From NCBI RefSeq assembly GCF_016412875.1, contig NZ_JAEKPD010000002.1, positions 62,001-126,000 on the forward strand: a stretch of 64,000 bases of DNA, read 5' to 3'. The stretch comes from Palleronia pontilimi. Lineage in GTDB: Bacteria > Pseudomonadota > Alphaproteobacteria > Rhodobacterales > Rhodobacteraceae. A program made the position numbers and the translations under genes. A model generated the notes under the pieces. That model was given only the letters and a program-made list of their open reading frames with translations. It ran no database searches and was not told where the DNA came from. Positions 1-64,000 of this stretch are shown one piece after another (within the stretch, counting starts at the first letter, position 1; the number at the start of each line of letters is the position of its first letter).

Positions 1-514
1 GCCCGTCATCGAGCACGTCCGTCAGGCACACCGCCGCCAGGTCGCGCGCCGCCGATCCCGGGGCGCTGTATTCCACCACGCGGCTGCGGATCGGCGTTTC
101 TTCGATCATGGCCGCGAATTCGAAGATATCCATGTCCGCCATCCCGCCATCGGCGTGGCGGCTGTCGAGGTAGTCGCGGAACAGCGCGTATTGCTCTTCG
201 GTGGCCCAGGGCGCGTTGGCCTTGCGGTCGAGATGCCCGTTCTTCCGGGCGACCCGGCGCTGGGTCCGCGAGGGCTTGAAATCGGCGACGCGGATGCGGG
301 CCGAGAGGCACGCCGAGCACTCGGCGCAGCTGGGTCGGTAAAGGACGTTCTGCGACCGGCGGAAGCCCTGTTTCGACAGGCTGTCGTTCAGAAGCTGCGC
401 CTCGTCGCCCTGCAGTCCGGTGAACAGCTTGCGCTCCATCCGGCCCGCCAGATACGGGCACGGTTGCGGAGCTGTCACGTAGAATTGCGGCGCGATTGGC
501 AGCGTATGGCGCAT
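1..514 (-). CDS. bpt: Aspartate/glutamate leucyltransferase (Bpt/Ate family), 3' end cut by window edge
   Basis: This enzyme adds leucine from leucyl-tRNA to N-terminal Asp or Glu of proteins, making them substrates for ClpS/ClpAP (N-end rule; family knowledge). The visible 171 codons start with the family N-terminus: a CPYL motif with Cys19, an ERKLF stretch near residue 27, an [11 protein letters not shown] block around 51-61, and the cysteine cluster C63/C66/C69. The ATG at 512-514 gives the family-typical short N-terminus before CPYL. The C-terminal part lies beyond position 1; the family is usually about 250-280 aa. It is followed on the same strand order by the RDD and DUF2852 genes, a grouping I have seen in Rhodobacteraceae. 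Family assignment is secure; Bpt versus Ate specificity is inferred from the bacterial context. Confidence 0.9.
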
Positions 515-530
515 CGATGTCCCCCAGGGT

Positions 531-556
531 GAAACACCAGCCTAACGGCGTGTTTC
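531..556. promoter_or_regulatory. Inverted repeat upstream of bpt
   Basis: GAAACAC at 531-537 is the exact reverse complement of GTGTTTC at 550-556, with a 12-base spacer. It lies 16 bases upstream of the bpt start, in the 78-bp gap to the RDD gene. It could be an operator or a leader hairpin. No regulator is identifiable. Confidence 0.3.
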
Positions 557-592
557 GGCGCCGCCAAGCCCCTGTGTTTACCTTGAGTTCAC

Positions 593-1039
593 TCAGGTTA
601 CCGATCGGTTAATGGCCGCGCTGCCCATCACCATGTCGGTCAGGCCCTGCGCGCGGGGCGTGGCCAGCATCGTCACCGCCGAGATCAGTTGCAGCGGGAA
701 CATCGCGATCGAAAACGCGTAGCCCGTGGTGTGCAGGAACGCCGTGCCAAGGCTCAAGGGCGCGCCGCGATGATCGCGGATCTCGATCGACATCAGCCGC
801 ATGCCCCATGTGGCAGATCCGCGCGCCAGGGTCGCCACCCGGTAGGCGTAGCCCACGCAGAAGTAGAAGACCGGGAAGTAGAAGAGCGACGTGAACAGCG
901 TCAGCGGGGTCAGCAGAAGCGAAAAGGCGCAGATCGCGATGACGTCCACCACCCAGGCAAGCGCGCGCTTGCTGGGAATGTCCGCGTAGAACTCGGGCAG
1001 GGTGTCGGGATCTGGTAATCCAAGGGTCATGGTCGTCAT
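593..1039 (-). CDS. RDD family membrane protein
   Basis: A 148-aa integral membrane protein with the RDD-family layout. An N-terminal Pro/Asp-rich segment leads into SKRALAWVVDVIAI near residue 24, where the family's conserved Arg and Asp sit. Two hydrophobic helices span about 27-70, followed by the signature turn with GSATWGMRLMSIEI near 74-87. Two more hydrophobic stretches lie near 95-130. The function of RDD proteins is poorly defined; transport or membrane association has been proposed. The start has a GAGG Shine-Dalgarno just upstream. It is co-oriented with bpt downstream and DUF2852 upstream and may be cotranscribed with them. Confidence is high for family and low for role. Confidence 0.85.
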   Translation of the reverse strand: MTTMTLGLPDPDTLPEFYADIPSKRALAWVVDVIAICAFSLLLTPLTLFTSLFYFPVFYFCVGYAYRVATLARGSATWGMRLMSIEIRDHRGAPLSLGTAFLHTTGYAFSIAMFPLQLISAVTMLATPRAQGLTDMVMGSAAINRSVT

Positions 1040-1115
1040 GGGAACCTCGCTGAAAGGACGGGCGCCCCCGCGCCGGTCGGCTGGCGCGGGGGCGGGGTTT
1101 GGCAGGGGTGCCGGA

Positions 1116-1529
1116 TTACGCGTCGACGGGGCTGTCGTTGCCGGTGTCGCGCTTGCGGGCGCGGTCTTCCATGAACTGGTCGAACTCGGCCTTGTCCTTG
1201 GCTTCGCGCAGCCGCTTCAGGAACGATTCGAACGCTTCCTGCTCTTCTTCCAGCCGCCGCAGCGTCTCGGTGCGGTAGGCGTCGAAGGCGGCGTTGCCCG
1301 AGCTGCCGCGCGCGGTGAAGCGCGGGGCGCGCCGCGACATGGCGCATCCGCCCGAGAACTTGCCCGCGAAGAGCATATACGCCAGAAGCACCAGGCCGAT
1401 CGGCCAGAACACGATGAAACCCACCACCATGGCGGCGATCCAGGCGCCTTTGCCGCGGGCATCGAGCCAGTCTTCGGCCCGGGTCAGCCAGTTGCCCTGC
1501 CGGGCGGGAACATCTGCGAAAGTGGTCAT
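1116..1529 (-). CDS. DUF2852 domain membrane protein
   Basis: A 137-aa protein with one clear transmembrane segment, about residues 28-56 (AAMVVGFIVFWPIGLVLLAY), then a soluble C-terminal half rich in Glu, Arg and Lys (about 80-125) that is likely coiled-coil. This matches DUF2852, known from alphaproteobacteria with no defined function. An AGGAGCTGA Shine-Dalgarno precedes the ATG. The upstream 100 bp holds a TATGAT -10-like hexamer (1581-1576, minus strand) overlapped by one of two matching 19-bp dyads, so specific repression or activation is likely. The next gene downstream is the RDD protein, 76 bp away. Confidence 0.8.
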   Translation of the reverse strand: MTTFADVPARQGNWLTRAEDWLDARGKGAWIAAMVVGFIVFWPIGLVLLAYMLFAGKFSGGCAMSRRAPRFTARGSSGNAAFDAYRTETLRRLEEEQEAFESFLKRLREAKDKAEFDQFMEDRARKRDTGNDSPVDA

Positions 1530-1558
1530 TGGGTCAGCTCCTTTGCTGCGGTTGAGGT

Positions 1559-1577
1559 ATGTAAATCACGTTCACAT
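1559..1577. promoter_or_regulatory. 19-bp dyad operator candidate, copy 1 (DUF2852 promoter)
   Basis: The sequence ATGTAAATCACGTTCACAT fits ATGTRAANNNNNTTYACAT. It overlaps the minus-strand -10-like TATGAT (1581-1576), so a bound protein would block the promoter of the DUF2852 gene. A second copy lies 59 bp away (centre to centre). Confidence 0.5.
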
Positions 1578-1617
1578 CATAGCAGATGAGATCGCGGTGC
1601 GGCGGCTTCAAGGCCAG

Positions 1618-1636
1618 ATGTGAAGGTATTTTACAT
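1618..1636. promoter_or_regulatory. 19-bp dyad operator candidate, copy 2
   Basis: The sequence ATGTGAAGGTATTTTACAT fits the same ATGTRAANNNNNTTYACAT pattern as 1559-1577. It covers the stop codon of ybaK (TAA at 1633-1631, minus strand). Two matching 19-bp dyads 59 bp apart argue against chance. The cognate regulator is unknown and is not encoded next to them. Confidence 0.5.
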
Positions 1637-2116
1637 TTTCCCGGATAGGCAGGCGAAATCAGCCACTTGAAGGCCGAATTTTTCGCTCAGATCCCGTGGC
1701 GCGATCCCGAAATTATGGCGTGGCGTGCCCGCGGCGCACCAGATCACGTCGAAATCGAGCAATCGGCGATCCATCCATGCGGGCGTGTCGCCGGTATGGC
1801 CCACCGGGCTGACGCCGCCGATGGCGAAGCCCGTCCGGGCGCGGATATGGGCGGCGTTCGCGCGTTCGAGCGGCTCGCCCGCCAGCCGCGCGGCGGAATG
1901 GGCATCGACCCGGTTGCCGCCCGCCGTCAGGAACAGCAGGGCGCGGCCGCTCTCGGCGCCCCGGAAGATGATCGACTTGCCGATCTGGTCGGTTTCGACC
2001 CCGAGCGCCCGCGCGGCCTCGGCGGCCGTCTTGGTGGGCGCGTCCGCCTCGACGGGGGTGATCTGCAATCCGGCGGCGTCGAGGGCGGCCAGCACGCGTT
2101 TCAGGCTTTTGCTCAT
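1631..2116 (-). CDS. YbaK/EbsC family aminoacyl-tRNA deacylase-like protein
   Basis: A 161-aa protein of the YbaK/ProX fold, which hydrolyses mischarged tRNAs (Cys-tRNAPro in YbaK, other pairs in relatives). Visible family features are QIGKSIIF near residues 44-51, carrying the conserved lysine, and GGVSPVGH near 104-111, the Gly-rich motif that shapes the active site. The ATG at 2114-2116 was chosen because the family domain begins directly after it; an in-frame start 35 codons further upstream would run into the divergent glnE region. Its start lies 76 bp from glnE, transcribed away from it. Substrate specificity cannot be read from sequence alone. Confidence 0.88.
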   Translation of the reverse strand: MSKSLKRVLAALDAAGLQITPVEADAPTKTAAEAARALGVETDQIGKSIIFRGAESGRALLFLTAGGNRVDAHSAARLAGEPLERANAAHIRARTGFAIGGVSPVGHTGDTPAWMDRRLLDFDVIWCAAGTPRHNFGIAPRDLSEKFGLQVADFACLSGKM

Positions 2117-2192
2117 GGCGCCTTTGCTGCCAGCCGTGCCGGTTCGGTGCAAGCCGCTTGACCGGGCCGAGGGCTGCGGCGCAGGTTCTGCC

Positions 2193-5100
2193 ATGACCTT
2201 TACAAGCCGTCTGACCCGCACCCCGCGCCCGTTCGAGCAGGATCCGGCCGCCGAGATCGCGGCCGCCTTCGACGACCTGTCGCCCGACCTACGCGCGCTG
2301 TTGTCGGGAACGGCGGGCTGCAGCCCGTATCTGCGCGGGCTGATGATGCGCGACGACGCATGGCTGCGCGCGGCGCTTCAGGCCGACCCAGAAGAGGCCG
2401 TCGACACGGCGCTGGATGACATCGACAACGACGGCGATCTGGGATCCGCGTTGCGCAGGGCCAAGCGGCGCGTGGCGCTGATCGTGGCGCTGGCCGATCT
2501 GGGCGGTGTCTGGTCGCTGGGCCAGGTCACGGACGCGCTGACGCGGCTGGCCGACCGGGCCACCGACCTGGCCTTCACCGACGCGGTCGCGGCCCAGATC
2601 GCGCGCGGCAAGCTTCCGGGCATCGACGACGCGCATGGGGCGGGCGGGCTGGTCACGCTGGCCATGGGCAAGATGGGCGCGTTCGAGCTGAACTATTCCA
2701 GCGACATCGACCTGATCGTGCTGTTCGACGAGACGCGGTTTTCCGCCGACGACTACCCGGCGGCGCAGACGGCCTTCACCAAGGCCACCCGCGCGGCCTG
2801 CCAGATCCTGTCCGAGCAGACCGCCGAGGGCTATGTCTTCCGAACCGATCTGCGCCTGCGCCCCGATCCCGGCGTGACCCCCGTGGCGATGGCCATGGCG
2901 CGGGCCGAGCGTTACTACGAGTCGGTCGGCCGGACGTGGGAGCGGGCGGCCCACATCAAGGCGCGGCCTTGCGGCGGCGACCTGGCGGCGGGCGCGCGCT
3001 ACCTGGACGCGCTTTCGCCCTTCGTCTGGCGCAAGCACCTGGATTTCGCGGCGATCCAGGACGCCCACGACATGCGGCTGCGGATCCGCGACCACAAGGG
3101 GCTGGGCGGGCCGATCACGCTGCCGGGCCACGACATGAAGCTGGGCCGCGGCGGCATCCGCGAGATCGAGTTCTTCACCCAGACCCGCCAGATCATCGCG
3201 GGCGGGCGCGACCCGTCGCTGCGGGTGCGCGGCACGCTGGAAGGGCTGGACCGGCTGTCTGCTGCGGGCTGGATCGAGCGCGGTGTGGCCGACACGCTGG
3301 CCCGCCACTACACCGTCTTTCGCGATGTCGAGCACCGGTTGCAGATGATCGCGGACGCCCAGACCCACGCGCTGCCCGACACCGGCGACGGGTTCGAGCG
3401 GCTGGCCTGCATGATGGATACCGACGCGGCCCGCCTGACCCGCGCGCTCGATGATGCACTGACCGAGGTGGCTCAACTGACCGAAGGCTTCTTCGCCTCG
3501 GACCGCGCGCCGCGTGCCGAGCTGCCCGACATGACCGACGCGCAGGCGCGCCTGGTCGATGCCTGGCGCCGCGTGCCCGCGCTGCGCTCGGAACGGGCGC
3601 TGGACATCTTCGACCGGCTGAAGCCGCGGCTGCTGCAGCGGCTGCTGGACGGCCCGCGCCCCGACCAGGCGCTGGCGCGGTTCGACGATTTCCTGCGCGG
3701 GCTTCCGGCGGGGGTGCAGCTTTTTTCGCTGTTCGAGGCCAACCCGGACCTGATCGACCTGATCGCCGACATCGCCGGGACCACGTCGGACCTGGCCGGG
3801 TACCTGGCCAGGAACGCGGCCGTCCTGGACGCGGTGATCGGTGGGGCGTTCTTTGCCGACTGGCCGGGGCAGGACGCGCTCGGGACTGCGCTGGGCCAGC
3901 GGCTGGACCGCGCCCGCGACTACGAAACCCGGCTGGACGCGGCGCGCGCCTGGACCCGCGAATGGCACTTCCGCATCGGCGTGCACCACCTGCGGGGACT
4001 GATCGACGCCGCGACGGCCGGGGCGCAATACGCCGATCTGGCGGGCGCGGTGCTGCGCCGGATCTGGCCGGTCGTGGTGGATGAGTTCGCGGCCAAGCAC
4101 GGGGATCCGCCGGGACGGGGCGCGATGGTGCTGGGCATGGGCTCGCTTGGGGCGGGGCGGCTGAACGCGCGCTCGGACCTGGACCTGATCGTGATATACG
4201 ATGCCGACGGGGTCGACGCGTCCGAGGGCCGCCGCCCGCTGCCGTCGCCGCTGTACTACATCCGGCTGACGCAGGCGCTGGTCACCGCGCTGCAGGCCCC
4301 CATGGCAGAGGGCCGCCTTTACGAGGTCGACATGCGCCTGCGCCCGTCGGGCCGCCAGGGTCCGGTGGCCACGTCGCTGCCGTCCTTCGCCGCCTACCAG
4401 CGCGACGAGGCCTGGACCTGGGAGCATCTTGCGCTGACCCGCGCGCGGCCCGTGGCGGGGTCCGAGGCGCTGGGCCACGCGGTCGCGTCGGTGCGCGACG
4501 CGGTGCTGGCGCAGATCCACGACCGCGCGCAGGTGGCGCGGGACGAGGTGGACATGCGCGCGCGGCTGTTCCAGGCCAAGCCCGAAACGGACTGGGATCC
4601 GAAGGCCGGGCCGGGGCATCTGCAGGATATCGAGCTGATGGCGACCCTGCTGGGCCTGCTGGCGTCTTATCCGGGCCAGGACGCGCCCGGCCAGATCGAT
4701 GCCGGGCAGCGCGCGGGGCTGATCGAGGCGCGGGAGGCGCGCGATCTTGCGGCCGCGCACGCGGCGCTGGCCGATTTCAACACCGCCGCGCGGCTGCTGG
4801 AAGAAGGCCCGATCGACCCGGACGCGCTTGGCGGGTCGGGCGAGGCGCTGATCCTGCGGGGCACGGGGCAACTGGCCATTGCCGACTTGCGGCCCTATCT
4901 GAAGGATCACGCCGCGCGCGCGGCGGACCTGATCGACCGGGCGCTTGCCCGCTTCATCGCCGAGCCGGAGATTGCCGTGAGCCAACCCGCCGACCCCGTG
5001 GACCCAAAGGGCCTGATCCGCGAAGCCTTCCGCATCGACGGGATCGGGCTGTCGGAATGCCGGTCGATCTTCGTGGACTGGGCGCTATCACTGCCCGCCG

Positions 5101-5252
5101 ACATGCCGCCCATGCGCGGCATCAAGGCATTGCTGTCGCGCCACCAGGGAGATCCGCTGGATCATCCCATGCAACAGGTGCTGCGCGACGGGTTGGACGC
5201 ACCGCCCGAGCCGAAACGGCGCGGCGGGCGCGCGGGGCGGCTGTCTTCCTGA
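2193..5252 (+). CDS. glnE: Bifunctional glutamine synthetase adenylyltransferase/deadenylase GlnE
   Basis: Nitrogen regulation: GlnE adds AMP to, and removes it from, glutamine synthetase in response to PII proteins and glutamine (family knowledge). The 1019-aa product shows the two-domain duplication. The first nucleotidyltransferase core is near residues 157-178 (GKMGAFELNYSSDIDLIVLF, with the DxD metal ligands). The second core is near 645-668 (GSLGAGRLNARSDLDLIVIY). HxxRLQM- and RLRPSG-type blocks around 380 and 715 are also typical. The start at 2193 is the first ATG with no overlap of the divergent ybaK; open frame continues upstream but is shadow. Long antisense open frames cover this gene and are judged artefacts of GC-rich coding. 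Confidence 0.95.
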   Translation: MTFTSRLTRTPRPFEQDPAAEIAAAFDDLSPDLRALLSGTAGCSPYLRGLMMRDDAWLRAALQADPEEAVDTALDDIDNDGDLGSALRRAKRRVALIVALADLGGVWSLGQVTDALTRLADRATDLAFTDAVAAQIARGKLPGIDDAHGAGGLVTLAMGKMGAFELNYSSDIDLIVLFDETRFSADDYPAAQTAFTKATRAACQILSEQTAEGYVFRTDLRLRPDPGVTPVAMAMARAERYYESVGRTWERAAHIKARPCGGDLAAGARYLDALSPFVWRKHLDFAAIQDAHDMRLRIRDHKGLGGPITLPGHDMKLGRGGIREIEFFTQTRQIIAGGRDPSLRVRGTLEGLDRLSAAGWIERGVADTLARHYTVFRDVEHRLQMIADAQTHALPDTGDGFERLACMMDTDAARLTRALDDALTEVAQLTEGFFASDRAPRAELPDMTDAQARLVDAWRRVPALRSERALDIFDRLKPRLLQRLLDGPRPDQALARFDDFLRGLPAGVQLFSLFEANPDLIDLIADIAGTTSDLAGYLARNAAVLDAVIGGAFFADWPGQDALGTALGQRLDRARDYETRLDAARAWTREWHFRIGVHHLRGLIDAATAGAQYADLAGAVLRRIWPVVVDEFAAKHGDPPGRGAMVLGMGSLGAGRLNARSDLDLIVIYDADGVDASEGRRPLPSPLYYIRLTQALVTALQAPMAEGRLYEVDMRLRPSGRQGPVATSLPSFAAYQRDEAWTWEHLALTRARPVAGSEALGHAVASVRDAVLAQIHDRAQVARDEVDMRARLFQAKPETDWDPKAGPGHLQDIELMATLLGLLASYPGQDAPGQIDAGQRAGLIEAREARDLAAAHAALADFNTAARLLEEGPIDPDALGGSGEALILRGTGQLAIADLRPYLKDHAARAADLIDRALARFIAEPEIAVSQPADPVDPKGLIREAFRIDGIGLSECRSIFVDWALSLPADMPPMRGIKALLSRHQGDPLDHPMQQVLRDGLDAPPEPKRRGGRAGRLSS

Positions 5253-5274
5253 TCCGTGAAAGCGGGGTGCGTGG

Positions 5275-5916
5275 CTAGCGGGAGAGCGCGGCGGCTTCCT
5301 TCGCCAGCGCGGTGATGCCGTCCCAATCGCCAGCCTCGACCAGGTCCTGCGGTGCCACCCACGAGCCGCCGACGCAGAGCGTGTTGGACAGGCCCAGGTA
5401 GTCGGGCGCGTTCTTCAGGCTGACGCCGCCGGTGGGACAGAAGCGGATCTGCGGCAGGGGCGATCCGATCGCCTTCAGCGCGGGGGCGCCGCCATTGGCC
5501 TCGGCCGGGAAGAACTTCAGCACGGTGTAGCCGCGTTCGAGAAGCGCCATCGCTTCGGTCGAGGTGGCCACGCCCGGCAGCATCGGCAGGTCCGCGTCCT
5601 CGGCCGCGTCCAGCAGGCGCGGGGTCGAGCCGGGCGAGACGCCGAAGCGCGCGCCCGCCTTGACCGCGGCAGCCACGTCCGACGGCGTCAGCAGCGTGCC
5701 CGCGCCCACGGTGCCGCCCTCGACCTTCGCCATCTCGGCGATGACCTCGAGGGCCGCGGGCGTGCGCAGCGTGACTTCCAGCGCGGGCAGCCCGCCTGCC
5801 ACCAGCGCGCGCGCCAGCGGCTGGGCGTGGGCGGCGTCGTGGACCACGAGGACGGGGATCACGGGCGCGAGGCGGCAGATCTTCTCGGCCTGTTGCGAGG
5901 CGGCGGTCGGGGTCAT
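5275..5916 (-). CDS. eda: 2-keto-3-deoxy-6-phosphogluconate aldolase
   Basis: Cleaves KDPG to pyruvate and glyceraldehyde-3-phosphate, the last Entner-Doudoroff step. The 213-aa length fits the trimeric class I aldolase. Active-site residues are visible: Glu47 and Arg51 in LEVTLRT, and the Schiff-base Lys134 in [17 protein letters not shown] near residue 176 is the phosphate loop. The ATG at 5914-5916 has an AAGGAG Shine-Dalgarno at good spacing; a longer in-frame reading would invade edd. It sits 67 bp downstream of edd on the same strand, so it is probably cotranscribed from the edd promoter. The 67-bp gap contains one copy of the dispersed repeat. Confidence 0.95.
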
Positions 5917-5946
5917 CTCGGGCGCTCCTTGTCGTGGGTCGGTCTT

Positions 5947-5972
5947 GGATATTTGGAAGAACAAAGATGGGG
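5947..5972 (+). repeat. Dispersed intergenic repeat, copy A (between edd and eda)
   Basis: GGATATTTG followed by a 6-base spacer and CAAAGATGGGG. The two halves form an imperfect dyad (ATATTTG against CAAAGAT, one mismatch). The same element occurs at 9131-9158, 9173-9202, 17818-17846 and 61291-61317. This copy lies inside the probable edd-eda transcript. Confidence 0.8.
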
Positions 5973-5983
5973 CAGGGCGCGGG

Positions 5984-7789
5984 TCAGACCACCGTGCCCG
6001 CCCCCTGGCTGGCCAGGCCCACATTTTGGCGGAAGACCTCGAAGAGCTCGCGTCCGACGCCGTGGCCGTTGTCGCTGAGATCCGCCTTGACCGCATCGCG
6101 CGCGTCGAGATCCACGCCCAAGGCGTCCAGCGTGCCCTTCGTGGCATCCACGCGCACCACGTCGCCGTCGCGCAGCTTGGCGATGGGCCCGCCCAGTTCC
6201 GCCTCGGGCGAGACGTGGATGCAGGCGGGCACCTTGCCGGACGCGCCGGACATGCGTCCGTCGGTGACCAGCGCCACGTTCAGGCCCTTGTCCTGGAGGT
6301 TGGCCAGAAGCGGGGTCAGCGAATGCAGCTCGGGCATCCCGTTGGCGCGCGGGCCCTGGAAGCGGACGACAACGACGGTGTCTTCGGTGATCTCGCCCGC
6401 CTTGCAGGCCGTCTTGACGCTTTCCTGGTCGTGGAAGATGCGGCAGGGGGCTTCGATCACGTGGTATTGCTCTTTCACGGCCGAGATCTTCATGGCGCCG
6501 CGCCCGAGATTGCCCTTGAGATCCGCAAGCCCGCCGGTGCGCTGGAACGGATCGGAGGCGGGGCGCAGGATCTTGTCGTTCTGTGTGCTGCGATCGGCGT
6601 CTTCCCAGGTGATTTCGCCGTTCTTCAGCTTCGGCTCTTTCACGTAATCCTTCAGCCCGTCGCCCATGACGGTCAGGGTGTCGTCGTGCAGCAGGCCTGC
6701 ATCCAGCAGCTCGCCGATCATGTAGGTCAGGCCCCCCGCCGCGTGGAAATGGTTCACGTCGGCAAGGCCGTTGGGATAGACCTTGGCCATGAGCGGCACC
6801 GCGGCCGAGATGTCGGCGAAGTCCTCGAGATCCAGTTGCACGCCCGCGGCGCGCGCCATGGCGGGTAGGTGGATCAGCAGGTTGGTGGACCCGCCGGTGG
6901 CCATGAGCCCGACGATGCCGTTCACGAAGGCCTTTTCGTCCAGCACCTGTCCAGCGGGGCGGTAATCGTTGCCCATTTGGGTGATCTGGGTGGCGCGCTG
7001 GACCCCCGCCACGGTGAGCGCGTCCCGGAGCGGTGTGTTGGGGTTGACGAAGCTGGCGCCGGGCAGGTGCAGGCCCATGAACTCCATCAGCATCTGGTTC
7101 GAGTTCGCGGTGCCGTAGAAGGTGCAGGTGCCGGGTCCGTGGTAGGATGCCATTTCGGCCTTCATCAGCGCGTCGCGGCCCACTTCGCCGGCGGCGAATT
7201 GCTGGCGCACGCGCGCCTTTTCGTCATTGGGCAGGCCCGACGTCATGGGACCCGCGGGCAGGAAGACGGCCGGGATGTAGCCGAAGGTGGCGGCACCGAT
7301 CACGAGGCCCGGCACGATCTTGTCGCAGACGCCCAGGTAGAGCGCCGCGTCGAAGACGTTGTGGGACAGCGCGACACCCGCGGCCAGCGCGATCACGTCG
7401 CGCGAGAACAGCGAAAGCTCCATCCCGACCTGGCCTTGGGTCACGCCGTCGCACATGGCGGGCACGCCGCCCGCGACCTGCGCCGTGGCGCCCGCGTCGC
7501 GCGCGGCCTGGCGGATCAGCTCGGGGAAGCGTTCGAACGGCTGGTGGGCCGACAGCATGTCGTTGTAGGCGGTGACGATGCCGATATTGGGCTGGTTTTC
7601 CGTGGCCAGTTTCGACTGGTCCTGTCCGGCGCCCGCATAGGCGTGGGCCTGGTTGCCGCAGGTCAGGTGGGCGCGGCGCGGGCCGTCTTCGGCGGCGCGG
7701 GCCATGCGGTCGAGATAGGTGGCGCGGCTGTCCTTCGAGCGCTCGACGATGCGGGCGGTGACGTCGGCGATGGTGGCGTGCAGGCTCAT
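5984..7789 (-). CDS. edd: 6-phosphogluconate dehydratase
   Basis: Dehydrates 6-phosphogluconate to KDPG, the first committed Entner-Doudoroff step, using a [4Fe-4S] cluster. The 601-aa protein is full length for the IlvD/Edd family. Fe-S ligand cysteines are visible at C113 (MCDGVTQGQ) and C155 (GVCDKIVPG). TGGSTN near residue 290 and [10 protein letters not shown] near 508-518 are further family signatures that separate Edd/IlvD from other dehydratases. Pairing with eda, rather than branched-chain genes, supports Edd over IlvD. Transcription probably starts at the promoter at 7826-7854, whose spacer holds a perfect LacI-type palindrome, suggesting sugar-responsive repression. Confidence 0.95.
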
Positions 7790-7825
7790 GGCGTGACCTC
7801 TTCTGTGCGGGATCCCGTATCTCGT

Positions 7826-7854
7826 AACATAGCGCAGGTAGCGCTACCAGCCAA
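7826..7854 (-). promoter_or_regulatory. edd-eda promoter candidate
   Basis: On the minus strand TTGGCT (7854-7849) is followed, after exactly 17 bases, by TATGTT (7831-7826), about 40 bp upstream of the edd ATG. The spacer is occupied by the operator at 7837-7848. Confidence 0.6.
7837..7848. promoter_or_regulatory. LacI-family-type operator in the edd promoter
   Basis: GGTAGCGCTACC is a perfect 12-bp palindrome with the central CG typical of LacI-family operators (family knowledge). It sits wholly within the -35/-10 spacer, where a bound repressor would exclude RNA polymerase. No LacI-family gene lies in this window, so the regulator must be encoded elsewhere. Confidence 0.65.
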
Positions 7855-7901
7855 AGCCCGAGGACTTTTCAAGCCCGCGCGTCTGACCTATGGGCTGCGG
7901 T

Positions 7902-9095
7902 ATGACAGATCAGACCCTTCCCGTCGTGCGGCTCAGGCCCAAGGCCAATGCGCGCGCCATCCGCCATGGCTTCCCGTGGGTGTTCGCCAACGAACTGGTG
8001 GTGGACCGCCGCACGGGCGCCCTGGAAGCGGGAACCATCGCGGTGCTCGAGGATGCCGAGCGCACCCCCATGGGACTGGTCGCGGTGAATCCGGGCTCGA
8101 AGATCATCGCGCGGATGCTCGAACGCGATACCGGCGCGCGCATCGATCGCGACTGGCTGGCCGCGCGGATCGCGCGGGCCCAGGATCACCGTGCCCGGCT
8201 TTACGATGCGCCATTCTACCGGCTGGTCCATGCCGAGGCGGATGGTCTTCCGGGCGTGGTCATCGACCGGTTCGGCGATGCGGCGGTGATCCAGCCGAAT
8301 GCCGCCTGGTCCGAGCGGCTGCTCGACGACCTGGTCGCGGCACTTTGCGAGGTGACGGGCGTCACTTGCGTGGTCAAGAACGCCGCGGGGCGCGCGCGGG
8401 GGCTCGAAGGCCTGGACGAGGACAGCCGCGTGGTGCGCGGGGCGCTGGACGGGCCGGTTCCGGTGGCGATGAACGGCGCCACGTACCTGGCCGACCTGGC
8501 CGGTGGACAGAAGACGGGGCTTTTCTACGACCAGCGCGACAACCATGCCTTCGCGGCCAGGCTGGCGCAGGGCGCGCGGGTGCTCGACGTGTTCTCGCAT
8601 GTGGGCGGCTTCGGGCTAGCCTGCCTTGCGGGCGGGGCCGCGCGGGCGCTTTGCGTGGACGGTTCGGCGCCCGCGCTTGACCTGGCGCGGGCGGGGGCCG
8701 CGGCGGGGGACGTGGCCGAGCGGCTCGAGACGCGGCAGGGCGACGCATTCGCGGTGCTGGAAGACCTGGGCCGAGCGGGGGAGAGCTTCGATGTCGTCAT
8801 CTGCGATCCCCCCGCCTTTGCCCCGTCGAAATCGGCGCGCGAGGCGGGATTGCGCGCCTACGAGCGTGTCGCCCGCCTGGCCGCGCCGCTGGTGACGCGG
8901 GGGGGCTACCTGGGGCTGTGTTCGTGCTCGCACGCGGTCGACCTGCAATCCTTCAGGAACGCTTCCGCGCGCGGGATCGGGCGCGGCGGTCGGCGGGCGC
9001 AGCTCATCCACACGGGCTTTGCGGGACCGGACCATCCGCAATTGCCGCAACTGGCCGAAACGGGGTATTTGAAAGCCCTGTTCTTCCGGGTGTGA
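7902..9095 (+). CDS. Class I SAM-dependent rRNA methyltransferase (RlmI-like)
   Basis: A 397-aa protein with an N-terminal PUA-like RNA-binding domain (about residues 8-80; RLRPKANARAIRHGFPWVF at the start). A central EEHEI-like region follows, then a C-terminal Rossmann methyltransferase. The SAM loop is VLDVFSHVGGFGLAC near 231-245, and the catalytic-type DPPAFAPSK motif lies near 300-308. This is the RlmI/RlmK-like architecture, so methylation of 23S rRNA C5-cytosine is a reasonable inference. The conserved C-terminal cysteine region (LCSCSHAVD, about residues 341-349) is present. I preferred the second in-frame ATG at 7902 because it leads straight into the domain. The next 35 bp carry repeat copies B and C. 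Confidence 0.85.
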   Translation: MTDQTLPVVRLRPKANARAIRHGFPWVFANELVVDRRTGALEAGTIAVLEDAERTPMGLVAVNPGSKIIARMLERDTGARIDRDWLAARIARAQDHRARLYDAPFYRLVHAEADGLPGVVIDRFGDAAVIQPNAAWSERLLDDLVAALCEVTGVTCVVKNAAGRARGLEGLDEDSRVVRGALDGPVPVAMNGATYLADLAGGQKTGLFYDQRDNHAFAARLAQGARVLDVFSHVGGFGLACLAGGAARALCVDGSAPALDLARAGAAAGDVAERLETRQGDAFAVLEDLGRAGESFDVVICDPPAFAPSKSAREAGLRAYERVARLAAPLVTRGGYLGLCSCSHAVDLQSFRNASARGIGRGGRRAQLIHTGFAGPDHPQLPQLAETGYLKALFFRV

Positions 9096-9130
9096 GCCGC
9101 ACCGGGCGGGCCGCATGGTCGCAGGTCATG

Positions 9131-9158
9131 CCGGATATTTGTGAGAACAAAGATGGGG
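9131..9158 (+). repeat. Dispersed intergenic repeat, copy B
   Basis: CCGGATATTTG, spacer TGAGAA, CAAAGATGGGG. It pairs with the inverted copy C just downstream to form a long near-perfect stem with a loop of about 15 bases, located between the methyltransferase stop and the PIN gene start. Confidence 0.8.
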
Positions 9159-9172
9159 AAGGGCGCGCTTTT

Positions 9173-9202
9173 GCCCATCTTTGTTCTTCTCAAATATCCC
9201 GG
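9173..9202 (-). repeat. Dispersed intergenic repeat, copy C (inverted)
   Basis: The reverse-complement orientation of the same element: CCCATCTTTG, then TTCTTCT, then CAAATATCCCGG. Together with copy B it could act as a strong hairpin terminator or attenuator, but there is no U-run after it. It ends 20 bp before the GTG start of the PIN gene. Confidence 0.8.
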
Positions 9203-9222
9203 CGCACCGGGGTGCCAGGGGC

Positions 9223-9765
9223 GTGACGGTGGTGTGTCTGGATGCCTGCGTTCTTTATCCGACCGTGCTGCGCGAGATCCTGATGGGCTGCGCCGCGCGG
9301 CGGCTTTTTCGGCCCGTCTGGTCACCGCGCATCCTTGAGGAATGGGCCCGCGCGACCCGCAAGCTGGGACCCGGGGCCGAGGACGTGGCGCGCGCCGAGA
9401 TCGCCCTGCTGCGCGACCGGTGGCCCGGCAGCGAGGTGACGCCACGGGCCGGGGACCTGGTGCGATTGCATTTGCCGGATGCCGACGACGTCCACGTGCT
9501 GGCCGCCGCGATCGCGGGGCACGCCGAAATCCTGTGCACGTTCAACGCGAAGGATTTTCCCAGGGGCATCCTGGAGCAGGAAGGGCTGCGCAGGCTGGAT
9601 CCGGACCAGCTGCTTCGCGGCTTGCTCGACCGGGACGCCTGGGCCGTGCGCGACGTGGTGACGGGCGTTCACGCGACGGCCGAGCGGTTGTCGGGCGAAG
9701 TCCTGCCGCTGCGCGAACTGTTGAAGCGGGCGCGGTTGCCCAAGATCGGAAAGGCGCTGGGCTAG
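9223..9765 (+). CDS. PIN-domain protein without an evident antitoxin
   Basis: A 180-aa PIN-fold putative ribonuclease. The first acidic residue is in VVCLDACVLYPT (residues 3-14). A second acidic patch is LPDADDVHVLAAAI near 85-98, and NAKDFP near 109-114 gives the last conserved Asp. These fit the metal-binding residues of PIN nucleases. The GTG at 9223 was chosen because the PIN strand beta-1 begins there; an earlier start would translate through repeat copy C. There is no small partner gene on either side, unlike a VapBC pair, so this may be a solitary PIN enzyme rather than a toxin. Its stop shares the palindrome CTAG with the convergent M48 gene. Confidence 0.75.
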   Translation: MTVVCLDACVLYPTVLREILMGCAARRLFRPVWSPRILEEWARATRKLGPGAEDVARAEIALLRDRWPGSEVTPRAGDLVRLHLPDADDVHVLAAAIAGHAEILCTFNAKDFPRGILEQEGLRRLDPDQLLRGLLDRDAWAVRDVVTGVHATAERLSGEVLPLRELLKRARLPKIGKALG

Positions 9766-10445
9766 GCGCGCAGCCACTTGGCTTCGTTGGCCTCGATGGC
9801 GGCGACACGCTCGGCGGTCTTGGGGTGGCTCAGCAGCCAGGCGGGCGCCGTGCCTGAATTGCCGGTCAGCGCGTCGAGCTTGGCGAAGAGCGATTTCTGC
9901 CCGGCCGAGCCGATACCGGACTTGATCAGAAGCGCCGTGGCATAGGCATCGGCTTCGTATTCGTCGCCGCGCGACAGCCCGGCGGCCAAGAGCGAAGCCA
10001 GCGCGTTGGCGATCATCACGCCGATCCCGGGAATGAACCGCCCCAGGATCATGATTAGGGCCGTCCGCAGCGCGTTCTGGCCCGAGAAGTCGATCATCCG
10101 GCGCCGCGAATGGCCCAGCGCCACGTGGCCCAGTTCGTGGGCGATGACCGACGCCAGCTCCGCGCCCGTCACCTCGCCCGACCGGTATTTTTGGTAGAAT
10201 CCGCGGGTGATGAAGATGCGCCCGTCGGGGGCGGCCAGGCCATTCACCGGGTCGATTTCGTAGATGTGGACCTTGATCCGCTCCAGGTCGAGCGCGGCGG
10301 CCATGCGGTCGGTCAGCTCTTTCAGCTGCGGATCGGCCAGCTCGGTGGACTTGGCGTCAAGCTCTTTCGAGGTGCGCCAGACCGAAAAGCGGTACATCGC
10401 AAGCCCGTAGAGGATCGCCAGCAGGATCGGGGTAAACTTCAGCAT
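9762..10445 (-). CDS. M48 family metallopeptidase (membrane-anchored)
   Basis: A 227-aa zinc peptidase. The N-terminal hydrophobic stretch (about residues 4-19) is a membrane anchor or uncleaved signal. The zinc motif HELGH is at 103-107, and the third ligand Glu164 is in DEYEADAYA, as in HtpX/Oma1/LoiP relatives. LSHPKTAERVAAI near residue 207 is the usual M48 C-terminal block. It probably takes part in envelope or membrane protein quality control; a substrate cannot be named. It lies downstream of the DEAD-box helicase on the same strand with a 45-bp gap, and its stop codon overlaps that of the convergent PIN gene in a shared CTAG. Confidence 0.88.
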   Translation of the reverse strand: MLKFTPILLAILYGLAMYRFSVWRTSKELDAKSTELADPQLKELTDRMAAALDLERIKVHIYEIDPVNGLAAPDGRIFITRGFYQKYRSGEVTGAELASVIAHELGHVALGHSRRRMIDFSGQNALRTALIMILGRFIPGIGVMIANALASLLAAGLSRGDEYEADAYATALLIKSGIGSAGQKSLFAKLDALTGNSGTAPAWLLSHPKTAERVAAIEANEAKWLRA

Positions 10446-10490
10446 GCCCCGAATGTGGGGTGTGCGGCCCCCAAGCGCAATGCGGCAAAG

Positions 10491-12494
10491 TCAGCGCGGT
10501 TTGCGCTTGGGCGTGTCGTTTCCCGATGGCCGCTTGCCTTTCGGTCCGGGCTTTCGGGGTTTGCCGCCCTTGCCGCCGGGACGCTCCATCCGTTGCGACG
10601 GATCGGCGGCACCTTTGCGGAAGGTCTTGGCGGGGCTGGCGGGTTTGGCGGCGTCCGGGCGCTTTGCCTTGGGCTTCGCGGGCCGTGTGTCGGGCGCGGG
10701 CTTCACGCCGCCATCGCGGGTGGGGTCGACCGGCGCGGGCTTGTCGAAGCGCGGCTTCGGCTTGGGCTTGGGCGTGTCGGAGGGATGCCAGTCCGCCTTG
10801 GCGGGCTTGGGCTTGCGCGGTTTGCGCTCGGGCATCGCGGCGTCGGCCTGGGGCGCCGGATCGCGGCGCGGGCGCTCGGGCTTCGGGCCACGCGCGGGGG
10901 CGGCAGAGTGGGCGGAACGCTCGGGCGGGGCGTCCATCTGGCGCGCGGTCACGCCCTTTTCGACCTCGCCGCCATCGCCCAGCGCGGAGAGGAACCCGGG
11001 CAGGGCCGAGGCGAGCAGTTCCACGTGGGTTTCGGACGGTTGCACCCGGATCGCGCCGATCTGCGACTTGTCGAGATTTCCCGCGCGGCACAGGAGCGGC
11101 AGGATCCAGCGCGGCTCGGCCCGGTCGTTGCGGCCGACCGACAGGGCGATCCAGGCCGACGGTCCGAAGGGCGCGCGGTCGCGCGGCTCGGGGCGGGTGT
11201 CGGGGGGCGACAGGTCTTCGGGGGCCGAGATCGCGCGGCGATGCAGGCGCAGGAACGCGGCGGCGATGGTTTCGGGCGCGTGCAGGTCCAGCAGGGTGGC
11301 GGCGAAGGCGCGTTCGTCGCCGGTGATCTCGTCGGTCCAAAGGGGATCGGCCAGCAGGCGCGCTTCGTCGGCGCGCAGCACGTCGTCGGCACCGGGCGGT
11401 ACGGTCCATTCGGCGGTGATGCGGGCGAATTTCAGCAGGCGTTCTGTCTTTTTCACCGCCTTGGGCGGCACGATCATGGCCGAGATGCCCTTGCGTCCCG
11501 CGCGTCCCGTTCGGCCGGACCGGTGCAGCAGACCTTCGGCATTGGACGGCAATTCGGCGTGGATCACCAGTTCCAGGTTGGGCAGGTCGATCCCGCGGGC
11601 GGCCACGTCGGTGGCCACGCAGACCTGCGCCCGTCCATCGCGCATGGCTTGCAGCGCGTGGGTGCGTTCGGTCTGCGACAGCTCGCCCGACAGGCTGACG
11701 ACGCGAAAGCCGCGGTTCGACAGGCGCGCGGTCAGGCGGGCCACGGTGGCGCGGGTGTTGGCGAAGACGATGGCATTGGCCGCATCGTGGAAGCGCAGCA
11801 CGTTGACGATGGCGTTTTCCGCATCGCTTTGGGCCACGCGCAGGGCCTGGTAGGTGATGTCGGCGTGCTGCGAGCCCTTGGACACGGTCGAAATGCGGGT
11901 CGCGTCGCGCTGGTAGGTTTCGGCCAGGCGCGCGATCTGTGGCGGCACGGTGGCCGAGAACAGCAAGGTGCGGCGTTCGGGCGGCGCTTCGCCCAGCATG
12001 AATTCGAGATCCTCGCGGAAGCCCAGGTCCAGCATCTCGTCCGCTTCGTCCAGCACGATGGCGCGGATCGACGACAGGTCGAGCGAGCCGCGCGCGATGT
12101 GGTCGCGCAGCCGGCCCGGCGTGCCGACGACGATATGGGCGCCGCGTTCCAGGGCGCGGCGTTCGTCGCGCATGTCCATGCCGCCCACGCAGGACACCAC
12201 GCGGGCTCCGGCCTGGGCGTAGAGCCAGGTCACCTCGCGCATGACCTGCAGCGCAAGCTCGCGGGTGGGTGCGACGATCAGCGCGAGCGGGGCGGCGGCG
12301 GGGGGCAGCGCGTCGGCATCGCCCAGCAGCGTGTTGGCGATGGCCAGGCCGAAGCCCACCGTCTTGCCGGACCCGGTCTGCGCCGAGACTAGCAGGTCCG
12401 CGTCCGAAAGCGACGGGTCTGCGACCGCCTGTTGCACCTCGGTCAAAGTGTCATAGCCCCGCTGGGCGAGGGCGGCCTGAAGTGTCGGGTGCAT
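10491..12494 (-). CDS. DEAD-box RNA helicase, CsdA/DbpA-like, with long basic tail
   Basis: An ATP-dependent RNA helicase, 667 aa. Motif I AQTGSGKT ends at Lys44-Thr45, motif II DEAD is at 149-152, motif III SAT is near 180-182, and motif VI HRSGRTGRAG lies near 320. A DbpA-type RNA-binding region, about residues 430-500, contains a VGRNDRAEPRWILPLL stretch. The last 150 or so residues are low-complexity and rich in Lys, Arg and Pro (KPKPKPRFDKP, GKGGKPRKPG), probably an RNA-binding tail. Roles in ribosome assembly or cold adaptation are known for the family. The ATG at 12492-12494 was chosen over an in-frame start 16 codons upstream because the Q-motif region begins here. Confidence 0.9.
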   Translation of the reverse strand: MHPTLQAALAQRGYDTLTEVQQAVADPSLSDADLLVSAQTGSGKTVGFGLAIANTLLGDADALPPAAAPLALIVAPTRELALQVMREVTWLYAQAGARVVSCVGGMDMRDERRALERGAHIVVGTPGRLRDHIARGSLDLSSIRAIVLDEADEMLDLGFREDLEFMLGEAPPERRTLLFSATVPPQIARLAETYQRDATRISTVSKGSQHADITYQALRVAQSDAENAIVNVLRFHDAANAIVFANTRATVARLTARLSNRGFRVVSLSGELSQTERTHALQAMRDGRAQVCVATDVAARGIDLPNLELVIHAELPSNAEGLLHRSGRTGRAGRKGISAMIVPPKAVKKTERLLKFARITAEWTVPPGADDVLRADEARLLADPLWTDEITGDERAFAATLLDLHAPETIAAAFLRLHRRAISAPEDLSPPDTRPEPRDRAPFGPSAWIALSVGRNDRAEPRWILPLLCRAGNLDKSQIGAIRVQPSETHVELLASALPGFLSALGDGGEVEKGVTARQMDAPPERSAHSAAPARGPKPERPRRDPAPQADAAMPERKPRKPKPAKADWHPSDTPKPKPKPRFDKPAPVDPTRDGGVKPAPDTRPAKPKAKRPDAAKPASPAKTFRKGAADPSQRMERPGGKGGKPRKPGPKGKRPSGNDTPKRKPR

Positions 12495-12684
12495 GGGGAT
12501 CGATCCGTTTGGTCCGCGACGCGCGGAGGGCGCAGCGTCCATAGGCGCGACGCGCCGGGAAGTATAGGGGGAAACCGACGCTGCCTGCGTGCGGAGACAG
12601 GAACGCCGCCCCCGTTGCCGGGGACGGCGCCTCGCCGCTCACTTGTTACAGATGATACCTAACGCGGCGAGCTCGTGGCGGTGG

Positions 12685-13113
12685 TCAGACCATCTTCGCG
12701 TCCATCGTGATCTCGGCACCGGCCAGCACCTTGGAGACGGGGCAGCCTTCCTTGGCGGCCTGGGTCGCCGTGTCGAACTGTTCCTGGGTCGCGCCGGGAA
12801 CCGAGCCGGTGACGTCCAGGTGGATCTTGGTGATCGCGAAACCACCGTCGACCTCTTCCAGCGACACCGTCGCCTTAGTGTCGATGTTGTCGGGCGTCAG
12901 GTCGTGCTGGCCCAGGATCATGCTGAGTGCCATGGAAAAGCACGCGGCATGTGCGGCGCCGATCAGCTCTTCGGGGTTGGTGTTGGTGCCGCCCTCGAAC
13001 CGCGACTTGAAGCCGTAGTTCTGCTTGTCGAGCACGCCGGTTTGCGTGGAAACGATGCCGGTCCCCTCTTTCAGGGGGCCTTTCCAGTTTGCGGTGCCAT
13101 GCTTCTTGATCAT
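12685..13113 (-). CDS. osmC: OsmC family peroxiredoxin
   Basis: A thiol peroxidase for organic hydroperoxides, 142 aa, full length. The redox cysteines are Cys58 in HAACFSMALS and Cys124 in EGCPVSKVL, and PEELIGAAHAACFS is the classic OsmC (not Ohr) signature. EVDGGFAITKIHL in the middle is also OsmC-like. It is divergent from an OhrR-type MarR regulator; the shared 178-bp gap holds overlapping promoter-like elements around one dyad, so peroxide-sensitive repression is the likely control. A near-190-bp non-coding gap (12495-12684) separates it from the helicase; I see no convincing terminator there. Confidence 0.92.
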   Translation of the reverse strand: MIKKHGTANWKGPLKEGTGIVSTQTGVLDKQNYGFKSRFEGGTNTNPEELIGAAHAACFSMALSMILGQHDLTPDNIDTKATVSLEEVDGGFAITKIHLDVTGSVPGATQEQFDTATQAAKEGCPVSKVLAGAEITMDAKMV

Positions 13114-13204
13114 TAGTGTCTCCTTGTTCGAAATGCGTTGCGGTCCCGGAAACGCAGCGCTTTTGTCTTGTGTTCCCGCTTCAGGGTGCGGGGCGCAGAA
13201 ATAA

Positions 13205-13235
13205 GTTTACGCGATATTGTCGTAAACGATATAAG
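13205..13235. promoter_or_regulatory. Divergent osmC/ohrR promoter region with OhrR operator candidate
   Basis: GTTTACG (13205-13211) and CGTAAAC (13221-13227) form a perfect 7-bp inverted repeat around a 9-base centre. On the plus strand TTTACG, 18 bases and TATAAG (13230-13235) read as a promoter for ohrR; on the minus strand TTTACG, 17 bases and TATTTC read as one for osmC. Binding at the dyad would control both. Confidence 0.6.
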
Positions 13236-13291
13236 TTCAGGCGCGGAATGTCAAGGTTGCGATCTGATCGCGCGCGATCTATTTTCGCGGC

Positions 13292-13738
13292 ATGATCGAT
13301 GCCAAGACCACCTGCCTGACGCCCGAGGACATGCTGTGCTTCGACGTCTATGCGCTGAACCACGCCTTCGCGCGGCTTTACAAACCGCTTCTGGCGCCAC
13401 TTGGCCTGACTTATCCGCAATACCTGGCGATGTCGGTCCTGTGGGATACCTCGCCGCTTCCCGTGGGTCGGATCGGGGCGCGCGTGGGGCTTGAGACGTC
13501 GACGCTGACCCCGCTTCTGAAGCGGCTCGAGTTGCAGGGGCTGATCACTCGCACCCGCGCCCGCGACGACGAGCGCCGGGTCGAGATCGGGCTGACCGAG
13601 GCAGGCCGCGCGCTGTCGCAAAGGGCGGTCGACATTCCCGCCTGCGTCGAGCGGGCGACCGGCCTGGACGCGGACGAGATCAGCGCGCTGCGGGCGACCC
13701 TGTCGAACCTGCGCGCGGCGATCGAGCCCGCGGGCTGA
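13292..13738 (+). CDS. ohrR: MarR family organic-peroxide sensor (OhrR-like)
   Basis: A 148-aa winged-helix repressor. Cys16 lies in MLCFDVYALNHAFARLYKP, matching the redox-sensing N-terminal cysteine of OhrR (family knowledge: oxidation of this Cys releases DNA). LTYPQYLAMSVLW precedes the helix-turn-helix at about residues 58-85 (VGRIGARVGLETSTLTPLLK), followed by a basic wing (TRARDDERRVEI). The divergent neighbour is osmC, rather than ohr as in the founding examples. The DNA target is probably the dyad at 13205-13227. Additional cysteines at residue 8 and near residue 116 could serve in disulphide formation. Confidence 0.88.
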   Translation: MIDAKTTCLTPEDMLCFDVYALNHAFARLYKPLLAPLGLTYPQYLAMSVLWDTSPLPVGRIGARVGLETSTLTPLLKRLELQGLITRTRARDDERRVEIGLTEAGRALSQRAVDIPACVERATGLDADEISALRATLSNLRAAIEPAG

Positions 13739-13751
13739 TCGCGGAGCGGCC

Positions 13752-14045
13752 TTAGTCGATGGTGCGCTGCTCGCGGCGGATCGACCATTCGATCAGGATA
13801 CGCCACAGCTCTTCGGCCAGGTCCGGATCCAGCGCCTTGTCGCGGGCCAGCGCGCGCACGTTGTCGATCACCTGCGCCACGCGATCCTCGGCGCGGGCGG
13901 GGATGCCTTCGCCGGGCTTCAGCTGAACCGCGCGATCGATATGCGCGGCGCGCAGGGCCAGAAGATCCACCAGTTCGCCGTCGATCCGGTCGATCCGGGA
14001 CCGAAGCTCGGCCATGGTGCTGCATTCCTGCGGGTCGTATCGCAT
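13752..14045 (-). CDS. Chorismate mutase (AroQ class)
   Basis: A 97-aa all-helical AroQ-type chorismate mutase domain, converting chorismate to prephenate. It has the expected three-helix pattern: RSRIDRIDGELVDLLALRAAHID in helix 1 (Arg near the active site), GIPARAEDRVAQVIDNVRAL in the middle, and EELWRILIEWSIRREQ in the last helix. Its short, stand-alone form resembles PchB-like mutases in alphaproteobacteria. Its ATG overlaps the stop of the VWA gene by one base (TGATG), implying translational coupling. I chose the start at 14045 because the longer reading would lie inside the VWA gene. Confidence 0.88.
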   Translation of the reverse strand: MRYDPQECSTMAELRSRIDRIDGELVDLLALRAAHIDRAVQLKPGEGIPARAEDRVAQVIDNVRALARDKALDPDLAEELWRILIEWSIRREQRTID

Positions 14046-15229
14046 CAGCTCAGCGCCTTCATTCCGCGCGACAATCCTTCCAGCGTCATCGGCACCATCC
14101 GGTCGGGTCCGAAGATCTGGCGGATCATCTGGGTGGACTGGGTGTAGCCCCAGTATTTTTCGGGGGTGGGATTGATCCACAGGTGGCCGGGCCACTGGTC
14201 GCGGGCGCGGGTCAGCCAGGCCTCGCCCGATTCGGCGTTCCAGTGCTCGTTGGCGCCGCCGGGATACGCGATCTCATAGGGGCTCATGGCGGCGTCGCCC
14301 ACGAAGATGCAGCGCCATTCGGGACCGTATTTGTGCAGGATGTCCCAGGTCGGGGTCTGCTCGGTCCAGCGGCGGCGGTTGTCGCGCCAGACGCCTTCGT
14401 AAAGGCAATTGTGGAAGTAGAATTGTTCGAGATGGCGAAACTCGGACTTGGCGGCCGAGAACAGGTCCGACACCGATTGCACGTGGTCGTCCATGGAGCC
14501 GCCCACGTCGAGAAACAGCAAGACGCGCACGGCGTTGCGCCGCTCGGGGCGGGTCTTGACGTCGAGGTATCCCTGCGATGCCGTCGAGCGGATCGTGCCG
14601 GGCAGGTCGAGCTCTTCCGCGGCACCTTCGCGGGCCCAGCGGCGCAGGCGCTTCAGCGCGACCTTGATGTTGCGCGTCCCAAGCTCGCGGTCGTCATCGA
14701 GATTGCGGAACTCGCGCTTGTCCCAGACCTTCACGGCGCGGCGGTGGCGCGACTCGTGCTGGCCGATACGGACGCCTTCGGGGTTGTAGCCATAGGCGCC
14801 GAAGGGCGAGGTGCCGGCGGTGCCGATCCACTTGTTGCCGCCCTGGTGGCGTCCCTGCTGTTCGCGCAGGCGCTCCTGCAAGGTCTCCATCAGCTTGTCG
14901 AAGCCGCCCAGCGCCTCGATCTCGGCGCGTTCTTCGGGGCTGAGGTGCTTTTCGGCCATCTTGCGCAGCCAGTCGTCGGGCAAGTCGACCGCGTTCATCA
15001 CCGCCTCGGCCGGGATCGCTTCGATGCCCTTGAACGCGGCCGCGAAGGCCAGGTCGAAGCGGTCCAGGTGCGCCTCGTTCTTCACCAGCGCGGTGCGGGA
15101 AAGGTAGTAGAAGCCATCGACGTCGTAGGTGACGAGCCCGGTCTTCAGAACGGCCAGGAAATCCAGGAATTCGCGCAGCGACGCGGGCACCTTGTGGGCG
15201 CGCAATTGCTCGAAGAAGGGCAGGAACAC
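14045..15229 (-). CDS. VWA domain protein (CoxE-like)
   Basis: A 394-aa protein with a C-terminal von Willebrand A domain. The MIDAS motif DVGGSMDDHV is at 241-250 (DxGxS), preceded by the strand VRVLLFL. The N-terminal half is helical with conserved acidic segments. CoxE-type VWA proteins work with MoxR AAA+ ATPases as chaperones for metal-centre insertion or complex maturation (family knowledge). The MoxR partner is probably the gene at 17884-18723 in the same strand run. Translation starts at GTG (15229), 10 bp after the small membrane-protein gene, and is coupled to the chorismate mutase downstream. The physiological client is unknown. Confidence 0.85.
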   Translation of the reverse strand: MFLPFFEQLRAHKVPASLREFLDFLAVLKTGLVTYDVDGFYYLSRTALVKNEAHLDRFDLAFAAAFKGIEAIPAEAVMNAVDLPDDWLRKMAEKHLSPEERAEIEALGGFDKLMETLQERLREQQGRHQGGNKWIGTAGTSPFGAYGYNPEGVRIGQHESRHRRAVKVWDKREFRNLDDDRELGTRNIKVALKRLRRWAREGAAEELDLPGTIRSTASQGYLDVKTRPERRNAVRVLLFLDVGGSMDDHVQSVSDLFSAAKSEFRHLEQFYFHNCLYEGVWRDNRRRWTEQTPTWDILHKYGPEWRCIFVGDAAMSPYEIAYPGGANEHWNAESGEAWLTRARDQWPGHLWINPTPEKYWGYTQSTQMIRQIFGPDRMVPMTLEGLSRGMKALS

Positions 15230-15239
15230 CGCGCCTGCC

Positions 15240-15407
15240 TCAGGCCAGCAGCCGCTCGACGACGAGGGTCGCGATCAGGCCCAGAAGCGCCCCCGCGATG
15301 CCCGCTCCGGCCGCGTATTGCGCCATGTCCTTACGATTGCCACCACGCTTGCGGGCCGTCGTGATGCCCCACGCGATGCCGAGTGCGATACCGGCCAAAA
15401 CGATCAC
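15240..15407 (-). CDS. Small (55-aa) two-helix membrane protein
   Basis: Begins at GTG 15407 with an AAGGAG Shine-Dalgarno nine bases upstream. The product has two hydrophobic helices (about residues 2-15, VLAGIALGIAWG, and about 33-50, GAGIAGALLGLIATLVV) joined by a basic loop (TTARKRGGNRKDMAQ). It overlaps the stop of the DUF2927 gene by 4 bp (GTGA) and ends 10 bp before the VWA start, so it is firmly embedded in the operon. Proteins like this next to VWA genes in Rhodobacteraceae are sometimes labelled apolipoprotein acyltransferase, which the size does not support. Its function is unknown. Confidence 0.72.
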   Translation of the reverse strand: MIVLAGIALGIAWGITTARKRGGNRKDMAQYAAGAGIAGALLGLIATLVVERLLA

Positions 15408-16780
15408 GATGCAGTCTCCTTGCGCGCACGCGGGGAAATGGCGCTGATCTCGGCTTCCCGCTGCAGCACTTCCGCGTCAGAGCCGAAGCCGTACCGTGCC
15501 CAGCCCAGACCCTCAAGCCTGAGGCGTTGCGCTTCGGTGTCGCGGCCCAGAAGCTCCAGCGCTTCGGCCTTCACCAGCAGCAAGGTGGCCAGCAGCGCCG
15601 CGTTCTCGGCGGCCATGACGGCGTCCGTATTTGCGTCGACGATGGCCAGCGCCTGCTCGGCCTCGCCCGCGCTCAGGGCGAAGGCCGCAAGCTGCATGGC
15701 GATATGGGCTTCGTGCACCTGCGTGGCCGGGTCGGCGCCATAGATGCCCGCGGCCTGCAGGAACGAGCCCAGCGCCAGCTCGGGCTCGACGCCGAGGCTG
15801 AGTCGGCCCAGGGCAAAGAGCGAAAAGGCCAGCCGGTTGTCCCGCCAGCCCGATGCGCGCGCGATGGCGACCGCGCGCTTGGCCGCGTCGCGCCGCGCCT
15901 GCTGGGATGTGCGCGGGCCCAAGGCGCGCTCGATCTCGTCGATCCAGGCGCGGTTGGTGGCACCGCGATCCGCGCTGCGGCGCCGATCGCCCGCCGGGTT
16001 CAGCCGCGACAGGATCGCGGGCAGGCGGGCCGCGACCTGGTCCCGGGTCATGCCGCTGCGCAGCTCGGGCGCGTAGGTGGCGCGCAGCACCAGCATGTCG
16101 AAGCCGGTCAGGACGGTGTGGAAATTGTCGTCGTTGAACACGGAATCGGTCAGGCGATAAAGGTCGTTGAGCGGCCCCAGCGCTTGCGCCAGTTCTTCGT
16201 GCAGGCAATCGCGCAGCTCTTGCGGGGGCACGTCGCCGGGGATGAAGATCGACAACCGCTCGCGTGTCTCCAGCGTGGTCCAGTCGGTCACGCCGTTGCG
16301 GCGGTTGGCGCGGAACTCGTCCCAGCTGCCGACGCGAGGCACCACGAAACAGGCGGCTTCGGGCACCGTGCGCTGCAGGTCGCGGCGCGAAATCGTCTGG
16401 ATCGTGATGTTGGCGGGCCGGTTGGCGGGCACCCGCGCGATGTCGATGCGCGCCTCGGTGCGGATGCGACCCAGCAGGCGGGTCAGATCCTGCTCCAGCG
16501 ATGTGGGGATCGCGCCGGTCACGCGAAGGCTGACCGGCCCCTCGAAGCGCGTGAAGACCGGCAGCGTGCGGCCCGACTCGAGCTGGAAGGTCAGGTCCAG
16601 GAAATCCTGCGCGATGTCGCGGTTGCTGCGCGCGGGTCTGCTTACGCGCGGCGCCGCGAAGACCTTCATCGCGGGCAGCTGCGACGGCGCGGCCTCGCGG
16701 CGATCGGGAAGATCGCGCGGCACGGGCGCGCAGGCGGCGATGGCAAGCAACGCTGGGGGGAGGAGACGGCGCAGGCTCAT
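15404..16780 (-). CDS. DUF2927 domain lipoprotein
   Basis: A 458-aa exported lipoprotein. The N-terminus MSLRRLLPPALLAIAAC ends with a lipobox (LAIAAC, lipidated Cys17), which also fixes the start at 16780. The DUF2927 region, about residues 45-260, includes SRRDLQRTVPEAACFVVP and a CLHEELAQALGPLND block resembling a degenerate metalloprotease HExxQ-type helix (ECLHEE/Q). The C-terminal half is helical, with tetratricopeptide-like repeats (FALGRLSLGVEPELAL, LLLVKAEALELLGRD). It is coupled to the small membrane protein downstream by a 4-bp overlap. It may cooperate with the MoxR/VWA proteins in the envelope, but that is inference from position only. Confidence 0.82.
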   Translation of the reverse strand: MSLRRLLPPALLAIAACAPVPRDLPDRREAAPSQLPAMKVFAAPRVSRPARSNRDIAQDFLDLTFQLESGRTLPVFTRFEGPVSLRVTGAIPTSLEQDLTRLLGRIRTEARIDIARVPANRPANITIQTISRRDLQRTVPEAACFVVPRVGSWDEFRANRRNGVTDWTTLETRERLSIFIPGDVPPQELRDCLHEELAQALGPLNDLYRLTDSVFNDDNFHTVLTGFDMLVLRATYAPELRSGMTRDQVAARLPAILSRLNPAGDRRRSADRGATNRAWIDEIERALGPRTSQQARRDAAKRAVAIARASGWRDNRLAFSLFALGRLSLGVEPELALGSFLQAAGIYGADPATQVHEAHIAMQLAAFALSAGEAEQALAIVDANTDAVMAAENAALLATLLLVKAEALELLGRDTEAQRLRLEGLGWARYGFGSDAEVLQREAEISAISPRARKETAS

Positions 16781-16874
16781 GGCGGCCCATAGTCGGTGAA
16801 AGCCGGGCGATTGCCAACCCGATCTTGCGCGCGTTGCGCGATCGTTGCGTCCCCGCGCCACAGAAGCGGACGCG

Positions 16875-17774
16875 TCACGCCAGCGTCGCCAGCGAAATGA
16901 GCGACAGGATCGAGGTCCAGACGATGACCGGGGCGATGGTGTCGGTGCGCACACCGTATAGCAGCGCCAGCGCAAAGGGCATGGCGCCCGACGGACCGGC
17001 GGCGGTCAGCACCATCAGCGGCGACCAGTCCGAGCCGGGCGCGATCAGGGCCGTCACCCCGAAGACCAGCGCCGGGAAGGCCCCGAGCTTCAGCGCCGCC
17101 ATGCCCGCGACGGTGGGGGTCGGCCGCACCGGTGTGCCCGACAGGATCACGCCCAGCGCGAACAGCGTCATCGGGGCGGCGGCCGGGCCCGCGAAGCCCA
17201 GCGCGTTGGCCACGGGCACCGGCAGCGCCAGCCCCGCCAGGTTGACCGCGCCGCCCAGCACGATGGCGATCAGCACCGGGTTGGCGGCGATCCGGCGCAG
17301 GGTGGCTTTCGTGTCGCCGCTGCCCGACAGGATCTCCATGCTCAGGATGAAGAAGGCGAAGAAGAAAGCGGTGTCCCAGATCACGATGGCGGTGATCGGC
17401 AACGCGGCCTCGCTGCCGTAGATCAGGAACGAGATCGGCCAGACATAGAGCAGCGAGTTCACGAACATGGCGGCCATGCCCAGAAGCCACGCCTCGCGCA
17501 ACTCGCGCCCGAAGACATGGCGCGCCACCGCGAAGGCCGCCGCGAACATCGCCGCCTCGGACAGCGCGTAGCCCGCCAGCGGCGCGGGCTGGAACTCGGA
17601 CAGATCGGCGCCGACCATGAGCGGCAGGATCAGCGCGGGCTGCAGCACCAGGAAGGACACGCGGTTGACCGCGCGCGCTTCGCTTGCGGCGACGATTCCG
17701 CCGCGGCCCAGACCGAAGCCCAGCGCCAGCATGGCGAAGACCGGCAGGATGTCCTGCACCAGGATCCCGATCAC
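16875..17774 (-). CDS. AEC family transporter (auxin efflux carrier-like)
   Basis: An integral membrane permease of about 299 aa with around ten hydrophobic segments. It opens with ILVQDILPVFAMLALGFGLGR, the usual AEC first helix, and has a central cytoplasmic break and a second five-helix repeat. Bacterial AEC proteins export or import organic acids such as malonate or malate; the substrate is not predictable. The start is uncertain. GTG at 17774 gives the family-typical N-terminus, GTG at 17786 is equally possible, and an ATG at 17852 would require translating through repeat copy D and is unlikely. It sits between moxR and the DUF2927 gene on the same strand. Confidence 0.8.
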   Translation of the reverse strand: MIGILVQDILPVFAMLALGFGLGRGGIVAASEARAVNRVSFLVLQPALILPLMVGADLSEFQPAPLAGYALSEAAMFAAAFAVARHVFGRELREAWLLGMAAMFVNSLLYVWPISFLIYGSEAALPITAIVIWDTAFFFAFFILSMEILSGSGDTKATLRRIAANPVLIAIVLGGAVNLAGLALPVPVANALGFAGPAAAPMTLFALGVILSGTPVRPTPTVAGMAALKLGAFPALVFGVTALIAPGSDWSPLMVLTAAGPSGAMPFALALLYGVRTDTIAPVIVWTSILSLISLATLA

Positions 17775-17817
17775 GGACGGGACCACACCGACAAACCGCC
17801 ACCGCGGCGCGCCACTG

Positions 17818-17846
17818 CCCCATCTTTGTTCTTGCAAATATCCCGG
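17818..17846 (-). repeat. Dispersed intergenic repeat, copy D
   Basis: CCCCATCTTTG, spacer TTCTTG, CAAATATCCCGG: the same element as at 9173-9202. It lies between the moxR stop (17884) and the start of the AEC transporter gene. Confidence 0.8.
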
Positions 17847-17883
17847 TGCCACGCCGCGACCGGCGCCGCGGACGCGTGAGGCG

Positions 17884-18723
<840 letters not shown>

Positions 18724-18754
18724 GCCTGCGCTGTCCTGCCTGTGTGTCGCGCGG

Positions 18755-18783
18755 ACCATAGGCGCCCCGCAAATCGGCCGCAA
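18755..18783 (-). promoter_or_regulatory. moxR promoter candidate
   Basis: On the minus strand TTGCGG (18783-18778) and TATGGT (18760-18755) are separated by exactly 17 bases, about 30 bp upstream of the moxR ATG. The same -35 hexamer recurs in the candidate promoters at 28812 and 35612. Confidence 0.45.
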
Positions 18784-18800
18784 CCAATGCAACATGGCGC

Positions 18801-18829
18801 GTGACAACGGAAAGTCCATGGGGTATCCC
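18801..18829 (+). promoter_or_regulatory. dksA promoter candidate
   Basis: GTGACA (18801-18806) and TATCCC (18824-18829) lie 17 bases apart, 66 bp upstream of the chosen dksA start. A small dyad (TCGGG 18861-18865 against CCCGA 18872-18876) follows in the leader. Confidence 0.45.
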
Positions 18830-18894
18830 CGCCCCAAGACGTAGCCAGTGGGACGACAATTCGGGCACAGACCCGAGGTTTTGGGGAGATGGAT

Positions 18895-19317
18895 ATGAAG
18901 GTAGAAACCTTTATCGCGGATGAGTATCGACCGGCCGAGGGCGAGCCGTTCATGAACGAACGCCAGCTGGAATATTTCCGCCGCAAGTTGCAGGACTGGC
19001 GGAGCGACCTGCTGGACGAAAGCCGCAGCACCATCACCGGTCTGCAGGACGGCACGCGCAACATTCCCGACGTGGCCGACCGCGCCTCCGAAGAAACCGA
19101 CCGCGCGCTTGAACTGCGCACCCGCGACCGCCAGCGCAAGCTGGTCGCCAAGATCGACGCGGCGCTGCGGCGCATCGACGACGGCGAATACGGCTATTGC
19201 GAAGTGACGGGCGAGCCGATCTCGCTGAAGCGGCTGGACGCGCGTCCCATCGCCACGCTGAGCCTGGAAGCGCAAGAGCGCCACGAGCGCCGCGAGAAAG
19301 TGCACCGCGACGACTGA
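18895..19317 (+). CDS. dksA: RNA polymerase-binding transcription factor DksA (single-cysteine type)
   Basis: Modulates rRNA and amino-acid promoters with ppGpp through the RNA polymerase secondary channel. The 140-aa product has the coiled-coil with the tip motif DxxDxA (D59-V-A-D62-R-A64), required for activity. The zinc-finger region YGYCEVTGEPISLKRL keeps only one of the four canonical cysteines (C102), as reported for Rhodobacter-type DksA. The ATG at 18895 was preferred over 18889 because the GGGGAG Shine-Dalgarno directly abuts 18889 but is well spaced for 18895. A strong intrinsic terminator follows at 19346. Confidence 0.93.
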   Translation: MKVETFIADEYRPAEGEPFMNERQLEYFRRKLQDWRSDLLDESRSTITGLQDGTRNIPDVADRASEETDRALELRTRDRQRKLVAKIDAALRRIDDGEYGYCEVTGEPISLKRLDARPIATLSLEAQERHERREKVHRDD

Positions 19318-19345
19318 TCGCCGGGCGACATCGATTTGATCTCAG

Positions 19346-19373
19346 CACCGGGGCGGCGACGCCCCGGTGTTTT
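19346..19373 (+). terminator. Intrinsic terminator after dksA
   Basis: A perfect 10-bp stem, CACCGGGGCG (19346-19355) against CGCCCCGGTG (19360-19369), with loop GCGA, then TTTT. It ends 18 bp before the monooxygenase start. Confidence 0.9.
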
Positions 19374-19391
19374 GCATTGGGGGCAGCGGTC

Positions 19392-20546
19392 ATGGACCAG
19401 CCGATCACCATCGTCGGCGGCGGCATCGGCGGGCTGGCCCATGCCGTGGCGCTGGCCCGGCGGGGCATCGCGGCCACGGTGCTGGAGCGCGCGCCCGCAC
19501 TGGTCGAGGTGGGCGCGGGCGTGCAGATCAGTCCGAACGGCTTCGCGGTCCTGCGCGACCTGGGCCTGGGCGACGCGCTGCGTGCGGTGTCGGTCCGAAG
19601 CCAGGCGGTGCGGCTGGTGGACGGGCCGACGGCGCGCACCGTGGTGCGGATGCCGCTGGGCGGGCGCGACTACCACATGGTGCACCGCGCGGCGCTGGTC
19701 GATCTGCTGGCGCAGGCGGCGAGCGCATGGGGCGTGGCGTTGCGTCTGGGCACCCGGGTCGCCGGGGCCGAAGACGGTGCGACGGCCACGCTGCGCCTGG
19801 ACGAGACGACCGAGCAGGTGGCGTTCGCCGTCGGGGCCGATGGGCTGAATTCTGTCCTGCGGGTCGCTTTGAACGGAAGCGATCCGGCGTTCTTCACCGG
19901 TCAGATTGCCTGGCGCGCCATCATCGATGCGGACGCGCCCCCCGAGGCGCAGGTCTGGATGGGGCCGGGGCGACACCTGGTGGCTTATCCGCTGGGGCAG
20001 GGGCGCTTGAACCTGGTGGCGGTGGAAGAGCGGGCGGACTGGACCGACGAAGGGTGGCACCAGCCGGGCGATCCGGATCGGTTGCGCGCGGCCTTCGCGG
20101 AGTTCGCGGCGCCCGCGCGGGACTGGCTGGGTGCTGTCGATCGCTGCCATCTTTGGGGCCTGTTCCGCCATCCGGTCGCGCCGCGCTGGCACGGTGGGGC
20201 GATGGCGCTGCTGGGCGACGCGGCGCATCCGACTTTGCCGTTCCTGGCGCAAGGGGCGAACCTGGCGCTGGAAGACGCGTGGTGCCTGGCCCGCGCGCTG
20301 GCGCAGCCGGACCGCGCCGCGGCGCTGGTGGATTACCAATCCGCGCGGGCGCCCCGCGTCGGCCGCGCGATCGCCGCGGCCAATGCGAATGCGCGGAATT
20401 ACCACTTGCGCGGGGCGTCGCGGTTTGCCGCCCATGCGGCGTTGCGGGTGGCGGGGCTGCGGCCGGAGCTGTTGAGGCGGCGGTTCGACTGGCTGTACGA
20501 CCACGATGTCACTGCGCGCGGTCCGAATGGGCCGCGCGATCGCTGA
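19392..20546 (+). CDS. FAD-dependent aromatic-ring monooxygenase-like protein
   Basis: A 384-aa flavoprotein of the salicylate hydroxylase/PHBH-like group. The GxGxxG dinucleotide motif is at residues 9-14 (GGGIGGLA). The middle NAD(P)H/FAD DG motif appears in VGADGLNSVLR near 155-165. GDAAHPTLPFLAQGANLALE near residue 275 is the second FAD-binding (GD) motif. Such enzymes hydroxylate aromatic acids such as salicylate or 3-hydroxybenzoate; the substrate here is unknown, and there is no catabolic gene nearby. It is a single gene lying between the dksA terminator and the convergent tpiA. Family assignment is firm and substrate open. Confidence 0.85.
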   Translation: MDQPITIVGGGIGGLAHAVALARRGIAATVLERAPALVEVGAGVQISPNGFAVLRDLGLGDALRAVSVRSQAVRLVDGPTARTVVRMPLGGRDYHMVHRAALVDLLAQAASAWGVALRLGTRVAGAEDGATATLRLDETTEQVAFAVGADGLNSVLRVALNGSDPAFFTGQIAWRAIIDADAPPEAQVWMGPGRHLVAYPLGQGRLNLVAVEERADWTDEGWHQPGDPDRLRAAFAEFAAPARDWLGAVDRCHLWGLFRHPVAPRWHGGAMALLGDAAHPTLPFLAQGANLALEDAWCLARALAQPDRAAALVDYQSARAPRVGRAIAAANANARNYHLRGASRFAAHAALRVAGLRPELLRRRFDWLYDHDVTARGPNGPRDR

Positions 20547-20568
20547 CGCGGCAGGGTGCGCGGCAGTT

Positions 20569-21318
20569 CTAGGCGTCGAGCGCCGAGATGATGCCGCCGA
20601 AATCGTCGGCCTTCAGGGACGCGCCGCCCACCAGGGCGCCGTCCACGTTCGGCACCGCGAAGATGTCGGCCGCGTTGCCGGGCTTCACCGATCCGCCATA
20701 GAGCAGCCGGACCGTGCGGCCCACGCCCGCGCCGAAACGCTGTTCGAGCCGCGTGCGGATATGGTCGTGCACCTCGCCGATCTGGTCGGTCGAGGGCACC
20801 TTGCCGGTGCCGATGGCCCAGACAGGCTCGTAGGCGATGACCAGGTTGTGCCCGGTCGCGGCATCGGGCACCGACCCGGCCAGTTGCCCGTCGATGATCC
20901 CCAGCGTGTTCGACGCCTCGCGCTCGTCCAGCGTCTCGCCGATGCAGACGATGACCGTCAGCCCCGCGGCCCATCCCGCTTCGGTCTTGGCGCGTACGAT
21001 CTCGTCGGTTTCGCCGTGGTCGGCGCGGCGCTCGGAATGGCCGGTGATGACGAAAGACGCGCCCGCATCCTTCAGCATGGCGGCCGAGATGTCGCCGGTA
21101 TGCGCGCCCGATGCGGCCGGGTGGCAATCCTGTCCGCCCACGGCGATCTTGCCGTCGGCGCGCGCGACCATGCGGGTGATCAGCGTGGCGGGCGGGCAGA
21201 TCAGCACCTCGCAGCCCGCGTCCCCATGCCCCGATACCAAGGCGTCGATTTCCGACAAATCGGCCCCGGTTCCGTTCATCTTCCAGTTTCCGGCGGCAAG
21301 TTTGCGGCGCTCCGACAT
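20569..21318 (-). CDS. tpiA: Triose-phosphate isomerase
   Basis: Interconverts dihydroxyacetone phosphate and glyceraldehyde-3-phosphate. The 249-aa TIM barrel shows all catalytic residues: Asn11 and Lys13 (GNWKMNG), His94 (ITGHSERR) and Glu164 ([12 protein letters not shown]). The phosphate loop [12 protein letters not shown] lies near 209-220. The ATG at 21316-21318 has an AAGGAG Shine-Dalgarno; the longer reading would extend into the divergent oxygenase's leader. It is convergent with the monooxygenase gene, 22 bp away. Confidence 0.96.
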
Positions 21319-21422
21319 GGGCGGTCTCCTTCGTTGATCAAGGCCTTTGCCCATGGCTACCGGGTTTGCGCGCGTGCCGAAAGGGCTTAGGTGAGGGCAT
21401 GACCCCAGAGAAGGCCCGCCCC

Positions 21423-22358
21423 ATGATCCCCCGCATCGACGCCGCCTGCCTGACCGATCCCGACCACGCGCGCTGCGGCGATGTGAGCGCGCAGATGCTG
21501 GAAGCCGCGACGGATGTGGGTTTCATGACGGTCCACAACACCGCGTTGTGCCGCGCCGATGTCGAAGCCGTGCTCGAGGCTTATCGGAGCTTCTTTCACC
21601 TGCCGCGCGCGCAGAAGGCGAAGATCGACATGGCGGCGACGGGGTCGAACCGCGGCTGGGGGGCGCCGGGGGCCGAGCGCGTCGATCCGGATGCGAACCC
21701 TGATTTCAAGCAGGTCTTCGACATGGGGTTCGAGCTGCCTGCCACGGACCCGCTGGCCGCGCACGGTCTGAAATACTACGCGCCCAACCGCTGGCCCGAC
21801 GGAATGCCCGAATTCCGCGCCACGCTCGAGGCGTATTACGCCAAGGCGCTCGACGTCTCGATGCTGCTTCTGCGCGCGCTTGCCCGCGCCATGGGCCAGC
21901 CCGAGGACAGCTTCGGCGCCGCGTTCGATCGGCCCATGGCGCTGCTCAGGGGCAACTTCTATCCCGAACGCCCCGACTGGGCGGGCGCAAAGGATTTCGG
22001 CATCGCCACCCACACCGATTACGGTTGCCTGACCTTGCTGGCGACCGACGGCACGCCGGGCCTGGAGGTGCGCAGGCGCGGTGGCGGGTGGATCCCGCTG
22101 AGCGCGCCGCCGGGCGAGTTCATCGTGAATTTCGGCGAAATGCTCGAGATGTGGACCGGCGGCCGCGTCCGCGCCACGCCGCACCGGGTCGTGGGCACGA
22201 CGGCCGAGCGGATTTCGGTGCCGCTGTTCTTCAACCCCAACTACGACACCAACGTCGCACCGCCGGGATCCGACCAGGTGATCCTGGCGGGCGATCACCT
22301 GTCACGCAGGTATGACGAAACCTATGTCCACCTCGCGGACAAGACGGGCCGGACTTAG
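21423..22358 (+). CDS. 2-oxoglutarate/Fe(II) oxygenase, isopenicillin N synthase family
   Basis: A 311-aa non-haem iron dioxygenase. The iron triad is His197 and Asp199 ([12 protein letters not shown]) with His254 (ATPHRVVG). The 2-oxoglutarate-binding RxS is RIS at 263-265. The N-terminal DIOX_N-like region runs over about residues 1-130. Its substrate is unknown; relatives include ethylene-forming and flavanone-type oxygenases and many uncharacterised bacterial ones. The ATG at 21423 has an AGAAGG Shine-Dalgarno eight bases upstream; an alternative ATG at 21399 is possible with a weaker site. It is divergent from tpiA, sharing about 100 bp of upstream DNA. Confidence 0.85.
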
Positions 22359-22418
22359 CGGGCGGCGGTTCGGCCGCGCGTCATCCATCGGGACTGGGCG
22401 ATGGCGGGCACGATGGCT

Positions 22419-23153
22419 TCAGCCCTCGGCGCGGGTTTCCTCGACGATCTCGCGCATGGCGTCGAGCGGGACGTAGCCGCGCACCATCTGGTCGCCGAAG
22501 ACGAAGCTGGGCGTCCCGTTGATCGCCATGGCCTGTCCCAGCGCACGGTTCTGCGCCAGGATGGCCGTCACCTCGTCGCTGTCCATGTCCTGCATGATGG
22601 CCTGCGTGTCGATGTCCAGCTCTTCGCCGAGTGCTTCCAGGCTGTCCGCCGTCATGTCGCCGCGCATGGTCATCAGGGCGTCGTTCACCTGCTCGTAGGC
22701 CGCGTCGCCCGCCTGGCGCAGGGTCGCCACGGCGAAGCGCGAGGCCAGCACCGATTGCTCGCCCAGGATCGGGAATTCCTTCACGATCAGCCGGATATTG
22801 CCGTCGGAAGCCACCAGTTCGGCCACTTCCGGGTGTGCGCGGCGGCAATAGCCGCAGCGGTAGTCCAGGAATTCGACGACGGTCACATCGCCGTCGGGAT
22901 TGCCGCCGACCCACGACACGCCATCGTCGAAGAGCGCGTCCGCGTTGTCGGCGATCAGGTCCCCGTCGGCGGCGGTCTGGGCCTCGGCCTCGCGCTGTTC
23001 CAGGAGGGCCACGGCTTCCATGATGACTTGCGGATTTTCCAGCAGGTACTGGCGCACACGCTCGCCGAAGGCCGCGTCGTCGTCCTGGGCGAACGCGATC
23101 GACCCGGCGAAGAGCGCGGGCACGAGGGCGGCGAAGGTCAGGGTGGTTTTCAT
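22419..23153 (-). CDS. DsbA family periplasmic thiol-disulphide oxidoreductase
   Basis: A 244-aa exported thioredoxin-fold protein. A signal peptide (about residues 1-22, ending AFAQ) fixes the ATG at 23151-23153. The active site CGYC is at 100-103, and the cis-proline loop is NGTPSFVFG near 213-221. An N-terminal helical extension (residues 25-80) precedes the thioredoxin fold, as in ScsC/BdbD-type DsbA-like proteins (Com1-like). It may act as an oxidase or an isomerase; partner DsbB or DsbD genes are not in the window. It is divergent from the aminotransferase gene, with a 148-bp gap. Confidence 0.9.
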   Translation of the reverse strand: MKTTLTFAALVPALFAGSIAFAQDDDAAFGERVRQYLLENPQVIMEAVALLEQREAEAQTAADGDLIADNADALFDDGVSWVGGNPDGDVTVVEFLDYRCGYCRRAHPEVAELVASDGNIRLIVKEFPILGEQSVLASRFAVATLRQAGDAAYEQVNDALMTMRGDMTADSLEALGEELDIDTQAIMQDMDSDEVTAILAQNRALGQAMAINGTPSFVFGDQMVRGYVPLDAMREIVEETRAEG

Positions 23154-23301
23154 CGGCGAAAGCTCCGTGGCGAAAGGTCGTCTGAAATCGTGCGCACTGT
23201 CGCAGATCGGGCCGGTTTCGCAACCGCGATAAGGCGTTTGTGATCCGCTTGACCAATCGGTCGCGGCAGCGCAGTCAGGACAAAAGACAGGAGGGCGGCG
23301 G

Positions 23302-24447
23302 ATGCGCGTCTCGCAGCGCGGGCAGGTGGACCCGTTCATCGTCATGGACGTGATGGAGCGCGCCCGCGCCGCCGAGGCCGACGGGCGCCGGATCATCCAC
23401 ATGGAGGTCGGACAGCCCGGCACACCGGCCCCCGAAGGCGCGCGCGCAGCACTTTCGGCGGCCATGGCGGCGGGACCGCTGGGCTACACGGTGGGTTTGG
23501 GTTTGCCGGAACTGCGCGCCCGCATCGCGCAGCATTACGGGCAAAGCTACGGCGTCGATCTGGATCCGGCCCGGGTGGTGGTGACGGCGGGCGCGTCGGG
23601 CGCCTTCATCCTGTCGTTCACGGCGCTGTTCGAGGCGGGCGAGCGCGTGGCGCTGGGCCTGCCGGGCTATCCGTCCTACCGCCACATACTGAGCGCGCTG
23701 AGCCTGGCGCCGGTGGGCATCGAGACGACGCTGGAGAACCGCTTCCAGCCGGTGCCGTCGGAGATCCCGCGGGACGTGCAGGGATTGATCGTGGCGTCGC
23801 CCGGCAATCCCACGGGCACCATGCTGGACCGGCCCGCGCTGGATGCGCTGGTCGAGACCTGCGCCGACCGCGATATCGCGTTGATCTCGGACGAGATCTA
23901 CCACGGCATCGACTACGAAAGGCGGCCCGTCTCGGCGCTCGAGATCACCGACGATGTCCACGTCATCAACTCGTTTTCCAAGTATTTCTCGATGACCGGG
24001 TGGCGCGTGGGCTGGATGGTGGTCCCGCCTAGCCACGTTCGGATGATCGAGCGGCTGGCCCAGAACATGTTCATCTGCCCGTCCCACGCGAGCCAGGTAT
24101 CCGCACTGGCCGCCTTCGATTGCCGCGACGAGCTGAACCGCAACCTGTCGGTCTATGCCGCAAACCGCCGCCTGATGATCGACGGGCTGGCCGCTGCTGG
24201 CTTCGCGTCCTTCGCACCGCCCGACGGGGCGTTCTACGTGTACGTGGATGTCTCGGACATGACCGACGACGCGCTGGCCTTGTCGGCCGAAATCCTGGAA
24301 AAGGCGGGCGTCGCGGTGACGCCGGGCCTGGATTTCGACCCCCGCCGCGGCGGCCGGATGCTGCGCTTCAGCTATGCGGGATCGACCGAGGACATCGCCG
24401 AGGGGTTGGATCGACTGAAAACCTGGCGCGCCTCGCGTATGGGTTGA
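23302..24447 (+). CDS. Class I/II pyridoxal-phosphate aminotransferase
   Basis: A 381-aa fold-type I aminotransferase. The Schiff-base lysine is Lys227 in SFSKYFSMTGWRVGW. SPGNPTGTM at 166-174 is the PLP/substrate-binding Asn-Pro region, and ISDEIYHGI near 195-203 holds the pyridine-nitrogen Asp. The C-terminal Arg region (RMLRFSYAGS) binds the substrate carboxylate. It resembles the AspC-like/alanine group, but the exact amino donor is not predictable. An AGGAGGGCG Shine-Dalgarno precedes the start. It is followed after 86 bp by the amidase gene on the same strand. Confidence 0.88.
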   Translation: MRVSQRGQVDPFIVMDVMERARAAEADGRRIIHMEVGQPGTPAPEGARAALSAAMAAGPLGYTVGLGLPELRARIAQHYGQSYGVDLDPARVVVTAGASGAFILSFTALFEAGERVALGLPGYPSYRHILSALSLAPVGIETTLENRFQPVPSEIPRDVQGLIVASPGNPTGTMLDRPALDALVETCADRDIALISDEIYHGIDYERRPVSALEITDDVHVINSFSKYFSMTGWRVGWMVVPPSHVRMIERLAQNMFICPSHASQVSALAAFDCRDELNRNLSVYAANRRLMIDGLAAAGFASFAPPDGAFYVYVDVSDMTDDALALSAEILEKAGVAVTPGLDFDPRRGGRMLRFSYAGSTEDIAEGLDRLKTWRASRMG

Positions 24448-24533
24448 TTTCCGCCTTCCAAAATTGCGATTTCGGCGGTATGCTGCCCAGCAGAGAGGCA
24501 TCAAGACCTCCGGGCAGTGAACGAGGCGCAGCC

Positions 24534-25781
24534 ATGCGGGTGGGACACCCAATTCAGGGATTTCTCAGGGCATTCATCGTTGTCGGCCTTCTGGCTGGAC
24601 CAACCATCGCCCGGGCGCAGATGCCCGATCTTCGGGCGCTGGCCCGGATCGATGTCGACGCCAGCCGGATCGAGGATTTCGGACCCGATCTGCAGTTGGA
24701 ACTGGCCCTGAGCCATCCGGTGCCCTGGCGGGTCTTCACGCTGGACAACCCCCGCCGCCTGGTTGCCGACTTCGCCGAAGTGGATTTCGCCGGAACCGAC
24801 CTGACCACCGTGCTCAACAGCGACCTGGTTTCGTCCGTCACCCACGGGCGGTACCGGGACGGCTGGTCGCGGCTGGTGCTCGGGCTGGAGGCGCCCATGC
24901 GGATCGAAACGGCGGGCCTTGCCGTGGGTCCGACGGGCGGGGCCAACGCGCTGAAGCTATCGCTTGCCCCCACATCGGAACGGGAATTCGCCGCGACTGT
25001 CGGCGCGCCGGAAAGCGGGATCTTCGCGCTTCCCGCGCCGCAGAAGGTGGCCGAGCCGGTCGAGCGGCAACGCGGCGAGCGGCCCTTGCGGATCGTGCTC
25101 GACCCCGGGCACGGCGGCATCGATCCGGGTGCCGAGGCCGATGGCATGACCGAGGCGGACCTGATCCTGACGGTCGCGCGCGAAATGGCCGACGGGCTGC
25201 GCAAGGATGGCCACCACGTGACGCTGACCCGCGACAGCGACACGTTCGTGCCGCTCGAGCGCCGCGTCACCATCGCCCGCGAAGCGCGCGCCGATCTGTT
25301 CCTGTCGCTGCACGCCGATGCGCTGGCCGAGGGGCGTGCGTCGGGGGCCACCGTCTATACGCTCAGCGACGAGGCGTCCGACGTGGCGTCCCAGAAGCTG
25401 GCCGAGCGCCACGACCGCGCCGATCTGCTGGCGGGGATCGACCTGCATGCCCATGACGACCAGGTCGCACTGGTGCTGATGGACATGGCCCGGCTCGAAA
25501 CCGCGCCGCGCAGCGAACGGCTGGCCGCGCATCTTGTCGACGGTCTGGCGCGACAGACGGGCGATCTGCACAAGCGCCCGCGGCTGAAGGCCGGGTTCTC
25601 GGTGCTCAAGGCGCCCGATATTCCGTCGGTCCTGCTGGAACTCGGCTTCCTGTCCAACGCCCGCGACCGCGCCAACCTGGCCGATCCCGCCTGGCGCGCC
25701 AACGCGATCAAGGGAGTCTGCGACGCCGTGCTTGCCTGGGCCCGCGAGGACGCGGCCGAGGCGCGATTGCTGCGCAAGTAG
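24534..25781 (+). CDS. N-acetylmuramoyl-L-alanine amidase (AMIN + Amidase_3)
   Basis: A periplasmic cell-division hydrolase that cuts septal peptidoglycan. The 415-aa protein has a signal peptide (about 1-28, ending ARAQ), then an AMIN domain (about residues 35-150; PWRVFTLDNPRRLVADF), then Amidase_3. The zinc motif LDPGHGGIDPGA is near 187-198, the second ligand region is MTEADLIL, SLHADA supplies a His, and VLLELGFLSN near 365 supplies the catalytic Glu. This is AmiC architecture. It lies upstream of mrcA, with which it may work in septal remodelling. The chosen ATG at 24534 is the one that gives the signal peptide. Confidence 0.92.
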   Translation: MRVGHPIQGFLRAFIVVGLLAGPTIARAQMPDLRALARIDVDASRIEDFGPDLQLELALSHPVPWRVFTLDNPRRLVADFAEVDFAGTDLTTVLNSDLVSSVTHGRYRDGWSRLVLGLEAPMRIETAGLAVGPTGGANALKLSLAPTSEREFAATVGAPESGIFALPAPQKVAEPVERQRGERPLRIVLDPGHGGIDPGAEADGMTEADLILTVAREMADGLRKDGHHVTLTRDSDTFVPLERRVTIAREARADLFLSLHADALAEGRASGATVYTLSDEASDVASQKLAERHDRADLLAGIDLHAHDDQVALVLMDMARLETAPRSERLAAHLVDGLARQTGDLHKRPRLKAGFSVLKAPDIPSVLLELGFLSNARDRANLADPAWRANAIKGVCDAVLAWAREDAAEARLLRK

Positions 25782-25831
25782 CCACGGTCTCAATTCCGCG
25801 TCATCGGGGTCGGGCCAGTCCGCCATCCCTT

Positions 25832-25860
25832 TTGATTTCCGCGTGCGTCCACGATATAGC
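25832..25860 (+). promoter_or_regulatory. mrcA promoter candidate
   Basis: TTGATT (25832-25837) and TATAGC (25855-25860) are separated by exactly 17 bases, 38 bp upstream of the PBP1A start. The same -10 hexamer appears upstream of efp. Confidence 0.6.
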
Positions 25861-25898
25861 GGGTCACGACCGGGCAGCATACCAGGAGTCCGCGACCC

Positions 25899-28397
25899 AT
25901 GATGCGCTTCATCCTTTCGATCTTCGGCAGCCTGTTCACGCTGGTGACCATGGGCGTGCTGGCCGTCGCGCTGACCATCGGCGCGATCTTCTGGATGTAC
26001 GGCGCGGACCTGCCCGATACCGACCAGCTGAGCAGCTATCAGCCGCCGACCATCAGCCGCATCTATTCCGGCAAGGGCGAGATCATCGACGAATTCGCCG
26101 AAGAGCGGCGCCTGTTCACCCCGGCCGAGGACATTCCCGACCTGGTCAAGCACGCCTTCATCTCGGCCGAGGACAAGAATTTCTATACCCACCAGGGCTA
26201 TGATCCGCGCGGCATTGCCGCCGCGGCGATCGACGCGGCGCGGGGTGGCGATCTGCGCGGTGCATCGACGATCACGCAACAGGTCATGAAGAACTTCCTT
26301 CTGGGCGGCGAGCGTTCGGCCGAGCGCAAGGTCAAGGAACTGATCCTGGCCAGCCGGATCGAAGAGACGCTTTCCAAGGACAAGATCCTCGAGCTCTATC
26401 TGAACGAGATCTACCTGGGTCAGAACAGCTACGGCGTCACCGCGGCCGCGCAGACCTATTTCAACAAGGCGCTGGACGAGCTGAGCGTGGCCGAAGCCGC
26501 CTATCTGGGCGCGTTGCCGCAGCGCCCGGCCTATACCCACCCCGTCCGCAACCGCGAATTCGCCATCTCGCGCCGCAACTATGTCCTGCGCGAGATGTGG
26601 GAGAACGGCTATATCGACGAAGAGGCCTATCGCACGGCCCGCGTCGCGCCCCTGCTGTCGGTGCAAAGCGACGATTTCGACAGCTTCCGCTCGGAAATCC
26701 CGCCCCGCGACTATTTCACCGACGAGATCCGCCGCCAGCTGAGCCGCGACTACGGCGAGGGCGAGTTCTTTTCGGGCGGATTGTCGGTGCGCGCGACCAT
26801 CGACGAAGAGCTGCAGAAGGTCGCCGCCGAAAGCCTGCGCCAGGCGCTGGAGCAATACGATCGCGGCATCGGCCGCTGGCGCGGCACCGGCAAGAGCATC
26901 GAGGCCGAACGGCTGGACACCTGGCAGGACGCGCTGGCCGAGGTCAACGTGGCGCGGGACATCGAGCTGGAAAACACCTGGTATCCGGCGGTCGTTCTGG
27001 AGATCGGCGACGAATCCATGCGCGTCGGCGTCGAAGGGCAGGGCGAGCAATCGATCCCGCGCGACGACATCTCGTGGATCCGGGGCAGCTTCGCCGACAA
27101 TTTCGAGCGCGGTGACGTGGTGCATGTGCGCCAGATGACCAATGACGACGACGGCTCGCTGATCCGCTGGACCCTGCGGCAGGTGCCGCAGGTGCAGGGC
27201 GCGTTCGTGGCGATGGACGTGGATACGGGCCGCGTTCTGGCCATGCAGGGCGGCTTTTCCTACCAGCATTCGGTGTTCAACCGCGCGACCCAGGCGACCC
27301 GCCAGCCCGGATCGAGCTTCAAGCCCTTCGTCTATGCCGCCGCGCTGGATTCGGGCTTTTCGCCCGCCACGATCGTCGTGGACGCCCCGATCGAGATCAA
27401 CACGCCGCAAGGTTTGTGGCGGCCCAAGAACTATTCCAACCGCTTCTACGGCCCCACGCCCCTGCGTACGGGCATCGAGCAGTCGCGCAACCTGATGACG
27501 GTGCGGCTGGCGCAGGAAGTGGGCATGAACATCGTGGCCAGCTACGCCGAGCGGTTCGGCGTCTATGACCGGATGGGCGGCTACCTGTCGGCGTCGCTGG
27601 GCTCGGAAGAGACGACGCTTTACAAGATGGTCGCCGCGTATTCCATGTTCGCCAATGGCGGCGAGCGGGTGGCGCCCACGCTGGTGGACCGGGTGCAGGA
27701 CCGCTACGGGCGCACCGTCTATCGCCACGATCAGCGCGAATGCCTGGACTGCCAGGTGGCGTCGCTTGAGCCGGGACTGGGTCCGCGGATCGCGTCCGAA
27801 CGCGAGCGGGTGATCGACGCGATCACCGCCTACCAGCTGACGTCGATGATGGTGGGCGTGGTCGAGCGCGGCACGGCCAAGGGCAAGGTGAACCTGAGCG
27901 TGCCGGTGGCGGGCAAGACCGGCACCACGAACGACGCCAAGGACGTGTGGTTTGTGGGCTTCACCAGCAACATCGCGGCGGGCTGCTATATCGGTTTCGA
28001 CCAGCCGCGGTCGCTGGGGTCCAACGCGTCGGGCGGCGGCATGTGCGCGCCGGTCTTCAACCGGTTCATGCAGGAAGCGACGGCGAAATACGGCGGTGGC
28101 GCCTTCGAGGTGCCGCCGGGCGGACATTTCATCAAGATCGACCGGTTCACCGGGGCGCGTCTGTCCGACACGGCCGCGGGCGAGAACGTCATCGCCGAGT
28201 ATTTCCGCCTGGGCGAAGAGCCGATGTTCGGTGTCGCCTTCGACGGTGGCTTCGCCATGGGGGCGAACCTGCCGCTGTTCGAGGAAGCCAGCGGCGGGAG
28301 CGGCGCGCAGCAGGTGCAAAACGGTCGTGGCAACACGGTCGTCATCCCGCAGGACAAGGCGACCTTCGGCTCGCTCAGCTCGGGCGGTCTTTACTAG
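25899..28397 (+). CDS. mrcA: Penicillin-binding protein 1A (bifunctional transglycosylase/transpeptidase)
   Basis: Polymerises and cross-links peptidoglycan at the inner-membrane outer face. The 832-aa product has one N-terminal membrane helix (about residues 8-33) and a GT51 domain with the catalytic Glu91 in [13 protein letters not shown] and the [12 protein letters not shown] motif. An OB-like insert characteristic of PBP1A (about 300-420) precedes the transpeptidase. There, SxxK is S472-S-F-K475 (QPGSSFKPF), SxN is in [10 protein letters not shown], and KTG starts at K673 ([11 protein letters not shown]). A CLDC pair lies in the C-terminal part, as in other alphaproteobacterial PBP1A. The terminator-like hairpin at 28406 follows directly. 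Confidence 0.95.
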
Positions 28398-28405
28398 CGC
28401 CGGTG

Positions 28406-28426
28406 AAGGCCCTTCCGGGGGCCTTT
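28406..28426 (+). terminator. Hairpin after mrcA
   Basis: AAGGCCC (28406-28412) pairs with GGGCCTT (28419-28425) around a 6-base loop, 9 bp after the mrcA stop. Only two or three T follow, so it is weak as an intrinsic terminator. Confidence 0.45.
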
Positions 28427-28536
28427 CGCTCGGCCGTCGGGCTTTCAATCTTGAATTTGTTTCCGGCAAGGACTTTCTTGTCTATGTTGCGCCCAGGCGC
28501 TTTGTTGGGGTCAGGCCCGGCTCTTCGGACCCCGCG

Positions 28537-28764
28537 GGCTCGATCACCGACTGCACGTCCTGCCACGGCTGCCACGCCACCGCGGCGATCAACCCGCAGA
28601 CCGGGACCTCCTTCCCGTTCTCGGTGCTCGTGGGCACGATCCGGCCCGCCTATATCGGCACTGGCCAGACCACGCAGGATTGCGGCGCGTATCCGACCGC
28701 GCTGGGCGACGGCTACGCGTCGCTGGATTTCATGTGGCCCATCGTGTTCAACGCCAAGCCCTAA
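28537..28764 (+). pseudogene. Start-less coding remnant in the mrcA-prfB gap
   Basis: The 470-bp stretch between mrcA and prfB has no intact gene. It does contain a 75-codon segment, ending in TAA at 28762-28764, in which 70 of 75 third codon positions are G or C, the coding signature of this genome. The translation contains two overlapping CxxCH motifs (CTSCHGCH near its start) and ends [11 protein letters not shown]. No ATG, GTG or TTG exists in this frame between the mrcA stop and the segment. An ATG at 28485 lies in another frame, so a frameshift or a deletion of the 5' end is possible. The AT-richer stretch 28441-28490 may be its old promoter. The family is not recognised. Confidence 0.4.
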
Positions 28765-28811
28765 GACTGCCCGCCCAGCTAGTGGGCCTGGGCCGCGCGC
28801 GACATGCCCCG

Positions 28812-28840
28812 TTGCGGGCGGCCCATCGCGTTGTTACATC
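28812..28840 (+). promoter_or_regulatory. prfB promoter candidate
   Basis: TTGCGG (28812-28817) and TACATC (28835-28840) with a 17-base spacer, 27 bp upstream of the prfB ATG. Confidence 0.4.
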
Positions 28841-28867
28841 CTGCGCCGACAGGAAAGGCAGCCCCCC

Positions 28868-29995
28868 ATGCGCGCAGAAACCCAGAACACCGTCGAGGCG
28901 ATCGAGAAATCGCTGGAGCTTCTGCGCCAGCGCATGGATTGGGACACGGCGTCCCACCGGCTGGAAGAATTCAACGCCCGGGTCGAGGATCCGAGTTTGT
29001 GGGACGATCCCGACAACGCCCAGAAGCTGATGCGCGAACGCCAGGCGCTGGTGGATGCCATGAAGTCCTACGAGACCATGGCGCAGGATCTGTCGGACAA
29101 TGTCGAGCTGATCGAGCTGGGCGAGATGGAAGACGACATCGAGGTCGTGAAAGAGGCGGAAACGGCGCTGTCCACGCTGAAGTCCCGCGCCGAGGCCGCC
29201 GAGATCGAGGCGCTGCTGAACGGCGAGGCCGACGCCAACGACACGTTCCTGGAAATCAACTCGGGCGCGGGCGGCACGGAATCCTGCGACTGGGCGGCGA
29301 TGCTGGCGCGGATGTACGTGCGCTGGGCCGAGAAGAAGGGCTACAAGGTCGAATTGCAGTCCGAGACGTCGGGCGAAGAGGCGGGCATCAAGTCCGCGTC
29401 CTACAAGATCTCGGGGCACAACGCCTATGGCTGGCTGAAATCCGAATCCGGCGTGCACCGGCTGGTCCGCATTTCGCCCTATGACAGCGCGGCGCGGCGG
29501 CACACGTCGTTCTGCTCGGTCTGGGTCTATCCGGTGGTCGACGACAATATCGAGATCGAGGTCAATCCCGCCGATATCCGCATCGACACCTATCGCTCGT
29601 CGGGTGCGGGCGGGCAGCACGTGAACACGACCGACTCGGCCGTGCGGATCACCCACGCGCCCACCGGCATCGTCGTCACCAGTTCCGAGAAATCCCAGCA
29701 CCAGAACCGCGACATCGCCATGAAGGCGCTGAAATCGCGGCTCTACCAGATGGAGCTGGACCGCCGCACCGCCGACATCAACGCGGCGCACGAAGCGAAG
29801 GGCGATGCGGGCTGGGGCAACCAGATCCGGTCCTACGTGCTCCAGCCCTACCAGATGGTGAAGGACCTGCGCACCGGGGTCGAGACCAGCGACACGCAAG
29901 GTGTGCTGAACGGGGATCTCGACCGCTTCATGGCCGCCACGCTGGCGCAGGACGTGTCCGGCAAGTCCCGCGCCGAAGCCACGGCCGAGGATTAA
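28868..29995 (+). CDS. prfB: Peptide chain release factor 2
   Basis: Terminates translation at UGA and UAA. The 375-aa product is one uninterrupted frame from the ATG at 28868 (GGAAAGG Shine-Dalgarno). It therefore lacks the autoregulatory +1 frameshift of the E. coli gene. The GGQ peptidyl-tRNA hydrolysis motif is in [14 protein letters not shown] near residues 246-259. The anticodon-like tripeptide is SPY instead of the E. coli SPF ([15 protein letters not shown] near 201-215). The acidic coiled-coil region (about 5-110) is RF2-like, supporting RF2 over RF1. It ends 4 bp inside the 3' end of the convergent MFS/spermidine-synthase-like gene. Confidence 0.95.
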
Positions 29996-31737
29996 TCCAG
30001 CAGCAGTTCCAGCAGGTTGGCGTGATCGTCGGTCCATTCCCGGCCGCCATCGTCGTCCAGCACCGCCCAGTCCGACGCGGCGGTGGCAGCCCGCACCGTC
30101 GCCACGTCGCGCGACAGGGCAACCACGCTGCTGGCATGGGCCAGGTGCTCGTCCTCTTCGGGGCGGTCGTAGCGATGCGCGCCCGCCAGGCCCAGCGTTT
30201 GCGCCGACCGGCCGAGCGGCACGGTCAGGTCGTAATAGCGGTTCGAGATGTGGTAGATCAGCAGCCCGCCGGGATTGAGCCGGTCGAGGTAAAGCTGCAT
30301 CGCCTCGGTCGTCGTCAGGTGCACCGGCACGGCGTCCGATGAATAGGCGTCGATCACCAGGATGTCGAAGGTCTGGGGATCGCGCTCGAGCACCATGCGC
30401 GCGTCGCCCAGCAGGACCGGCGCGTCGGGGGTGCAGTCGCTGAGATAGGTGAACAGGGCGGGATCGCGGGCGATCTGGGCGACGACCGGGTCGATCTCGT
30501 AATAGGTCCAGTCCTGTCCGGGCCGCGCGTGGCAGGCCATCGCGCCGACGCCGAGGCCGACGATGCCCATCGATTGCGCCCGTGTCCCGACGGGCGAGTT
30601 GATGAGCTCGGCCAGGGGCAGGCCGCCGTGATAATAGCTGAGCGGGGTGGGACGGTCGTCTTCTTCCAGCAGCTGTGCGCCGTGCAGGGTGGTGCCGTTG
30701 GTGTAAAGCCGCACGCCGGTCTTTTCCTCGACCTTGTGCACGCCGAAGAAGCTGCGGTCGCGGAAGGCGGCGCTGTCGGGCAGGCTGGACATGGCGGGCG
30801 CGACGAAGACTGCCAGCGCCAGCAGCGCGGCCCCGATCGCGCGACGAAACAGCGCCACCAGGACCAAGGCCGTGCCCAGCAGGATCGCCTTGGCCACCAG
30901 GTCGGGCTGCGGCGCCACGGACGAGAGCACCAGCAGCGCCAGCCCTGCACCTGCACCGATAAGCGCGGTGCGCAGGGCAGTGCCGCGCGTCATCCGGAAC
31001 GCGCCGGGGCTGAGTAGAAGGGCAACGGCGACCGCAAGCGTCACGGGACCCTCGGCCAGGGTGTCGAAGACCGCAGGCGCAAGAATCGAGTTGAAGAGAC
31101 CGCCCAGCGCCCCGCCCACCGACATGGTCAGGTAGAACCCGGTCAGCCCGCTTCCGTCGGGCCGCGCCTCGTAGAGGCGGCGATGCGCGAACAGGGCCAC
31201 GACGAAGAAGGACAGCCCCATCAATGTAATGATGGTCAGGCTCTGGTGGCCGCCCGTCAGGCCCAGGAATACGGCCGCCAGAAGGGCCAGCGCCACGACG
31301 GTCAGCAGGCGCAGGGTCATGGTCGGCAGGATCACACGGGCCCGGAAGGTCAGCACGAAGGACAGAAGATACAGCGACAGCGGCACCGCCCAGACCAGCG
31401 GGATCGAGCCGATATCGGTGCTGATCTTGGTGGTCACCGCCAGCATCAGCGACGAGGGCACGAAGGCCAGAACCAGCCAGAGGCCGATCTGCTGCGGGTG
31501 GGCCTTGGCCGCCTCGGCCCGGTGCCGCGCGACACCGCCGCGCGCCATGACCCCGGCGGCCAGCAAGCCCACGCCCAGCACCGTGTATCCGGCGGCGAAG
31601 CCCGCGCCGATGCCGCTGGTCCCCCAGATCGGCTCGGCGATCAGCGGAAAGCCCAGCAGCGCGATCAGCGAGCCCAGGTTGGACGCGCCGTAAAGGAAAT
31701 AGGGATCGTCGGCGGCAGGCCCGCCCGAGCGTACCAC
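29992..31737 (-). pseudogene. Fused MFS/spermidine-synthase-like protein, C-terminal piece of a frameshifted gene
   Basis: This frame runs 581 codons from a GTG at 31737. It carries the remaining membrane helices (about residues 15-310) and a C-terminal spermidine synthase-like Rossmann domain: GIVGLGVGAMACHARPGQ near 395-412, YYEIDPVVAQIA, and the DILVIDAYSSDAVPVHLTT motif near 457-475. Its upstream end reads SGGPAADDPYFLYGASN, which continues the protein begun in another frame at 31665-32168. The two frames overlap by 73 bp, and the homologous junction (QAWYAR/SGGPAADDP) falls near 31720-31730. A single-base loss in the CGGGCGGG run explains the break. Either a true pseudogene or an assembly error. 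Confidence 0.7.
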
Positions 31738-32168
31738 GCCTGGATCAGCGGCGCGTTGGCCGACAGCGCCGCGAAGGGAACGCCCACGCCCGCCGCGAAC
31801 AGCGCCAGCGTTTGCCAGGCGGCGGGCTGGCCAGGCGTCCAGCTCCAGCCGTCGGGGATGGCCAGCGGCAGGAACACCAGGCCCAGCGCCCAGACGGCCA
31901 TGTGCAGCGCCACCTGTGCGCGCACCGGCAGATAGCGCGTCGACAGGTGTGCGTAGAGGTATCCGGCGATCAGAACGGTCTGGAAGAACAGCATGGCCGT
32001 CGTCCAGACGGACGCGGCGCCACCGATTTCGGGCAACACGATCTTGGCGAAGAGCGGTTGGACGAAGAACAGCAGCGACGCGGACAGGAAGATCGTCGCC
32101 GTGAAGACGACGGGCGCCAGCGTGGAAGGAAGGCCCGCCACCGGGCCGGTCTGGGTCGTGTCCGTCAT
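31665..32168 (-). pseudogene. Fused MFS/spermidine-synthase-like protein, N-terminal piece of a frameshifted gene
   Basis: The 167-aa frame starts with an intact N-terminus and family-typical first helices (ATIFLSASLLFFVQPLFAKI, then MLFFQTVLIAGYLYAHLSTR). It reaches NAPLIQAWYAR, after which it turns into non-family sequence (AGLPPTIPISF) and stops at 31665. The missing continuation is found in the next frame, so both pieces form one gene of roughly 720 codons. Intact members couple a multi-helix membrane domain to a polyamine-aminopropyltransferase-like domain, with unclear substrates. Its start is 30 bp downstream of the glycosyltransferase stop, on the same strand. Confidence 0.7.
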
Positions 32169-32198
32169 CGATCTGCTCCTGCGGCTTCGCGCAGAAAT

Positions 32199-33494
32199 CT
32201 ATCGTGCCAATCCGTCAGAACTGTGTCCCAATCGGGGACGATCCGCGTCGAGCGCCGCCAGGATCGTGCGCGCGGCCATCCCCGCGCCGTCGGGAACAAG
32301 CCGGTCGGCCAACTTGCGGGCGGCGGCCGCCACTTCGGGTTTCAGGATGAAGGCCAGTGCCTGGGCGTCCGTCGCGGTCCGGATCCGGCGCGCCACGCCC
32401 AACCGCTGGGCGCGGGCCGCGTTGTCGGGCTGGTCGGCGCCCAGGGGCAGGATCAGCTGCGGACGGCCCGCATGCAGCGCCTGGCCGAGCGTGCCCATGC
32501 CGCCGTGGTGCAGGACGGCGCGCGCGTGGGGGAAGAGCGCGGCGTGCGGCGCGTAGGGCAGGGCGCAGATGTCGGCGCCGCTGGGAACCTTTGCCGCGCC
32601 CGACAGAAGCACGGCCCGCAGTCCCGCGCCCCGTGCCAGAGCGACCGCGTCGCGCCAGAAATGCGGCCCGGCCAGCTTGTGCGCGACCGATCCAAGCGTG
32701 ACCACCAGCGGGGCTGGCCCCGCCTCGAGAAAGCGCTGCAGCTCGGCGGGCAGGACGGCGTCGCGCTGCTGCAATCGCGCGAAGCCCGTCAGGCGCAGAT
32801 CCTGTGCGTCCGCGGGCCGCTGCGAGAATGCCGGATCCCATAGACCCAGGCGCATGTGCGGCGCAACCGCGTGGCCGAAGAGCGGCGTCGCGCGGCTGGG
32901 CGGCAGGCCGAGCTCGCGTCGCACGTGGGCCTGATCGCGCCCGTGGCGGCGTTGCATCTCGAGCGCCACGATCCGCAGCCATAAGCGGTTCCAACTGCGC
33001 GAAACGGCATTGCCGGGGCGCGGCACCATGGGCGGCGACAGGCCAAGGACACGGGGCGGATCCAGGGCGGATTGCACCATCACGGGCTGGAGCAGCAGGG
33101 GGATATGGGGCCGACCGGTGAGTTCCGCAGCCAGCGGCGCGGCCATGGCCAGCGCCGTGCTGCACACCGCGCGGGCGCCCTGCGCGTGGGGCAGGAGCGC
33201 GCGCGTCAGGTCGGCCAGGCGCGGATATGTGGCCCGCTTAAGCAGTTCGGACGGATCCCGGAAGACCGATGCCGCGATGGCGTCGCGATCCATGTCCAAC
33301 TCGGCCACCAGCTGGGCTTCGCTGGGGCCGAACGCCACCGCCTCGAACCCGTGCGCGCGCGCTTCGTCCGCATCGTCGGGGCCCAGCAGCAGGCGGACTG
33401 GCTGGCCCGTTTCTTCGAGCGCCCGCGCCACGGCGAGGACGGGAAAGAGATCGCCCAGCGATCCGACGGTGGACATGAGGACAGGCGCGGTCAT
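32199..33494 (-). CDS. UGT/MurG-like GT1 family glycosyltransferase
   Basis: A 431-aa GT-B fold glycosyltransferase resembling bacterial and fungal UDP-glucose:sterol transferases. The N-terminal acceptor domain begins MSTVGSLGDLFPVLAVARAL with the Gly-rich SxGD loop. The donor domain contains VLHHGGMGTLGQALHAGRPQLILPLGADQPDNA near 332-364, the HxGxGT and DQ nucleotide-sugar motifs. Substrates may be sterols, hopanoids, carotenoids or other lipids; none can be assigned. The neighbouring genes give no pathway hint. It shares a strand with the frameshifted MFS-type gene downstream; the bactofilin gene upstream is separated by a terminator. Confidence 0.82.
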   Translation of the reverse strand: MTAPVLMSTVGSLGDLFPVLAVARALEETGQPVRLLLGPDDADEARAHGFEAVAFGPSEAQLVAELDMDRDAIAASVFRDPSELLKRATYPRLADLTRALLPHAQGARAVCSTALAMAAPLAAELTGRPHIPLLLQPVMVQSALDPPRVLGLSPPMVPRPGNAVSRSWNRLWLRIVALEMQRRHGRDQAHVRRELGLPPSRATPLFGHAVAPHMRLGLWDPAFSQRPADAQDLRLTGFARLQQRDAVLPAELQRFLEAGPAPLVVTLGSVAHKLAGPHFWRDAVALARGAGLRAVLLSGAAKVPSGADICALPYAPHAALFPHARAVLHHGGMGTLGQALHAGRPQLILPLGADQPDNAARAQRLGVARRIRTATDAQALAFILKPEVAAAARKLADRLVPDGAGMAARTILAALDADRPRLGHSSDGLAR

Positions 33495-33617
33495 GACCCT
33501 GACCTAGCGCGCGGGCGCCGATGAACACTTCCCGCGTTTGCGGTTTCGCGAGATTTCCACCGGGGGGGTCCGCTGGCGGACGGCGTTCGGCGCCGGGTCC
33601 TTCTGGCAACGCGCATG

Positions 33618-33651
33618 AAAAAGGGCACCGCGGCGCAACCGGGTGCCCTTT
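33618..33651 (-). terminator. Bidirectional intrinsic terminator between bactofilin and glycosyltransferase genes
   Basis: GGGCACC (33623-33629) pairs with GGTGCCC (33642-33648). On the minus strand it is followed by five T (AAAAA at 33618-33622), so it ends the M23-bactofilin transcript 20 bp after the bactofilin stop. On the plus strand it is followed by TTT. Confidence 0.8.
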
Positions 33652-33670
33652 GCGCAAGATGCGGCGTCGA

Positions 33671-34213
33671 TCAGGCCTTGGCTTCGGATCCCGACCCGGA
33701 GCCGGGCGCGGGCGCAGGGGCGCCGCCGCCCTGGGCGGCAGGGCGTGCCCCGCCGGTGGTGTTCAGCGGATCGTCGCGGCGGGCGACTGAGCCTTCGAAA
33801 TGGGCACCGCTTTCGATGGCGATGGTCTTGTGGATGATGTCGCCCTCGACCCGCGCGGTCGCGGTCAGGCGCACCTTCAGGCCGCGAACGCGGCCCACGA
33901 CGCGACCGTTGACGACCACGTCGTCCGCCATCACTTCGCCCTTGACCGTGGCGCCTTCGCCGACGGTCAGCAGATGGGCGCGGATGTCACCTTCGACCTG
34001 GCCTTCGATCTGGATGTCGCCGGTGGTGCGCAGGTTGCCCTTCACCGTCAGGTCCGAGGACAGGATGGATGCGGGCGGCTTCGCCTTCGGCGCGCTGGAA
34101 GACGTGTCGGTGTTGGATTTCGGTGCGTTCATGGGACTCTCGCTTGTGGGACGGGTCACTGCCTCGCCGCCCTGTTTGGGGCCGGGCTCGTTGATCTTGC
34201 TCTTAGAAAACAT
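33671..34213 (-). CDS. Bactofilin (polymer-forming cytoskeletal protein)
   Basis: A 180-aa bactofilin that self-assembles into filaments and often scaffolds cell-wall enzymes. The central right-handed beta-helix (about residues 48-145) shows the repeated Gly/Val/hydrophobic ladder: LTVKGNLRTTGDIQIEG, then ADDVVVNGRVVGRVRG, then ARVEGDIIHKTIAI. The N-terminal 45 residues are Ser/Pro/Lys-rich and the C-terminal 30 are Ala/Gly/Pro-rich, both disordered as in the family. Its start overlaps the 3' end of the M23 peptidase gene by 11 bp, so the two are translationally coupled. Coupling with an M23 peptidase is a known bactofilin arrangement and implies a role in cell shape. Confidence 0.92.
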   Translation of the reverse strand: MFSKSKINEPGPKQGGEAVTRPTSESPMNAPKSNTDTSSSAPKAKPPASILSSDLTVKGNLRTTGDIQIEGQVEGDIRAHLLTVGEGATVKGEVMADDVVVNGRVVGRVRGLKVRLTATARVEGDIIHKTIAIESGAHFEGSVARRDDPLNTTGGARPAAQGGGAPAPAPGSGSGSEAKA

Positions 34214-35519
34214 CTTGCGCCGCCTTGATATAGGTCATCGGGTTGACGGGACGTCCGCCCACGCGCACCTCGTAGTGCAGATGCGTGCCGGTCGAGCGAC
34301 CGGTATTTCCCATATCACCGATCCGCTCCCCGCGCGAGACCCTTTGGCCCACTTTGACATGCAGTCGGCTCAGATGCGCGTAGCGCGTTTCGATGCCGAA
34401 CTCGTGCTTGATCTTGACCAGGATGCCGTAGCCGGACTGGCGACCGGCATGGGTCACGACGCCATCGGCGGTGGAGTGGATGGGCGTGCCATGGGACGCG
34501 GCGAAGTCAGTCCCGTTGTGCATCCGACCCCAGCGCGGACCGAATCCGCTGGTGAAGCGGAAGGACGATTTCACCGGCAGCGCGAAGGGCGCTTTCTGCG
34601 CGGCGATCCGGTACAGGTTCATGCGGTCCAGCTTTTCCAGGATGCCGTTGGCGCGCAGGCCGTCGGCGTCGGGCTCGGACCCCTTGGTCGAAAAGCTCAT
34701 GGGCGTCAGCGGACCACCCTGGCCGGAATAGCCGCGGCGCACCTGGTCGAGCAGGTTTTCGGTGTTCAGCCCGGCGCTGCGGAACATCTTGTCCAGCGGC
34801 GACACCGAGATCGTCAGCGCGTCTTCAAGCTGGTTGAAAATCTTGTCGTTGCGGGCCTGTTTCAGCTTGGCCTCGAAGATCATCTCTTCGGCGAAATCCT
34901 CGGCCTCCTGGGCCTCGATCATCATCGAGTCGCGTTGGCCGGATGCGGCCGTCAGCGCCCCTGCCAGCAGGTCGACGGTCTTTTCCATGTCGCCCAGCCG
35001 CGCCAGTTCGGCCATTTCGGAGCCGTCGCCGTTCAAGCTGTCGTTGAGCTGCGCCACTTCCTGGCGGGCGGCGTCGCGCGCCAGAACGGCGTCGCGGAGT
35101 TTGCCGTAGGTGACATCCATGCCGCGCTCGAGCTCGGTCAGGCGCGTTTCGCTGTCCAGAAGCTGCGACTGCATGGTGCTGACCTGGCGCAGGGCCGCGT
35201 TGAAACGCTCGTGGGCGGCCGCGGCTTCGGCCAGGGCGGCGTCGCGCTGGTCGGACATGGCGTTCAGCCGGTCCTGGTAGAGCTGTTGTTCGCGCTGGGC
35301 CTGGTCCCGTTCGTGGCCCGATCCGATCGAGTCCATCAGCAACACCGACGAGGCGATGATCGTCCAGCCGACCACCACGGCGATGCCGGAAACGGTCATC
35401 ACCTGGGTCGCGGGCGACAGGCGCACGTATCGAGTTTCGGTGTTGGAGCGAAGGAAAAGTCGCTTTTCCGGGAAGGCGCGCGCGAGGGCCGCACCCATCT
35501 TGTTGGTCAATGACGTCAA
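34203..35519 (-). CDS. M23 family metallopeptidase with coiled-coil and membrane anchor
   Basis: A peptidoglycan endopeptidase-like protein of 438 aa (431 from the downstream ATG). A single membrane helix (about residues 40-62, VMTVSGIAVVVGWTIIASSVLL) is followed by a long coiled coil (about 70-200). The LytM/M23 domain follows near 320-430: NGTDFAASHGTPIHS, HLHYEVRVGGRPVNP. The zinc HxnD and HxH ligands appear intact. Start: TTG at 35519 has an AGGGG Shine-Dalgarno eight bases away, while the ATG at 35498 has none; both give the same fold. The promoter candidate at 35584-35612 serves it. It is cotranscribed with the bactofilin. Confidence 0.88.
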   Translation of the reverse strand: MTSLTNKMGAALARAFPEKRLFLRSNTETRYVRLSPATQVMTVSGIAVVVGWTIIASSVLLMDSIGSGHERDQAQREQQLYQDRLNAMSDQRDAALAEAAAAHERFNAALRQVSTMQSQLLDSETRLTELERGMDVTYGKLRDAVLARDAARQEVAQLNDSLNGDGSEMAELARLGDMEKTVDLLAGALTAASGQRDSMMIEAQEAEDFAEEMIFEAKLKQARNDKIFNQLEDALTISVSPLDKMFRSAGLNTENLLDQVRRGYSGQGGPLTPMSFSTKGSEPDADGLRANGILEKLDRMNLYRIAAQKAPFALPVKSSFRFTSGFGPRWGRMHNGTDFAASHGTPIHSTADGVVTHAGRQSGYGILVKIKHEFGIETRYAHLSRLHVKVGQRVSRGERIGDMGNTGRSTGTHLHYEVRVGGRPVNPMTYIKAAQDVF

Positions 35520-35583
35520 AAACCTGTCCCCTTGCTGTCCCGATTGGCAGCGTCCGCTTGGCGCAAACTTGTTATTGGGACCG

Positions 35584-35612
35584 TGACTAGCAACCGGAAA
35601 GCCACACCGCAA
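35584..35612 (-). promoter_or_regulatory. M23 peptidase-bactofilin promoter candidate
   Basis: On the minus strand TTGCGG (35612-35607) and TAGTCA (35589-35584) are separated by 17 bases, 65 bp upstream of the TTG start. Confidence 0.45.
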
Positions 35613-35678
35613 CAATTTTGCAGGCTCTCGTGTGCCGCCGGCGGAGAGTCGCAGGGAATCGGCATTAATCCGCCGACT

Positions 35679-36503
35679 TTACTTACTTTGGGCCTTGGGT
35701 AAGTCCGCAAGTGGCCAGTAGAAATCGGGCGGAAGACCCGCATCGGCGCGCTTCTCGGTGTTGAAGGGCGGCTTCAGGGGCGCGTGGAAGTACCGGCGCA
35801 CCAGGGCGTGGAAGGTGGGTTTCGGGTCGCAATTCTCGCGGCCGCAGAGGAAGTGGAACCACTTCGAGCCGTAAGCCACGTGCGCCACCTCTTCGGCGTA
35901 GATCGTCTCCAGTGCGGCGACCGCGCCCGTGGCATGCGCGCGGCGGAACAAGTCGATCATGCCGGGTGTCACGTCGAGCCCGCGGGCTTCCAGCACCATG
36001 GGCACCACGGCCAGTCGCGCCATCAGGTCGTCCGCCGTTTCTTCGGCCGCGCGCCACATGCCCGCATGGGCGGGCAGGGCGCCGTAGAAGCTGCCTTCTG
36101 CCTCAAGGCAGTCGCACATGAGGTTGAAATGCTTGGATTCTTCGTCTGCCGCCTGGACCCAGTCGTCGCAGAACCCGATGGGCAGGTCCAGGTGTCCGAA
36201 CCGAGCGATCACATCCCAGTGCAGATCGACCGCGTTCAGCTCGATATGGGCGACTGCGTGCATCATCGCGATGCGCCCCTCGGGGCTGCCGGGCTTGCGG
36301 CGGGGCACGTCGCGCGGCGACACCAGGTCGGGCTTGGCGGGCCGGGCAGGTTGCAGCGGCGGCGCGGCGCGACCGATCTCGGGGCGCGCGTCGTCGCTGC
36401 GGGCCGCGCGCCAGGCGGCGGCGTGGGCATGCGATAGCGCCGTCTTTTCGCGCCCGTCCGCTGTCTGCAGGACCTCCAGCGCCATCTGCGTCAGCGGCTT
36501 CAC
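35679..36503 (-). CDS. DUF455 family ferritin-like protein
   Basis: A 274-aa helical protein with a di-iron ferritin-like pattern: HIELNAVDLHWD near residues 81-92 (ExxH), AADEESKHFNLM near 112-123 (ExxxH), and ETIYAEEVAHVAYGSKWF near 190-207 (EExxH). This is the DUF455 family, whose enzymatic role is unknown; oxidation or hydroxylation is possible. Its GTG start at 36503 overlaps the bcp stop by 4 bp (GTGA), so it is translated with bcp. Earlier in-frame ATGs upstream lie within bcp and were rejected. The pairing with a peroxiredoxin hints at an oxidative-stress function (inference). Confidence 0.82.
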   Translation of the reverse strand: MKPLTQMALEVLQTADGREKTALSHAHAAAWRAARSDDARPEIGRAAPPLQPARPAKPDLVSPRDVPRRKPGSPEGRIAMMHAVAHIELNAVDLHWDVIARFGHLDLPIGFCDDWVQAADEESKHFNLMCDCLEAEGSFYGALPAHAGMWRAAEETADDLMARLAVVPMVLEARGLDVTPGMIDLFRRAHATGAVAALETIYAEEVAHVAYGSKWFHFLCGRENCDPKPTFHALVRRYFHAPLKPPFNTEKRADAGLPPDFYWPLADLPKAQSK

Positions 36504-36958
36504 AATGCGCGCGCCGCCTCGAGCACCTCGTCCACGTGGCCGGGCACCTTCACCTTGCGCCATTCGCGCACGACCTTGCCGTCCGCGTCGATCAGGAATG
36601 TCGCGCGCTCGATCCCCATGGAGGTCTTGCCGTACATGTTCTTTTCGACCCAGACGCCGTAGGCTTCGCACACCGCGCCGTCGGAGTCGGACAGAAGGGC
36701 GATCTTCAGCCCGTGCTTGTCGCGGAACTTCTCGTGCTTGGCCACGGTGTCCTTGCTGATGCCCAGCACGGTGACACCGGCGGCGGCGAAATCGTCCACC
36801 GCGTCGGTGAAGCCCAATGCCTCCTTCGTGCAGCCCGGCGTGTCGTCGCGGGGATAGAAATAGAGAACCACCGGCCCGTCGATGGCCGACAAGGTGACGT
36901 CGTCGCCGCCGTCGCGCGGCAGGGTGAAATCGGGGGCTTCTTGGTCCTGAAGGCTCAT
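36500..36958 (-). CDS. bcp: Peroxiredoxin (Bcp/PrxQ type) lacking the +5 resolving cysteine
   Basis: A thioredoxin-dependent thiol peroxidase, 152 aa, full length. The peroxidatic Cys43 lies in YPRDDTPGCTKEALGF. The position five residues later, Cys in E. coli Bcp, is Leu48. Another cysteine, C97 in DGAVCEAYGV, could resolve the sulphenate, or the enzyme may act as a 1-Cys type. The catalytic Arg and Thr of the PrxQ family (Pro41 context, and IERATFLID later) are visible. It is the first gene of the minus-strand bcp-DUF455 pair, divergent from a DUF1344-like gene. Confidence 0.9.
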   Translation of the reverse strand: MSLQDQEAPDFTLPRDGGDDVTLSAIDGPVVLYFYPRDDTPGCTKEALGFTDAVDDFAAAGVTVLGISKDTVAKHEKFRDKHGLKIALLSDSDGAVCEAYGVWVEKNMYGKTSMGIERATFLIDADGKVVREWRKVKVPGHVDEVLEAARAL

Positions 36959-37114
36959 CGGGCTTGCTCCTGTCGGGGTTCATCTTCCTTGGGGGAACTA
37001 GGGCGCGTTCGGGGGCGGCAAATTATTAACGCGGCGCCCTTGCAGAGCGGGCCCCGGCGCCTCATCTGCTGGCCTGCGCACTGTCGCGCGGCTTTCATTC
37101 AAGGCATCCCGCCC

Positions 37115-37375
37115 ATGACCCGTCTTGGTCTTCTTCCCGTCCTGGCCCTTCTTTCCGCAACGCCCGCCCTTGCCGACGAGGTCAGCGGCGAGGTGCTTGC
37201 CTTCGACCGCGTGGCGCAGATCATCGTGCTCGAAGACAAGTCGGTCTGGTCGCTGAGCGATGGCGGCGCGACCGCGCCCGAAGAGCTGGAAGCGGGCGAC
37301 ACCGTCACCATCGAGTTCCAGACCATCAGCGACAACGGCTTCGGCAAGATCCTGGGCATCACCCGCGCCGAATAA
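37115..37375 (+). CDS. Periplasmic DUF1344-like protein
   Basis: An 86-aa exported protein. The signal peptide (about residues 1-20, ending PALADE) confirms the ATG at 37115. The mature part is a small beta-strand-rich domain: VSGEVLAFDRVAQIIVLEDKSVWSL, then AGDTVTIEF and a C-terminal GITRAE. This matches the DUF1344 pattern, a small periplasmic domain of unknown function. It stands alone in front of the AsmA-like gene, 59 bp away, and may share its transcript. There is no cysteine and no obvious ligand site. Confidence 0.72.
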   Translation: MTRLGLLPVLALLSATPALADEVSGEVLAFDRVAQIIVLEDKSVWSLSDGGATAPEELEAGDTVTIEFQTISDNGFGKILGITRAE

Positions 37376-37434
37376 GCCAGATGTGATCGCCGACCCCTCT
37401 GGGCAGGGCGCGCCCAGCAGGTGATAAGGTCTGC

Positions 37435-40400
37435 ATGAGCGATCCGTCCCAGCCGAACGCCAAGTCGCCCGGCCGCAAACGCCGGGGGCTTCGGCGTGCC
37501 CACGGGGTCGCCTGGAGCATCGTCGCGGGGCTTGCGGCGCTGCTGGTGGTCAGCGTCGCGGCCCTGGCGATCAGCGAGACGCGCCTGGTGCTGCCCCAGG
37601 CCCTGACCGAGCGGATCGAGCGGCGCATCAACCGCGATTCGCCCCTGCAGCTTGGGATCTCGCAGATCACGGTCGGGCTGGATCGCAGCGCGATCCCGCG
37701 TCTTTGGATCGACGATGTGGGTCTGGAAGGCGTCGGCGGGCAGACGCTGGCACAGGTGTCGCGCGTCGGCCTGGCCTTCGATCCGGGGGCGGCGATCCGG
37801 GGCCGTGTCGCCCCGCGGGTGCTGCGGGTCGAGGACGCGACGCTGACGCTGCGCCGCGACCGCAGCGGCGCGTTCGAGATCAGCTTCGGCGGTGGCGGAC
37901 AGCGGCTGGAAGGGGGGCTGGGCGGGCTTCTGCAACTGCTCGACCGGGCGCTGCAAGCGCCGCCCGTGGACCGGGTCGAGCGGGTCGAGTTGACCCGCGC
38001 CACCATCACCGTCGAGGACGCGCGCGCCGCGCGGGTCTGGCAGTTGAGCGACGCGGGCGCCGTGCTGCGCCGGACCGAGCAAGGGCTGGAGCTGTCGCTG
38101 AACGCCGACATCTTCAACGGCTCGGACACGCTGGGCGCCTTGCAGGCGACCGTCACGGCGAAGGGCGGCGATCGCGGTGCCAGCGCGCAAGTGACGCTCA
38201 GCGATGTGAGCGCTGCCGATATCGCCCTGCAAAGCCCGGCCCTGTCGTTCCTGTCGGTTCTGGACGCGCCGCTGTCGGGGGCGCTTCGGGCCGAGGTCGG
38301 GGGCGACGGCGGGCTGACCGATTTCGCGGGCACCCTGGAGATCGGCGCGGGCACGCTGGCCCCGCGCACGGGCGGCACGCCGCTGGGGTTCGAGCAGGCG
38401 AAGGCCTATTTCACCTACGATCCCGACCGCGCGCGCCTGAATTTCAGCCAGATCAGCGCGACCGGCGCCCTGGGAGAGGGGCGCGTCAGCGGCCACGCCT
38501 ACCTGGACGACCTGGGCGATAACGGCTTTCCCCGCACTTTGCTGGCGCAAATGGCGCTGGACACGCTGGCGCTGGACGCGCCGCGGCTGTTTCCCGCGCC
38601 GATCACGCTTGGCGACGGTCAGCTTGACCTGCGCATTCGCCTGAACCCTTTCCGGGTCGAGATCGGCCAGATCTCGTTGCCCGACGCGGGCGGCGCGCCG
38701 GGGCGGCATCTGCATGTGTCCGGGTCGGTCGAGGCGACGCCCGAGGGCTGGCAGGTCAGCGCCGATGGCCGGGCGGAGGCGCTGGGCATCGAGGCGCTTC
38801 TGCGGCTTTGGCCCTTGCCGATCGCCCCCAAGGCGCGCGGCTGGCTGAGCGACAACATCAACGGGGCCCTTGCCGAAAATGTCGTGGCCGCGCTGCGCTT
38901 TGCGCCGGGCGATGCGAAGCCCCGGCTGAACCTGACCTTCGGCTTCCGCGACGCGGATGTGCGCGTGATGAAGGGTCTGCCCCCGGTGACGCAAGGGGCG
39001 GGGCTGGGTTCGATCATGGACCATCGGCTGGTGATCCAGGTGGACGAGGGGGTGATGAAGACCGGGGCGCGGGGTGACCTGGACCTTGCGGGCAGCGTCT
39101 TCACGATCCCGGACGGGCGCATCAAGCCCAGCCCGGCCGTGATCGACATCGCGGCCGACGGCCCGCTGGGCGCGCTGTTCGACGTGCTGGATGCCGAGCG
39201 GTTCCAGCTGCTCAGCAAGTCGGGCCGCGATGCCGACCTGGCCACCGGGCGGATCACCGGATCCGCGCGGATCGGGCTGGTGCTGAAAAAGGGCAACACG
39301 AGCGAGGATATCGACATCGCGGCCGACGCGGTGGTGCGCGACTTCGCGTCGGACACGATCGTCGGGGGCCGCGCGCTCAGATCCGACCGGCTGGACGTGT
39401 CGCTGGCCGAGGCGCGCCTGTCGGCCAATGGCCGCGCCACTCTGGACGGCGTGGCGTTCCAGGGGGCCTGGCGGCAGGCGCTTGCGGGCCCGGACCAGGG
39501 GCAGGGCAGCGTCAGCGGGACCGCGGAGCTCGGCCCCGAGGCGCTGGAGCGGTTCGGGGTCAAGCTTCCGCGCGGCCTTCTGACGGGCAGGGGTCCGGCG
39601 CAGATCGACCTTGCGCTGCGACCCGGCGCGCCCGCGACGTTGCAACTGAGCTCGGAGCTGCGCGGGCTGGGCCTGAACATTCCCGCGGTGAACTGGTCGA
39701 AGCCCGCCGACACGCCGGGCCGACTGGATCTTGCGCTGACCCTGGCCGAGACGCCGCGCGTCGACGGGCTGTCGCTGAGCGCGCCGGGCCTGTCGGCCAC
39801 GGGCGACGTGGTGCTGGGCCCCGGTCCCAGCTTCGAGGCGTTGGAGCTGGACCGCGTGCGGCTGGGCGGCTGGCTTGACGCGGCGGTGACGATCCGCGCG
39901 CGGGGCGCAGGCCAGCCGCCCGCCATCACCGTGCGCGGCGGCGAGATCGACATTCGCCGCGCCCAGCTGGGCGGAGGTGGCGGCGGATCCGGGGCGGCGC
40001 GCGGGCCGGTGTCGCTGAGGCTGGACCGGCTGCGGGTGACCGACACGCTGGCCTTGGGCGACTTTTCGGTGGATCTTGCGCCCGGCCGGGCGCTGTCGGG
40101 CGATTTCCGCGGCCGCATCAATGGCGGGGTCACGGTGGCGGGGGCGCTGGCGGGCGGGCCGAACGGCACGGCGATCCGCATCCGGGCCAACGACGCGGGC
40201 GCGGTGCTGCGCGACGCGGGCCTGTTTCGCAACGTCGAGGGCGGCGCGCTCGAGCTGACCCTGCGCCCCGGGGGCGGGCGCGGAATCTACGAAGGGGCCT
40301 TGCGCGTCACCGGCCCCCGCCTGCGCAACGCGCCGACCATGGCCGAGCTTCTCAGCGCCATATCGGTGGTGGGTCTTCTGGAGCAGATGCAGGGCCAGGG

Positions 40401-40743
40401 CATCCCCTTCGACGAGGTCAGCGCCGATTTCCGCTTGAGCCCGTCGCGCATCACGCTTTATCGGTCCTCGGCCACCGGCAATTCGCTGGGGCTGTCGATG
40501 GACGGCGTTTACGATCCGCAAAGCAAGAGGATGGATATGCAAGGCGTCGTGTCGCCGCTTTACCTGCTGAACCGCGTGGGGTCGATCTTCACGCGCCGGG
40601 GCGAAGGGCTGTTCGGGGTCAGCTTCACGCTGCGCGGCACGGTCAGCGACCCGGCGGTGGCGGTCAATCCGCTGTCGATCCTGACGCCCGGCATGTTCCG
40701 CGAGATCTTCCGCCGCCCGCCGCCCGAAAGGGTCGCCCGATGA
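37435..40743 (+). CDS. AsmA/YhdP-like (DUF3971) inner-membrane protein
   Basis: A 1102-aa protein anchored by one N-terminal helix (about residues 25-49, [21 protein letters not shown]) with a very long periplasmic domain of repeated beta strands. The AsmA_2/DUF3971 region lies in the second half ([21 protein letters not shown] near 1000-1020). YhdP-type proteins are thought to bridge the periplasm and move phospholipids to the outer membrane (recent family knowledge). A Gly-rich linker (LGGGGGGSG, near residue 848) breaks the repeat array. Its last 4 bp overlap the queA start (ATGA). A 1233-codon antisense frame covers it but is rejected as a shadow. Confidence 0.85.
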
Positions 40744-41798
40744 AGCTGTCGGAGTTCGACTTCGATCTGCCCGAGGATCGGATCGCGCTGCGGCCTGCAC
40801 GGCCGCGCTCGTCGGCGCGGATGCTGGTGGCCGAGGGCGCGCGGATCACCGACGCGCGGGTCAGCGACCTGCCGGACTGGCTGCGCCCGGGCGACCGGCT
40901 TGTGCTCAACGATACGAAGGTGATCCCGGCGCGGCTGTCGGGGTTGCGGCGGCGGGGCGGCGCGCAAGGCCCGACCGAGGCCCGGATCGAGGCCACGCTG
41001 CTGGAGCCGGGTGCGGATGGCAGCTGGTCCGCCCTGCTGAAGCCGCTGAAGAAGGTGCGGGACGGCGAGACCGTCGTTTTCTCACCCGATCTGTCGGCGC
41101 GCGTCGAAGGCCGCGATGACGGCTCGGCCCACATTCGCTTCAACCTGGAAGGCGACGATTTCGACGCGGCGTTGGCGCAGGCGGGTGCCATGCCGCTGCC
41201 GCCCTATATCGCCTCGAAACGGCCCGCCGATGCGCGCGACCGCGACGACTACCAGACCGTCTGGGCCGCGCGCCGGGGCGCCGTCGCAGCACCCACCGCA
41301 TCGCTGCATTTCGATGACGCGCTGCTGGATGCGCTGGCTGCGCGGGGCGTACAGATTTCCCACGTGACGCTGCATGTGGGCGCGGGCACCTTCCTGCCGG
41401 TGAAGGTCGACGACGTGCGCGACCACAAGATGCACTCGGAATGGGGCGAGGTCAGCGCCGACGCCGCGGCCGAGATCGCGCAGACCATCGCGGCGGGCGG
41501 CCGCGTCGTGCCCGTGGGCACCACCGCGCTGCGCCTGCTCGAGACCGCCGCGACGGGGCCGGGACGGATCGCCGCCTGGCAGGGCGACACCGACATTTTC
41601 ATCACGCCGGGCTTCCGTTTCCAGGTCTCGAACGGGCTGATGACGAATTTTCACCTGCCCAAATCGACGCTGATGATGCTGGTTTCGGCCTTCCAGGGCA
41701 GCGATGAAATCCGCCAGATCTATGCCCATGCCATCGCCGAGGGCTACCGTTTCTTCAGCTACGGCGATGCAAGTTTGCTATGGCCCGCCGATTTCTGA
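40740..41798 (+). CDS. queA: S-adenosylmethionine:tRNA ribosyltransferase-isomerase
   Basis: Transfers the ribosyl moiety of SAM to preQ1 in tRNA, making epoxyqueuosine. The 352-aa product opens [20 protein letters not shown], the family N-terminus. It contains [14 protein letters not shown] near 50-63, ASLHFD near 178-183, [14 protein letters not shown] near 201-214 and [17 protein letters not shown] near 302-318, all conserved queA blocks. Start ATG 40740 overlaps the AsmA-like stop. It is the only queuosine gene in the window. Confidence 0.96.
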
Positions 41799-41881
41799 GC
41801 CCGCAGGACATCGGTCGTTGCCCTAAGGGCGGACCTGTGTCACTTCAAATCCAGTCGAAACAGAACGGATGAATTCTGCCG

Positions 41882-42535
41882 ATGGTCGATTTCACAGCCC
41901 GCCGCCGCATGATGGTGGACACGCAGGTCCGGCCCTCGGACGTGACCGAGTTTCCCATCATCAACGCCATGCTGAACGTCCCGCGCGAGCTTTTCGTGCC
42001 GCAGGCGCTGGTCGAAGCCGCCTATCTGGGCGAGCATCTGCCGCTGGGCAAGAACCGCGTGATCCTGGATCCGCGGGTGCTGGCCAAGCTGATCGACGCG
42101 CTGGACATCACGCCATCGGACCTGGTGCTCGATGTGGGGCCGGGCATGGGCTATTCCAGCGCGATCCTGGCCCGCCTGGCCGAAGCCGTCGTCGCGGTCG
42201 AGCCAGAAGCGGCCTATGTCAGCGAAGCCCAGGCGGCGCTGACCGAGGCGGGCATCGACAATGCCGCCGTGAATGAAGGCGCGTTGACCGACGGGGCGCC
42301 GCAATACGCGCCCTTCGACGTGATCGTGATCGAAGGCGGCGTCGAGACGCTGCCCGACACCCTGCTCGACCAACTGGCCGAAGGCGGCCGGATCGGGTGC
42401 ATCTTCATGGATGGCGCGCTTGGCACCGCGCGGGTCGGCCACAAGATCGACGGCCGAATGAATTGGCGTTACGCCTTTAATGCCAGCGCGCCCGTATTGC
42501 CGGGCTTTGCACACAGCGCGGAGTTTTCCCTATGA
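41882..42535 (+). CDS. pcm: Protein-L-isoaspartate O-methyltransferase-like protein
   Basis: A 217-aa SAM methyltransferase that repairs isoaspartyl residues. It begins DFTARRRMMVDTQVRPSDVT, the alphaproteobacterial Pcm N-terminus. PRELFVP is near 34-40, the SAM loop DLVLDVGPGMGYSSAIL near 79-95, VVAVEP near 102-107 and VIVIEGG near 145-151. It is shorter at the C-terminus than E. coli Pcm and lacks some of its helices, which is usual for this lineage. Its stop overlaps the tolC start (ATGA). Coupling with tolC is a conserved arrangement in relatives, but no biochemical link is known. Confidence 0.88.
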   Translation: MVDFTARRRMMVDTQVRPSDVTEFPIINAMLNVPRELFVPQALVEAAYLGEHLPLGKNRVILDPRVLAKLIDALDITPSDLVLDVGPGMGYSSAILARLAEAVVAVEPEAAYVSEAQAALTEAGIDNAAVNEGALTDGAPQYAPFDVIVIEGGVETLPDTLLDQLAEGGRIGCIFMDGALGTARVGHKIDGRMNWRYAFNASAPVLPGFAHSAEFSL

Positions 42536-43965
42536 TCGCCAGACACCTTTTGAAGACCACCCTTTCGCTTTCCATCGTTCTGGGCGCATCGCTCGGCGGG
42601 ACGGCGGCCCGGGCCGAAACGCTGGCCGATGCCCTGGTCAGCGCCTATCGCCATTCCGGACTTATCGAAAAGAACCGCGCCGTTCTGCGGGCCGCGGACG
42701 AGGACGTGGCCATCGCGTTGTCGTCGCTCAGGCCCATCGTCGACTATACCGCCAACCTGCAACGCACCTGGACCTTCCCGAACGACCGCGAGATCCCCAG
42801 CGCGAACCCGGCGGTCGTCCCGCCGCGCCGGATCGACAACTCGGCCGAGACGACGACCAGCATCGGAATATCGGCGGATCTTCTGCTGTGGGACGGGGGC
42901 GCCACGCAGCTGGGCGTCGATGTCGCGAAAGAGCTGGTGCTCGCCACGCGCCAGGGCCTTGTTTCGGTCGAACAGCAGGTCCTGCTGAACGGGGTGGCCG
43001 CTTATCTGGGCGTGCGCGAGGCGATCGCGTTCGTCAACTTGCGCGAAAGCAATGTCAGCCTAATTTCCGAGCAGTTGCGGGCCGCGAACGAGCGTTTCGA
43101 AGTGGGCGAAGTGACGCGCACCGACGTGGCCGTCGCCGAGGCCAGCCTGGCCGCCGCACGCTCGACCCTTGCCGCGGCACGGGGCGATCTGGAACAGGCC
43201 CGTGCCAATTACGTGCGCTTCGTCGGCCGCAAACCCGGCAACCTGGCCGCCGTGTCGCAGCTTCCGCCCTTGCCCGCATCCCTGGCCGCCGCCGAGGCCG
43301 TGGCCCGCAAGACCCATCCCGACATCCTGCGCAGCATGCGCCTGGTCACCGTGGCGGATCTGAACGTCGCGCGGGCCGAGACGTCGATCAAGCCCCGGAT
43401 CACCGGGCGCGCGTCGGTTTCGATCGGCGACGATTTCGAAGAGCAGGCGTCGGTCGGCGTCGCGATGACGGGCCCGATCTATCGCGGTGGACGCCTGACG
43501 GCGGCCTACCGCCAGGCCGTGGCGCAGCGCGACGAGACGCGCGCCGATCTGCATATCAGCACCGACAACGTGTTCCAGGACCTCGCGCAGGCCTACGCAT
43601 TGCTGGAAGTGGCCCGCGCGCGGATCCGCTCGGGCCAGCTCGAGGTGCGCGCCGCCGAACTGGCGTTCCGCTCGGTCCAGGAAGAGGTGCGTTTCGGCAC
43701 CCGGACCACGCTGGACATCCTGGACTCCGAGCAGGACCTGCAGGACGCGCGCGCCAACCTGATCTCGGCCCGCATTTCCGAGATCCAGGCGGCGTACCAG
43801 GTGCTGACGGGGATGGGCTTGATGACCGTCGATCACCTGAACCTGAACGTCGTGACCTACGATCCGTCGGCCTATTACAACGCCGTGCGCACCGCGCCGA
43901 TCCGCAAGGTGTCGCCACAGGGTCAGAAGCTGGACCTGCTGCTGAAGTCGCTGGGGAAAAATTAA
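42532..43965 (+). CDS. TolC family outer-membrane efflux protein
   Basis: A trimeric outer-membrane channel subunit of tripartite efflux pumps or type I secretion. The 477-aa product has a cleavable signal peptide (about 1-29, ending ARAE) and the internally duplicated TolC pattern. Long helices include LISEQLRAANERFEVGEVTRTDVAVAEA (about 178-205) and the second-half counterpart, VQEEVRFGTRTTLDILDSEQDLQDA near 383-407. It overlaps pcm by 4 bp. No inner-membrane pump or adaptor gene is nearby, so it probably serves several partners. The minus-strand reading through it is shadow. Confidence 0.92.
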   Translation: MIARHLLKTTLSLSIVLGASLGGTAARAETLADALVSAYRHSGLIEKNRAVLRAADEDVAIALSSLRPIVDYTANLQRTWTFPNDREIPSANPAVVPPRRIDNSAETTTSIGISADLLLWDGGATQLGVDVAKELVLATRQGLVSVEQQVLLNGVAAYLGVREAIAFVNLRESNVSLISEQLRAANERFEVGEVTRTDVAVAEASLAAARSTLAAARGDLEQARANYVRFVGRKPGNLAAVSQLPPLPASLAAAEAVARKTHPDILRSMRLVTVADLNVARAETSIKPRITGRASVSIGDDFEEQASVGVAMTGPIYRGGRLTAAYRQAVAQRDETRADLHISTDNVFQDLAQAYALLEVARARIRSGQLEVRAAELAFRSVQEEVRFGTRTTLDILDSEQDLQDARANLISARISEIQAAYQVLTGMGLMTVDHLNLNVVTYDPSAYYNAVRTAPIRKVSPQGQKLDLLLKSLGKN

Positions 43966-44004
43966 GATCTGTCGAATACCATCAGGGTTGCGTCGTCCGC
44001 CGCG

Positions 44005-44033
44005 TTGTGCGGCGTCGACTCTTTGCGTATCCT
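44005..44033 (+). promoter_or_regulatory. Promoter candidate for the PopZ-like gene
   Basis: TTGTGC (44005-44010) and TATCCT (44028-44033) with a 17-base spacer, 30 bp upstream of the ATG at 44064. It gives the gene a promoter independent of tolC. Confidence 0.45.
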
Positions 44034-44063
44034 TGCGCCAGGCACGAGACAGAAGGCAGGCAA

Positions 44064-45380
44064 ATGTCCGATCCGGCGAAAAGCACTGAAATCGAGGATG
44101 TCCTGGCGTCCATCCGCAGGCTGGTGTCGGTCGATCCCACGGGCGGGCTGAAGCCCCATCGCGGTGCGGTGACGCAAAAGCTTGTTCTGACCTCCGATCA
44201 GCGCGTGGGCGGTGACGACGGGCGATCGGACCGGGGGCAGCGCAACCAGGCAGCACCGCTGAGGCTTGAAGCGTCGGTCTCACCCGGCCTTGCCGAGGTC
44301 CCCGAGGACGCGGCCGCCCCGCGTGAGGATGATCGCGGTGCCGGAAAGCTGGAAATTGTGACCGAGAGCGGTGAAGTGGCCCCCGACGCGCCAGCGTCCG
44401 AAGATGTGCCCGAGCGTGATGAAGACGTTGTGCGGGACCATGCGGACGAGGCATCCGATGAAAGCGATGATGCCGGGACGCGCGATGACAAAGCGGCTGA
44501 GGACGCCCCCACGTCGGAGCAGGACAGTGACCTTGCGCTGACGCAGTCCGTCGAGACCTTCGTTTTCAACCTGCCGGACAGCAGCGAATGGGAATCCGAG
44601 GAGAAGATTGACGCGACCGAGGCCGAGGACGCGGTCCGCCCCGGATCGACACTGGAGGCGCGTATCGCCGAGCTCGAGGCCGCGGTGTCGTCGCAAGCCT
44701 CGGATTTCGAGCCGGACGGAAGCGAGGATCTGCAGCAGCACCGCCCCGAAAGTGTCCCCTCCAGGCGTCCTGCACCCTCGGCGGATACCGAACAGGCCAT
44801 CGCCCAGTTGATTTCGGACGCGGCCCGCAGCGTTGTGACGCAGGCCCTGGATGACACCGGCGCGAACGCAGAACCGGACGCGCAGGGGTCGGCCCCCGAT
44901 CGGGATACGGACAAATCCATCTTCAACCGCTTGCGGTCTTCACCGGAAGGCGCGTCCGAGGAAGATGCCGACGAAGGCTCCACCGAAGATACCGCCGCAA
45001 ACGATGACACGGACGCCCGTGGCGCCATCGATAGTTCGGACGACGCAGATGCGTCCGACGATCTGGCCACCGCGGCGAAAGACGGCGAAGCCGTCGGTGA
45101 AGCGAGGAACGCGGATTCGGACGTCAGCGATCCGCAAGAGGCGTCTGTTTCGGAAGCGGACCCTGAGGCGGGGAAGAACACCGATGAGGACGGCGCGGGC
45201 CGGGATATGGACGTGGCGGAAGAGGGCGCGATCCTCGACGAAGCCGCGTTGCGCGACCTGGTTGCCGAAATCGTGCGCAGCGAGCTTCAGGGCGCCCTGG
45301 GCGAGCGGATCACCCGCAACGTGCGCAAGCTGGTGCGCCGCGAAATCATGCGCGCGATCACCGTGCGCGACCTGCAGTGA
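44064..45380 (+). CDS. Acidic disordered protein with PopZ/DUF2497-like ends
   Basis: A 438-aa protein with three zones. Zone 1 is an N-terminal helix, EIEDVLASIRRLVSVD (about residues 9-24), resembling the PopZ N-terminal peptide that recruits client proteins. Zone 2 is a middle of about 350 residues very rich in Asp, Glu, Ser and Ala with no fold (DESDDAG, DDADASDDL). Zone 3 is a C-terminal helical region, DLVAEIVRSELQGALGERIT then RNVRKLVRREIMRAI (about 394-435), where PopZ has its oligomerisation helices. This is the PopZ design, a polar hub that anchors ParB and the chromosome. The sequence identity is weak, so the call rests on architecture. Confidence 0.6.
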   Translation: MSDPAKSTEIEDVLASIRRLVSVDPTGGLKPHRGAVTQKLVLTSDQRVGGDDGRSDRGQRNQAAPLRLEASVSPGLAEVPEDAAAPREDDRGAGKLEIVTESGEVAPDAPASEDVPERDEDVVRDHADEASDESDDAGTRDDKAAEDAPTSEQDSDLALTQSVETFVFNLPDSSEWESEEKIDATEAEDAVRPGSTLEARIAELEAAVSSQASDFEPDGSEDLQQHRPESVPSRRPAPSADTEQAIAQLISDAARSVVTQALDDTGANAEPDAQGSAPDRDTDKSIFNRLRSSPEGASEEDADEGSTEDTAANDDTDARGAIDSSDDADASDDLATAAKDGEAVGEARNADSDVSDPQEASVSEADPEAGKNTDEDGAGRDMDVAEEGAILDEAALRDLVAEIVRSELQGALGERITRNVRKLVRREIMRAITVRDLQ

Positions 45381-45386
45381 TCGGGT

Positions 45387-46850
45387 CTAGCTGAACGGGC
45401 GCGACGTCAGGCGCAGCAATAGATCCAGATCGAGATGCCGCTCCAGATGGTCGGCCAGCGCGTCGAGCGTCTCGTCTATCCCGTGGTCGAAACCGCGCGC
45501 GGTGGGGCTGGCGCCAAGGCCCTTCAGATACGATTGCCGGAAGCCGTCGGCCGCGAAAAGCCCGTGGATATAGCAGCCCATCACGCGCCCGTCGGCTGAC
45601 GCTGCGCCTTCGGGGCGGCCATCGAGGCTGAGCCACGCGCGGGCGCAATCCGGTCCGGATGTTTCGCCCAGGTGGATTTCGTAGCCCTGCACGTCCTGTC
45701 CGCTGGCCATGTGACGCGCCTGGCTCAGCGCCAGTCTTTTTGCGGGCCTTAGATGCGTTTCAATATCCAGGTGGCCCAACCCGTCCGCGCTACCGGGCGG
45801 GCCTTCCAGGCCGTGCGCGTCGGTGATTTTGCGGCCGAGCATCTGGTAGCCACCGCAGATCCCCATCACGTGACCGCCGCGCCGGATATGGGCGGCCAGG
45901 TCGATATCCCATCCCTGCGCGCGGAACGCGGCAAGATCGGCGATGGTGGTTTTCGAGCCCGGCAGCAGAACGAGATCCGCATCGCCGGGCAGGGGACGTC
46001 CGGGGGCGATGAGGTCGATCGTCACGTCGGGCTCGGCGGCCAGGGGGTCGAGGTCGTCGAAATTGGCGATCCGGCCCAGGCGCGGCACGGCCACCTTGAG
46101 CGCACCGGACGCGCCGCCCTTGCGTTCCAGGTCGAGCACGTCTTCGGCGGGCAGCCGCCACGCGTCGTCGAACCACGGCACGACCCCGAGCGACGGCCAG
46201 CCCGTCGCCCGCTCGATCACCCGCAGCCCATCGTCGAAGAGCGAGACGTCGCCCCGGAACTTGTTGATCGCAAAGCCCTTGATCCGCCCGCGATCCTGGG
46301 ACGACAGGACCGCGTGGGTGCCCACGCATTGCGCGATGACCCCGCCCCGGTCGATATCGCCCACCAGCACGACCGGCAGGTCCACGGCCTCGGCGAAGCC
46401 CATATTGGCGATGTCGCCCGCGCGCAGGTTGACCTCCGCCGGGCTGCCCGCGCCCTCGACCAGCACCAGGTCCGCGCCCGCTGCGATCCGCGCGAAGCTT
46501 TCCACCACACGCGGCAACAGTGTCGCCTTCTGCGCGCCGTAGTCGCGCGCGCGCATGGTGCCGATGCGCTGGCCCTGCACGATGATCTGCGCGCCGTGGT
46601 CGGTTTCTGGCTTCAACAAGACCGGGTTCATGTCGACGAGAGGCGCGCGGCCCGCGGCGCGCGCCTGCAGCGCCTGGGCGCGACCGATCTCGCCCCCGTC
46701 TTCCGTCACGGCGGCGTTGTTCGACATGTTTTGCGGCTTGAAGGGTGCCACGCTCATGCCCCGCCGCAGGAAGGCGCGGGCGATCCCGGCGACCAGCATC
46801 GACTTGCCGACATTCGAGCCGGCGCCCTGGATCATGATCGCTCTGGCCAT
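45387..46850 (-). CDS. cobQ: Adenosylcobyric acid synthase
   Basis: Amidates adenosylcobyrinic acid a,c-diamide on four side chains in B12 biosynthesis. The 487-aa product has an N-terminal DRTG-type ATPase domain ([20 protein letters not shown], residues 5-24) and a C-terminal class I glutamine amidotransferase. [10 protein letters not shown] is near 300-309, and the nucleophile Cys332 lies in [13 protein letters not shown], with a conserved His near 423. The ATG at 46848-46850 was chosen for its AAGGGGG Shine-Dalgarno; two in-frame ATGs upstream are less well placed. It is convergent with the PopZ-like gene (6-bp gap). No other cobalamin gene or B12 riboswitch is seen. Confidence 0.94.
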
Positions 46851-46906
46851 CGCCGCCCCCTTCATCGACACTGCCTTAGCCGCGCGGCTGCCTGGGGGAA
46901 AGAGCC

Positions 46907-47473
46907 TTGAACACACCCGTCCACCTGATCATGGGAGCAGCGGTTTTCGGGCGGCAGGGCGACAGGCACCGCACCTGGGGCGCGGTGCTGGGCGCCTTCG
47001 CGCCGGATCTGTCGCTGTACCTGATGGCGGGCGTGTCGATCCTGGTCCTGGGCATTTCACCGCAAAGGGTGTTCGGCACGCTTTATTATTCGCCCGAATG
47101 GCAGCAGGTTTTCGCCGTGGACAACAGCTTCGTGCTGTGGGGCATCGGCTTCGCCCTGGCGCTTTGGTCGGGACGCGGCTGGGCGATTGCGCTTACCGGG
47201 GCCGCGCTTTTGCACCTGGCCTTCGACTTTCCGCTGCATTCCCATGATGCGCGGGCGCATTTCTGGCCGCTGACCGACTGGAAATTCATCTCGCCCGTGT
47301 CCTACTGGCAGGGACCGACGGGGCAGGTGGTCGGGTGGATCGAGATCGGACTGACGGTATCGTTCTGCGCGATCCTGGTGATCCGGCACACCCATTGGCC
47401 CGCGCGCGCGGGCTTCTTGGCGCTAGGCACCAGCCAGATGGCGCCGTGGGTCATGTGGTCGTTCATCTTCTGA
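46907..47473 (+). CDS. Polytopic membrane protein of unknown function
   Basis: A 188-aa membrane protein that begins at TTG (46907) behind a GGGGGAAAGAG Shine-Dalgarno. Start residues [14 protein letters not shown] and later [20 protein letters not shown] contain conserved His and Asp residues, as in YdjM/DUF457-like membrane metal-dependent hydrolases. About four hydrophobic helices are visible (about 27-50, 76-92, 94-110, 145-165). It is divergent from cobQ, with a 56-bp gap. In relatives the gene is sometimes labelled as a cobalamin gene purely from position. Its role is unproven. Confidence 0.75.
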
Positions 47474-47485
47474 GCCACGCAAAGG

Positions 47486-47517
47486 AAAAACGCCGCGGGG
47501 TCGATCCGCGGCGCTTT
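47486..47517 (-). terminator. Intrinsic terminator for the DUF6280-like gene
   Basis: CGCCGCGG (47491-47498) pairs with CCGCGGCG (47506-47513). On the minus strand it is followed by five T (AAAAA at 47486-47490), so it ends transcripts of the gene at 47546-47863. On the plus strand only three T follow, a weaker signal for the gene at 46907. Confidence 0.8.
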
Positions 47518-47545
47518 CCGGTAACACGTGAAAGATGGGACGGCG

Positions 47546-47863
47546 TCAGGCGGCTTCGGCCTGCGCGGCGCTGCGACGTTCGCTTTCCTCGCGGCTGAGC
47601 GCGACCGAGGTGCGCACGCCCTTGCCGACGAAATCCATCAGGCCCGAGACGACGCGTTCGTTCGGGTCGATTCCGGCACAGCTTAGTACTTCGCGGCCAT
47701 CGCGCGAGCGGGCCCAGCGGGCGATCTGCTCGGGGCCATTGCCGTATTTCTTGTCATCGGCAATCGCGTCGTCCAACGCAGCCAGCACAACGGCGGCAAA
47801 CAGTTTGCGCGCGCGATTGCCCTGCTCGTGGTTGAATGCGGTTCCGTCAACGAAGTCGGTCAT
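47546..47863 (-). CDS. DUF6280-like small conserved protein
   Basis: A 105-aa soluble protein, predicted mostly helical, that begins MTDFVDGTAFNHEQGNRARK at the ATG 47861-47863 with an AAGGA Shine-Dalgarno. The middle (VVLAALDDAIADDKKYGNGP) and the ARSRDGREVLSCAGIDPNE stretch appear strongly conserved in Roseobacter genomes as I recall them. The single Cys83 might be functional. The name DUF6280 is from memory. It is monocistronic, with its own terminator, and divergent from efp across a 211-bp intergenic region. The function is unknown. Confidence 0.75.
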   Translation of the reverse strand: MTDFVDGTAFNHEQGNRARKLFAAVVLAALDDAIADDKKYGNGPEQIARWARSRDGREVLSCAGIDPNERVVSGLMDFVGKGVRTSVALSREESERRSAAQAEAA

Positions 47864-48003
47864 TCGACGATCCTTATTGCTCTTGCATTTGCGTCGTGAG
47901 CGCCCCTTATGGACTATCACGACAGCATGTGTCACTCTATTTCGGAATACCAGCTATGCGACTGATGCATGACTGAAGGCCCGAACACTCCAGATAGGCC
48001 GTG

Positions 48004-48032
48004 TTGCAGACCCTTGATGGTGCATATATAGC
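48004..48032 (+). promoter_or_regulatory. efp promoter candidate
   Basis: TTGCAG (48004-48009) and TATAGC (48027-48032) separated by exactly 17 bases, 42 bp upstream of the efp ATG. The gap from 47864 to 48074 has no gene; it is noticeably AT-richer than the rest of the window. Confidence 0.6.
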
Positions 48033-48074
48033 GTCCATCAATCATTCATCAACCTTTTGCCATGGTTTCGCCAC

Positions 48075-48638
48075 ATGCCCAAAATCAACGGGAACGAAAT
48101 CCGTCCCGGAAACGTGCTCGAGCATAACGGCGGCCTGTGGGCTGCCGTGAAAGTCGACCATGTGAAGCCCGGGAAGGGCGGTGCCTTCGCTCAGGTCGAG
48201 ATGAAGAACCTTCGTAACGGATCGAAACTTAACGAAAGGTTCAGATCGGCCGACAAGGTCGAGCGGGTGCGTCTGGAGCAGAAGGATCAGCAGTTCCTGT
48301 ACGAAACCGATGGCATGCTTGTCTTCATGGATTCAGAGACTTACGAGCAGATCGAGCTGCCGTCTGATATCTTGGGCGAGCGGCGTCCGTTTCTGCAGGA
48401 CGGCATGACGATCCAGATCGAATACTACGAGTCGGAAGCGCTGAACGCCACGCTGCCCCAGAAGGTCACCTGCAAGGTGGTCGAGACCGAGCCGGTCGTG
48501 AAAGGCCAGACGGCCGCCAACAGCTTCAAGCCGGCCATCCTGGATAACGGCGTGAAGGTCATGGTGCCGCCCTTCGTGGGCCAGGACGAGGAGATCATCG
48601 TCAATACCGAGACGATGGAATACGCCGAGCGCGCCTAG
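48075..48638 (+). CDS. efp: Elongation factor P
   Basis: Relieves ribosome stalling at polyproline stretches. The 187-aa product has the three beta-barrel domains. The modification loop is [16 protein letters not shown], with Lys34 at the tip, the residue that is lysylated in other bacteria. No EpmA or EpmB gene is present in the window. The ATG at 48075 (MPKING) is chosen over an in-frame ATG six codons earlier because EF-P begins here. Its TAG stop (48636-48638) shares CTAG with the convergent fructosamine-kinase-like gene. Confidence 0.95.
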
Positions 48639-49453
48639 GCGCCGACCCGGGTCAGCAGGCTTTCGACCATGCCGCGATATCCCGCGCCGAAAAGCCGCAG
48701 GTGCACCAGCGCGGGCCATAGCTGGTAGATCGGCCGACGCGCGTCCCAGCCGTCTTCCAGTGGACCATAGGCGTTCCAGAAGGCGCGCGGTGGCTTGCCG
48801 AAGACGCAGAGCATCGCCAGATCCACCTCGGCGTGGCCGTGGTAGCAGGCCGGATCGATCAGGCCCGAGAATCGGTCGTCCTCCATCAGCACGTTGCCCT
48901 GCCACAGATCGCCGTGCAGCAGGCTGGGCGCCGGATCGTGGGGCAGGAGGTCGGGCAGGCGGGCGGCCAACCGTGCCAGCCGCGGACGCAGGTCGGCGGG
49001 CAGCGCATCGGGCCAGGCCAGCAATCGCCGCTCAGCCCAGAATTCGGGCCAATTTTTCGAGACTGCCGCGGGGCAGGGCGCCGGGCCGAAGGCCGTGTCC
49101 TCGGGCCAGCCGTAACGCGCGCCGTGGCTGGCGTGCAGCCGCGCGATCTGCGCGCCCGCGTCGGCCCATGCGGCATCCGAGCCGGAGCCCTCGGCCAGAC
49201 GTGTCATCAGCAAGAGGTCGGCATCGGCGTGAAGAACGTCCGGGGCGCGGCATCCCGCCGCGGCGACGGCCTGCAGCATCCGCGCTTCGGTCCGGCAAGG
49301 GCCGCCTTGCTTCGCGATGATGTCGCGCCCGTCGTCGAGCGTCGCAACATACACGGCCGAGATATCGCCGCCCTGCATGGCGCGAAGGGTGACCACCGGC
49401 GCGCCGAGCGCGGCGGCGATGCGTGCCGACAGCTTATCCGTCGTAGTGGACAA
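48635..49453 (-). CDS. Fructosamine/ketosamine-3-kinase family protein
   Basis: A 272-aa kinase-like fold enzyme that may repair glycated proteins. Family motifs: [12 protein letters not shown] near residues 25-36, [14 protein letters not shown] near 184-197 (catalytic HGD) and [18 protein letters not shown] near 205-222 (Mg-binding DP). The start is unusual: no ATG or GTG fits the N-terminus, so TTG at 49453 was chosen. It overlaps the ygfZ end by 20 bp. A longer ATG reading would invade ygfZ by 150 bp. The gene's stop shares CTAG with efp. Confidence 0.82.
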
Positions 49454-50171
49454 GCGCCTGCCCCGCCTGCATGCCCGCGCCCGCGCGATCGAACCGAAGC
49501 CAGGCGAGGCCACGCCCGCCAGACTGGGTGAAGAGCGTGCCCGCGGGCTTGCCCGCCGCGGTGATTTCCGTTCCCGCCGGGACAACGCCGGTCACGCGCA
49601 CCTGCACCAGCCCCTTTTTCAGCTCGGTCTTGTGCTTCATCCGGGCGGTGACTTCCTGGCCCACGTAGCATCCCTTGCGAAAGTCGATGCCGTGCAGCCG
49701 GTCCAGCCCGAATTCCAGCGGGTAGCTGTCATTGGGCTGCAATTCGACCAGCGATTGCGGAACCACATGCGCGACCCGGAGCGCGTTCCAATCCGTGCCG
49801 TCATCGCCTGCGGCCTGGTCGATCTTGCGCCAGCCCAGATCCGGGTGCCTTGGGTCCGGCACGGCGCCCTCGGGCGGATCGCCCGTGCCCCGCGACACCT
49901 GCAGGCCGGTCGTCTCGATCGTGACGTCCCGGCGCAGGCGATACATGGTCAGCCGTTGCACGAGGCTTTCGGCCAGGGGCGTGGCGACGTCGATCAGCAG
50001 CGCGTCCGCGCGGTGCGAGACGAAGAAATCGGCCAGGTATTTGCCCTGCGGCGTCAGGAGCGCGGCATAGACCAGCGCGCCGGGGCGGGTTACGTCATTG
50101 GTCACCAGATCCTGCAGGAACGCGACCCGGTCGGCCCCGCTCAGCGACAGGACTGTGCGCGGATCATCCAT
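49434..50171 (-). CDS. ygfZ: Folate-binding YgfZ-family protein
   Basis: A tetrahydrofolate-binding protein for Fe-S cluster maturation. The 245-aa product shares the GcvT fold and contains the diagnostic KGCYVGQE motif near residues 164-171 (FRKGCYVGQEVTARMKHK). The N-terminal LSGADRVAFLQDLVTNDV and the C-terminal beta-barrel region (VPAGTEITAAGKPAGTLFT) are also typical. Its 5' end overlaps the 3' end of the ABC transporter gene by 8 bp, and its 3' end overlaps the kinase gene by 20 bp, making a tight three-gene unit. Confidence 0.9.
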   Translation of the reverse strand: MDDPRTVLSLSGADRVAFLQDLVTNDVTRPGALVYAALLTPQGKYLADFFVSHRADALLIDVATPLAESLVQRLTMYRLRRDVTIETTGLQVSRGTGDPPEGAVPDPRHPDLGWRKIDQAAGDDGTDWNALRVAHVVPQSLVELQPNDSYPLEFGLDRLHGIDFRKGCYVGQEVTARMKHKTELKKGLVQVRVTGVVPAGTEITAAGKPAGTLFTQSGGRGLAWLRFDRAGAGMQAGQALVHYDG

Positions 50172-51939
50172 TGGCGTCGTCCTCGTTGGTGTCGAATTGC
50201 AGCTTGTGAAGTTGTGCGTAAAGCCCGCCGCGCGCGATCAGCTCCGCGTGGGTGCCTTCATCCACCACGTGGCCCTGGTCCATGACGACGATCTTGTCGG
50301 CCGACCGGATCGTGGCCAGCCTGTGCGCGATCACCAGCGTGGTGCGGCCCTTGGAGAGTCGCTCGAGCGCGGATTGGATCACCGCCTCAGACTGGGCGTC
50401 GAGCGCCGATGTCGCCTCGTCCAGCAGCAGGATCGGCGTGTCGCGCAGCAGCGCGCGCGCGATGGCCACACGCTGACGTTGCCCGCCCGACAGGTTCGAG
50501 CCGCGCGGGCCTGCCTTGGTTTCCAGCCCGGCGGGCAGATCGTCGGTGAAATCGGCCACATGCGCGGCCTCCACCACGTCGCGCAGGCGGGCCTCGGATA
50601 CGTCGTCGCGACCCAGAAGGATGTTTTCGCGGATGGTCTCGTCGAAAAGCAGCGAATCCTGCGACACGACCGAGAAGAGCCCGCGCAACGCCGCCAGGTC
50701 GAATTCCGACACATCCCGCCCATCGATGGTCACGCGCCCTTCTTGCGGCTCGACCAGCCGGGTGAGCAGGTTGAAGACGGTGCTTTTGCCCGCCCCCGAC
50801 GCGCCCACCAGCGCCGTCGTCTGCGCGGGTTCGGCGACGAGCGACGTGCCGCGCAGAACGGGCGTGTCGTCATAGGCGAAGTGCACGTCTTCCAGCGCGA
50901 TGCGCGGCGGCGCGTCTGGCGCATCGCCTAGCGGACCCGACGTGATCGAGGGGCGCATGTCGAAAATGGCGTAGAGGTTTTCCAGCGACGCCGCCGCGAC
51001 TTGGGTGACACCGGCGACGCCGCCCAAGCGGCGCAACGGCTGGAAGGCCAGCGCCATGGCGGTAAAGAAGGACATGAACTGCCCCACGGTCTTTTCGCCG
51101 CTGATGATGTCCTGTCCGCCCAGCATCAACACGCCGAAAAAGCCCACCCCGGTTACGATGTCGATCAGACCCGGCAACATCGCGCGGCCCGCGGCGGTCT
51201 TGATCTGCACGCGGACGATATCGCTGACCAGGTCATCGAAACGGCCGATCTGGTAGGGCTCCATCCGGTTCAGCTTGATCGCGTTCATGCCGTGAAAGAT
51301 CTCGTCCAGGCGGGTTGCGCGTTTGAACGACACGCTGCGCATCGCGCGCGTCTTGCGGCGGACGTAGCGTTGCAGGATCACCGAGGGCAGGATCAGCAGC
51401 GGCACACCCACCAGGGCCGCCAGCGTCCAGCCGACGTCGATGGTGAGCGCGACGATGAACAGCGACACCAGCGCCACCGCGTCACGGCCCACGCCCGAAA
51501 TCAGGACCTGCCAGACGTTCTGCACGGCCAGCGTGTCGCCCTGCACCCGCTCGATAAGCGCGCCGGGGGCGTTTTCGGAGAAGAACCGCTGGTCGAGCGT
51601 CATCATGTGGCCCAGCAGGTCCACCTGCATCCGGGTGCTGGTCAGCTGCGCCACCCGCGTCAGCATCGTGCGCTGCAGGACGCCCGTGATGGCGCGCATG
51701 ACGAACAATCCCATGATCGCGCCGCCGACCCACCAGATCGCACCGCCGTCGCCGCTGATGAAGACCCGGTCGAACATGGGCTGCAGCAGGTAGCTGAGCG
51801 CGCCAAGGCTGCCGCCCTCGATCATCATCAGAAGGGACGCGGCCAGCAGCCACGGCCAGTGCTGACGCACGTAGTCGCGCCAAAGCCGCATCAGCAGGGT
51901 GCGGGTCCGGTTCGACAATGGATTGGGCTTCGCGCTCAT
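50164..51939 (-). CDS. MsbA-type ABC transporter (fused permease and ATPase)
   Basis: A 591-aa half-transporter. Six transmembrane helices fill about residues 30-310. The nucleotide-binding domain has Walker A ALVGASGAGKST near 373-384, Q-loop VVSQDSLLFDETIR, signature LSGGQRQRVAIARALL near 489-504, Walker B ILLLDEATSALD near 510-521 and switch His in VIAHRLATI. Lipid A or lipid-like export is the usual role of close relatives, but a peptide or drug substrate is possible. It is the first gene of the minus-strand unit with ygfZ and the kinase-like gene. Its start lies 105 bp from the divergent aminotransferase gene. Confidence 0.9.
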   Translation of the reverse strand: MSAKPNPLSNRTRTLLMRLWRDYVRQHWPWLLAASLLMMIEGGSLGALSYLLQPMFDRVFISGDGGAIWWVGGAIMGLFVMRAITGVLQRTMLTRVAQLTSTRMQVDLLGHMMTLDQRFFSENAPGALIERVQGDTLAVQNVWQVLISGVGRDAVALVSLFIVALTIDVGWTLAALVGVPLLILPSVILQRYVRRKTRAMRSVSFKRATRLDEIFHGMNAIKLNRMEPYQIGRFDDLVSDIVRVQIKTAAGRAMLPGLIDIVTGVGFFGVLMLGGQDIISGEKTVGQFMSFFTAMALAFQPLRRLGGVAGVTQVAAASLENLYAIFDMRPSITSGPLGDAPDAPPRIALEDVHFAYDDTPVLRGTSLVAEPAQTTALVGASGAGKSTVFNLLTRLVEPQEGRVTIDGRDVSEFDLAALRGLFSVVSQDSLLFDETIRENILLGRDDVSEARLRDVVEAAHVADFTDDLPAGLETKAGPRGSNLSGGQRQRVAIARALLRDTPILLLDEATSALDAQSEAVIQSALERLSKGRTTLVIAHRLATIRSADKIVVMDQGHVVDEGTHAELIARGGLYAQLHKLQFDTNEDDANG

Positions 51940-51986
51940 CTTGCACGCGACCTAGCGCGGATGCCTGTCAGGGGAAAGCCGGGTGA

Positions 51987-52015
51987 TTGACGCCGCCCAC
52001 GCCGCTTTGTAGCGC
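51987..52015 (+). promoter_or_regulatory. Class V aminotransferase promoter candidate
   Basis: TTGACG (51987-51992) and TAGCGC (52010-52015) separated by exactly 17 bases, 29 bp upstream of the ATG at 52045. Confidence 0.5.
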
Positions 52016-52044
52016 TGGGCGGCCCACGTGAAGGAGCCCGCCCC

Positions 52045-53223
52045 ATGTCGCTTGCCAACGGCCACCCCTATCTGGCCATTCCCGGCCCGTCGGTGATCCC
52101 CGACGCGGTGCAGCGCGCCATGCACCGCGCGTCGCCCAACATCTATACCGGTGAGCTGACCGAGATGGTGCCGGGGATCGTGACCGACCTGAAGCGCGTG
52201 GCGCGCACCGCGCATCATTGCGCGATCTACATCTCGAACGGGCATGGGTTGTGGGAAGCGGCGCTGAGCAACATCCTGTCGCCCGGCGACCGCGTTCTGA
52301 TCCCGGCCACCGGGCGCTTCGCCCATGGCTGGGCCGACATGGCCCAGCCTCTCGGGATCGAGACCGAAATGCTGGATTTCGGCAAGCGGGACGCCATCGA
52401 TCCGGCCCGGGTGGCCGAGGTGCTGGCCGCCGATACCGGGCACCGGATCAAGGCGCTGCCGGTGGTCTATGTCGACACCTCGACGGGGATCCGCAACGAC
52501 ATCGCGGCCCTGCGCCGCGTGCTCGACGAGCTCGGCCACCCGGCGCTGCTGCTGGCCGATTGCATCGCGTCGCTGGGCTGCGACGCCTTCGAGATGGACG
52601 CCTGGGGGGTCGATGTGGTGATCGCGGCCAGCCAGAAGGGGCTGATGACTCCGCCAGGCGTGGGCTTCGTGTTCTACAACGACCGCGCCGACGCGATGCG
52701 CGAGACGGCGCGCTGCGTCACCCATTACTGGGACTGGCGGCCGCGCACGGACCCCGACTACTTCTATCGCTATTTCGACGGGACCGCGCCGACCCATCAC
52801 CTGTATGGCCTGCGCGCGGCGTTGGACATGATCCATGACGAGGGTCTGGACAACGTGCTGTCGCGGCACGCGACGCTGGCCCGCGCGCTTTGGGCGGCCT
52901 TCGATGCCTGGGGCGCGGACGGGCCGCTCGCGATCAATGCTGCGCGGGACATCCGCTCGCACGCGGTCACGGCGGCGCATCTGGGGGGCAGCCTGGGGGA
53001 CGAGCTGCGCCACTGGTGCGAGTTCAAGGCGGGGGTGACGCTGGGCATCGGGTTGGGGATGGAGCCGTCTTCGGCCTATTTCCGCGTGGGGCATATGGGG
53101 CATGTGAACGCGCACATGGTGCTTGGCGTGCTGGGCGTGATCCAGTCGGGGATGCGGGCGCTGGACATTCCGTTCGGGCCCGGCGGGCTGGATGCCGCGG
53201 CCGAGGTTTGCGCCGGGGCCTGA
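52045..53223 (+). CDS. Class V aminotransferase (alanine/serine-glyoxylate type)
   Basis: A 392-aa fold-type I aminotransferase of the serine-glyoxylate/alanine-glyoxylate group. The Schiff-base lysine is near residue 198 in VIAASQKGLMTPPGVGF. SNGHGLWEAALSN near 63-75 binds PLP, VDTSTGIRNDI near 150-160 is the substrate loop, and LLADCIASLGCDAFEMD near 170-186 holds the PLP Asp. The C-terminal FRVGHMGHVNAHMVLGVL is the family C-terminal domain. It probably links glycine/serine and glyoxylate metabolism. It is monocistronic, with its own TTGACG promoter-like element. Confidence 0.88.
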   Translation: MSLANGHPYLAIPGPSVIPDAVQRAMHRASPNIYTGELTEMVPGIVTDLKRVARTAHHCAIYISNGHGLWEAALSNILSPGDRVLIPATGRFAHGWADMAQPLGIETEMLDFGKRDAIDPARVAEVLAADTGHRIKALPVVYVDTSTGIRNDIAALRRVLDELGHPALLLADCIASLGCDAFEMDAWGVDVVIAASQKGLMTPPGVGFVFYNDRADAMRETARCVTHYWDWRPRTDPDYFYRYFDGTAPTHHLYGLRAALDMIHDEGLDNVLSRHATLARALWAAFDAWGADGPLAINAARDIRSHAVTAAHLGGSLGDELRHWCEFKAGVTLGIGLGMEPSSAYFRVGHMGHVNAHMVLGVLGVIQSGMRALDIPFGPGGLDAAAEVCAGA

Positions 53224-53279
53224 GCATCGGCCACGCGTGTTTGAAAATCCGTGATGCCGGGGGTGCCCTGCGCGGGCGA

Positions 53280-53447
53280 TCAGCGGCGCGACAGTCGGCT
53301 GATCGCCTTGTCGGACGCATAGGTCACGCCCATCGCGGCCAGCAGGCCCCAGACCATCCAGACGAAAACCAGCGCGATGAAGACCAGCGGCGCCAGCGAG
53401 ACCAGGAAGGGGCGCGTGAAGTCGGGGGCGGGCTGTCGTTCGATCAT
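53280..53447 (-). CDS. Small (55-aa) membrane protein downstream of hisC
   Basis: Starts at ATG 53445-53447 and reads MIERQPAPDFTRPF, then two hydrophobic stretches joined without a break (LVSLAPLVFIALVFVWMVWG, then LLAAMGVTYA), then a short basic tail ending SRLSRR. One long or two short membrane helices are possible. It lies 36 bp downstream of hisC and runs the same way, so it is probably cotranscribed with valS and hisC. No family is recognised. The 55-aa length, identical to the other small membrane protein at 15240, is coincidental; the sequences differ. Confidence 0.65.
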   Translation of the reverse strand: MIERQPAPDFTRPFLVSLAPLVFIALVFVWMVWGLLAAMGVTYASDKAISRLSRR

Positions 53448-53483
53448 GGGGGCGATGTTAGCCGGGCGGATGTGGCTGTCACG

Positions 53484-54596
53484 TTACTTTTTCGTGCGCG
53501 CCGTCTCGAGCGCGACGGGCAGCGCCTGGGCGAACACGTTCATCGCGTCGTCGGGACCGCAGGTGACGCGGATGCAGCGATCCAACGGGGCCGCGCCGGG
53601 CATGCGGATGAAGACCCCCCGTTCGCCCAGGGATTGCAGGACGGCGCGGGCGAAATCGCCGTCGCGGCCGCAATCGATGGTGACGAAATTGGTGGCGGTC
53701 GGAAGCGGTGCCAGGTCGTTCGCGCGCGCGATTTCGAAAATGCGATCAACGCTTTGCGCGATCTTCTTCAGAACGTCGTTCAAGTGGTCTGTATCCGCCA
53801 GCGCCGCGATCGCGCCCGCCGCGCTGATGCGCGAGACGCCGAAATGGTTGCGCACCTTGCCGAACGCGCCGATCAGGGATTGCGGCCCGATGGCGTAGCC
53901 GATCCGCGCACCGGCCATCCCGTAAGCCTTTGAAAAGGTGCGGAAGCGGATCACGTTCGGATGGTCGGGCTGCAGCGGCGGCGTCGTGTCGGCGTCGGAG
54001 CATTCGGCATAGGCCTCGTCCAGCACCAGCACGCAGGTGTCGGGGATCCGGTCGATAAACGCCGAGATGTCGGATGACGTATGCCAGGACCCCATGGGGT
54101 TGTCAGGGTTGGAAAGGTAGATGAGCTTCGCGCGCGTCTCGACCGCCTTGTCCAGAAGGGCGTCGAGGTCTTCGTGATTGCCCGCGTACGGCACCTTGTG
54201 GAGGGTTCCGCCATAGCCCGTGACATGGTAGTTGAAGGTGGGATAGGCGCCGTCGGACGTGACCACGGCATCGCCCGGGGCCACCAGAAGCCGCACGGTC
54301 GAGCCCAGCAGCCCGTCGATCCCCGCGCCGGTGACGATATGTACGGGATCACATGAAAGATGCGATGCAAGGGCCTGTTTCAGGTCGAAATATTCCGGAT
54401 CCGGATACTTCCAGACATCGTGTGCCGCGCGCTTGATCGCGGCGATCGCCTTGGGGCTGGGGCCGAAGGTCAGCTCGTTCGCGCCCAGCCGCGCGCGGAA
54501 CGCGCCACCCGCCCGACGCTCTTGGGTCTCGGGACCCACGAAGGGCACCGTGTCGGGCAACGCGGCCGCCAGAGGGGTCAGGCGCGGATCGCTCAT
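53484..54596 (-). CDS. Histidinol-phosphate aminotransferase family protein
   Basis: A 370-aa PLP enzyme of the HisC/threonine-decarboxylase-like branch. [18 protein letters not shown] near 37-54 is the HisC-type substrate region, [11 protein letters not shown] near 161-171 the PLP Asn region, VLDEAYAEC near 189-197 the PLP Asp, and [20 protein letters not shown] near 217-236 the Schiff-base Lys with the following Gly-Ala-Arg. It acts either in histidine synthesis or as an aromatic/other aminotransferase; no other his gene is near. Its ATG overlaps the valS stop (ATGA), so it is coupled to valS. Family is secure, substrate uncertain. Confidence 0.85.
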
Positions 54597-57500
54597 AATT
54601 CGGCAAGCCGTGCCTGGGCGGTTTCAAGGCGTTGCTTTTCCTCGGATTTCTCGGCCACAAGCGCCTTGGTTTCGTCCACGACGTCGTCCGGGGCCGAGGC
54701 CAGGAACTTCGGATTCTTCAGCCGCCCGTTCAGACCGCCCAGATCCTTTTCCAGCTTACCCAGCGTCTTGGCCAGCCGGGCCTTTTCGGCTTCGACGTCG
54801 ACGATTCCGGCCAGTGGCAGGGCGAATTGCCCGCCGCGCACGGAGATCGTCAGCGCACCTTTCGGCGGCGCGTCGGCCCGGGTCAGTCGCTCCACGCGCG
54901 CCAGCCGCTGGATCATCGCGGCGTTGCGATCCCAGGCGGTGCGGCCAGCGGCGTCCAGCTCGATTTCCAGGAGCTCGACCTTCAGGGCAGCGGGCACGTT
55001 GACTTCGCCCCGGACCGAGCGGATCGCCTCGATCAGCGAAATGACCCAGGCGATTTCCGCGCTGGCATCCGCGTCGGTCACATCCGCGGTGGCGTAATCG
55101 GGCCAGTCGGTGACGGCCAGAAGATCGGGGCCCGCCCACAGCTCTTCGGTGACGAAGGGCATCATCGGGTGCAGCAGGAGCAGGCATTGATCGAGCACCC
55201 AGGCCATGGTCGCCTGCGTCTCGGCGATCAGGTCCGCGTCTTCGGATCCGAACAGCGGTTTCGAGAATTCCAGGTACCAGTCGCAGACCACGTTCCAGAC
55301 GAACTTGTAGATCGCGTCGGCGGCGTCGTTGAACTTGAAGGCTTCCAGCGCCGCGTCCACCTCGTCGCGGGTGCGGGCCGTTTCGCCCATGATCCAGGCG
55401 TTGACCGTCGCGCGCGGCTTGGGCGGCGCGGCGGCGCGGTGCTGCAGGGCGTCGTTCATCTCGGCGAAACGGAACGCGTTCCAGAGCTTCGTGGTGAAGT
55501 TGCGGTAGCCCTCGATCCGCTTTTCGTCCAGCCGGATGGTGCCGGTCATCGACGCCATGGCGGCGTTGTTGAAGCGGTAGGCGTCGGCGCCGTATTTATC
55601 CACCAGGTCCAGCGGATCGACCACGTTGCCGATGGATTTCGACATCTTCTGGCCCTTCGCGTCGCGGACGAGGCCGTGCAGATAGACGGTGTCGAAGGGG
55701 CGTTGGCCCACCACCGCGTATTGCATCATCATCATCCGGGCGACCCAGAAGAACAGGATGTCTGAGCCGGTGATCAGCACGGATGTGGGGAAATACCGGT
55801 CCATGAAGCTTTGGTCGTCGTCGCCCCAGCCCAGCGTGCCGATGGGCCAGAGACCCGACGAAAACCACGTGTCGAGCACGTCGGGATCGCGCCAGACCGG
55901 ATAGACCAGGTGCGTGGGATCCTGGCTGGTGACATATTCGGCAAGGCTTTCCGACAGGCGGTGCAACGCTTCGTCGCGGGTCGCGACCTCGACCACCGAT
56001 GCGTGGTTCAGCGGCGTGGGCAGATCGGCCAGCATGTCGCCGAACGTGTCCTTGACGGCCGTGAAATCGGGCGCGCAATGGGGGCGCAGATCGCCGTTGG
56101 CCAGGCTGTCGGAGGACAGGATGCGGCCGAGCTCGACCTCGTCGAGCGCGCCGTCGCCTTCGTCATCGGTGAAGCCGTTGGCGTGCAGATCGAAGCCGTA
56201 CCAGACCGGGATCTGGTGACCCCACCACAGCTGGCGCGAGATGCACCAGGGCTCGATGTTTTCGAGCCAGTGGAAATAGGTCTTTTCGCCCGATTCCGGG
56301 ATGATCTTGACCTCGCCCGAGCGCACGGCCTCGAGCGCGGGGCCGACGATCTGGGCGGTGTCGACGAACCACTGGTCGGTCAGCATCGGCTCGATCACGA
56401 CTTTCGAGCGGTCGCCGAAGGGCTGCATGATCGGCTTGCTTTCCACCAGCGGGGTCAGCTGTTCCAGCCGTCCTTCGCCGCCCTCTTCGGGCGCCAGCGG
56501 CTTCGCGGGCTCGCCCAGGCGCGGATCGGTGGGCGGCACCATGACGGCAAGCCCTTCCTCGGTGATCTGTGCGACAACGCGGTTGCGGGCTTCGAACCGA
56601 TCGAGGCCGCGCAGGTCGTCGGGCACCAGGTTCAGCGCGTCGGCCTCGGTTTCGCCCAGCGTACGGTCGCCCTTCGCCACCGCCATGGCGATCTCGGCGG
56701 CCTCGGCGTAATCCACGCCGTCGTCGCGCATGTGACCCTTCGTATCCATCAGCCGGTACATCGGGATGTCGCCGCGCTTGGCGACCTCGTAGTCGTTGAA
56801 ATCATGCGCGCCGGTGATCTTCACCGCGCCGCTTCCGAAATCGGGATCGGGGTATTCGTCGGTGATGATCGGGATCAGGCGGCGATGTTCCTTCGGACCC
56901 ACCGGGATTTCGCAGAGCTTGCCCACGATGGGCGCATAACGCGGGTCATCCGGATGGACCGCCACCGCACCGTCGCCGAGCATGGTTTCGGGGCGGGTGG
57001 TGGCGATCGAAATGTAGTCGCGGACCTCTTCGAACAGGACGTTCCCGTCCGCGTCCTTTTCGACGTAGGTGTAGGTGGCGCCGCCCGCGAGGGGGTACTT
57101 GAAGTGCCACATGTGACCGGGCACTTCGCGGTTCTCGACCTCGAGATCGCTGATCGCCGTTTCGAAATGCGGATCCCAGTTCACCAGCCGCTTGCCACGA
57201 TAGATGTAGCCCTTGTCGAACATATCGACGAAGACGCGGATCACGGCGTCGTGGAAATTCGGGCCATCCTCGGGCGACGGATCGCCGGGCGCGCCCTGCA
57301 TGGTGAACGCCTCGCGCGACCAGTCCATGGAGCAGCCCAGCCGCTTGTCCTGCTCGACGATCTGGCCGCCGGACGTGGCCTTCCAGTCCCACACCTTGGC
57401 GATGAAATCCTCGCGGCTCAGGTCGGTGCGCTTGATGCCCTGTTCGGCCAGCTGCCGCTCGACCACCAGCTGCGTGGCGATGCCCGCGTGGTCCAGCCCC

Positions 57501-57742
57501 GGCTGCCACAGCGTGTCGTCGCCGCGCATCCGGTGCCATCGCGTCAGGATATCCATGAGCGTGTGGTTGAAGCCGTGCCCCGCGTGCAGGAACCCCGTGA
57601 CGTTGGGCGGCGGCAGCAGGATCGAGAAGGCGGACGCGCCGGGCTTGGCGTTGGCCCCCGCCGTGAAGCAGCCCGCGTCCTTCCACTTGGCGAAGATCTC
57701 GGGCTCGCGCGCGGCGGCGTCGAAGGATTTTTCCATGGGCAT
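54593..57742 (-). CDS. valS: Valyl-tRNA synthetase
   Basis: Charges tRNAVal. The 1049-aa class I enzyme contains the HIGH-type HAGH at 53-56 ([14 protein letters not shown]), an editing (CP1) domain with [19 protein letters not shown] near 243-261, and KMSKS in [14 protein letters not shown] near 695-710. The C-terminal coiled coil ([20 protein letters not shown] near residue 990) is a ValRS hallmark. The ATG at 57740-57742 has an AAAGGA Shine-Dalgarno; an ATG two codons later is the alternative. It is divergent from the CoxL-like gene, with a 145-bp gap. The N-terminal extension of the longer open frame is unsupported. Confidence 0.95.
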
Positions 57743-57887
57743 GAGGGCGGCGTCCTTTGGGTCAAACTTGCCCGTCGGGATAGCCAAATCGGCGGCCAAG
57801 GGGAAGGGCGGGGGATGGGGCGATATGGCACTGGAAAATCCCGGTGCGTTGGCTAGTGTCGGCGCGAATTCTGCGAAGGGGACGCAC

Positions 57888-60191
57888 ATGGACAATTTCG
57901 GCAAAAGCCAGTCGGTGACGCGCCGCGAGGACCAGCGCCTGGTCACGGGCCACGGCCGCTACGTGGACGATATCGCGCCCGCGGATGCGCTCTTTGCCGG
58001 GTTCGTCCGGTCCCAGGTGGGGCACGCGAAGCTGGGGTCGGTCGACGTGCAGGACGCCGCCGCCATGCCCGGCGTCGTGGCGGTGCTGACGGCCGCCGAC
58101 ATGCTGGCCATGGGCGCGTCGCTGGGGATGGACTACACCCGCGTGCCCACGCTGGATGGCGGAAAGGGCACGGCGCCCGAGCGTCCGTTCCTGGCCCATG
58201 ATCGCGTGCGCTTCGTGGGCGAGCCCGTCGCCGTGGTGCTGGCCGAAACGCAAGCGCAGGCCATCGAGGCCGCCGAGGCGGTGATAGTCGACTACGACGA
58301 ACTGCCCGCCCACATGGACCTGGCGACGGGTGGCGAGGCGCTGCATGACGAGGCCCCCGACAATCTGGCCTTCGATTACGGCAAGGGCGACGAGGCGGGC
58401 TGCGCGCGCGCCTTTCGCGACGCGGCCCACACCGTGAAGCTGAAGATCGAGGACAACCGCATCATGGTCTCGTCCATGGAAGGGCGCGGCTGCTGGGCGG
58501 AATGGGCCGAGGACCGGCTGCATGTCTGCTTTTCGGGCCAAGGGGTCTGGGGTCTGAAATCCGAGCTGGTGAATCGGTTCGGCCTTGATCCAAGCCAGGT
58601 CCGCGCCACCACGCCCGACGTGGGCGGCGGCTTCGGCATGAAAGGTTTCAACTACCCCGAATATTTCGCCGTGGCGGGGGCCGCGATGAAGCTGGGCCGC
58701 CCGGTGCGCTGGATGTCGGACCGGACCGAGGCGATGCTGTCGGACAACGGGGGCCGCGACCTTGTCCACGTGGCCGAGCTGGCCTTCGACGAGAACCTGA
58801 AGATCACCGCCTACCGCGTTGAGAATACGTGCAATATCGGCGCCTACAATTCGATGTTCGCGCAGATGATCCAGACCGAGCTCTTCAGCCGCGTCCTGAT
58901 GGGCACCTACGATGTGCAGACCACGTGGCTGCGCACCCGCGGCATCTATACCAACACCGCGCCGGTCGATGCCTATCGCGGCGCGGGGCGGCCCGAAGCG
59001 ATCTTCACGCTCGAACGCATCCTGTCGCGCTCCGCGCGAGAGCTGGGCGTCGACCCGCACGAGCTGCGCCGCCGCAATTTCATCAAGGCGGATCAGTTTC
59101 CCTACGTCTCGGCCACCGGGGAGACCTACGATGTGGGCGATTTCCACGCCACGCTGGCCAAGGGGGAAGCCTTGGCGGACATGGCCGGATTCGCCGCGCG
59201 CAAATCCGACAGCGCCGCGCGCGGAAAGCTGCGCGGCATCGGCACCTGCTACTACATCGAATCGATCCTGGGCGCGCCCGACGAGCACGTGAAGATCGCG
59301 TTCAACGACGACGGTACGGCGTCGATCTTCGTGGGCACCCAGTCGAACGGGCAGGGGCACGAGACGGTCTTTCCGCAGTTCCTGTCGGATCACACCGGTA
59401 TTCCGGTGGACAAGATCGCCTTCGTGCAAGGCGATTCGGACCTGATCGCATCGGGCGGCGGCACCGGTGGCTCGCGCTCGGTCACGGTGCAGAACAACGT
59501 GACGCTGAAGGCCGCGCGCGCAATGATCGACGATTTCGCGGCGTTCCTGGCCGACGAACTTGGCGCCAAGCCCGACGATGTCAGCTTCGACGACGAGCGC
59601 TTCCGCGTCGAGGGCTCGAACGAGACGCCGACCATGCTCGACGTGGCCGCCATGGCGCGCGCGGCGGGACGCACTGACCTGTTGACCCGCACGGCCCACG
59701 AAAAGCTGCCGGGACGTTCATATCCCAATGGCGTCCATATAGCCGAGGTCGAGATCGACCCCGAGACCGGCGAAACAGAGGTCGTGAAATACACCGTCTG
59801 CGACGATTTCGGCAATCTCATCAATCCCATGCTGGCCGAAGGTCAGGTGCATGGCGGCGTCGTCCAGGGCATCGGCCAGGCTATCCAGGAACGCGTGGTC
59901 TATGACGAACACGGCCAGCTTCTGACCGCCAGCTACATGGATTACGGGGTGCCGCGCGCCGTGGACGTGCCGATGTTCCGCTTCGACACGAACCCCGTGC
60001 CGTCGACCGCCAATCCCATGGGCATGAAGGGCTGCGGCGAGGCGGGCACGGTGGGTGCGCTGGCCGCCGTGTCCAACGCCGTGGAAGACGCGCTGTGGGA
60101 ACGGGGCGTGCGGCAGGTCGATCTGCCCTTCACCCCGGCGCGCGTCTGGGATCTTCTGACGGCCGAGAGCCATGCCCACGCCGCCGAATGA
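57888..60191 (+). CDS. Molybdenum hydroxylase large subunit, form II CoxL-like
   Basis: A 767-aa catalytic subunit of the xanthine oxidase family, which binds Mo-molybdopterin. The active-site loop AYRGAGR (about residues 362-368) is the form II (BMS) type, not the form I AYRCSFR of true aerobic CO dehydrogenases. GGFGMKG near 247 and [10 protein letters not shown] near 714-723 (catalytic Glu) are the remaining cofactor motifs. The ATG at 57888 has an AAGGGG Shine-Dalgarno at a 7-base spacing. Neither a FAD (medium) nor a 2Fe-2S (small) subunit gene is adjacent. It overlaps the DUF2235 gene by 20 bp. The substrate is unknown. Confidence 0.85.
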
Positions 60192-61281
60192 GGACCGCCG
60201 CCCGCGCATAAACACGGGCGGCCTGCTGCGGCGCGGCCTGGCGTGGCTGGGCCGCGGGCGGGTCGTCCAGCAGACCAACATGCCGATCCATCGTGGTCCG
60301 GTGACCCACGTCATCATCCTGGACGGCACCATGTCGTCGCTGGAGCCCGGGCGCGAGACGAACGCGGGTCTGACCTGGCGGCTTCTGTCGGAAATGGCGC
60401 CCGCCGCCCACATGTCCCTGAAATACGAGCCCGGTATCCAGTTCACGTCGTGGCGCCAGGTCCGCGACGTGGCCGAGGGGCGTGGCCTGAACCGCCAGAT
60501 CCGCCGCGCCTATGGCTGGCTTGCCTCGCGTTACCGGCCCGGCGATCGGATTTTCCTGTTCGGCTATTCGCGCGGCGCCTATGCGGTGCGCTCGCTGGCG
60601 GGTGTCATCGACCGGGTGGGCCTGCTACGGGCCGACGCCGCCACCGAGCGCAACGTCCGCCTGGCCTATCGCTATTACCGCACGATCCCCGACAGCTTCG
60701 GCGCGCAGGAGTTCAAGCGGCTGTTCTGCCACGAAGCCGTCGAGGTGCAGATGGTCGGCGCCTGGGACACGGTGAAGGCGCTGGGTTTGCGCCTGCCGAT
60801 CCTGTGGCGCTGGTCGCGCATCGCCCACAGTTTCCACACCCACGGGCTGGGCCCGACAACGCGCGCGGGCTTCCACGCCCTGGCGCTGGACGAAACGCGC
60901 GAGGCCTACGCCCCGGTGCTCTGGCGGCTCGACGGCGACTGGGACGGGATCTGCGAGCAGGTCTGGTTCCGCGGCACCCATGGCGATGTGGGCGGCCAGC
61001 TCGATGGCGTGCGCGCGGCGCGTCCCTTGGCCAATATCCCGCTGGTCTGGATGCTCGGCAAGGCCGAAGAGCAGGGCCTGCCCTTGCCGGAAGGCTGGCG
61101 CGCCCGCTTCGGCTGCGATCCGCACGCGCCGTCCATCGGGGTCAACCGCGGCTGGGGCCGGATCTTCGTGGCCCGCGGGCCGCGATCCATCGGGGCCGAC
61201 CGGTCGGAGCGGTTGCATCCCACAGCGCTCGAACGGGGCGCCTTGCGCAACGAGGCCAAGGGACTGCCCTTCGCCGAGTAG
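60172..61281 (+). CDS. DUF2235 alpha/beta-hydrolase-like protein
   Basis: A 369-aa protein of the DUF2235 family, which includes Tle1-type phospholipase effectors. The nucleophile elbow GYSRGAYAVRSLAG near residues 130-143 fits GxSxG. A catalytic Asp in VGAWDTVKALG near 197-207 and a His in FRGTHGDVGGQL near 266-277 would complete the triad. A basic N-terminus (RRGLAWLGRGR, residues 20-30) lacks a signal peptide. No type VI secretion gene is nearby, so effector status is not supported. It starts 20 bp inside the CoxL-like gene's end, so translation is probably coupled. Confidence 0.82.
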   Translation: MPTPPNEDRRPRINTGGLLRRGLAWLGRGRVVQQTNMPIHRGPVTHVIILDGTMSSLEPGRETNAGLTWRLLSEMAPAAHMSLKYEPGIQFTSWRQVRDVAEGRGLNRQIRRAYGWLASRYRPGDRIFLFGYSRGAYAVRSLAGVIDRVGLLRADAATERNVRLAYRYYRTIPDSFGAQEFKRLFCHEAVEVQMVGAWDTVKALGLRLPILWRWSRIAHSFHTHGLGPTTRAGFHALALDETREAYAPVLWRLDGDWDGICEQVWFRGTHGDVGGQLDGVRAARPLANIPLVWMLGKAEEQGLPLPEGWRARFGCDPHAPSIGVNRGWGRIFVARGPRSIGADRSERLHPTALERGALRNEAKGLPFAE

Positions 61282-61290
61282 CGCGCGCCT

Positions 61291-61317
61291 GCATCTTTGT
61301 TCTCGAAAATATCCCGG
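61291..61317 (-). repeat. Dispersed intergenic repeat, copy E
   Basis: GCATCTTTGTTC, then TCGA, AAATATCCCGGC: a fifth copy of the element seen at 5947, 9131, 9173 and 17818, with slight divergence. It lies 10 bp after the DUF2235 stop, between convergent genes. Confidence 0.75.
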
Positions 61318-61340
61318 CGCGCGGGCAGCCACCGGGCGCA

Positions 61341-61826
61341 TCAGGCGGGCGGAAGCGCCATGATTAGGCAGGTGGTCGTTCCGGTCGCGTAAAGCCGGTC
61401 ATCCGCGGCGCCGCGGATCTCGCCCGTCGCGACCGCGGTCGAGCGTCCGGCATGGGCCACGAGGCCCACGCACCGCACCTTCGTGTCCGCGGGCAGGGCG
61501 CGGGTGATGTTCACCTTGAATTCCAGCGTGGTGTAGGTCGATCCGCAGGGCACCCGGGTCATCACCGCGCAGGCCATCGCCGAATCCAGGATCGTCGCGT
61601 ACCAGCCGCCATGGATGCCGCCCATCGGGTTCATATGGGCGAAGCGCGGCGTGCCGGTGAACGCGATCCGGCCATCGTCCACTTCGTCCAGGTCGATTTC
61701 CATGCCCGCGGCAATCGGCGCTCCGGGCAGGTCGCCCGAGGCCAGCGCCCGCATGAACTCGAGCCCCGATTTGTGGCGCAACACGTCCATGTCGGCCAGG
61801 TCGGCGGGAGAAGTGGCGTGGGTCAT
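61341..61826 (-). CDS. PaaI-type hotdog-fold thioesterase
   Basis: A 161-aa acyl-CoA thioesterase-like protein. HMNPMGGIHGGWYATILDSAMACAV near residues 64-88 is the hotdog catalytic stretch (His-Gly-Gly then Asp). YTTLEFKVNITRAL near 96-110 and the beta-strand core follow. PaaI-type enzymes remove CoA from aromatic or short acyl-CoAs to recycle CoA. The ATG at 61824-61826 is chosen over a TTG nine codons earlier. It is convergent with the DUF2235 gene and co-oriented with metF, which starts the transcript 84 bp upstream of its start. Confidence 0.85.
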   Translation of the reverse strand: MTHATSPADLADMDVLRHKSGLEFMRALASGDLPGAPIAAGMEIDLDEVDDGRIAFTGTPRFAHMNPMGGIHGGWYATILDSAMACAVMTRVPCGSTYTTLEFKVNITRALPADTKVRCVGLVAHAGRSTAVATGEIRGAADDRLYATGTTTCLIMALPPA

Positions 61827-61909
61827 CGGGCGGGGCACCTTGGATCGTGGCAAACCCCGCCATCATGCCCAGCATTGCTACGGCGCGTAACCCCCTGAAA
61901 CGGGTCCGC

Positions 61910-62773
61910 TCAGGCGACCTTCTCGAGCACCCGCTCGGGCGCAAGACCCAGCGCGTGGATCACGTCGCGGGTCAGGGCGGGCTTGTTGAGCGTGTAGAAA
62001 TGCAGATGCTCCGCGCCGCCGTCGATCAGATCCGAACACAGCTCGGTCGCCAGCGCGGTGGACAGCAGATCCTCGCGCCCGTCGCGGATCGCCGCGTCAT
62101 AGGCCTGGTCCAGCCAATCGGGGATCGGCGTGCCGCAGGCGGTCGCGAATTTTCGCACGCCAGTCCAGCTTTCGATGGGAAGGATGCCGGGGATGATCGG
62201 CGCGTCGATCCCGGCCGCGACGCAGCGGTCGCGGAACCGAAAGAAGGTGTCGGCCTCGAAGAAGAACTGGGTGATCGCGGCGGACGCACCCGCGTCGATC
62301 TTGCGCTTGAGGTAATCCACATCCGCCGTGTCGCTGGCCGCTTCGGGGTGACGGTTGGGATAGGCCCCCACCCGCAGGGTGAACTTCCCGGTCTGCGCCA
62401 GCGCCTCGACCAGTTCGACCGAGCTCGCGAAGCCGTCCGCATGCGGCTGGAACGCCCCGCCGCCCGGCATGTCACCGCGCAACGCGACGATATCTGTCAC
62501 GCCTGCGGATGCGTAGCTTTCGGCGATCTCAAGCGTTTCCGCGCGACTGGCGTTCACGCAGGTCAGGTGGGCCGCTACCCGCAGGCCGGTGGTCTTGCCG
62601 ATGGTCGTGACCGCTTCGTGGGTCAGCGCCCGGGTCGTGCCGCCCGCGCCGTAGGTGACGCTGACGAAATCGGGCTCCAGCGGTGCCAGCGTGTGCATCG
62701 TGTCCCACAGCCGGAACGACGCTTCGAGCGATTTGGGCGGGAAGAATTCGAACGAAATGGCAGGCGCGGTCAT
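61910..62773 (-). CDS. metF: Methylenetetrahydrofolate reductase
   Basis: Reduces 5,10-methylene-THF to 5-methyl-THF for methionine synthesis, using FAD. The 287-aa TIM barrel begins AISFEFFPPKS, with catalytic Glu9 in the EFF motif. DFVSVTYGAGGTTR near 35-48, HLTCVN near 70-75 and IVALRGDMPGGG near 95-106 are conserved FAD/substrate blocks, and TQFFFEADTFFRF lies near 170-182. The ATG at 62771-62773 is next to the divergent metR promoter region, which contains a MetR-type box and an 8-bp inverted repeat. Control by MetR is therefore likely. Confidence 0.95.
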   Translation of the reverse strand: MTAPAISFEFFPPKSLEASFRLWDTMHTLAPLEPDFVSVTYGAGGTTRALTHEAVTTIGKTTGLRVAAHLTCVNASRAETLEIAESYASAGVTDIVALRGDMPGGGAFQPHADGFASSVELVEALAQTGKFTLRVGAYPNRHPEAASDTADVDYLKRKIDAGASAAITQFFFEADTFFRFRDRCVAAGIDAPIIPGILPIESWTGVRKFATACGTPIPDWLDQAYDAAIRDGREDLLSTALATELCSDLIDGGAEHLHFYTLNKPALTRDVIHALGLAPERVLEKVA

Positions 62774-62799
62774 GGTGTGATCCTTTGCGGTATCAGACC

Positions 62800-62832
62800 T
62801 TGTCTCACGCCGCGTGCCATGAGACAAATTCA
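62800..62832. promoter_or_regulatory. MetR box and inverted repeat in the metF/metR gap
   Basis: TGAGACAAATTCA (62820-62832) matches 7 of 8 positions of the MetR consensus TGAA-N5-TTCA and is also a LysR T-N11-A motif. It overlaps the right arm of a perfect 8-bp inverted repeat, TTGTCTCA (62800-62807) and TGAGACAA (62820-62827). The gap is only 93 bp, so both genes fall under its control. Confidence 0.6.
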
Positions 62833-62866
62833 TAACTTTCAAGTTTAACATGAGGCCTGCTTCAGG

Positions 62867-63796
62867 ATGCATATCGAGTTCCGCCACCTGCGGACCATCA
62901 AGGCGATCCATGACGAAGGCGGGCTTGCCCGCGCCGCCGATCGGCTGAACATCACCCAAAGCGCGCTGTCGCACCAGGTCAAGGGGCTCGAGGACCAGGC
63001 GGGCGTCGAGCTGTTCGTGCGCCGCTCGAAGCCCATGAAACTGTCCGCGGCGGGAATGCGCCTGCTACGCGCGGCCGAGAAGATCCTGCCGGAAGTGGCT
63101 GCTTTGGAAGCGGAATTCCAGGGGTTGCAGTCTGGCAAGGCGGGTCGTCTGCATATCGCCATCGAGTGTCACGCCTGTTTCGAATGGCTGCTGCCGGTGC
63201 TCGAGAAGTTCCGCCAGGCATGGCCCGACGTGGACGTGGATATCCGCCCCGGGCTTGCCTTCGGCGCGCTGCCCGCGCTGCACCGCGAAGAGGTCGACCT
63301 GGTGGTCAGCTCAGACCCCGAGGACATCGCGGGCATCGATTTCACGCCGCTTTTCGACTACGCGCCGGTCTTCGTGGCGTCCTCGCGCCACCCGCTCGCC
63401 GAGAAACCTTTCATCGAGGCCGAGGATTTCCGCGACCAGACGCTGATCACCTATCCCGTTGACCGGACCCGGCTGGACGTGTTCACCGAGCTGCTTACCC
63501 CCGCCAAGGTCGAGCCCGCTGCCATCCGGCAGGTGGAACTGACGGCGGTGATCCTGTTGCTGGTGGCCAGCCTGCGCGGTGTCGCGGTTCTGCCGGACTG
63601 GGTGGTGCGCGACGTGCAATTCCAAAGCGACTACGTCACCCGGCCGCTGACCGCCACGGGCCTGACGCGTCGTCTTTATGCCGCGACACGATCGGACGAC
63701 ACCACCATGCCGTATATGTCCCACCTGCTGCGCCTGGCCCGCACGGAGCCGGTGAAGCTGCAACGCAAGGCACCTGCATCGGCCTCCGCCGACTGA
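62867..63796 (+). CDS. metR: LysR family regulator MetR
   Basis: A 309-aa LysR-type regulator. The helix-turn-helix fills about residues 1-60: HIEFRHLRTIKAIHDEGGLA then RAADRLNITQSALSHQVKGL. This head, beginning at the ATG 62867, is close to the homocysteine-responsive activator MetR, as is the effector domain IECHACFEWLLPVLEKFRQ near 98-116. Divergence from metF supports this. It activates methionine synthesis genes and represses itself in enterobacteria (family knowledge). It is followed by the suhB gene, 74 bp downstream. Confidence 0.92.
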   Translation: MHIEFRHLRTIKAIHDEGGLARAADRLNITQSALSHQVKGLEDQAGVELFVRRSKPMKLSAAGMRLLRAAEKILPEVAALEAEFQGLQSGKAGRLHIAIECHACFEWLLPVLEKFRQAWPDVDVDIRPGLAFGALPALHREEVDLVVSSDPEDIAGIDFTPLFDYAPVFVASSRHPLAEKPFIEAEDFRDQTLITYPVDRTRLDVFTELLTPAKVEPAAIRQVELTAVILLLVASLRGVAVLPDWVVRDVQFQSDYVTRPLTATGLTRRLYAATRSDDTTMPYMSHLLRLARTEPVKLQRKAPASASAD

Positions 63797-63870
63797 GCCG
63801 GAGCGGGCACCCTTGGCATCCCGCGTCCCCTCGCGTATGCGCCAAGCCGAACGACCGGACGGAGACGACC

Positions 63871-64000
63871 ATGCAAGGCAGTGCCAATCTCAACATCATG
63901 ATGAAAGCCGCCCGGACCGCCGCGCGCGGCCTGGTCAAGGATTTCCGCGAGGTCGAGAACCTGCAGGTCTCGTCGAAGGGTGCGGGGGATTTCGTCAGCC
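63871..64000 (+). CDS. suhB: Inositol-1-monophosphatase (SuhB-like), 5' part cut by window edge
   Basis: The visible 43 codons read MQGSANLNIMMKAARTAARG then LVKDFREVENLQVSSKGAGDF, the well-conserved N-terminus of alphaproteobacterial SuhB/inositol monophosphatase proteins. A GGAGA Shine-Dalgarno lies upstream of the ATG at 63871. The catalytic metal-binding motifs lie beyond the window. The enzyme hydrolyses inositol-1-phosphate and, as SuhB, also contributes to rRNA transcription antitermination in some bacteria. Identification is from the N-terminus only. Confidence 0.8.
   Translation, partial: MQGSANLNIMMKAARTAARGLVKDFREVENLQVSSKGAGDFVS

What the first reader, a model, noticed from the sequence alone, without database searches (positions are those of the whole stretch)
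5947..61317. Five copies of a previously unlabelled dispersed dyad motif
A roughly 28-bp element, GGATATTTG followed by 6-7 bases and CAAAGATGGG, appears at 5947, 9131, 9173, 17818 and 61291. Each copy is an imperfect palindrome (ATATTTG against CAAAGAT, one mismatch). All lie between genes, never inside one, and the AT-rich cores contrast with the GC-rich genome. Chance cannot explain five near-identical copies. It is either a mobile-derived repeat family (REP-like, MITE-like) or a binding site for a nucleoid or regulatory protein.
Basis: partly seen in the sequence, partly recalled or inferred. Interest (0 to 1): 0.7.

Follow-up and report, generated by a model that had tools for sequence, protein, structure and literature searches.

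The report
Genome-specific repeat at gene ends
The five short repeats are real and belong to a set of more than fifty in this bacterium; relatives carry the same kind of element at the ends of genes, in their own spellings, and selection appears to keep it there, although what reads it is unknown.

Summary
The five window copies belong to 53 strict copies in the genome (reversed-pattern control 0), from a genus that includes Palleronia caenipelagi. They are one dialect of an element seen in many genomes of the same family. Anatomy: GC-rich front, GG(A)TATTT, a free 2-3 base spacer, a purine-rich tail. Tails differ between genomes while the same front modules recur. Of 134 intergenic copies placed in seven genomes, 126 lie in gaps with a gene 3' end, against 76 of 120 background gaps. 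Between two sister species 26 of 28 checked sites are occupied in both; at the other two homology breaks off and no counterpart was seen. In 25 aligned pairs the core differs at 1.4% of positions, near flanks at 7.4%, spacer at 10.9%. This argues for selection on the core and against gene conversion. The REP/RAYT hallmark is missing. Copies lie on the G-rich strand in 127 of 160 cases, but composition alone predicts 103. Most likely this is a protein-read, two-way gene-end (terminator or insulator) site; that step is inferred.

The parts
5947..5971 (+). copy 1, in the 67-bp gap between edd (5984-7789, -) and eda (5275-5916, -); opposite to both genes
9133..9157 (+). copy 2, left member of a tail-to-tail inverted pair, behind a SAM methyltransferase-domain gene (7890-9095, +)
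9174..9199 (-). copy 3, right member of the inverted pair, before a PIN-domain gene (9223-9765, +); spacer one base longer
17819..17843 (-). copy 4, about 40 bp behind the stop of an AAA ATPase-domain gene (17884-19305, -), same orientation as that gene
61293..61314 (-). copy 5, between convergent genes: Tle1-like phospholipase-domain gene (60172-61281, +) and thioesterase-superfamily gene (61341-61853, -)

Best explanation
The repeat is a gene-end element: a roughly 25-bp sequence-specific core, GGATATTT-NN-R-AGAACAAAGATGGGG in this genome, behind a GC-rich front that in several relatives is a hairpin or C-run. Shown: it is dispersed, lies at gene 3' ends, keeps its position between sister species, has a core more conserved than its flanks around a free spacer, and has tails that differ between genomes. 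Inferred: two half-sites separated by a free spacer are read by a trans-acting factor, most likely a DNA-binding protein that acts with the GC-rich front to stop or insulate transcription from both sides. Inferred: new copies arise by copying of a unit of about 60 bp, copies that serve a local gene end are retained, and the dialect follows the factor.
For: Copy number 53 against control 0. Gap types in seven genomes: 72 co-directional, 54 convergent, 8 divergent, 3 inside an ORF (137 placed of 147), against 69/7/44 background gaps; Fisher p 8e-10 for gaps with a 3' end, 2e-11 for convergent gaps. Sister species G007/G013, 25 aligned pairs: core 6 substitutions in 425 positions (9/427, which also counts three gaps placed at the element's edge), flanks 97/1312 (p 7e-7), spacer 11/101 (p 0.24 against flanks), spacer unchanged in 17 of 25. 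A spacer that changes about as fast as the flanks argues against gene conversion as the keeper of the core. The same front modules join different tails in different genomes. In all 53 strict copies GAA stands before CAAAGAT although the pattern left those bases free. Inverted pairs occur.
Against: In this genome the front is no more structured than shuffles (z -0.2; -0.13); it is clearly so in G106 and G016 and weakly in G007 and G022. The T-stretch is short, and a scan of the first 20 kb finds no excess of terminator-like sites (11 against 10.7; one of the 11 lies in the inverted pair of copies 2 and 3). Orientation relative to the upstream gene is only mildly biased (49:23). Selection against insertion in promoters would also give a 3'-end pattern. 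No RNA data exist here and no factor is identified. Positions turn over within the genus: only 2 of 41 sister-species element loci share both neighbour genes with an element of this genome. Pairs entered the constraint test by an exact core in at least one genome, and fully identical core columns follow partly from the search pattern.
Confidence: 0.42

Rival explanations
1. A REP-like or MITE-like family: non-autonomous repeats spread by a transposase-like enzyme, tolerated at gene ends, with no function for the host. The dialect is the sequence of each lineage's last active founder.
For: Fronts of 39-40 identical bases at different loci with unrelated surroundings; inverted pairs; avoidance of promoter-only gaps and genes; turnover between congeners; one G007 copy (L333) sits behind a gene whose G013 counterpart has unrelated sequence there.
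Against: Core more conserved than flanks between orthologous sites; no clean empty site among 28 checked pairs; no Y1 transposase in this genome, nor in G009, G016, G022, and the element-rich G080, G089, G105, G106, G131, G150, G157, G168 are not among the 18 of 198 genomes with one; identical front modules with different tails are hard to get from single founders.
Confidence: 0.25
2. A chromosome-organising or replication-oriented site (working like KOPS or other polar motifs): the element marks direction on the leading strand and is read by a translocase or nucleoid protein.
For: 127 of 160 copies lie on the strand with positive local GC skew: co-oriented 40/51, opposed 24/30, convergent 49/62, divergent 11/11, unplaced 3/6; 39 of 50 in this genome. 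In one near-complete genome (G022) 49 of 56 GGGATATTT sites follow the best two-arc split (0 of 5,000 shuffles as good). The 11 strict copies of G016 split perfectly (p 0.025).
Against: Composition alone predicts 103 of 160 (excess z 4.15), and in G022 13 of 16 are predicted against 15 seen. All 78 GGGATATTT sites of G016, and those of G092 and G026, show no polarity, though not all such sites are elements. The best-split arcs of G022 are unequal (1.52 and 2.04 Mb); nearly equal arms (1.76, 1.81 Mb) need a break that I placed by eye, with 48 of 56 then concordant. With that hand-placed origin there is no significant rise towards the terminus (KS p 0.24). Inverted pairs defeat polarity.
Confidence: 0.15
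3. A DNA-uptake-like signal: species dialect kept by preferential uptake and recombination of same-locus DNA, with inverted pairs doubling as terminators.
For: Dialects, inverted pairs at gene ends, retained positions and core conservation with a free spacer are what uptake bias would give.
Against: Tens of copies, not thousands (passages of PMC3630211 give thousands, for example 2787 and 3603); one copy in 50 of this genome inside a reading frame, whereas uptake sequences are commonly intragenic.
Confidence: 0.08

Closest known systems
REP elements with RAYT (REP-associated Y1 transposase)
   Same: short, intergenic, inverted pairs, avoids genes and promoter-only gaps, lineage-specific sequence (REP features recalled)
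   Different: no Y1 transposase in this genome; core is a weak palindrome with a free spacer; core conserved more than flanks between orthologues
DNA uptake sequences of Neisseriaceae
   Same: genome-specific dialects, inverted pairs near gene ends (PMC3630211, passages)
   Different: tens rather than thousands of copies; hardly in coding sequence; no uptake data
Intrinsic (Rho-independent) terminators
   Same: gene 3' ends; GC-rich hairpin upstream of a short T-rich stretch in some genomes (G106, G016)
   Different: about 20 bp of fixed sequence that a terminator does not need (recalled); front not more structured than chance in this genome; short T-stretch
KOPS / polar chromosome motifs
   Same: orientation tends to follow GC skew
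   Different: about 60 copies of about 20 bp with dialects, against an 8-bp motif (abstract of PMC2680272 in the listing); part of the polarity follows from composition

Membership tests
REP/RAYT | short dispersed intergenic palindromic repeats, often paired | tested here: met
   the palindrome is weak
REP/RAYT | Y1 transposase (PF01797) in the same genome | tested here: not met
   none in G000; 18 of 198 family genomes have one, and by the patterns these hold at most 2 copies. Two of the 18, G092 and G177, have an excess of GGGATATTT (44 against 2, 61 against 10) that was not examined further. G007 and G013 were not in that sample
REP/RAYT | conserved tetranucleotide (GTAG/GGAG, recalled) beside the stem | tested here: inconclusive
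   no invariant tetranucleotide in the left columns of G000; GGAG stands beside some fronts in G168
MITE | terminal inverted repeats and target-site duplication | not tested
   C-run and G-run flank the core in some genomes; no clean empty site was available to read a duplication
Intrinsic terminator | stable hairpin directly before a T-tract | tested here: inconclusive
   not in G000; upstream hairpins in G106 and G016, weakly in G007 and G022; T-stretch short
DNA uptake sequence | very high copy number (thousands) | tested here: not met
   53 strict copies; comparison from passages of PMC3630211
DNA uptake sequence | promotes uptake of carrying DNA | not testable with these tools
   needs a transformation assay
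KOPS-like polar site | orientation fixed by replichore | tested here: inconclusive
   excess over composition z 4.15, strong in G022, absent for all GGGATATTT sites of G016, G092 and G026
KOPS-like polar site | density rises towards the terminus (recalled) | tested here: not met
   one genome with a hand-placed origin: G022 quartiles 13, 12, 11, 20; KS p 0.24
Any Rfam RNA family | match to a curated model | tested here: not met
   Searches (window, gathering; 10 of the fetched loci, E up to 1): 0 matches

The most novel reading that the evidence does not exclude
Members of this family share a modular gene-end element whose recognition half is rewritten genome-wide in each lineage while its front modules stay recognisable. 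An unidentified trans-acting factor reads it through two half-sites separated by a free spacer, acts at gene ends in step with replication direction, and co-evolves with all its sites.
Probability: 0.25. Interest if true: 0.82.

Novelty: new variant of a known kind. Interest (0 to 1): 0.58.

Why it matters
A constrained sequence at dozens of gene ends implies a factor that my searches did not name. The dialects give a natural experiment in how a factor and its many sites change together, and a concrete handle (core, spacer, front) for finding it in well-studied laboratory Rhodobacteraceae. It also bears on how transcription ends and gene boundaries are set in GC-rich alphaproteobacteria: in the 20 kb of the window scanned, terminator-like sites were no more frequent than in shuffles.

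Tried and rejected
RNA hairpin as the conserved feature: rejected for the core and for the GC flanks. Gene conversion as the keeper of the core: rejected, because the spacer would change far faster than the flanks. RAYT: rejected for this genome. Phage origin: six viral contigs matched the core of this genome's form, but all six are AT-rich (30-37% GC) and look like chance, and the pattern GGATATTTNNGGCAAGATGAAG gave none. The plasmid search with this genome's form gave only poor matches (12 records). With a relative's form it gave 43 records, mostly Rhodobacterales; 36 of the 40 listed rows show no annotated feature under the match, but some of those records are almost unannotated. Outside the family the tail pattern occurs once each in 4 of the 140 other-family genomes. 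Papers: nine answered searches listed nothing on this element; I saw listings and abstract starts only. led to PMC3630211 (passages); PMC7901474 was read as passages. The library lacks most subscription papers, so absence from print is not shown.

My first gene finder put 7 of 51 copies inside genes; by my reading six of these were shadow frames or wrong starts running across a gap, and a retrained finder left one. The first automatic pairing of G007 and G013 copies was noisy and is not used for counts. A duplicate filter hid two copies (L341, L342), examined later. The core count (9/427) included three gaps at the element's edge; the recount is 6/425. Some fetched stretches (L338, L339) were wrongly predicted counterparts and were not used. 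Two copies of this genome (C64:174919, C64:179412) were never fetched.
Full report
WHAT IS THERE. Four of the five copies match the pattern exactly with 0 in 100 shuffles; the fifth differs at its right end. With up to 3 mismatches at the commonest spacing the window holds no further copy. In the whole genome (3.72 Mb, 64 contigs) GATATTT-N4..10-CAAAGAT occurs 53 times and its reversed control 0 times. GGATATTT alone occurs 106 times against 6 for the control. Column counts on 51 of the 53 copies (two copies not fetched) give GcgCCG-GGATATTT-NN-R-AGAACAAAGAT-GGGGcaGGGgC. The columns named in the search pattern are identical by construction. Not so the GAA before CAAAGAT, present in all 53, nor the flanking CCG (86-90%) and GGGG (78-100%). 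The bases right after GGATATTT are free. Flank signal fades within about 25 bp on the left and 14 bp on the right.

WHOSE GENOME. A same-genus genome, G001, is identical over 4,800 bp to Palleronia caenipelagi JBTF-M29 (loci). The window is therefore from a GTDB genus that includes that species; it was not identified to species.

A WIDER FAMILY WITH DIALECTS. The 13 same-genus genomes lack the strict form apart from one chance-like match. Of the 100 listed GGATATTT sites of the own genome, 50 are not strict copies; 21 of these were read in 20 stretches. Several are a second form, GGATATTT-NN-AAAAAGATGAAG; 10 are inside genes by my finder. The own genome has 10 copies of the second form by pattern, one of them a hybrid. 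In 198 family genomes the second form occurs in 32, with up to 76 copies (G168) and controls 0. Among the copies listed there, genomes with many copies mostly show one set of letters after the free pair (G168 and G106 GGCAAGATGAAG, G157 GCCAAGATGAAG, G150 GCGAAGATGAAG, G009 GGAAAGATGAAG); some with few copies, such as G189 and G035, are mixed, and the listing is capped. This genome's form occurs in 5 of 198: 56 in G000, 23 in G131, 14 in G105, 11 in G016, 1 in G230. Two sister species, G007 and G013, have 63 and 62 copies of GGTATTT-N1..8-AAAGATGAAG, nearly all listed as GGTATTT-NN-GGAAAGATGAAG. Outside the family, 4 of 140 genomes have one match each. A plasmid search with a relative's form hit 43 records, mostly Paracoccus, Leisingera, Tritonibacter, Ruegeria and kin.

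MODULAR ANATOMY. Sampled copies from other genomes show GC-rich front modules before the core. Module M1 (ending GCCCCTCGCGCTCCCC) stands before 4 of 52 copies counted in G000, 2 of 25 in G007, 2 of 34 in G013, 3 of 19 in G106, 1 of 16 in G022 and 1 of 3 in G009. That count started from each genome's own tail. Starting from the module instead, all 13 M1 occurrences in the fetched stretches run into a core with that genome's tail; one of the four in G000 has a one-base departure. Module M2 (GCCTCCGGCG) is the main one in G168 (13 of 19) and G131 (7 of 10) and also occurs in G016, G022, G106 and G013. From the module side, 2 of 6 in G016 and at least 1 of 11 in G168 run into other tails, and not all were printed. 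Most fetched stretches were chosen because they hold a copy, so these counts are not a genome survey. In G000, 44 of 52 copies carry none of the modules tested. In G013 three copies share the same 39 bases to the left of the core, and in G007 two share 40. The 40 bases beyond are 17-38% identical, and the bases to the right of the core 23-28%. This marks a unit of about 60 bp and points to copying.

GENE CONTEXT. With the retrained gene finder, 137 of 147 copies in seven genomes were placed: 72 in co-directional gaps, 54 in convergent, 8 in divergent and 3 inside a predicted gene. Background gaps in the same loci were 69, 7 and 44. The excess at gene 3' ends has p 8e-10 and in convergent gaps p 2e-11. 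Some G013 copies are orthologues of G007 copies, so the samples are not fully independent, and 9 of 10 G131 copies could not be placed. One inside case is the last codons of an ATPase gene; the two in G007 were not examined. In co-directional gaps 49 of 72 read in the direction of the genes (p 0.003). My gene finder is simple and uncurated.

POSITION AND CONSTRAINT. For G007 against G013, 25 orthologous sites were found by flanking sequence; all are occupied, 19 with both cores exact and 6 with one base changed in one genome. One further pair is also occupied, with one core base changed. Two further G007 copies lack a counterpart in the fetched G013 stretch. Behind the gene next to L333 the G013 sequence is unrelated, and at L341 homology begins only 383 bases to the right. 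So 26 of 28 are occupied and none is a clean empty site. For 12 G013 copies and one other G007 copy no counterpart was among the fetched loci. Differences over the 25 pairs: left flank 43/666, right flank 54/646, spacer 11/101, core 6/425 (p 7e-7 against flanks). Spacer against flank p 0.24. Five of the six changed pairs were fetched because one genome lacked the exact core, which raises the core figure; requiring an exact core in at least one genome lowers it. If conversion among copies kept the core uniform, the spacer would be replaced much faster than the flanks; it is unchanged in 17 of 25 pairs. All three core changes on the G013 side of these pairs are the same, TATTT to TACTT. Over a longer span positions turn over: of 41 G007/G013 element loci (three are orthologous pairs) tested against 70 G000 loci, 8 share any neighbour gene and 2 share both neighbours with a G000 copy between them. 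In the edd-eda gap only 1 of 13 congeners (G008) has a clear element by my reading, while 7 of 80 named relatives have GGATATTT within about 70 bp behind edd. On the megaplasmids of Tritonibacter mobilis F1926 and A3R06 and of Ruegeria TM1040, two element-like sites lie at the same place in all three; one differs only in the spacer, the other also in the tail.

STRUCTURE. The core alone barely folds, and the left front of G000 copies is no more stable than shuffles. Left and right GC flanks pair no better within a copy than between copies. Upstream hairpins are clear in G106 and G016 and weak in G007 and G022. The terminator scan of the first 20 kb finds 11 sites against 10.7 in shuffles.

POLARITY. 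Copies lie on the strand of positive local GC skew in 127 of 160 cases: genes co-oriented 40/51, opposed 24/30, convergent 49/62, divergent 11/11, unplaced 3/6. Coding balance does not explain it (slope 0.009 +- 0.009). In G022, 49 of 56 GGGATATTT sites follow the best two-arc split, and 16 of 20 sampled sites there are true elements. Against this: a G-rich motif is expected more often on the G-rich strand, and composition alone predicts 103 of 160 (z 4.15). In G016, G092 and G026 all GGGATATTT sites together show no polarity. The best-split arcs of G022 are 1.52 and 2.04 Mb; the near-equal arms used for the gradient test rest on a break placed by eye. Skew in the own genome is weak. Polarity is therefore a lead, not a result.

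MECHANISM. Shown: dispersed, copied as a unit in at least some cases, gene-end located, retained between sister species, core more conserved than flanks around a free spacer, tails that differ between genomes. Inferred: a factor reads two half-sites; the element stops or insulates transcription from either side; the dialect follows the factor. Not shown: any transcript end, any protein. The main rival is a REP-like family without host function, weakened by the constraint and by the missing Y1 transposase.

NOVELTY. No Rfam family matches in the window or in 10 of the fetched loci, and nine answered searches of a partial open-access library listed nothing on it. It is filed as a new variant of short dispersed intergenic repeats.

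Noticed in passing
G013 loci L324, L325, L327 against G007 loci L309, L332, L334: All three core changes on the G013 side are the same base (TATTT to TACTT), which could be a dialect shift under way.
   Followed up: no
window 60172-61281 (+): Gene with a Tle1-like phospholipase catalytic domain of the type VI secretion effector kind (Pfam PF09994) beside copy 5.
   Followed up: no
G000 contigs C1 and C12: Copies cluster: all 11 of C1 lie in its first 300 kb of 572 kb, all 6 of C12 in its first 130 kb of 458 kb (limits chosen after seeing the data); cause unknown (chromosome zone or replicon type).
   Followed up: partly
L280 and L281 at 20010 and 20056 (Paracoccus versutus, P. ferrooxidans): Two elements in direct tandem 46 bp apart, shared by both plasmids, which are 99.2% identical over 25 kb there.
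   Followed up: no
L117 (G000 C56:24533): A hybrid copy (this genome's core with the second-form tail AAAGATGAAG) lies in the last codons of an ABC-transporter ATPase reading frame.
   Followed up: partly
G022 C3:840399: The one sampled element on the 'wrong' strand of its arc lies in a stretch whose local GC skew is also reversed, as if inverted together.
   Followed up: no
G092 and G177: Both have an excess of GGGATATTT (44 against 2, 61 against 10) and a Y1 transposase; whether their sites are this element was not read.
   Followed up: no
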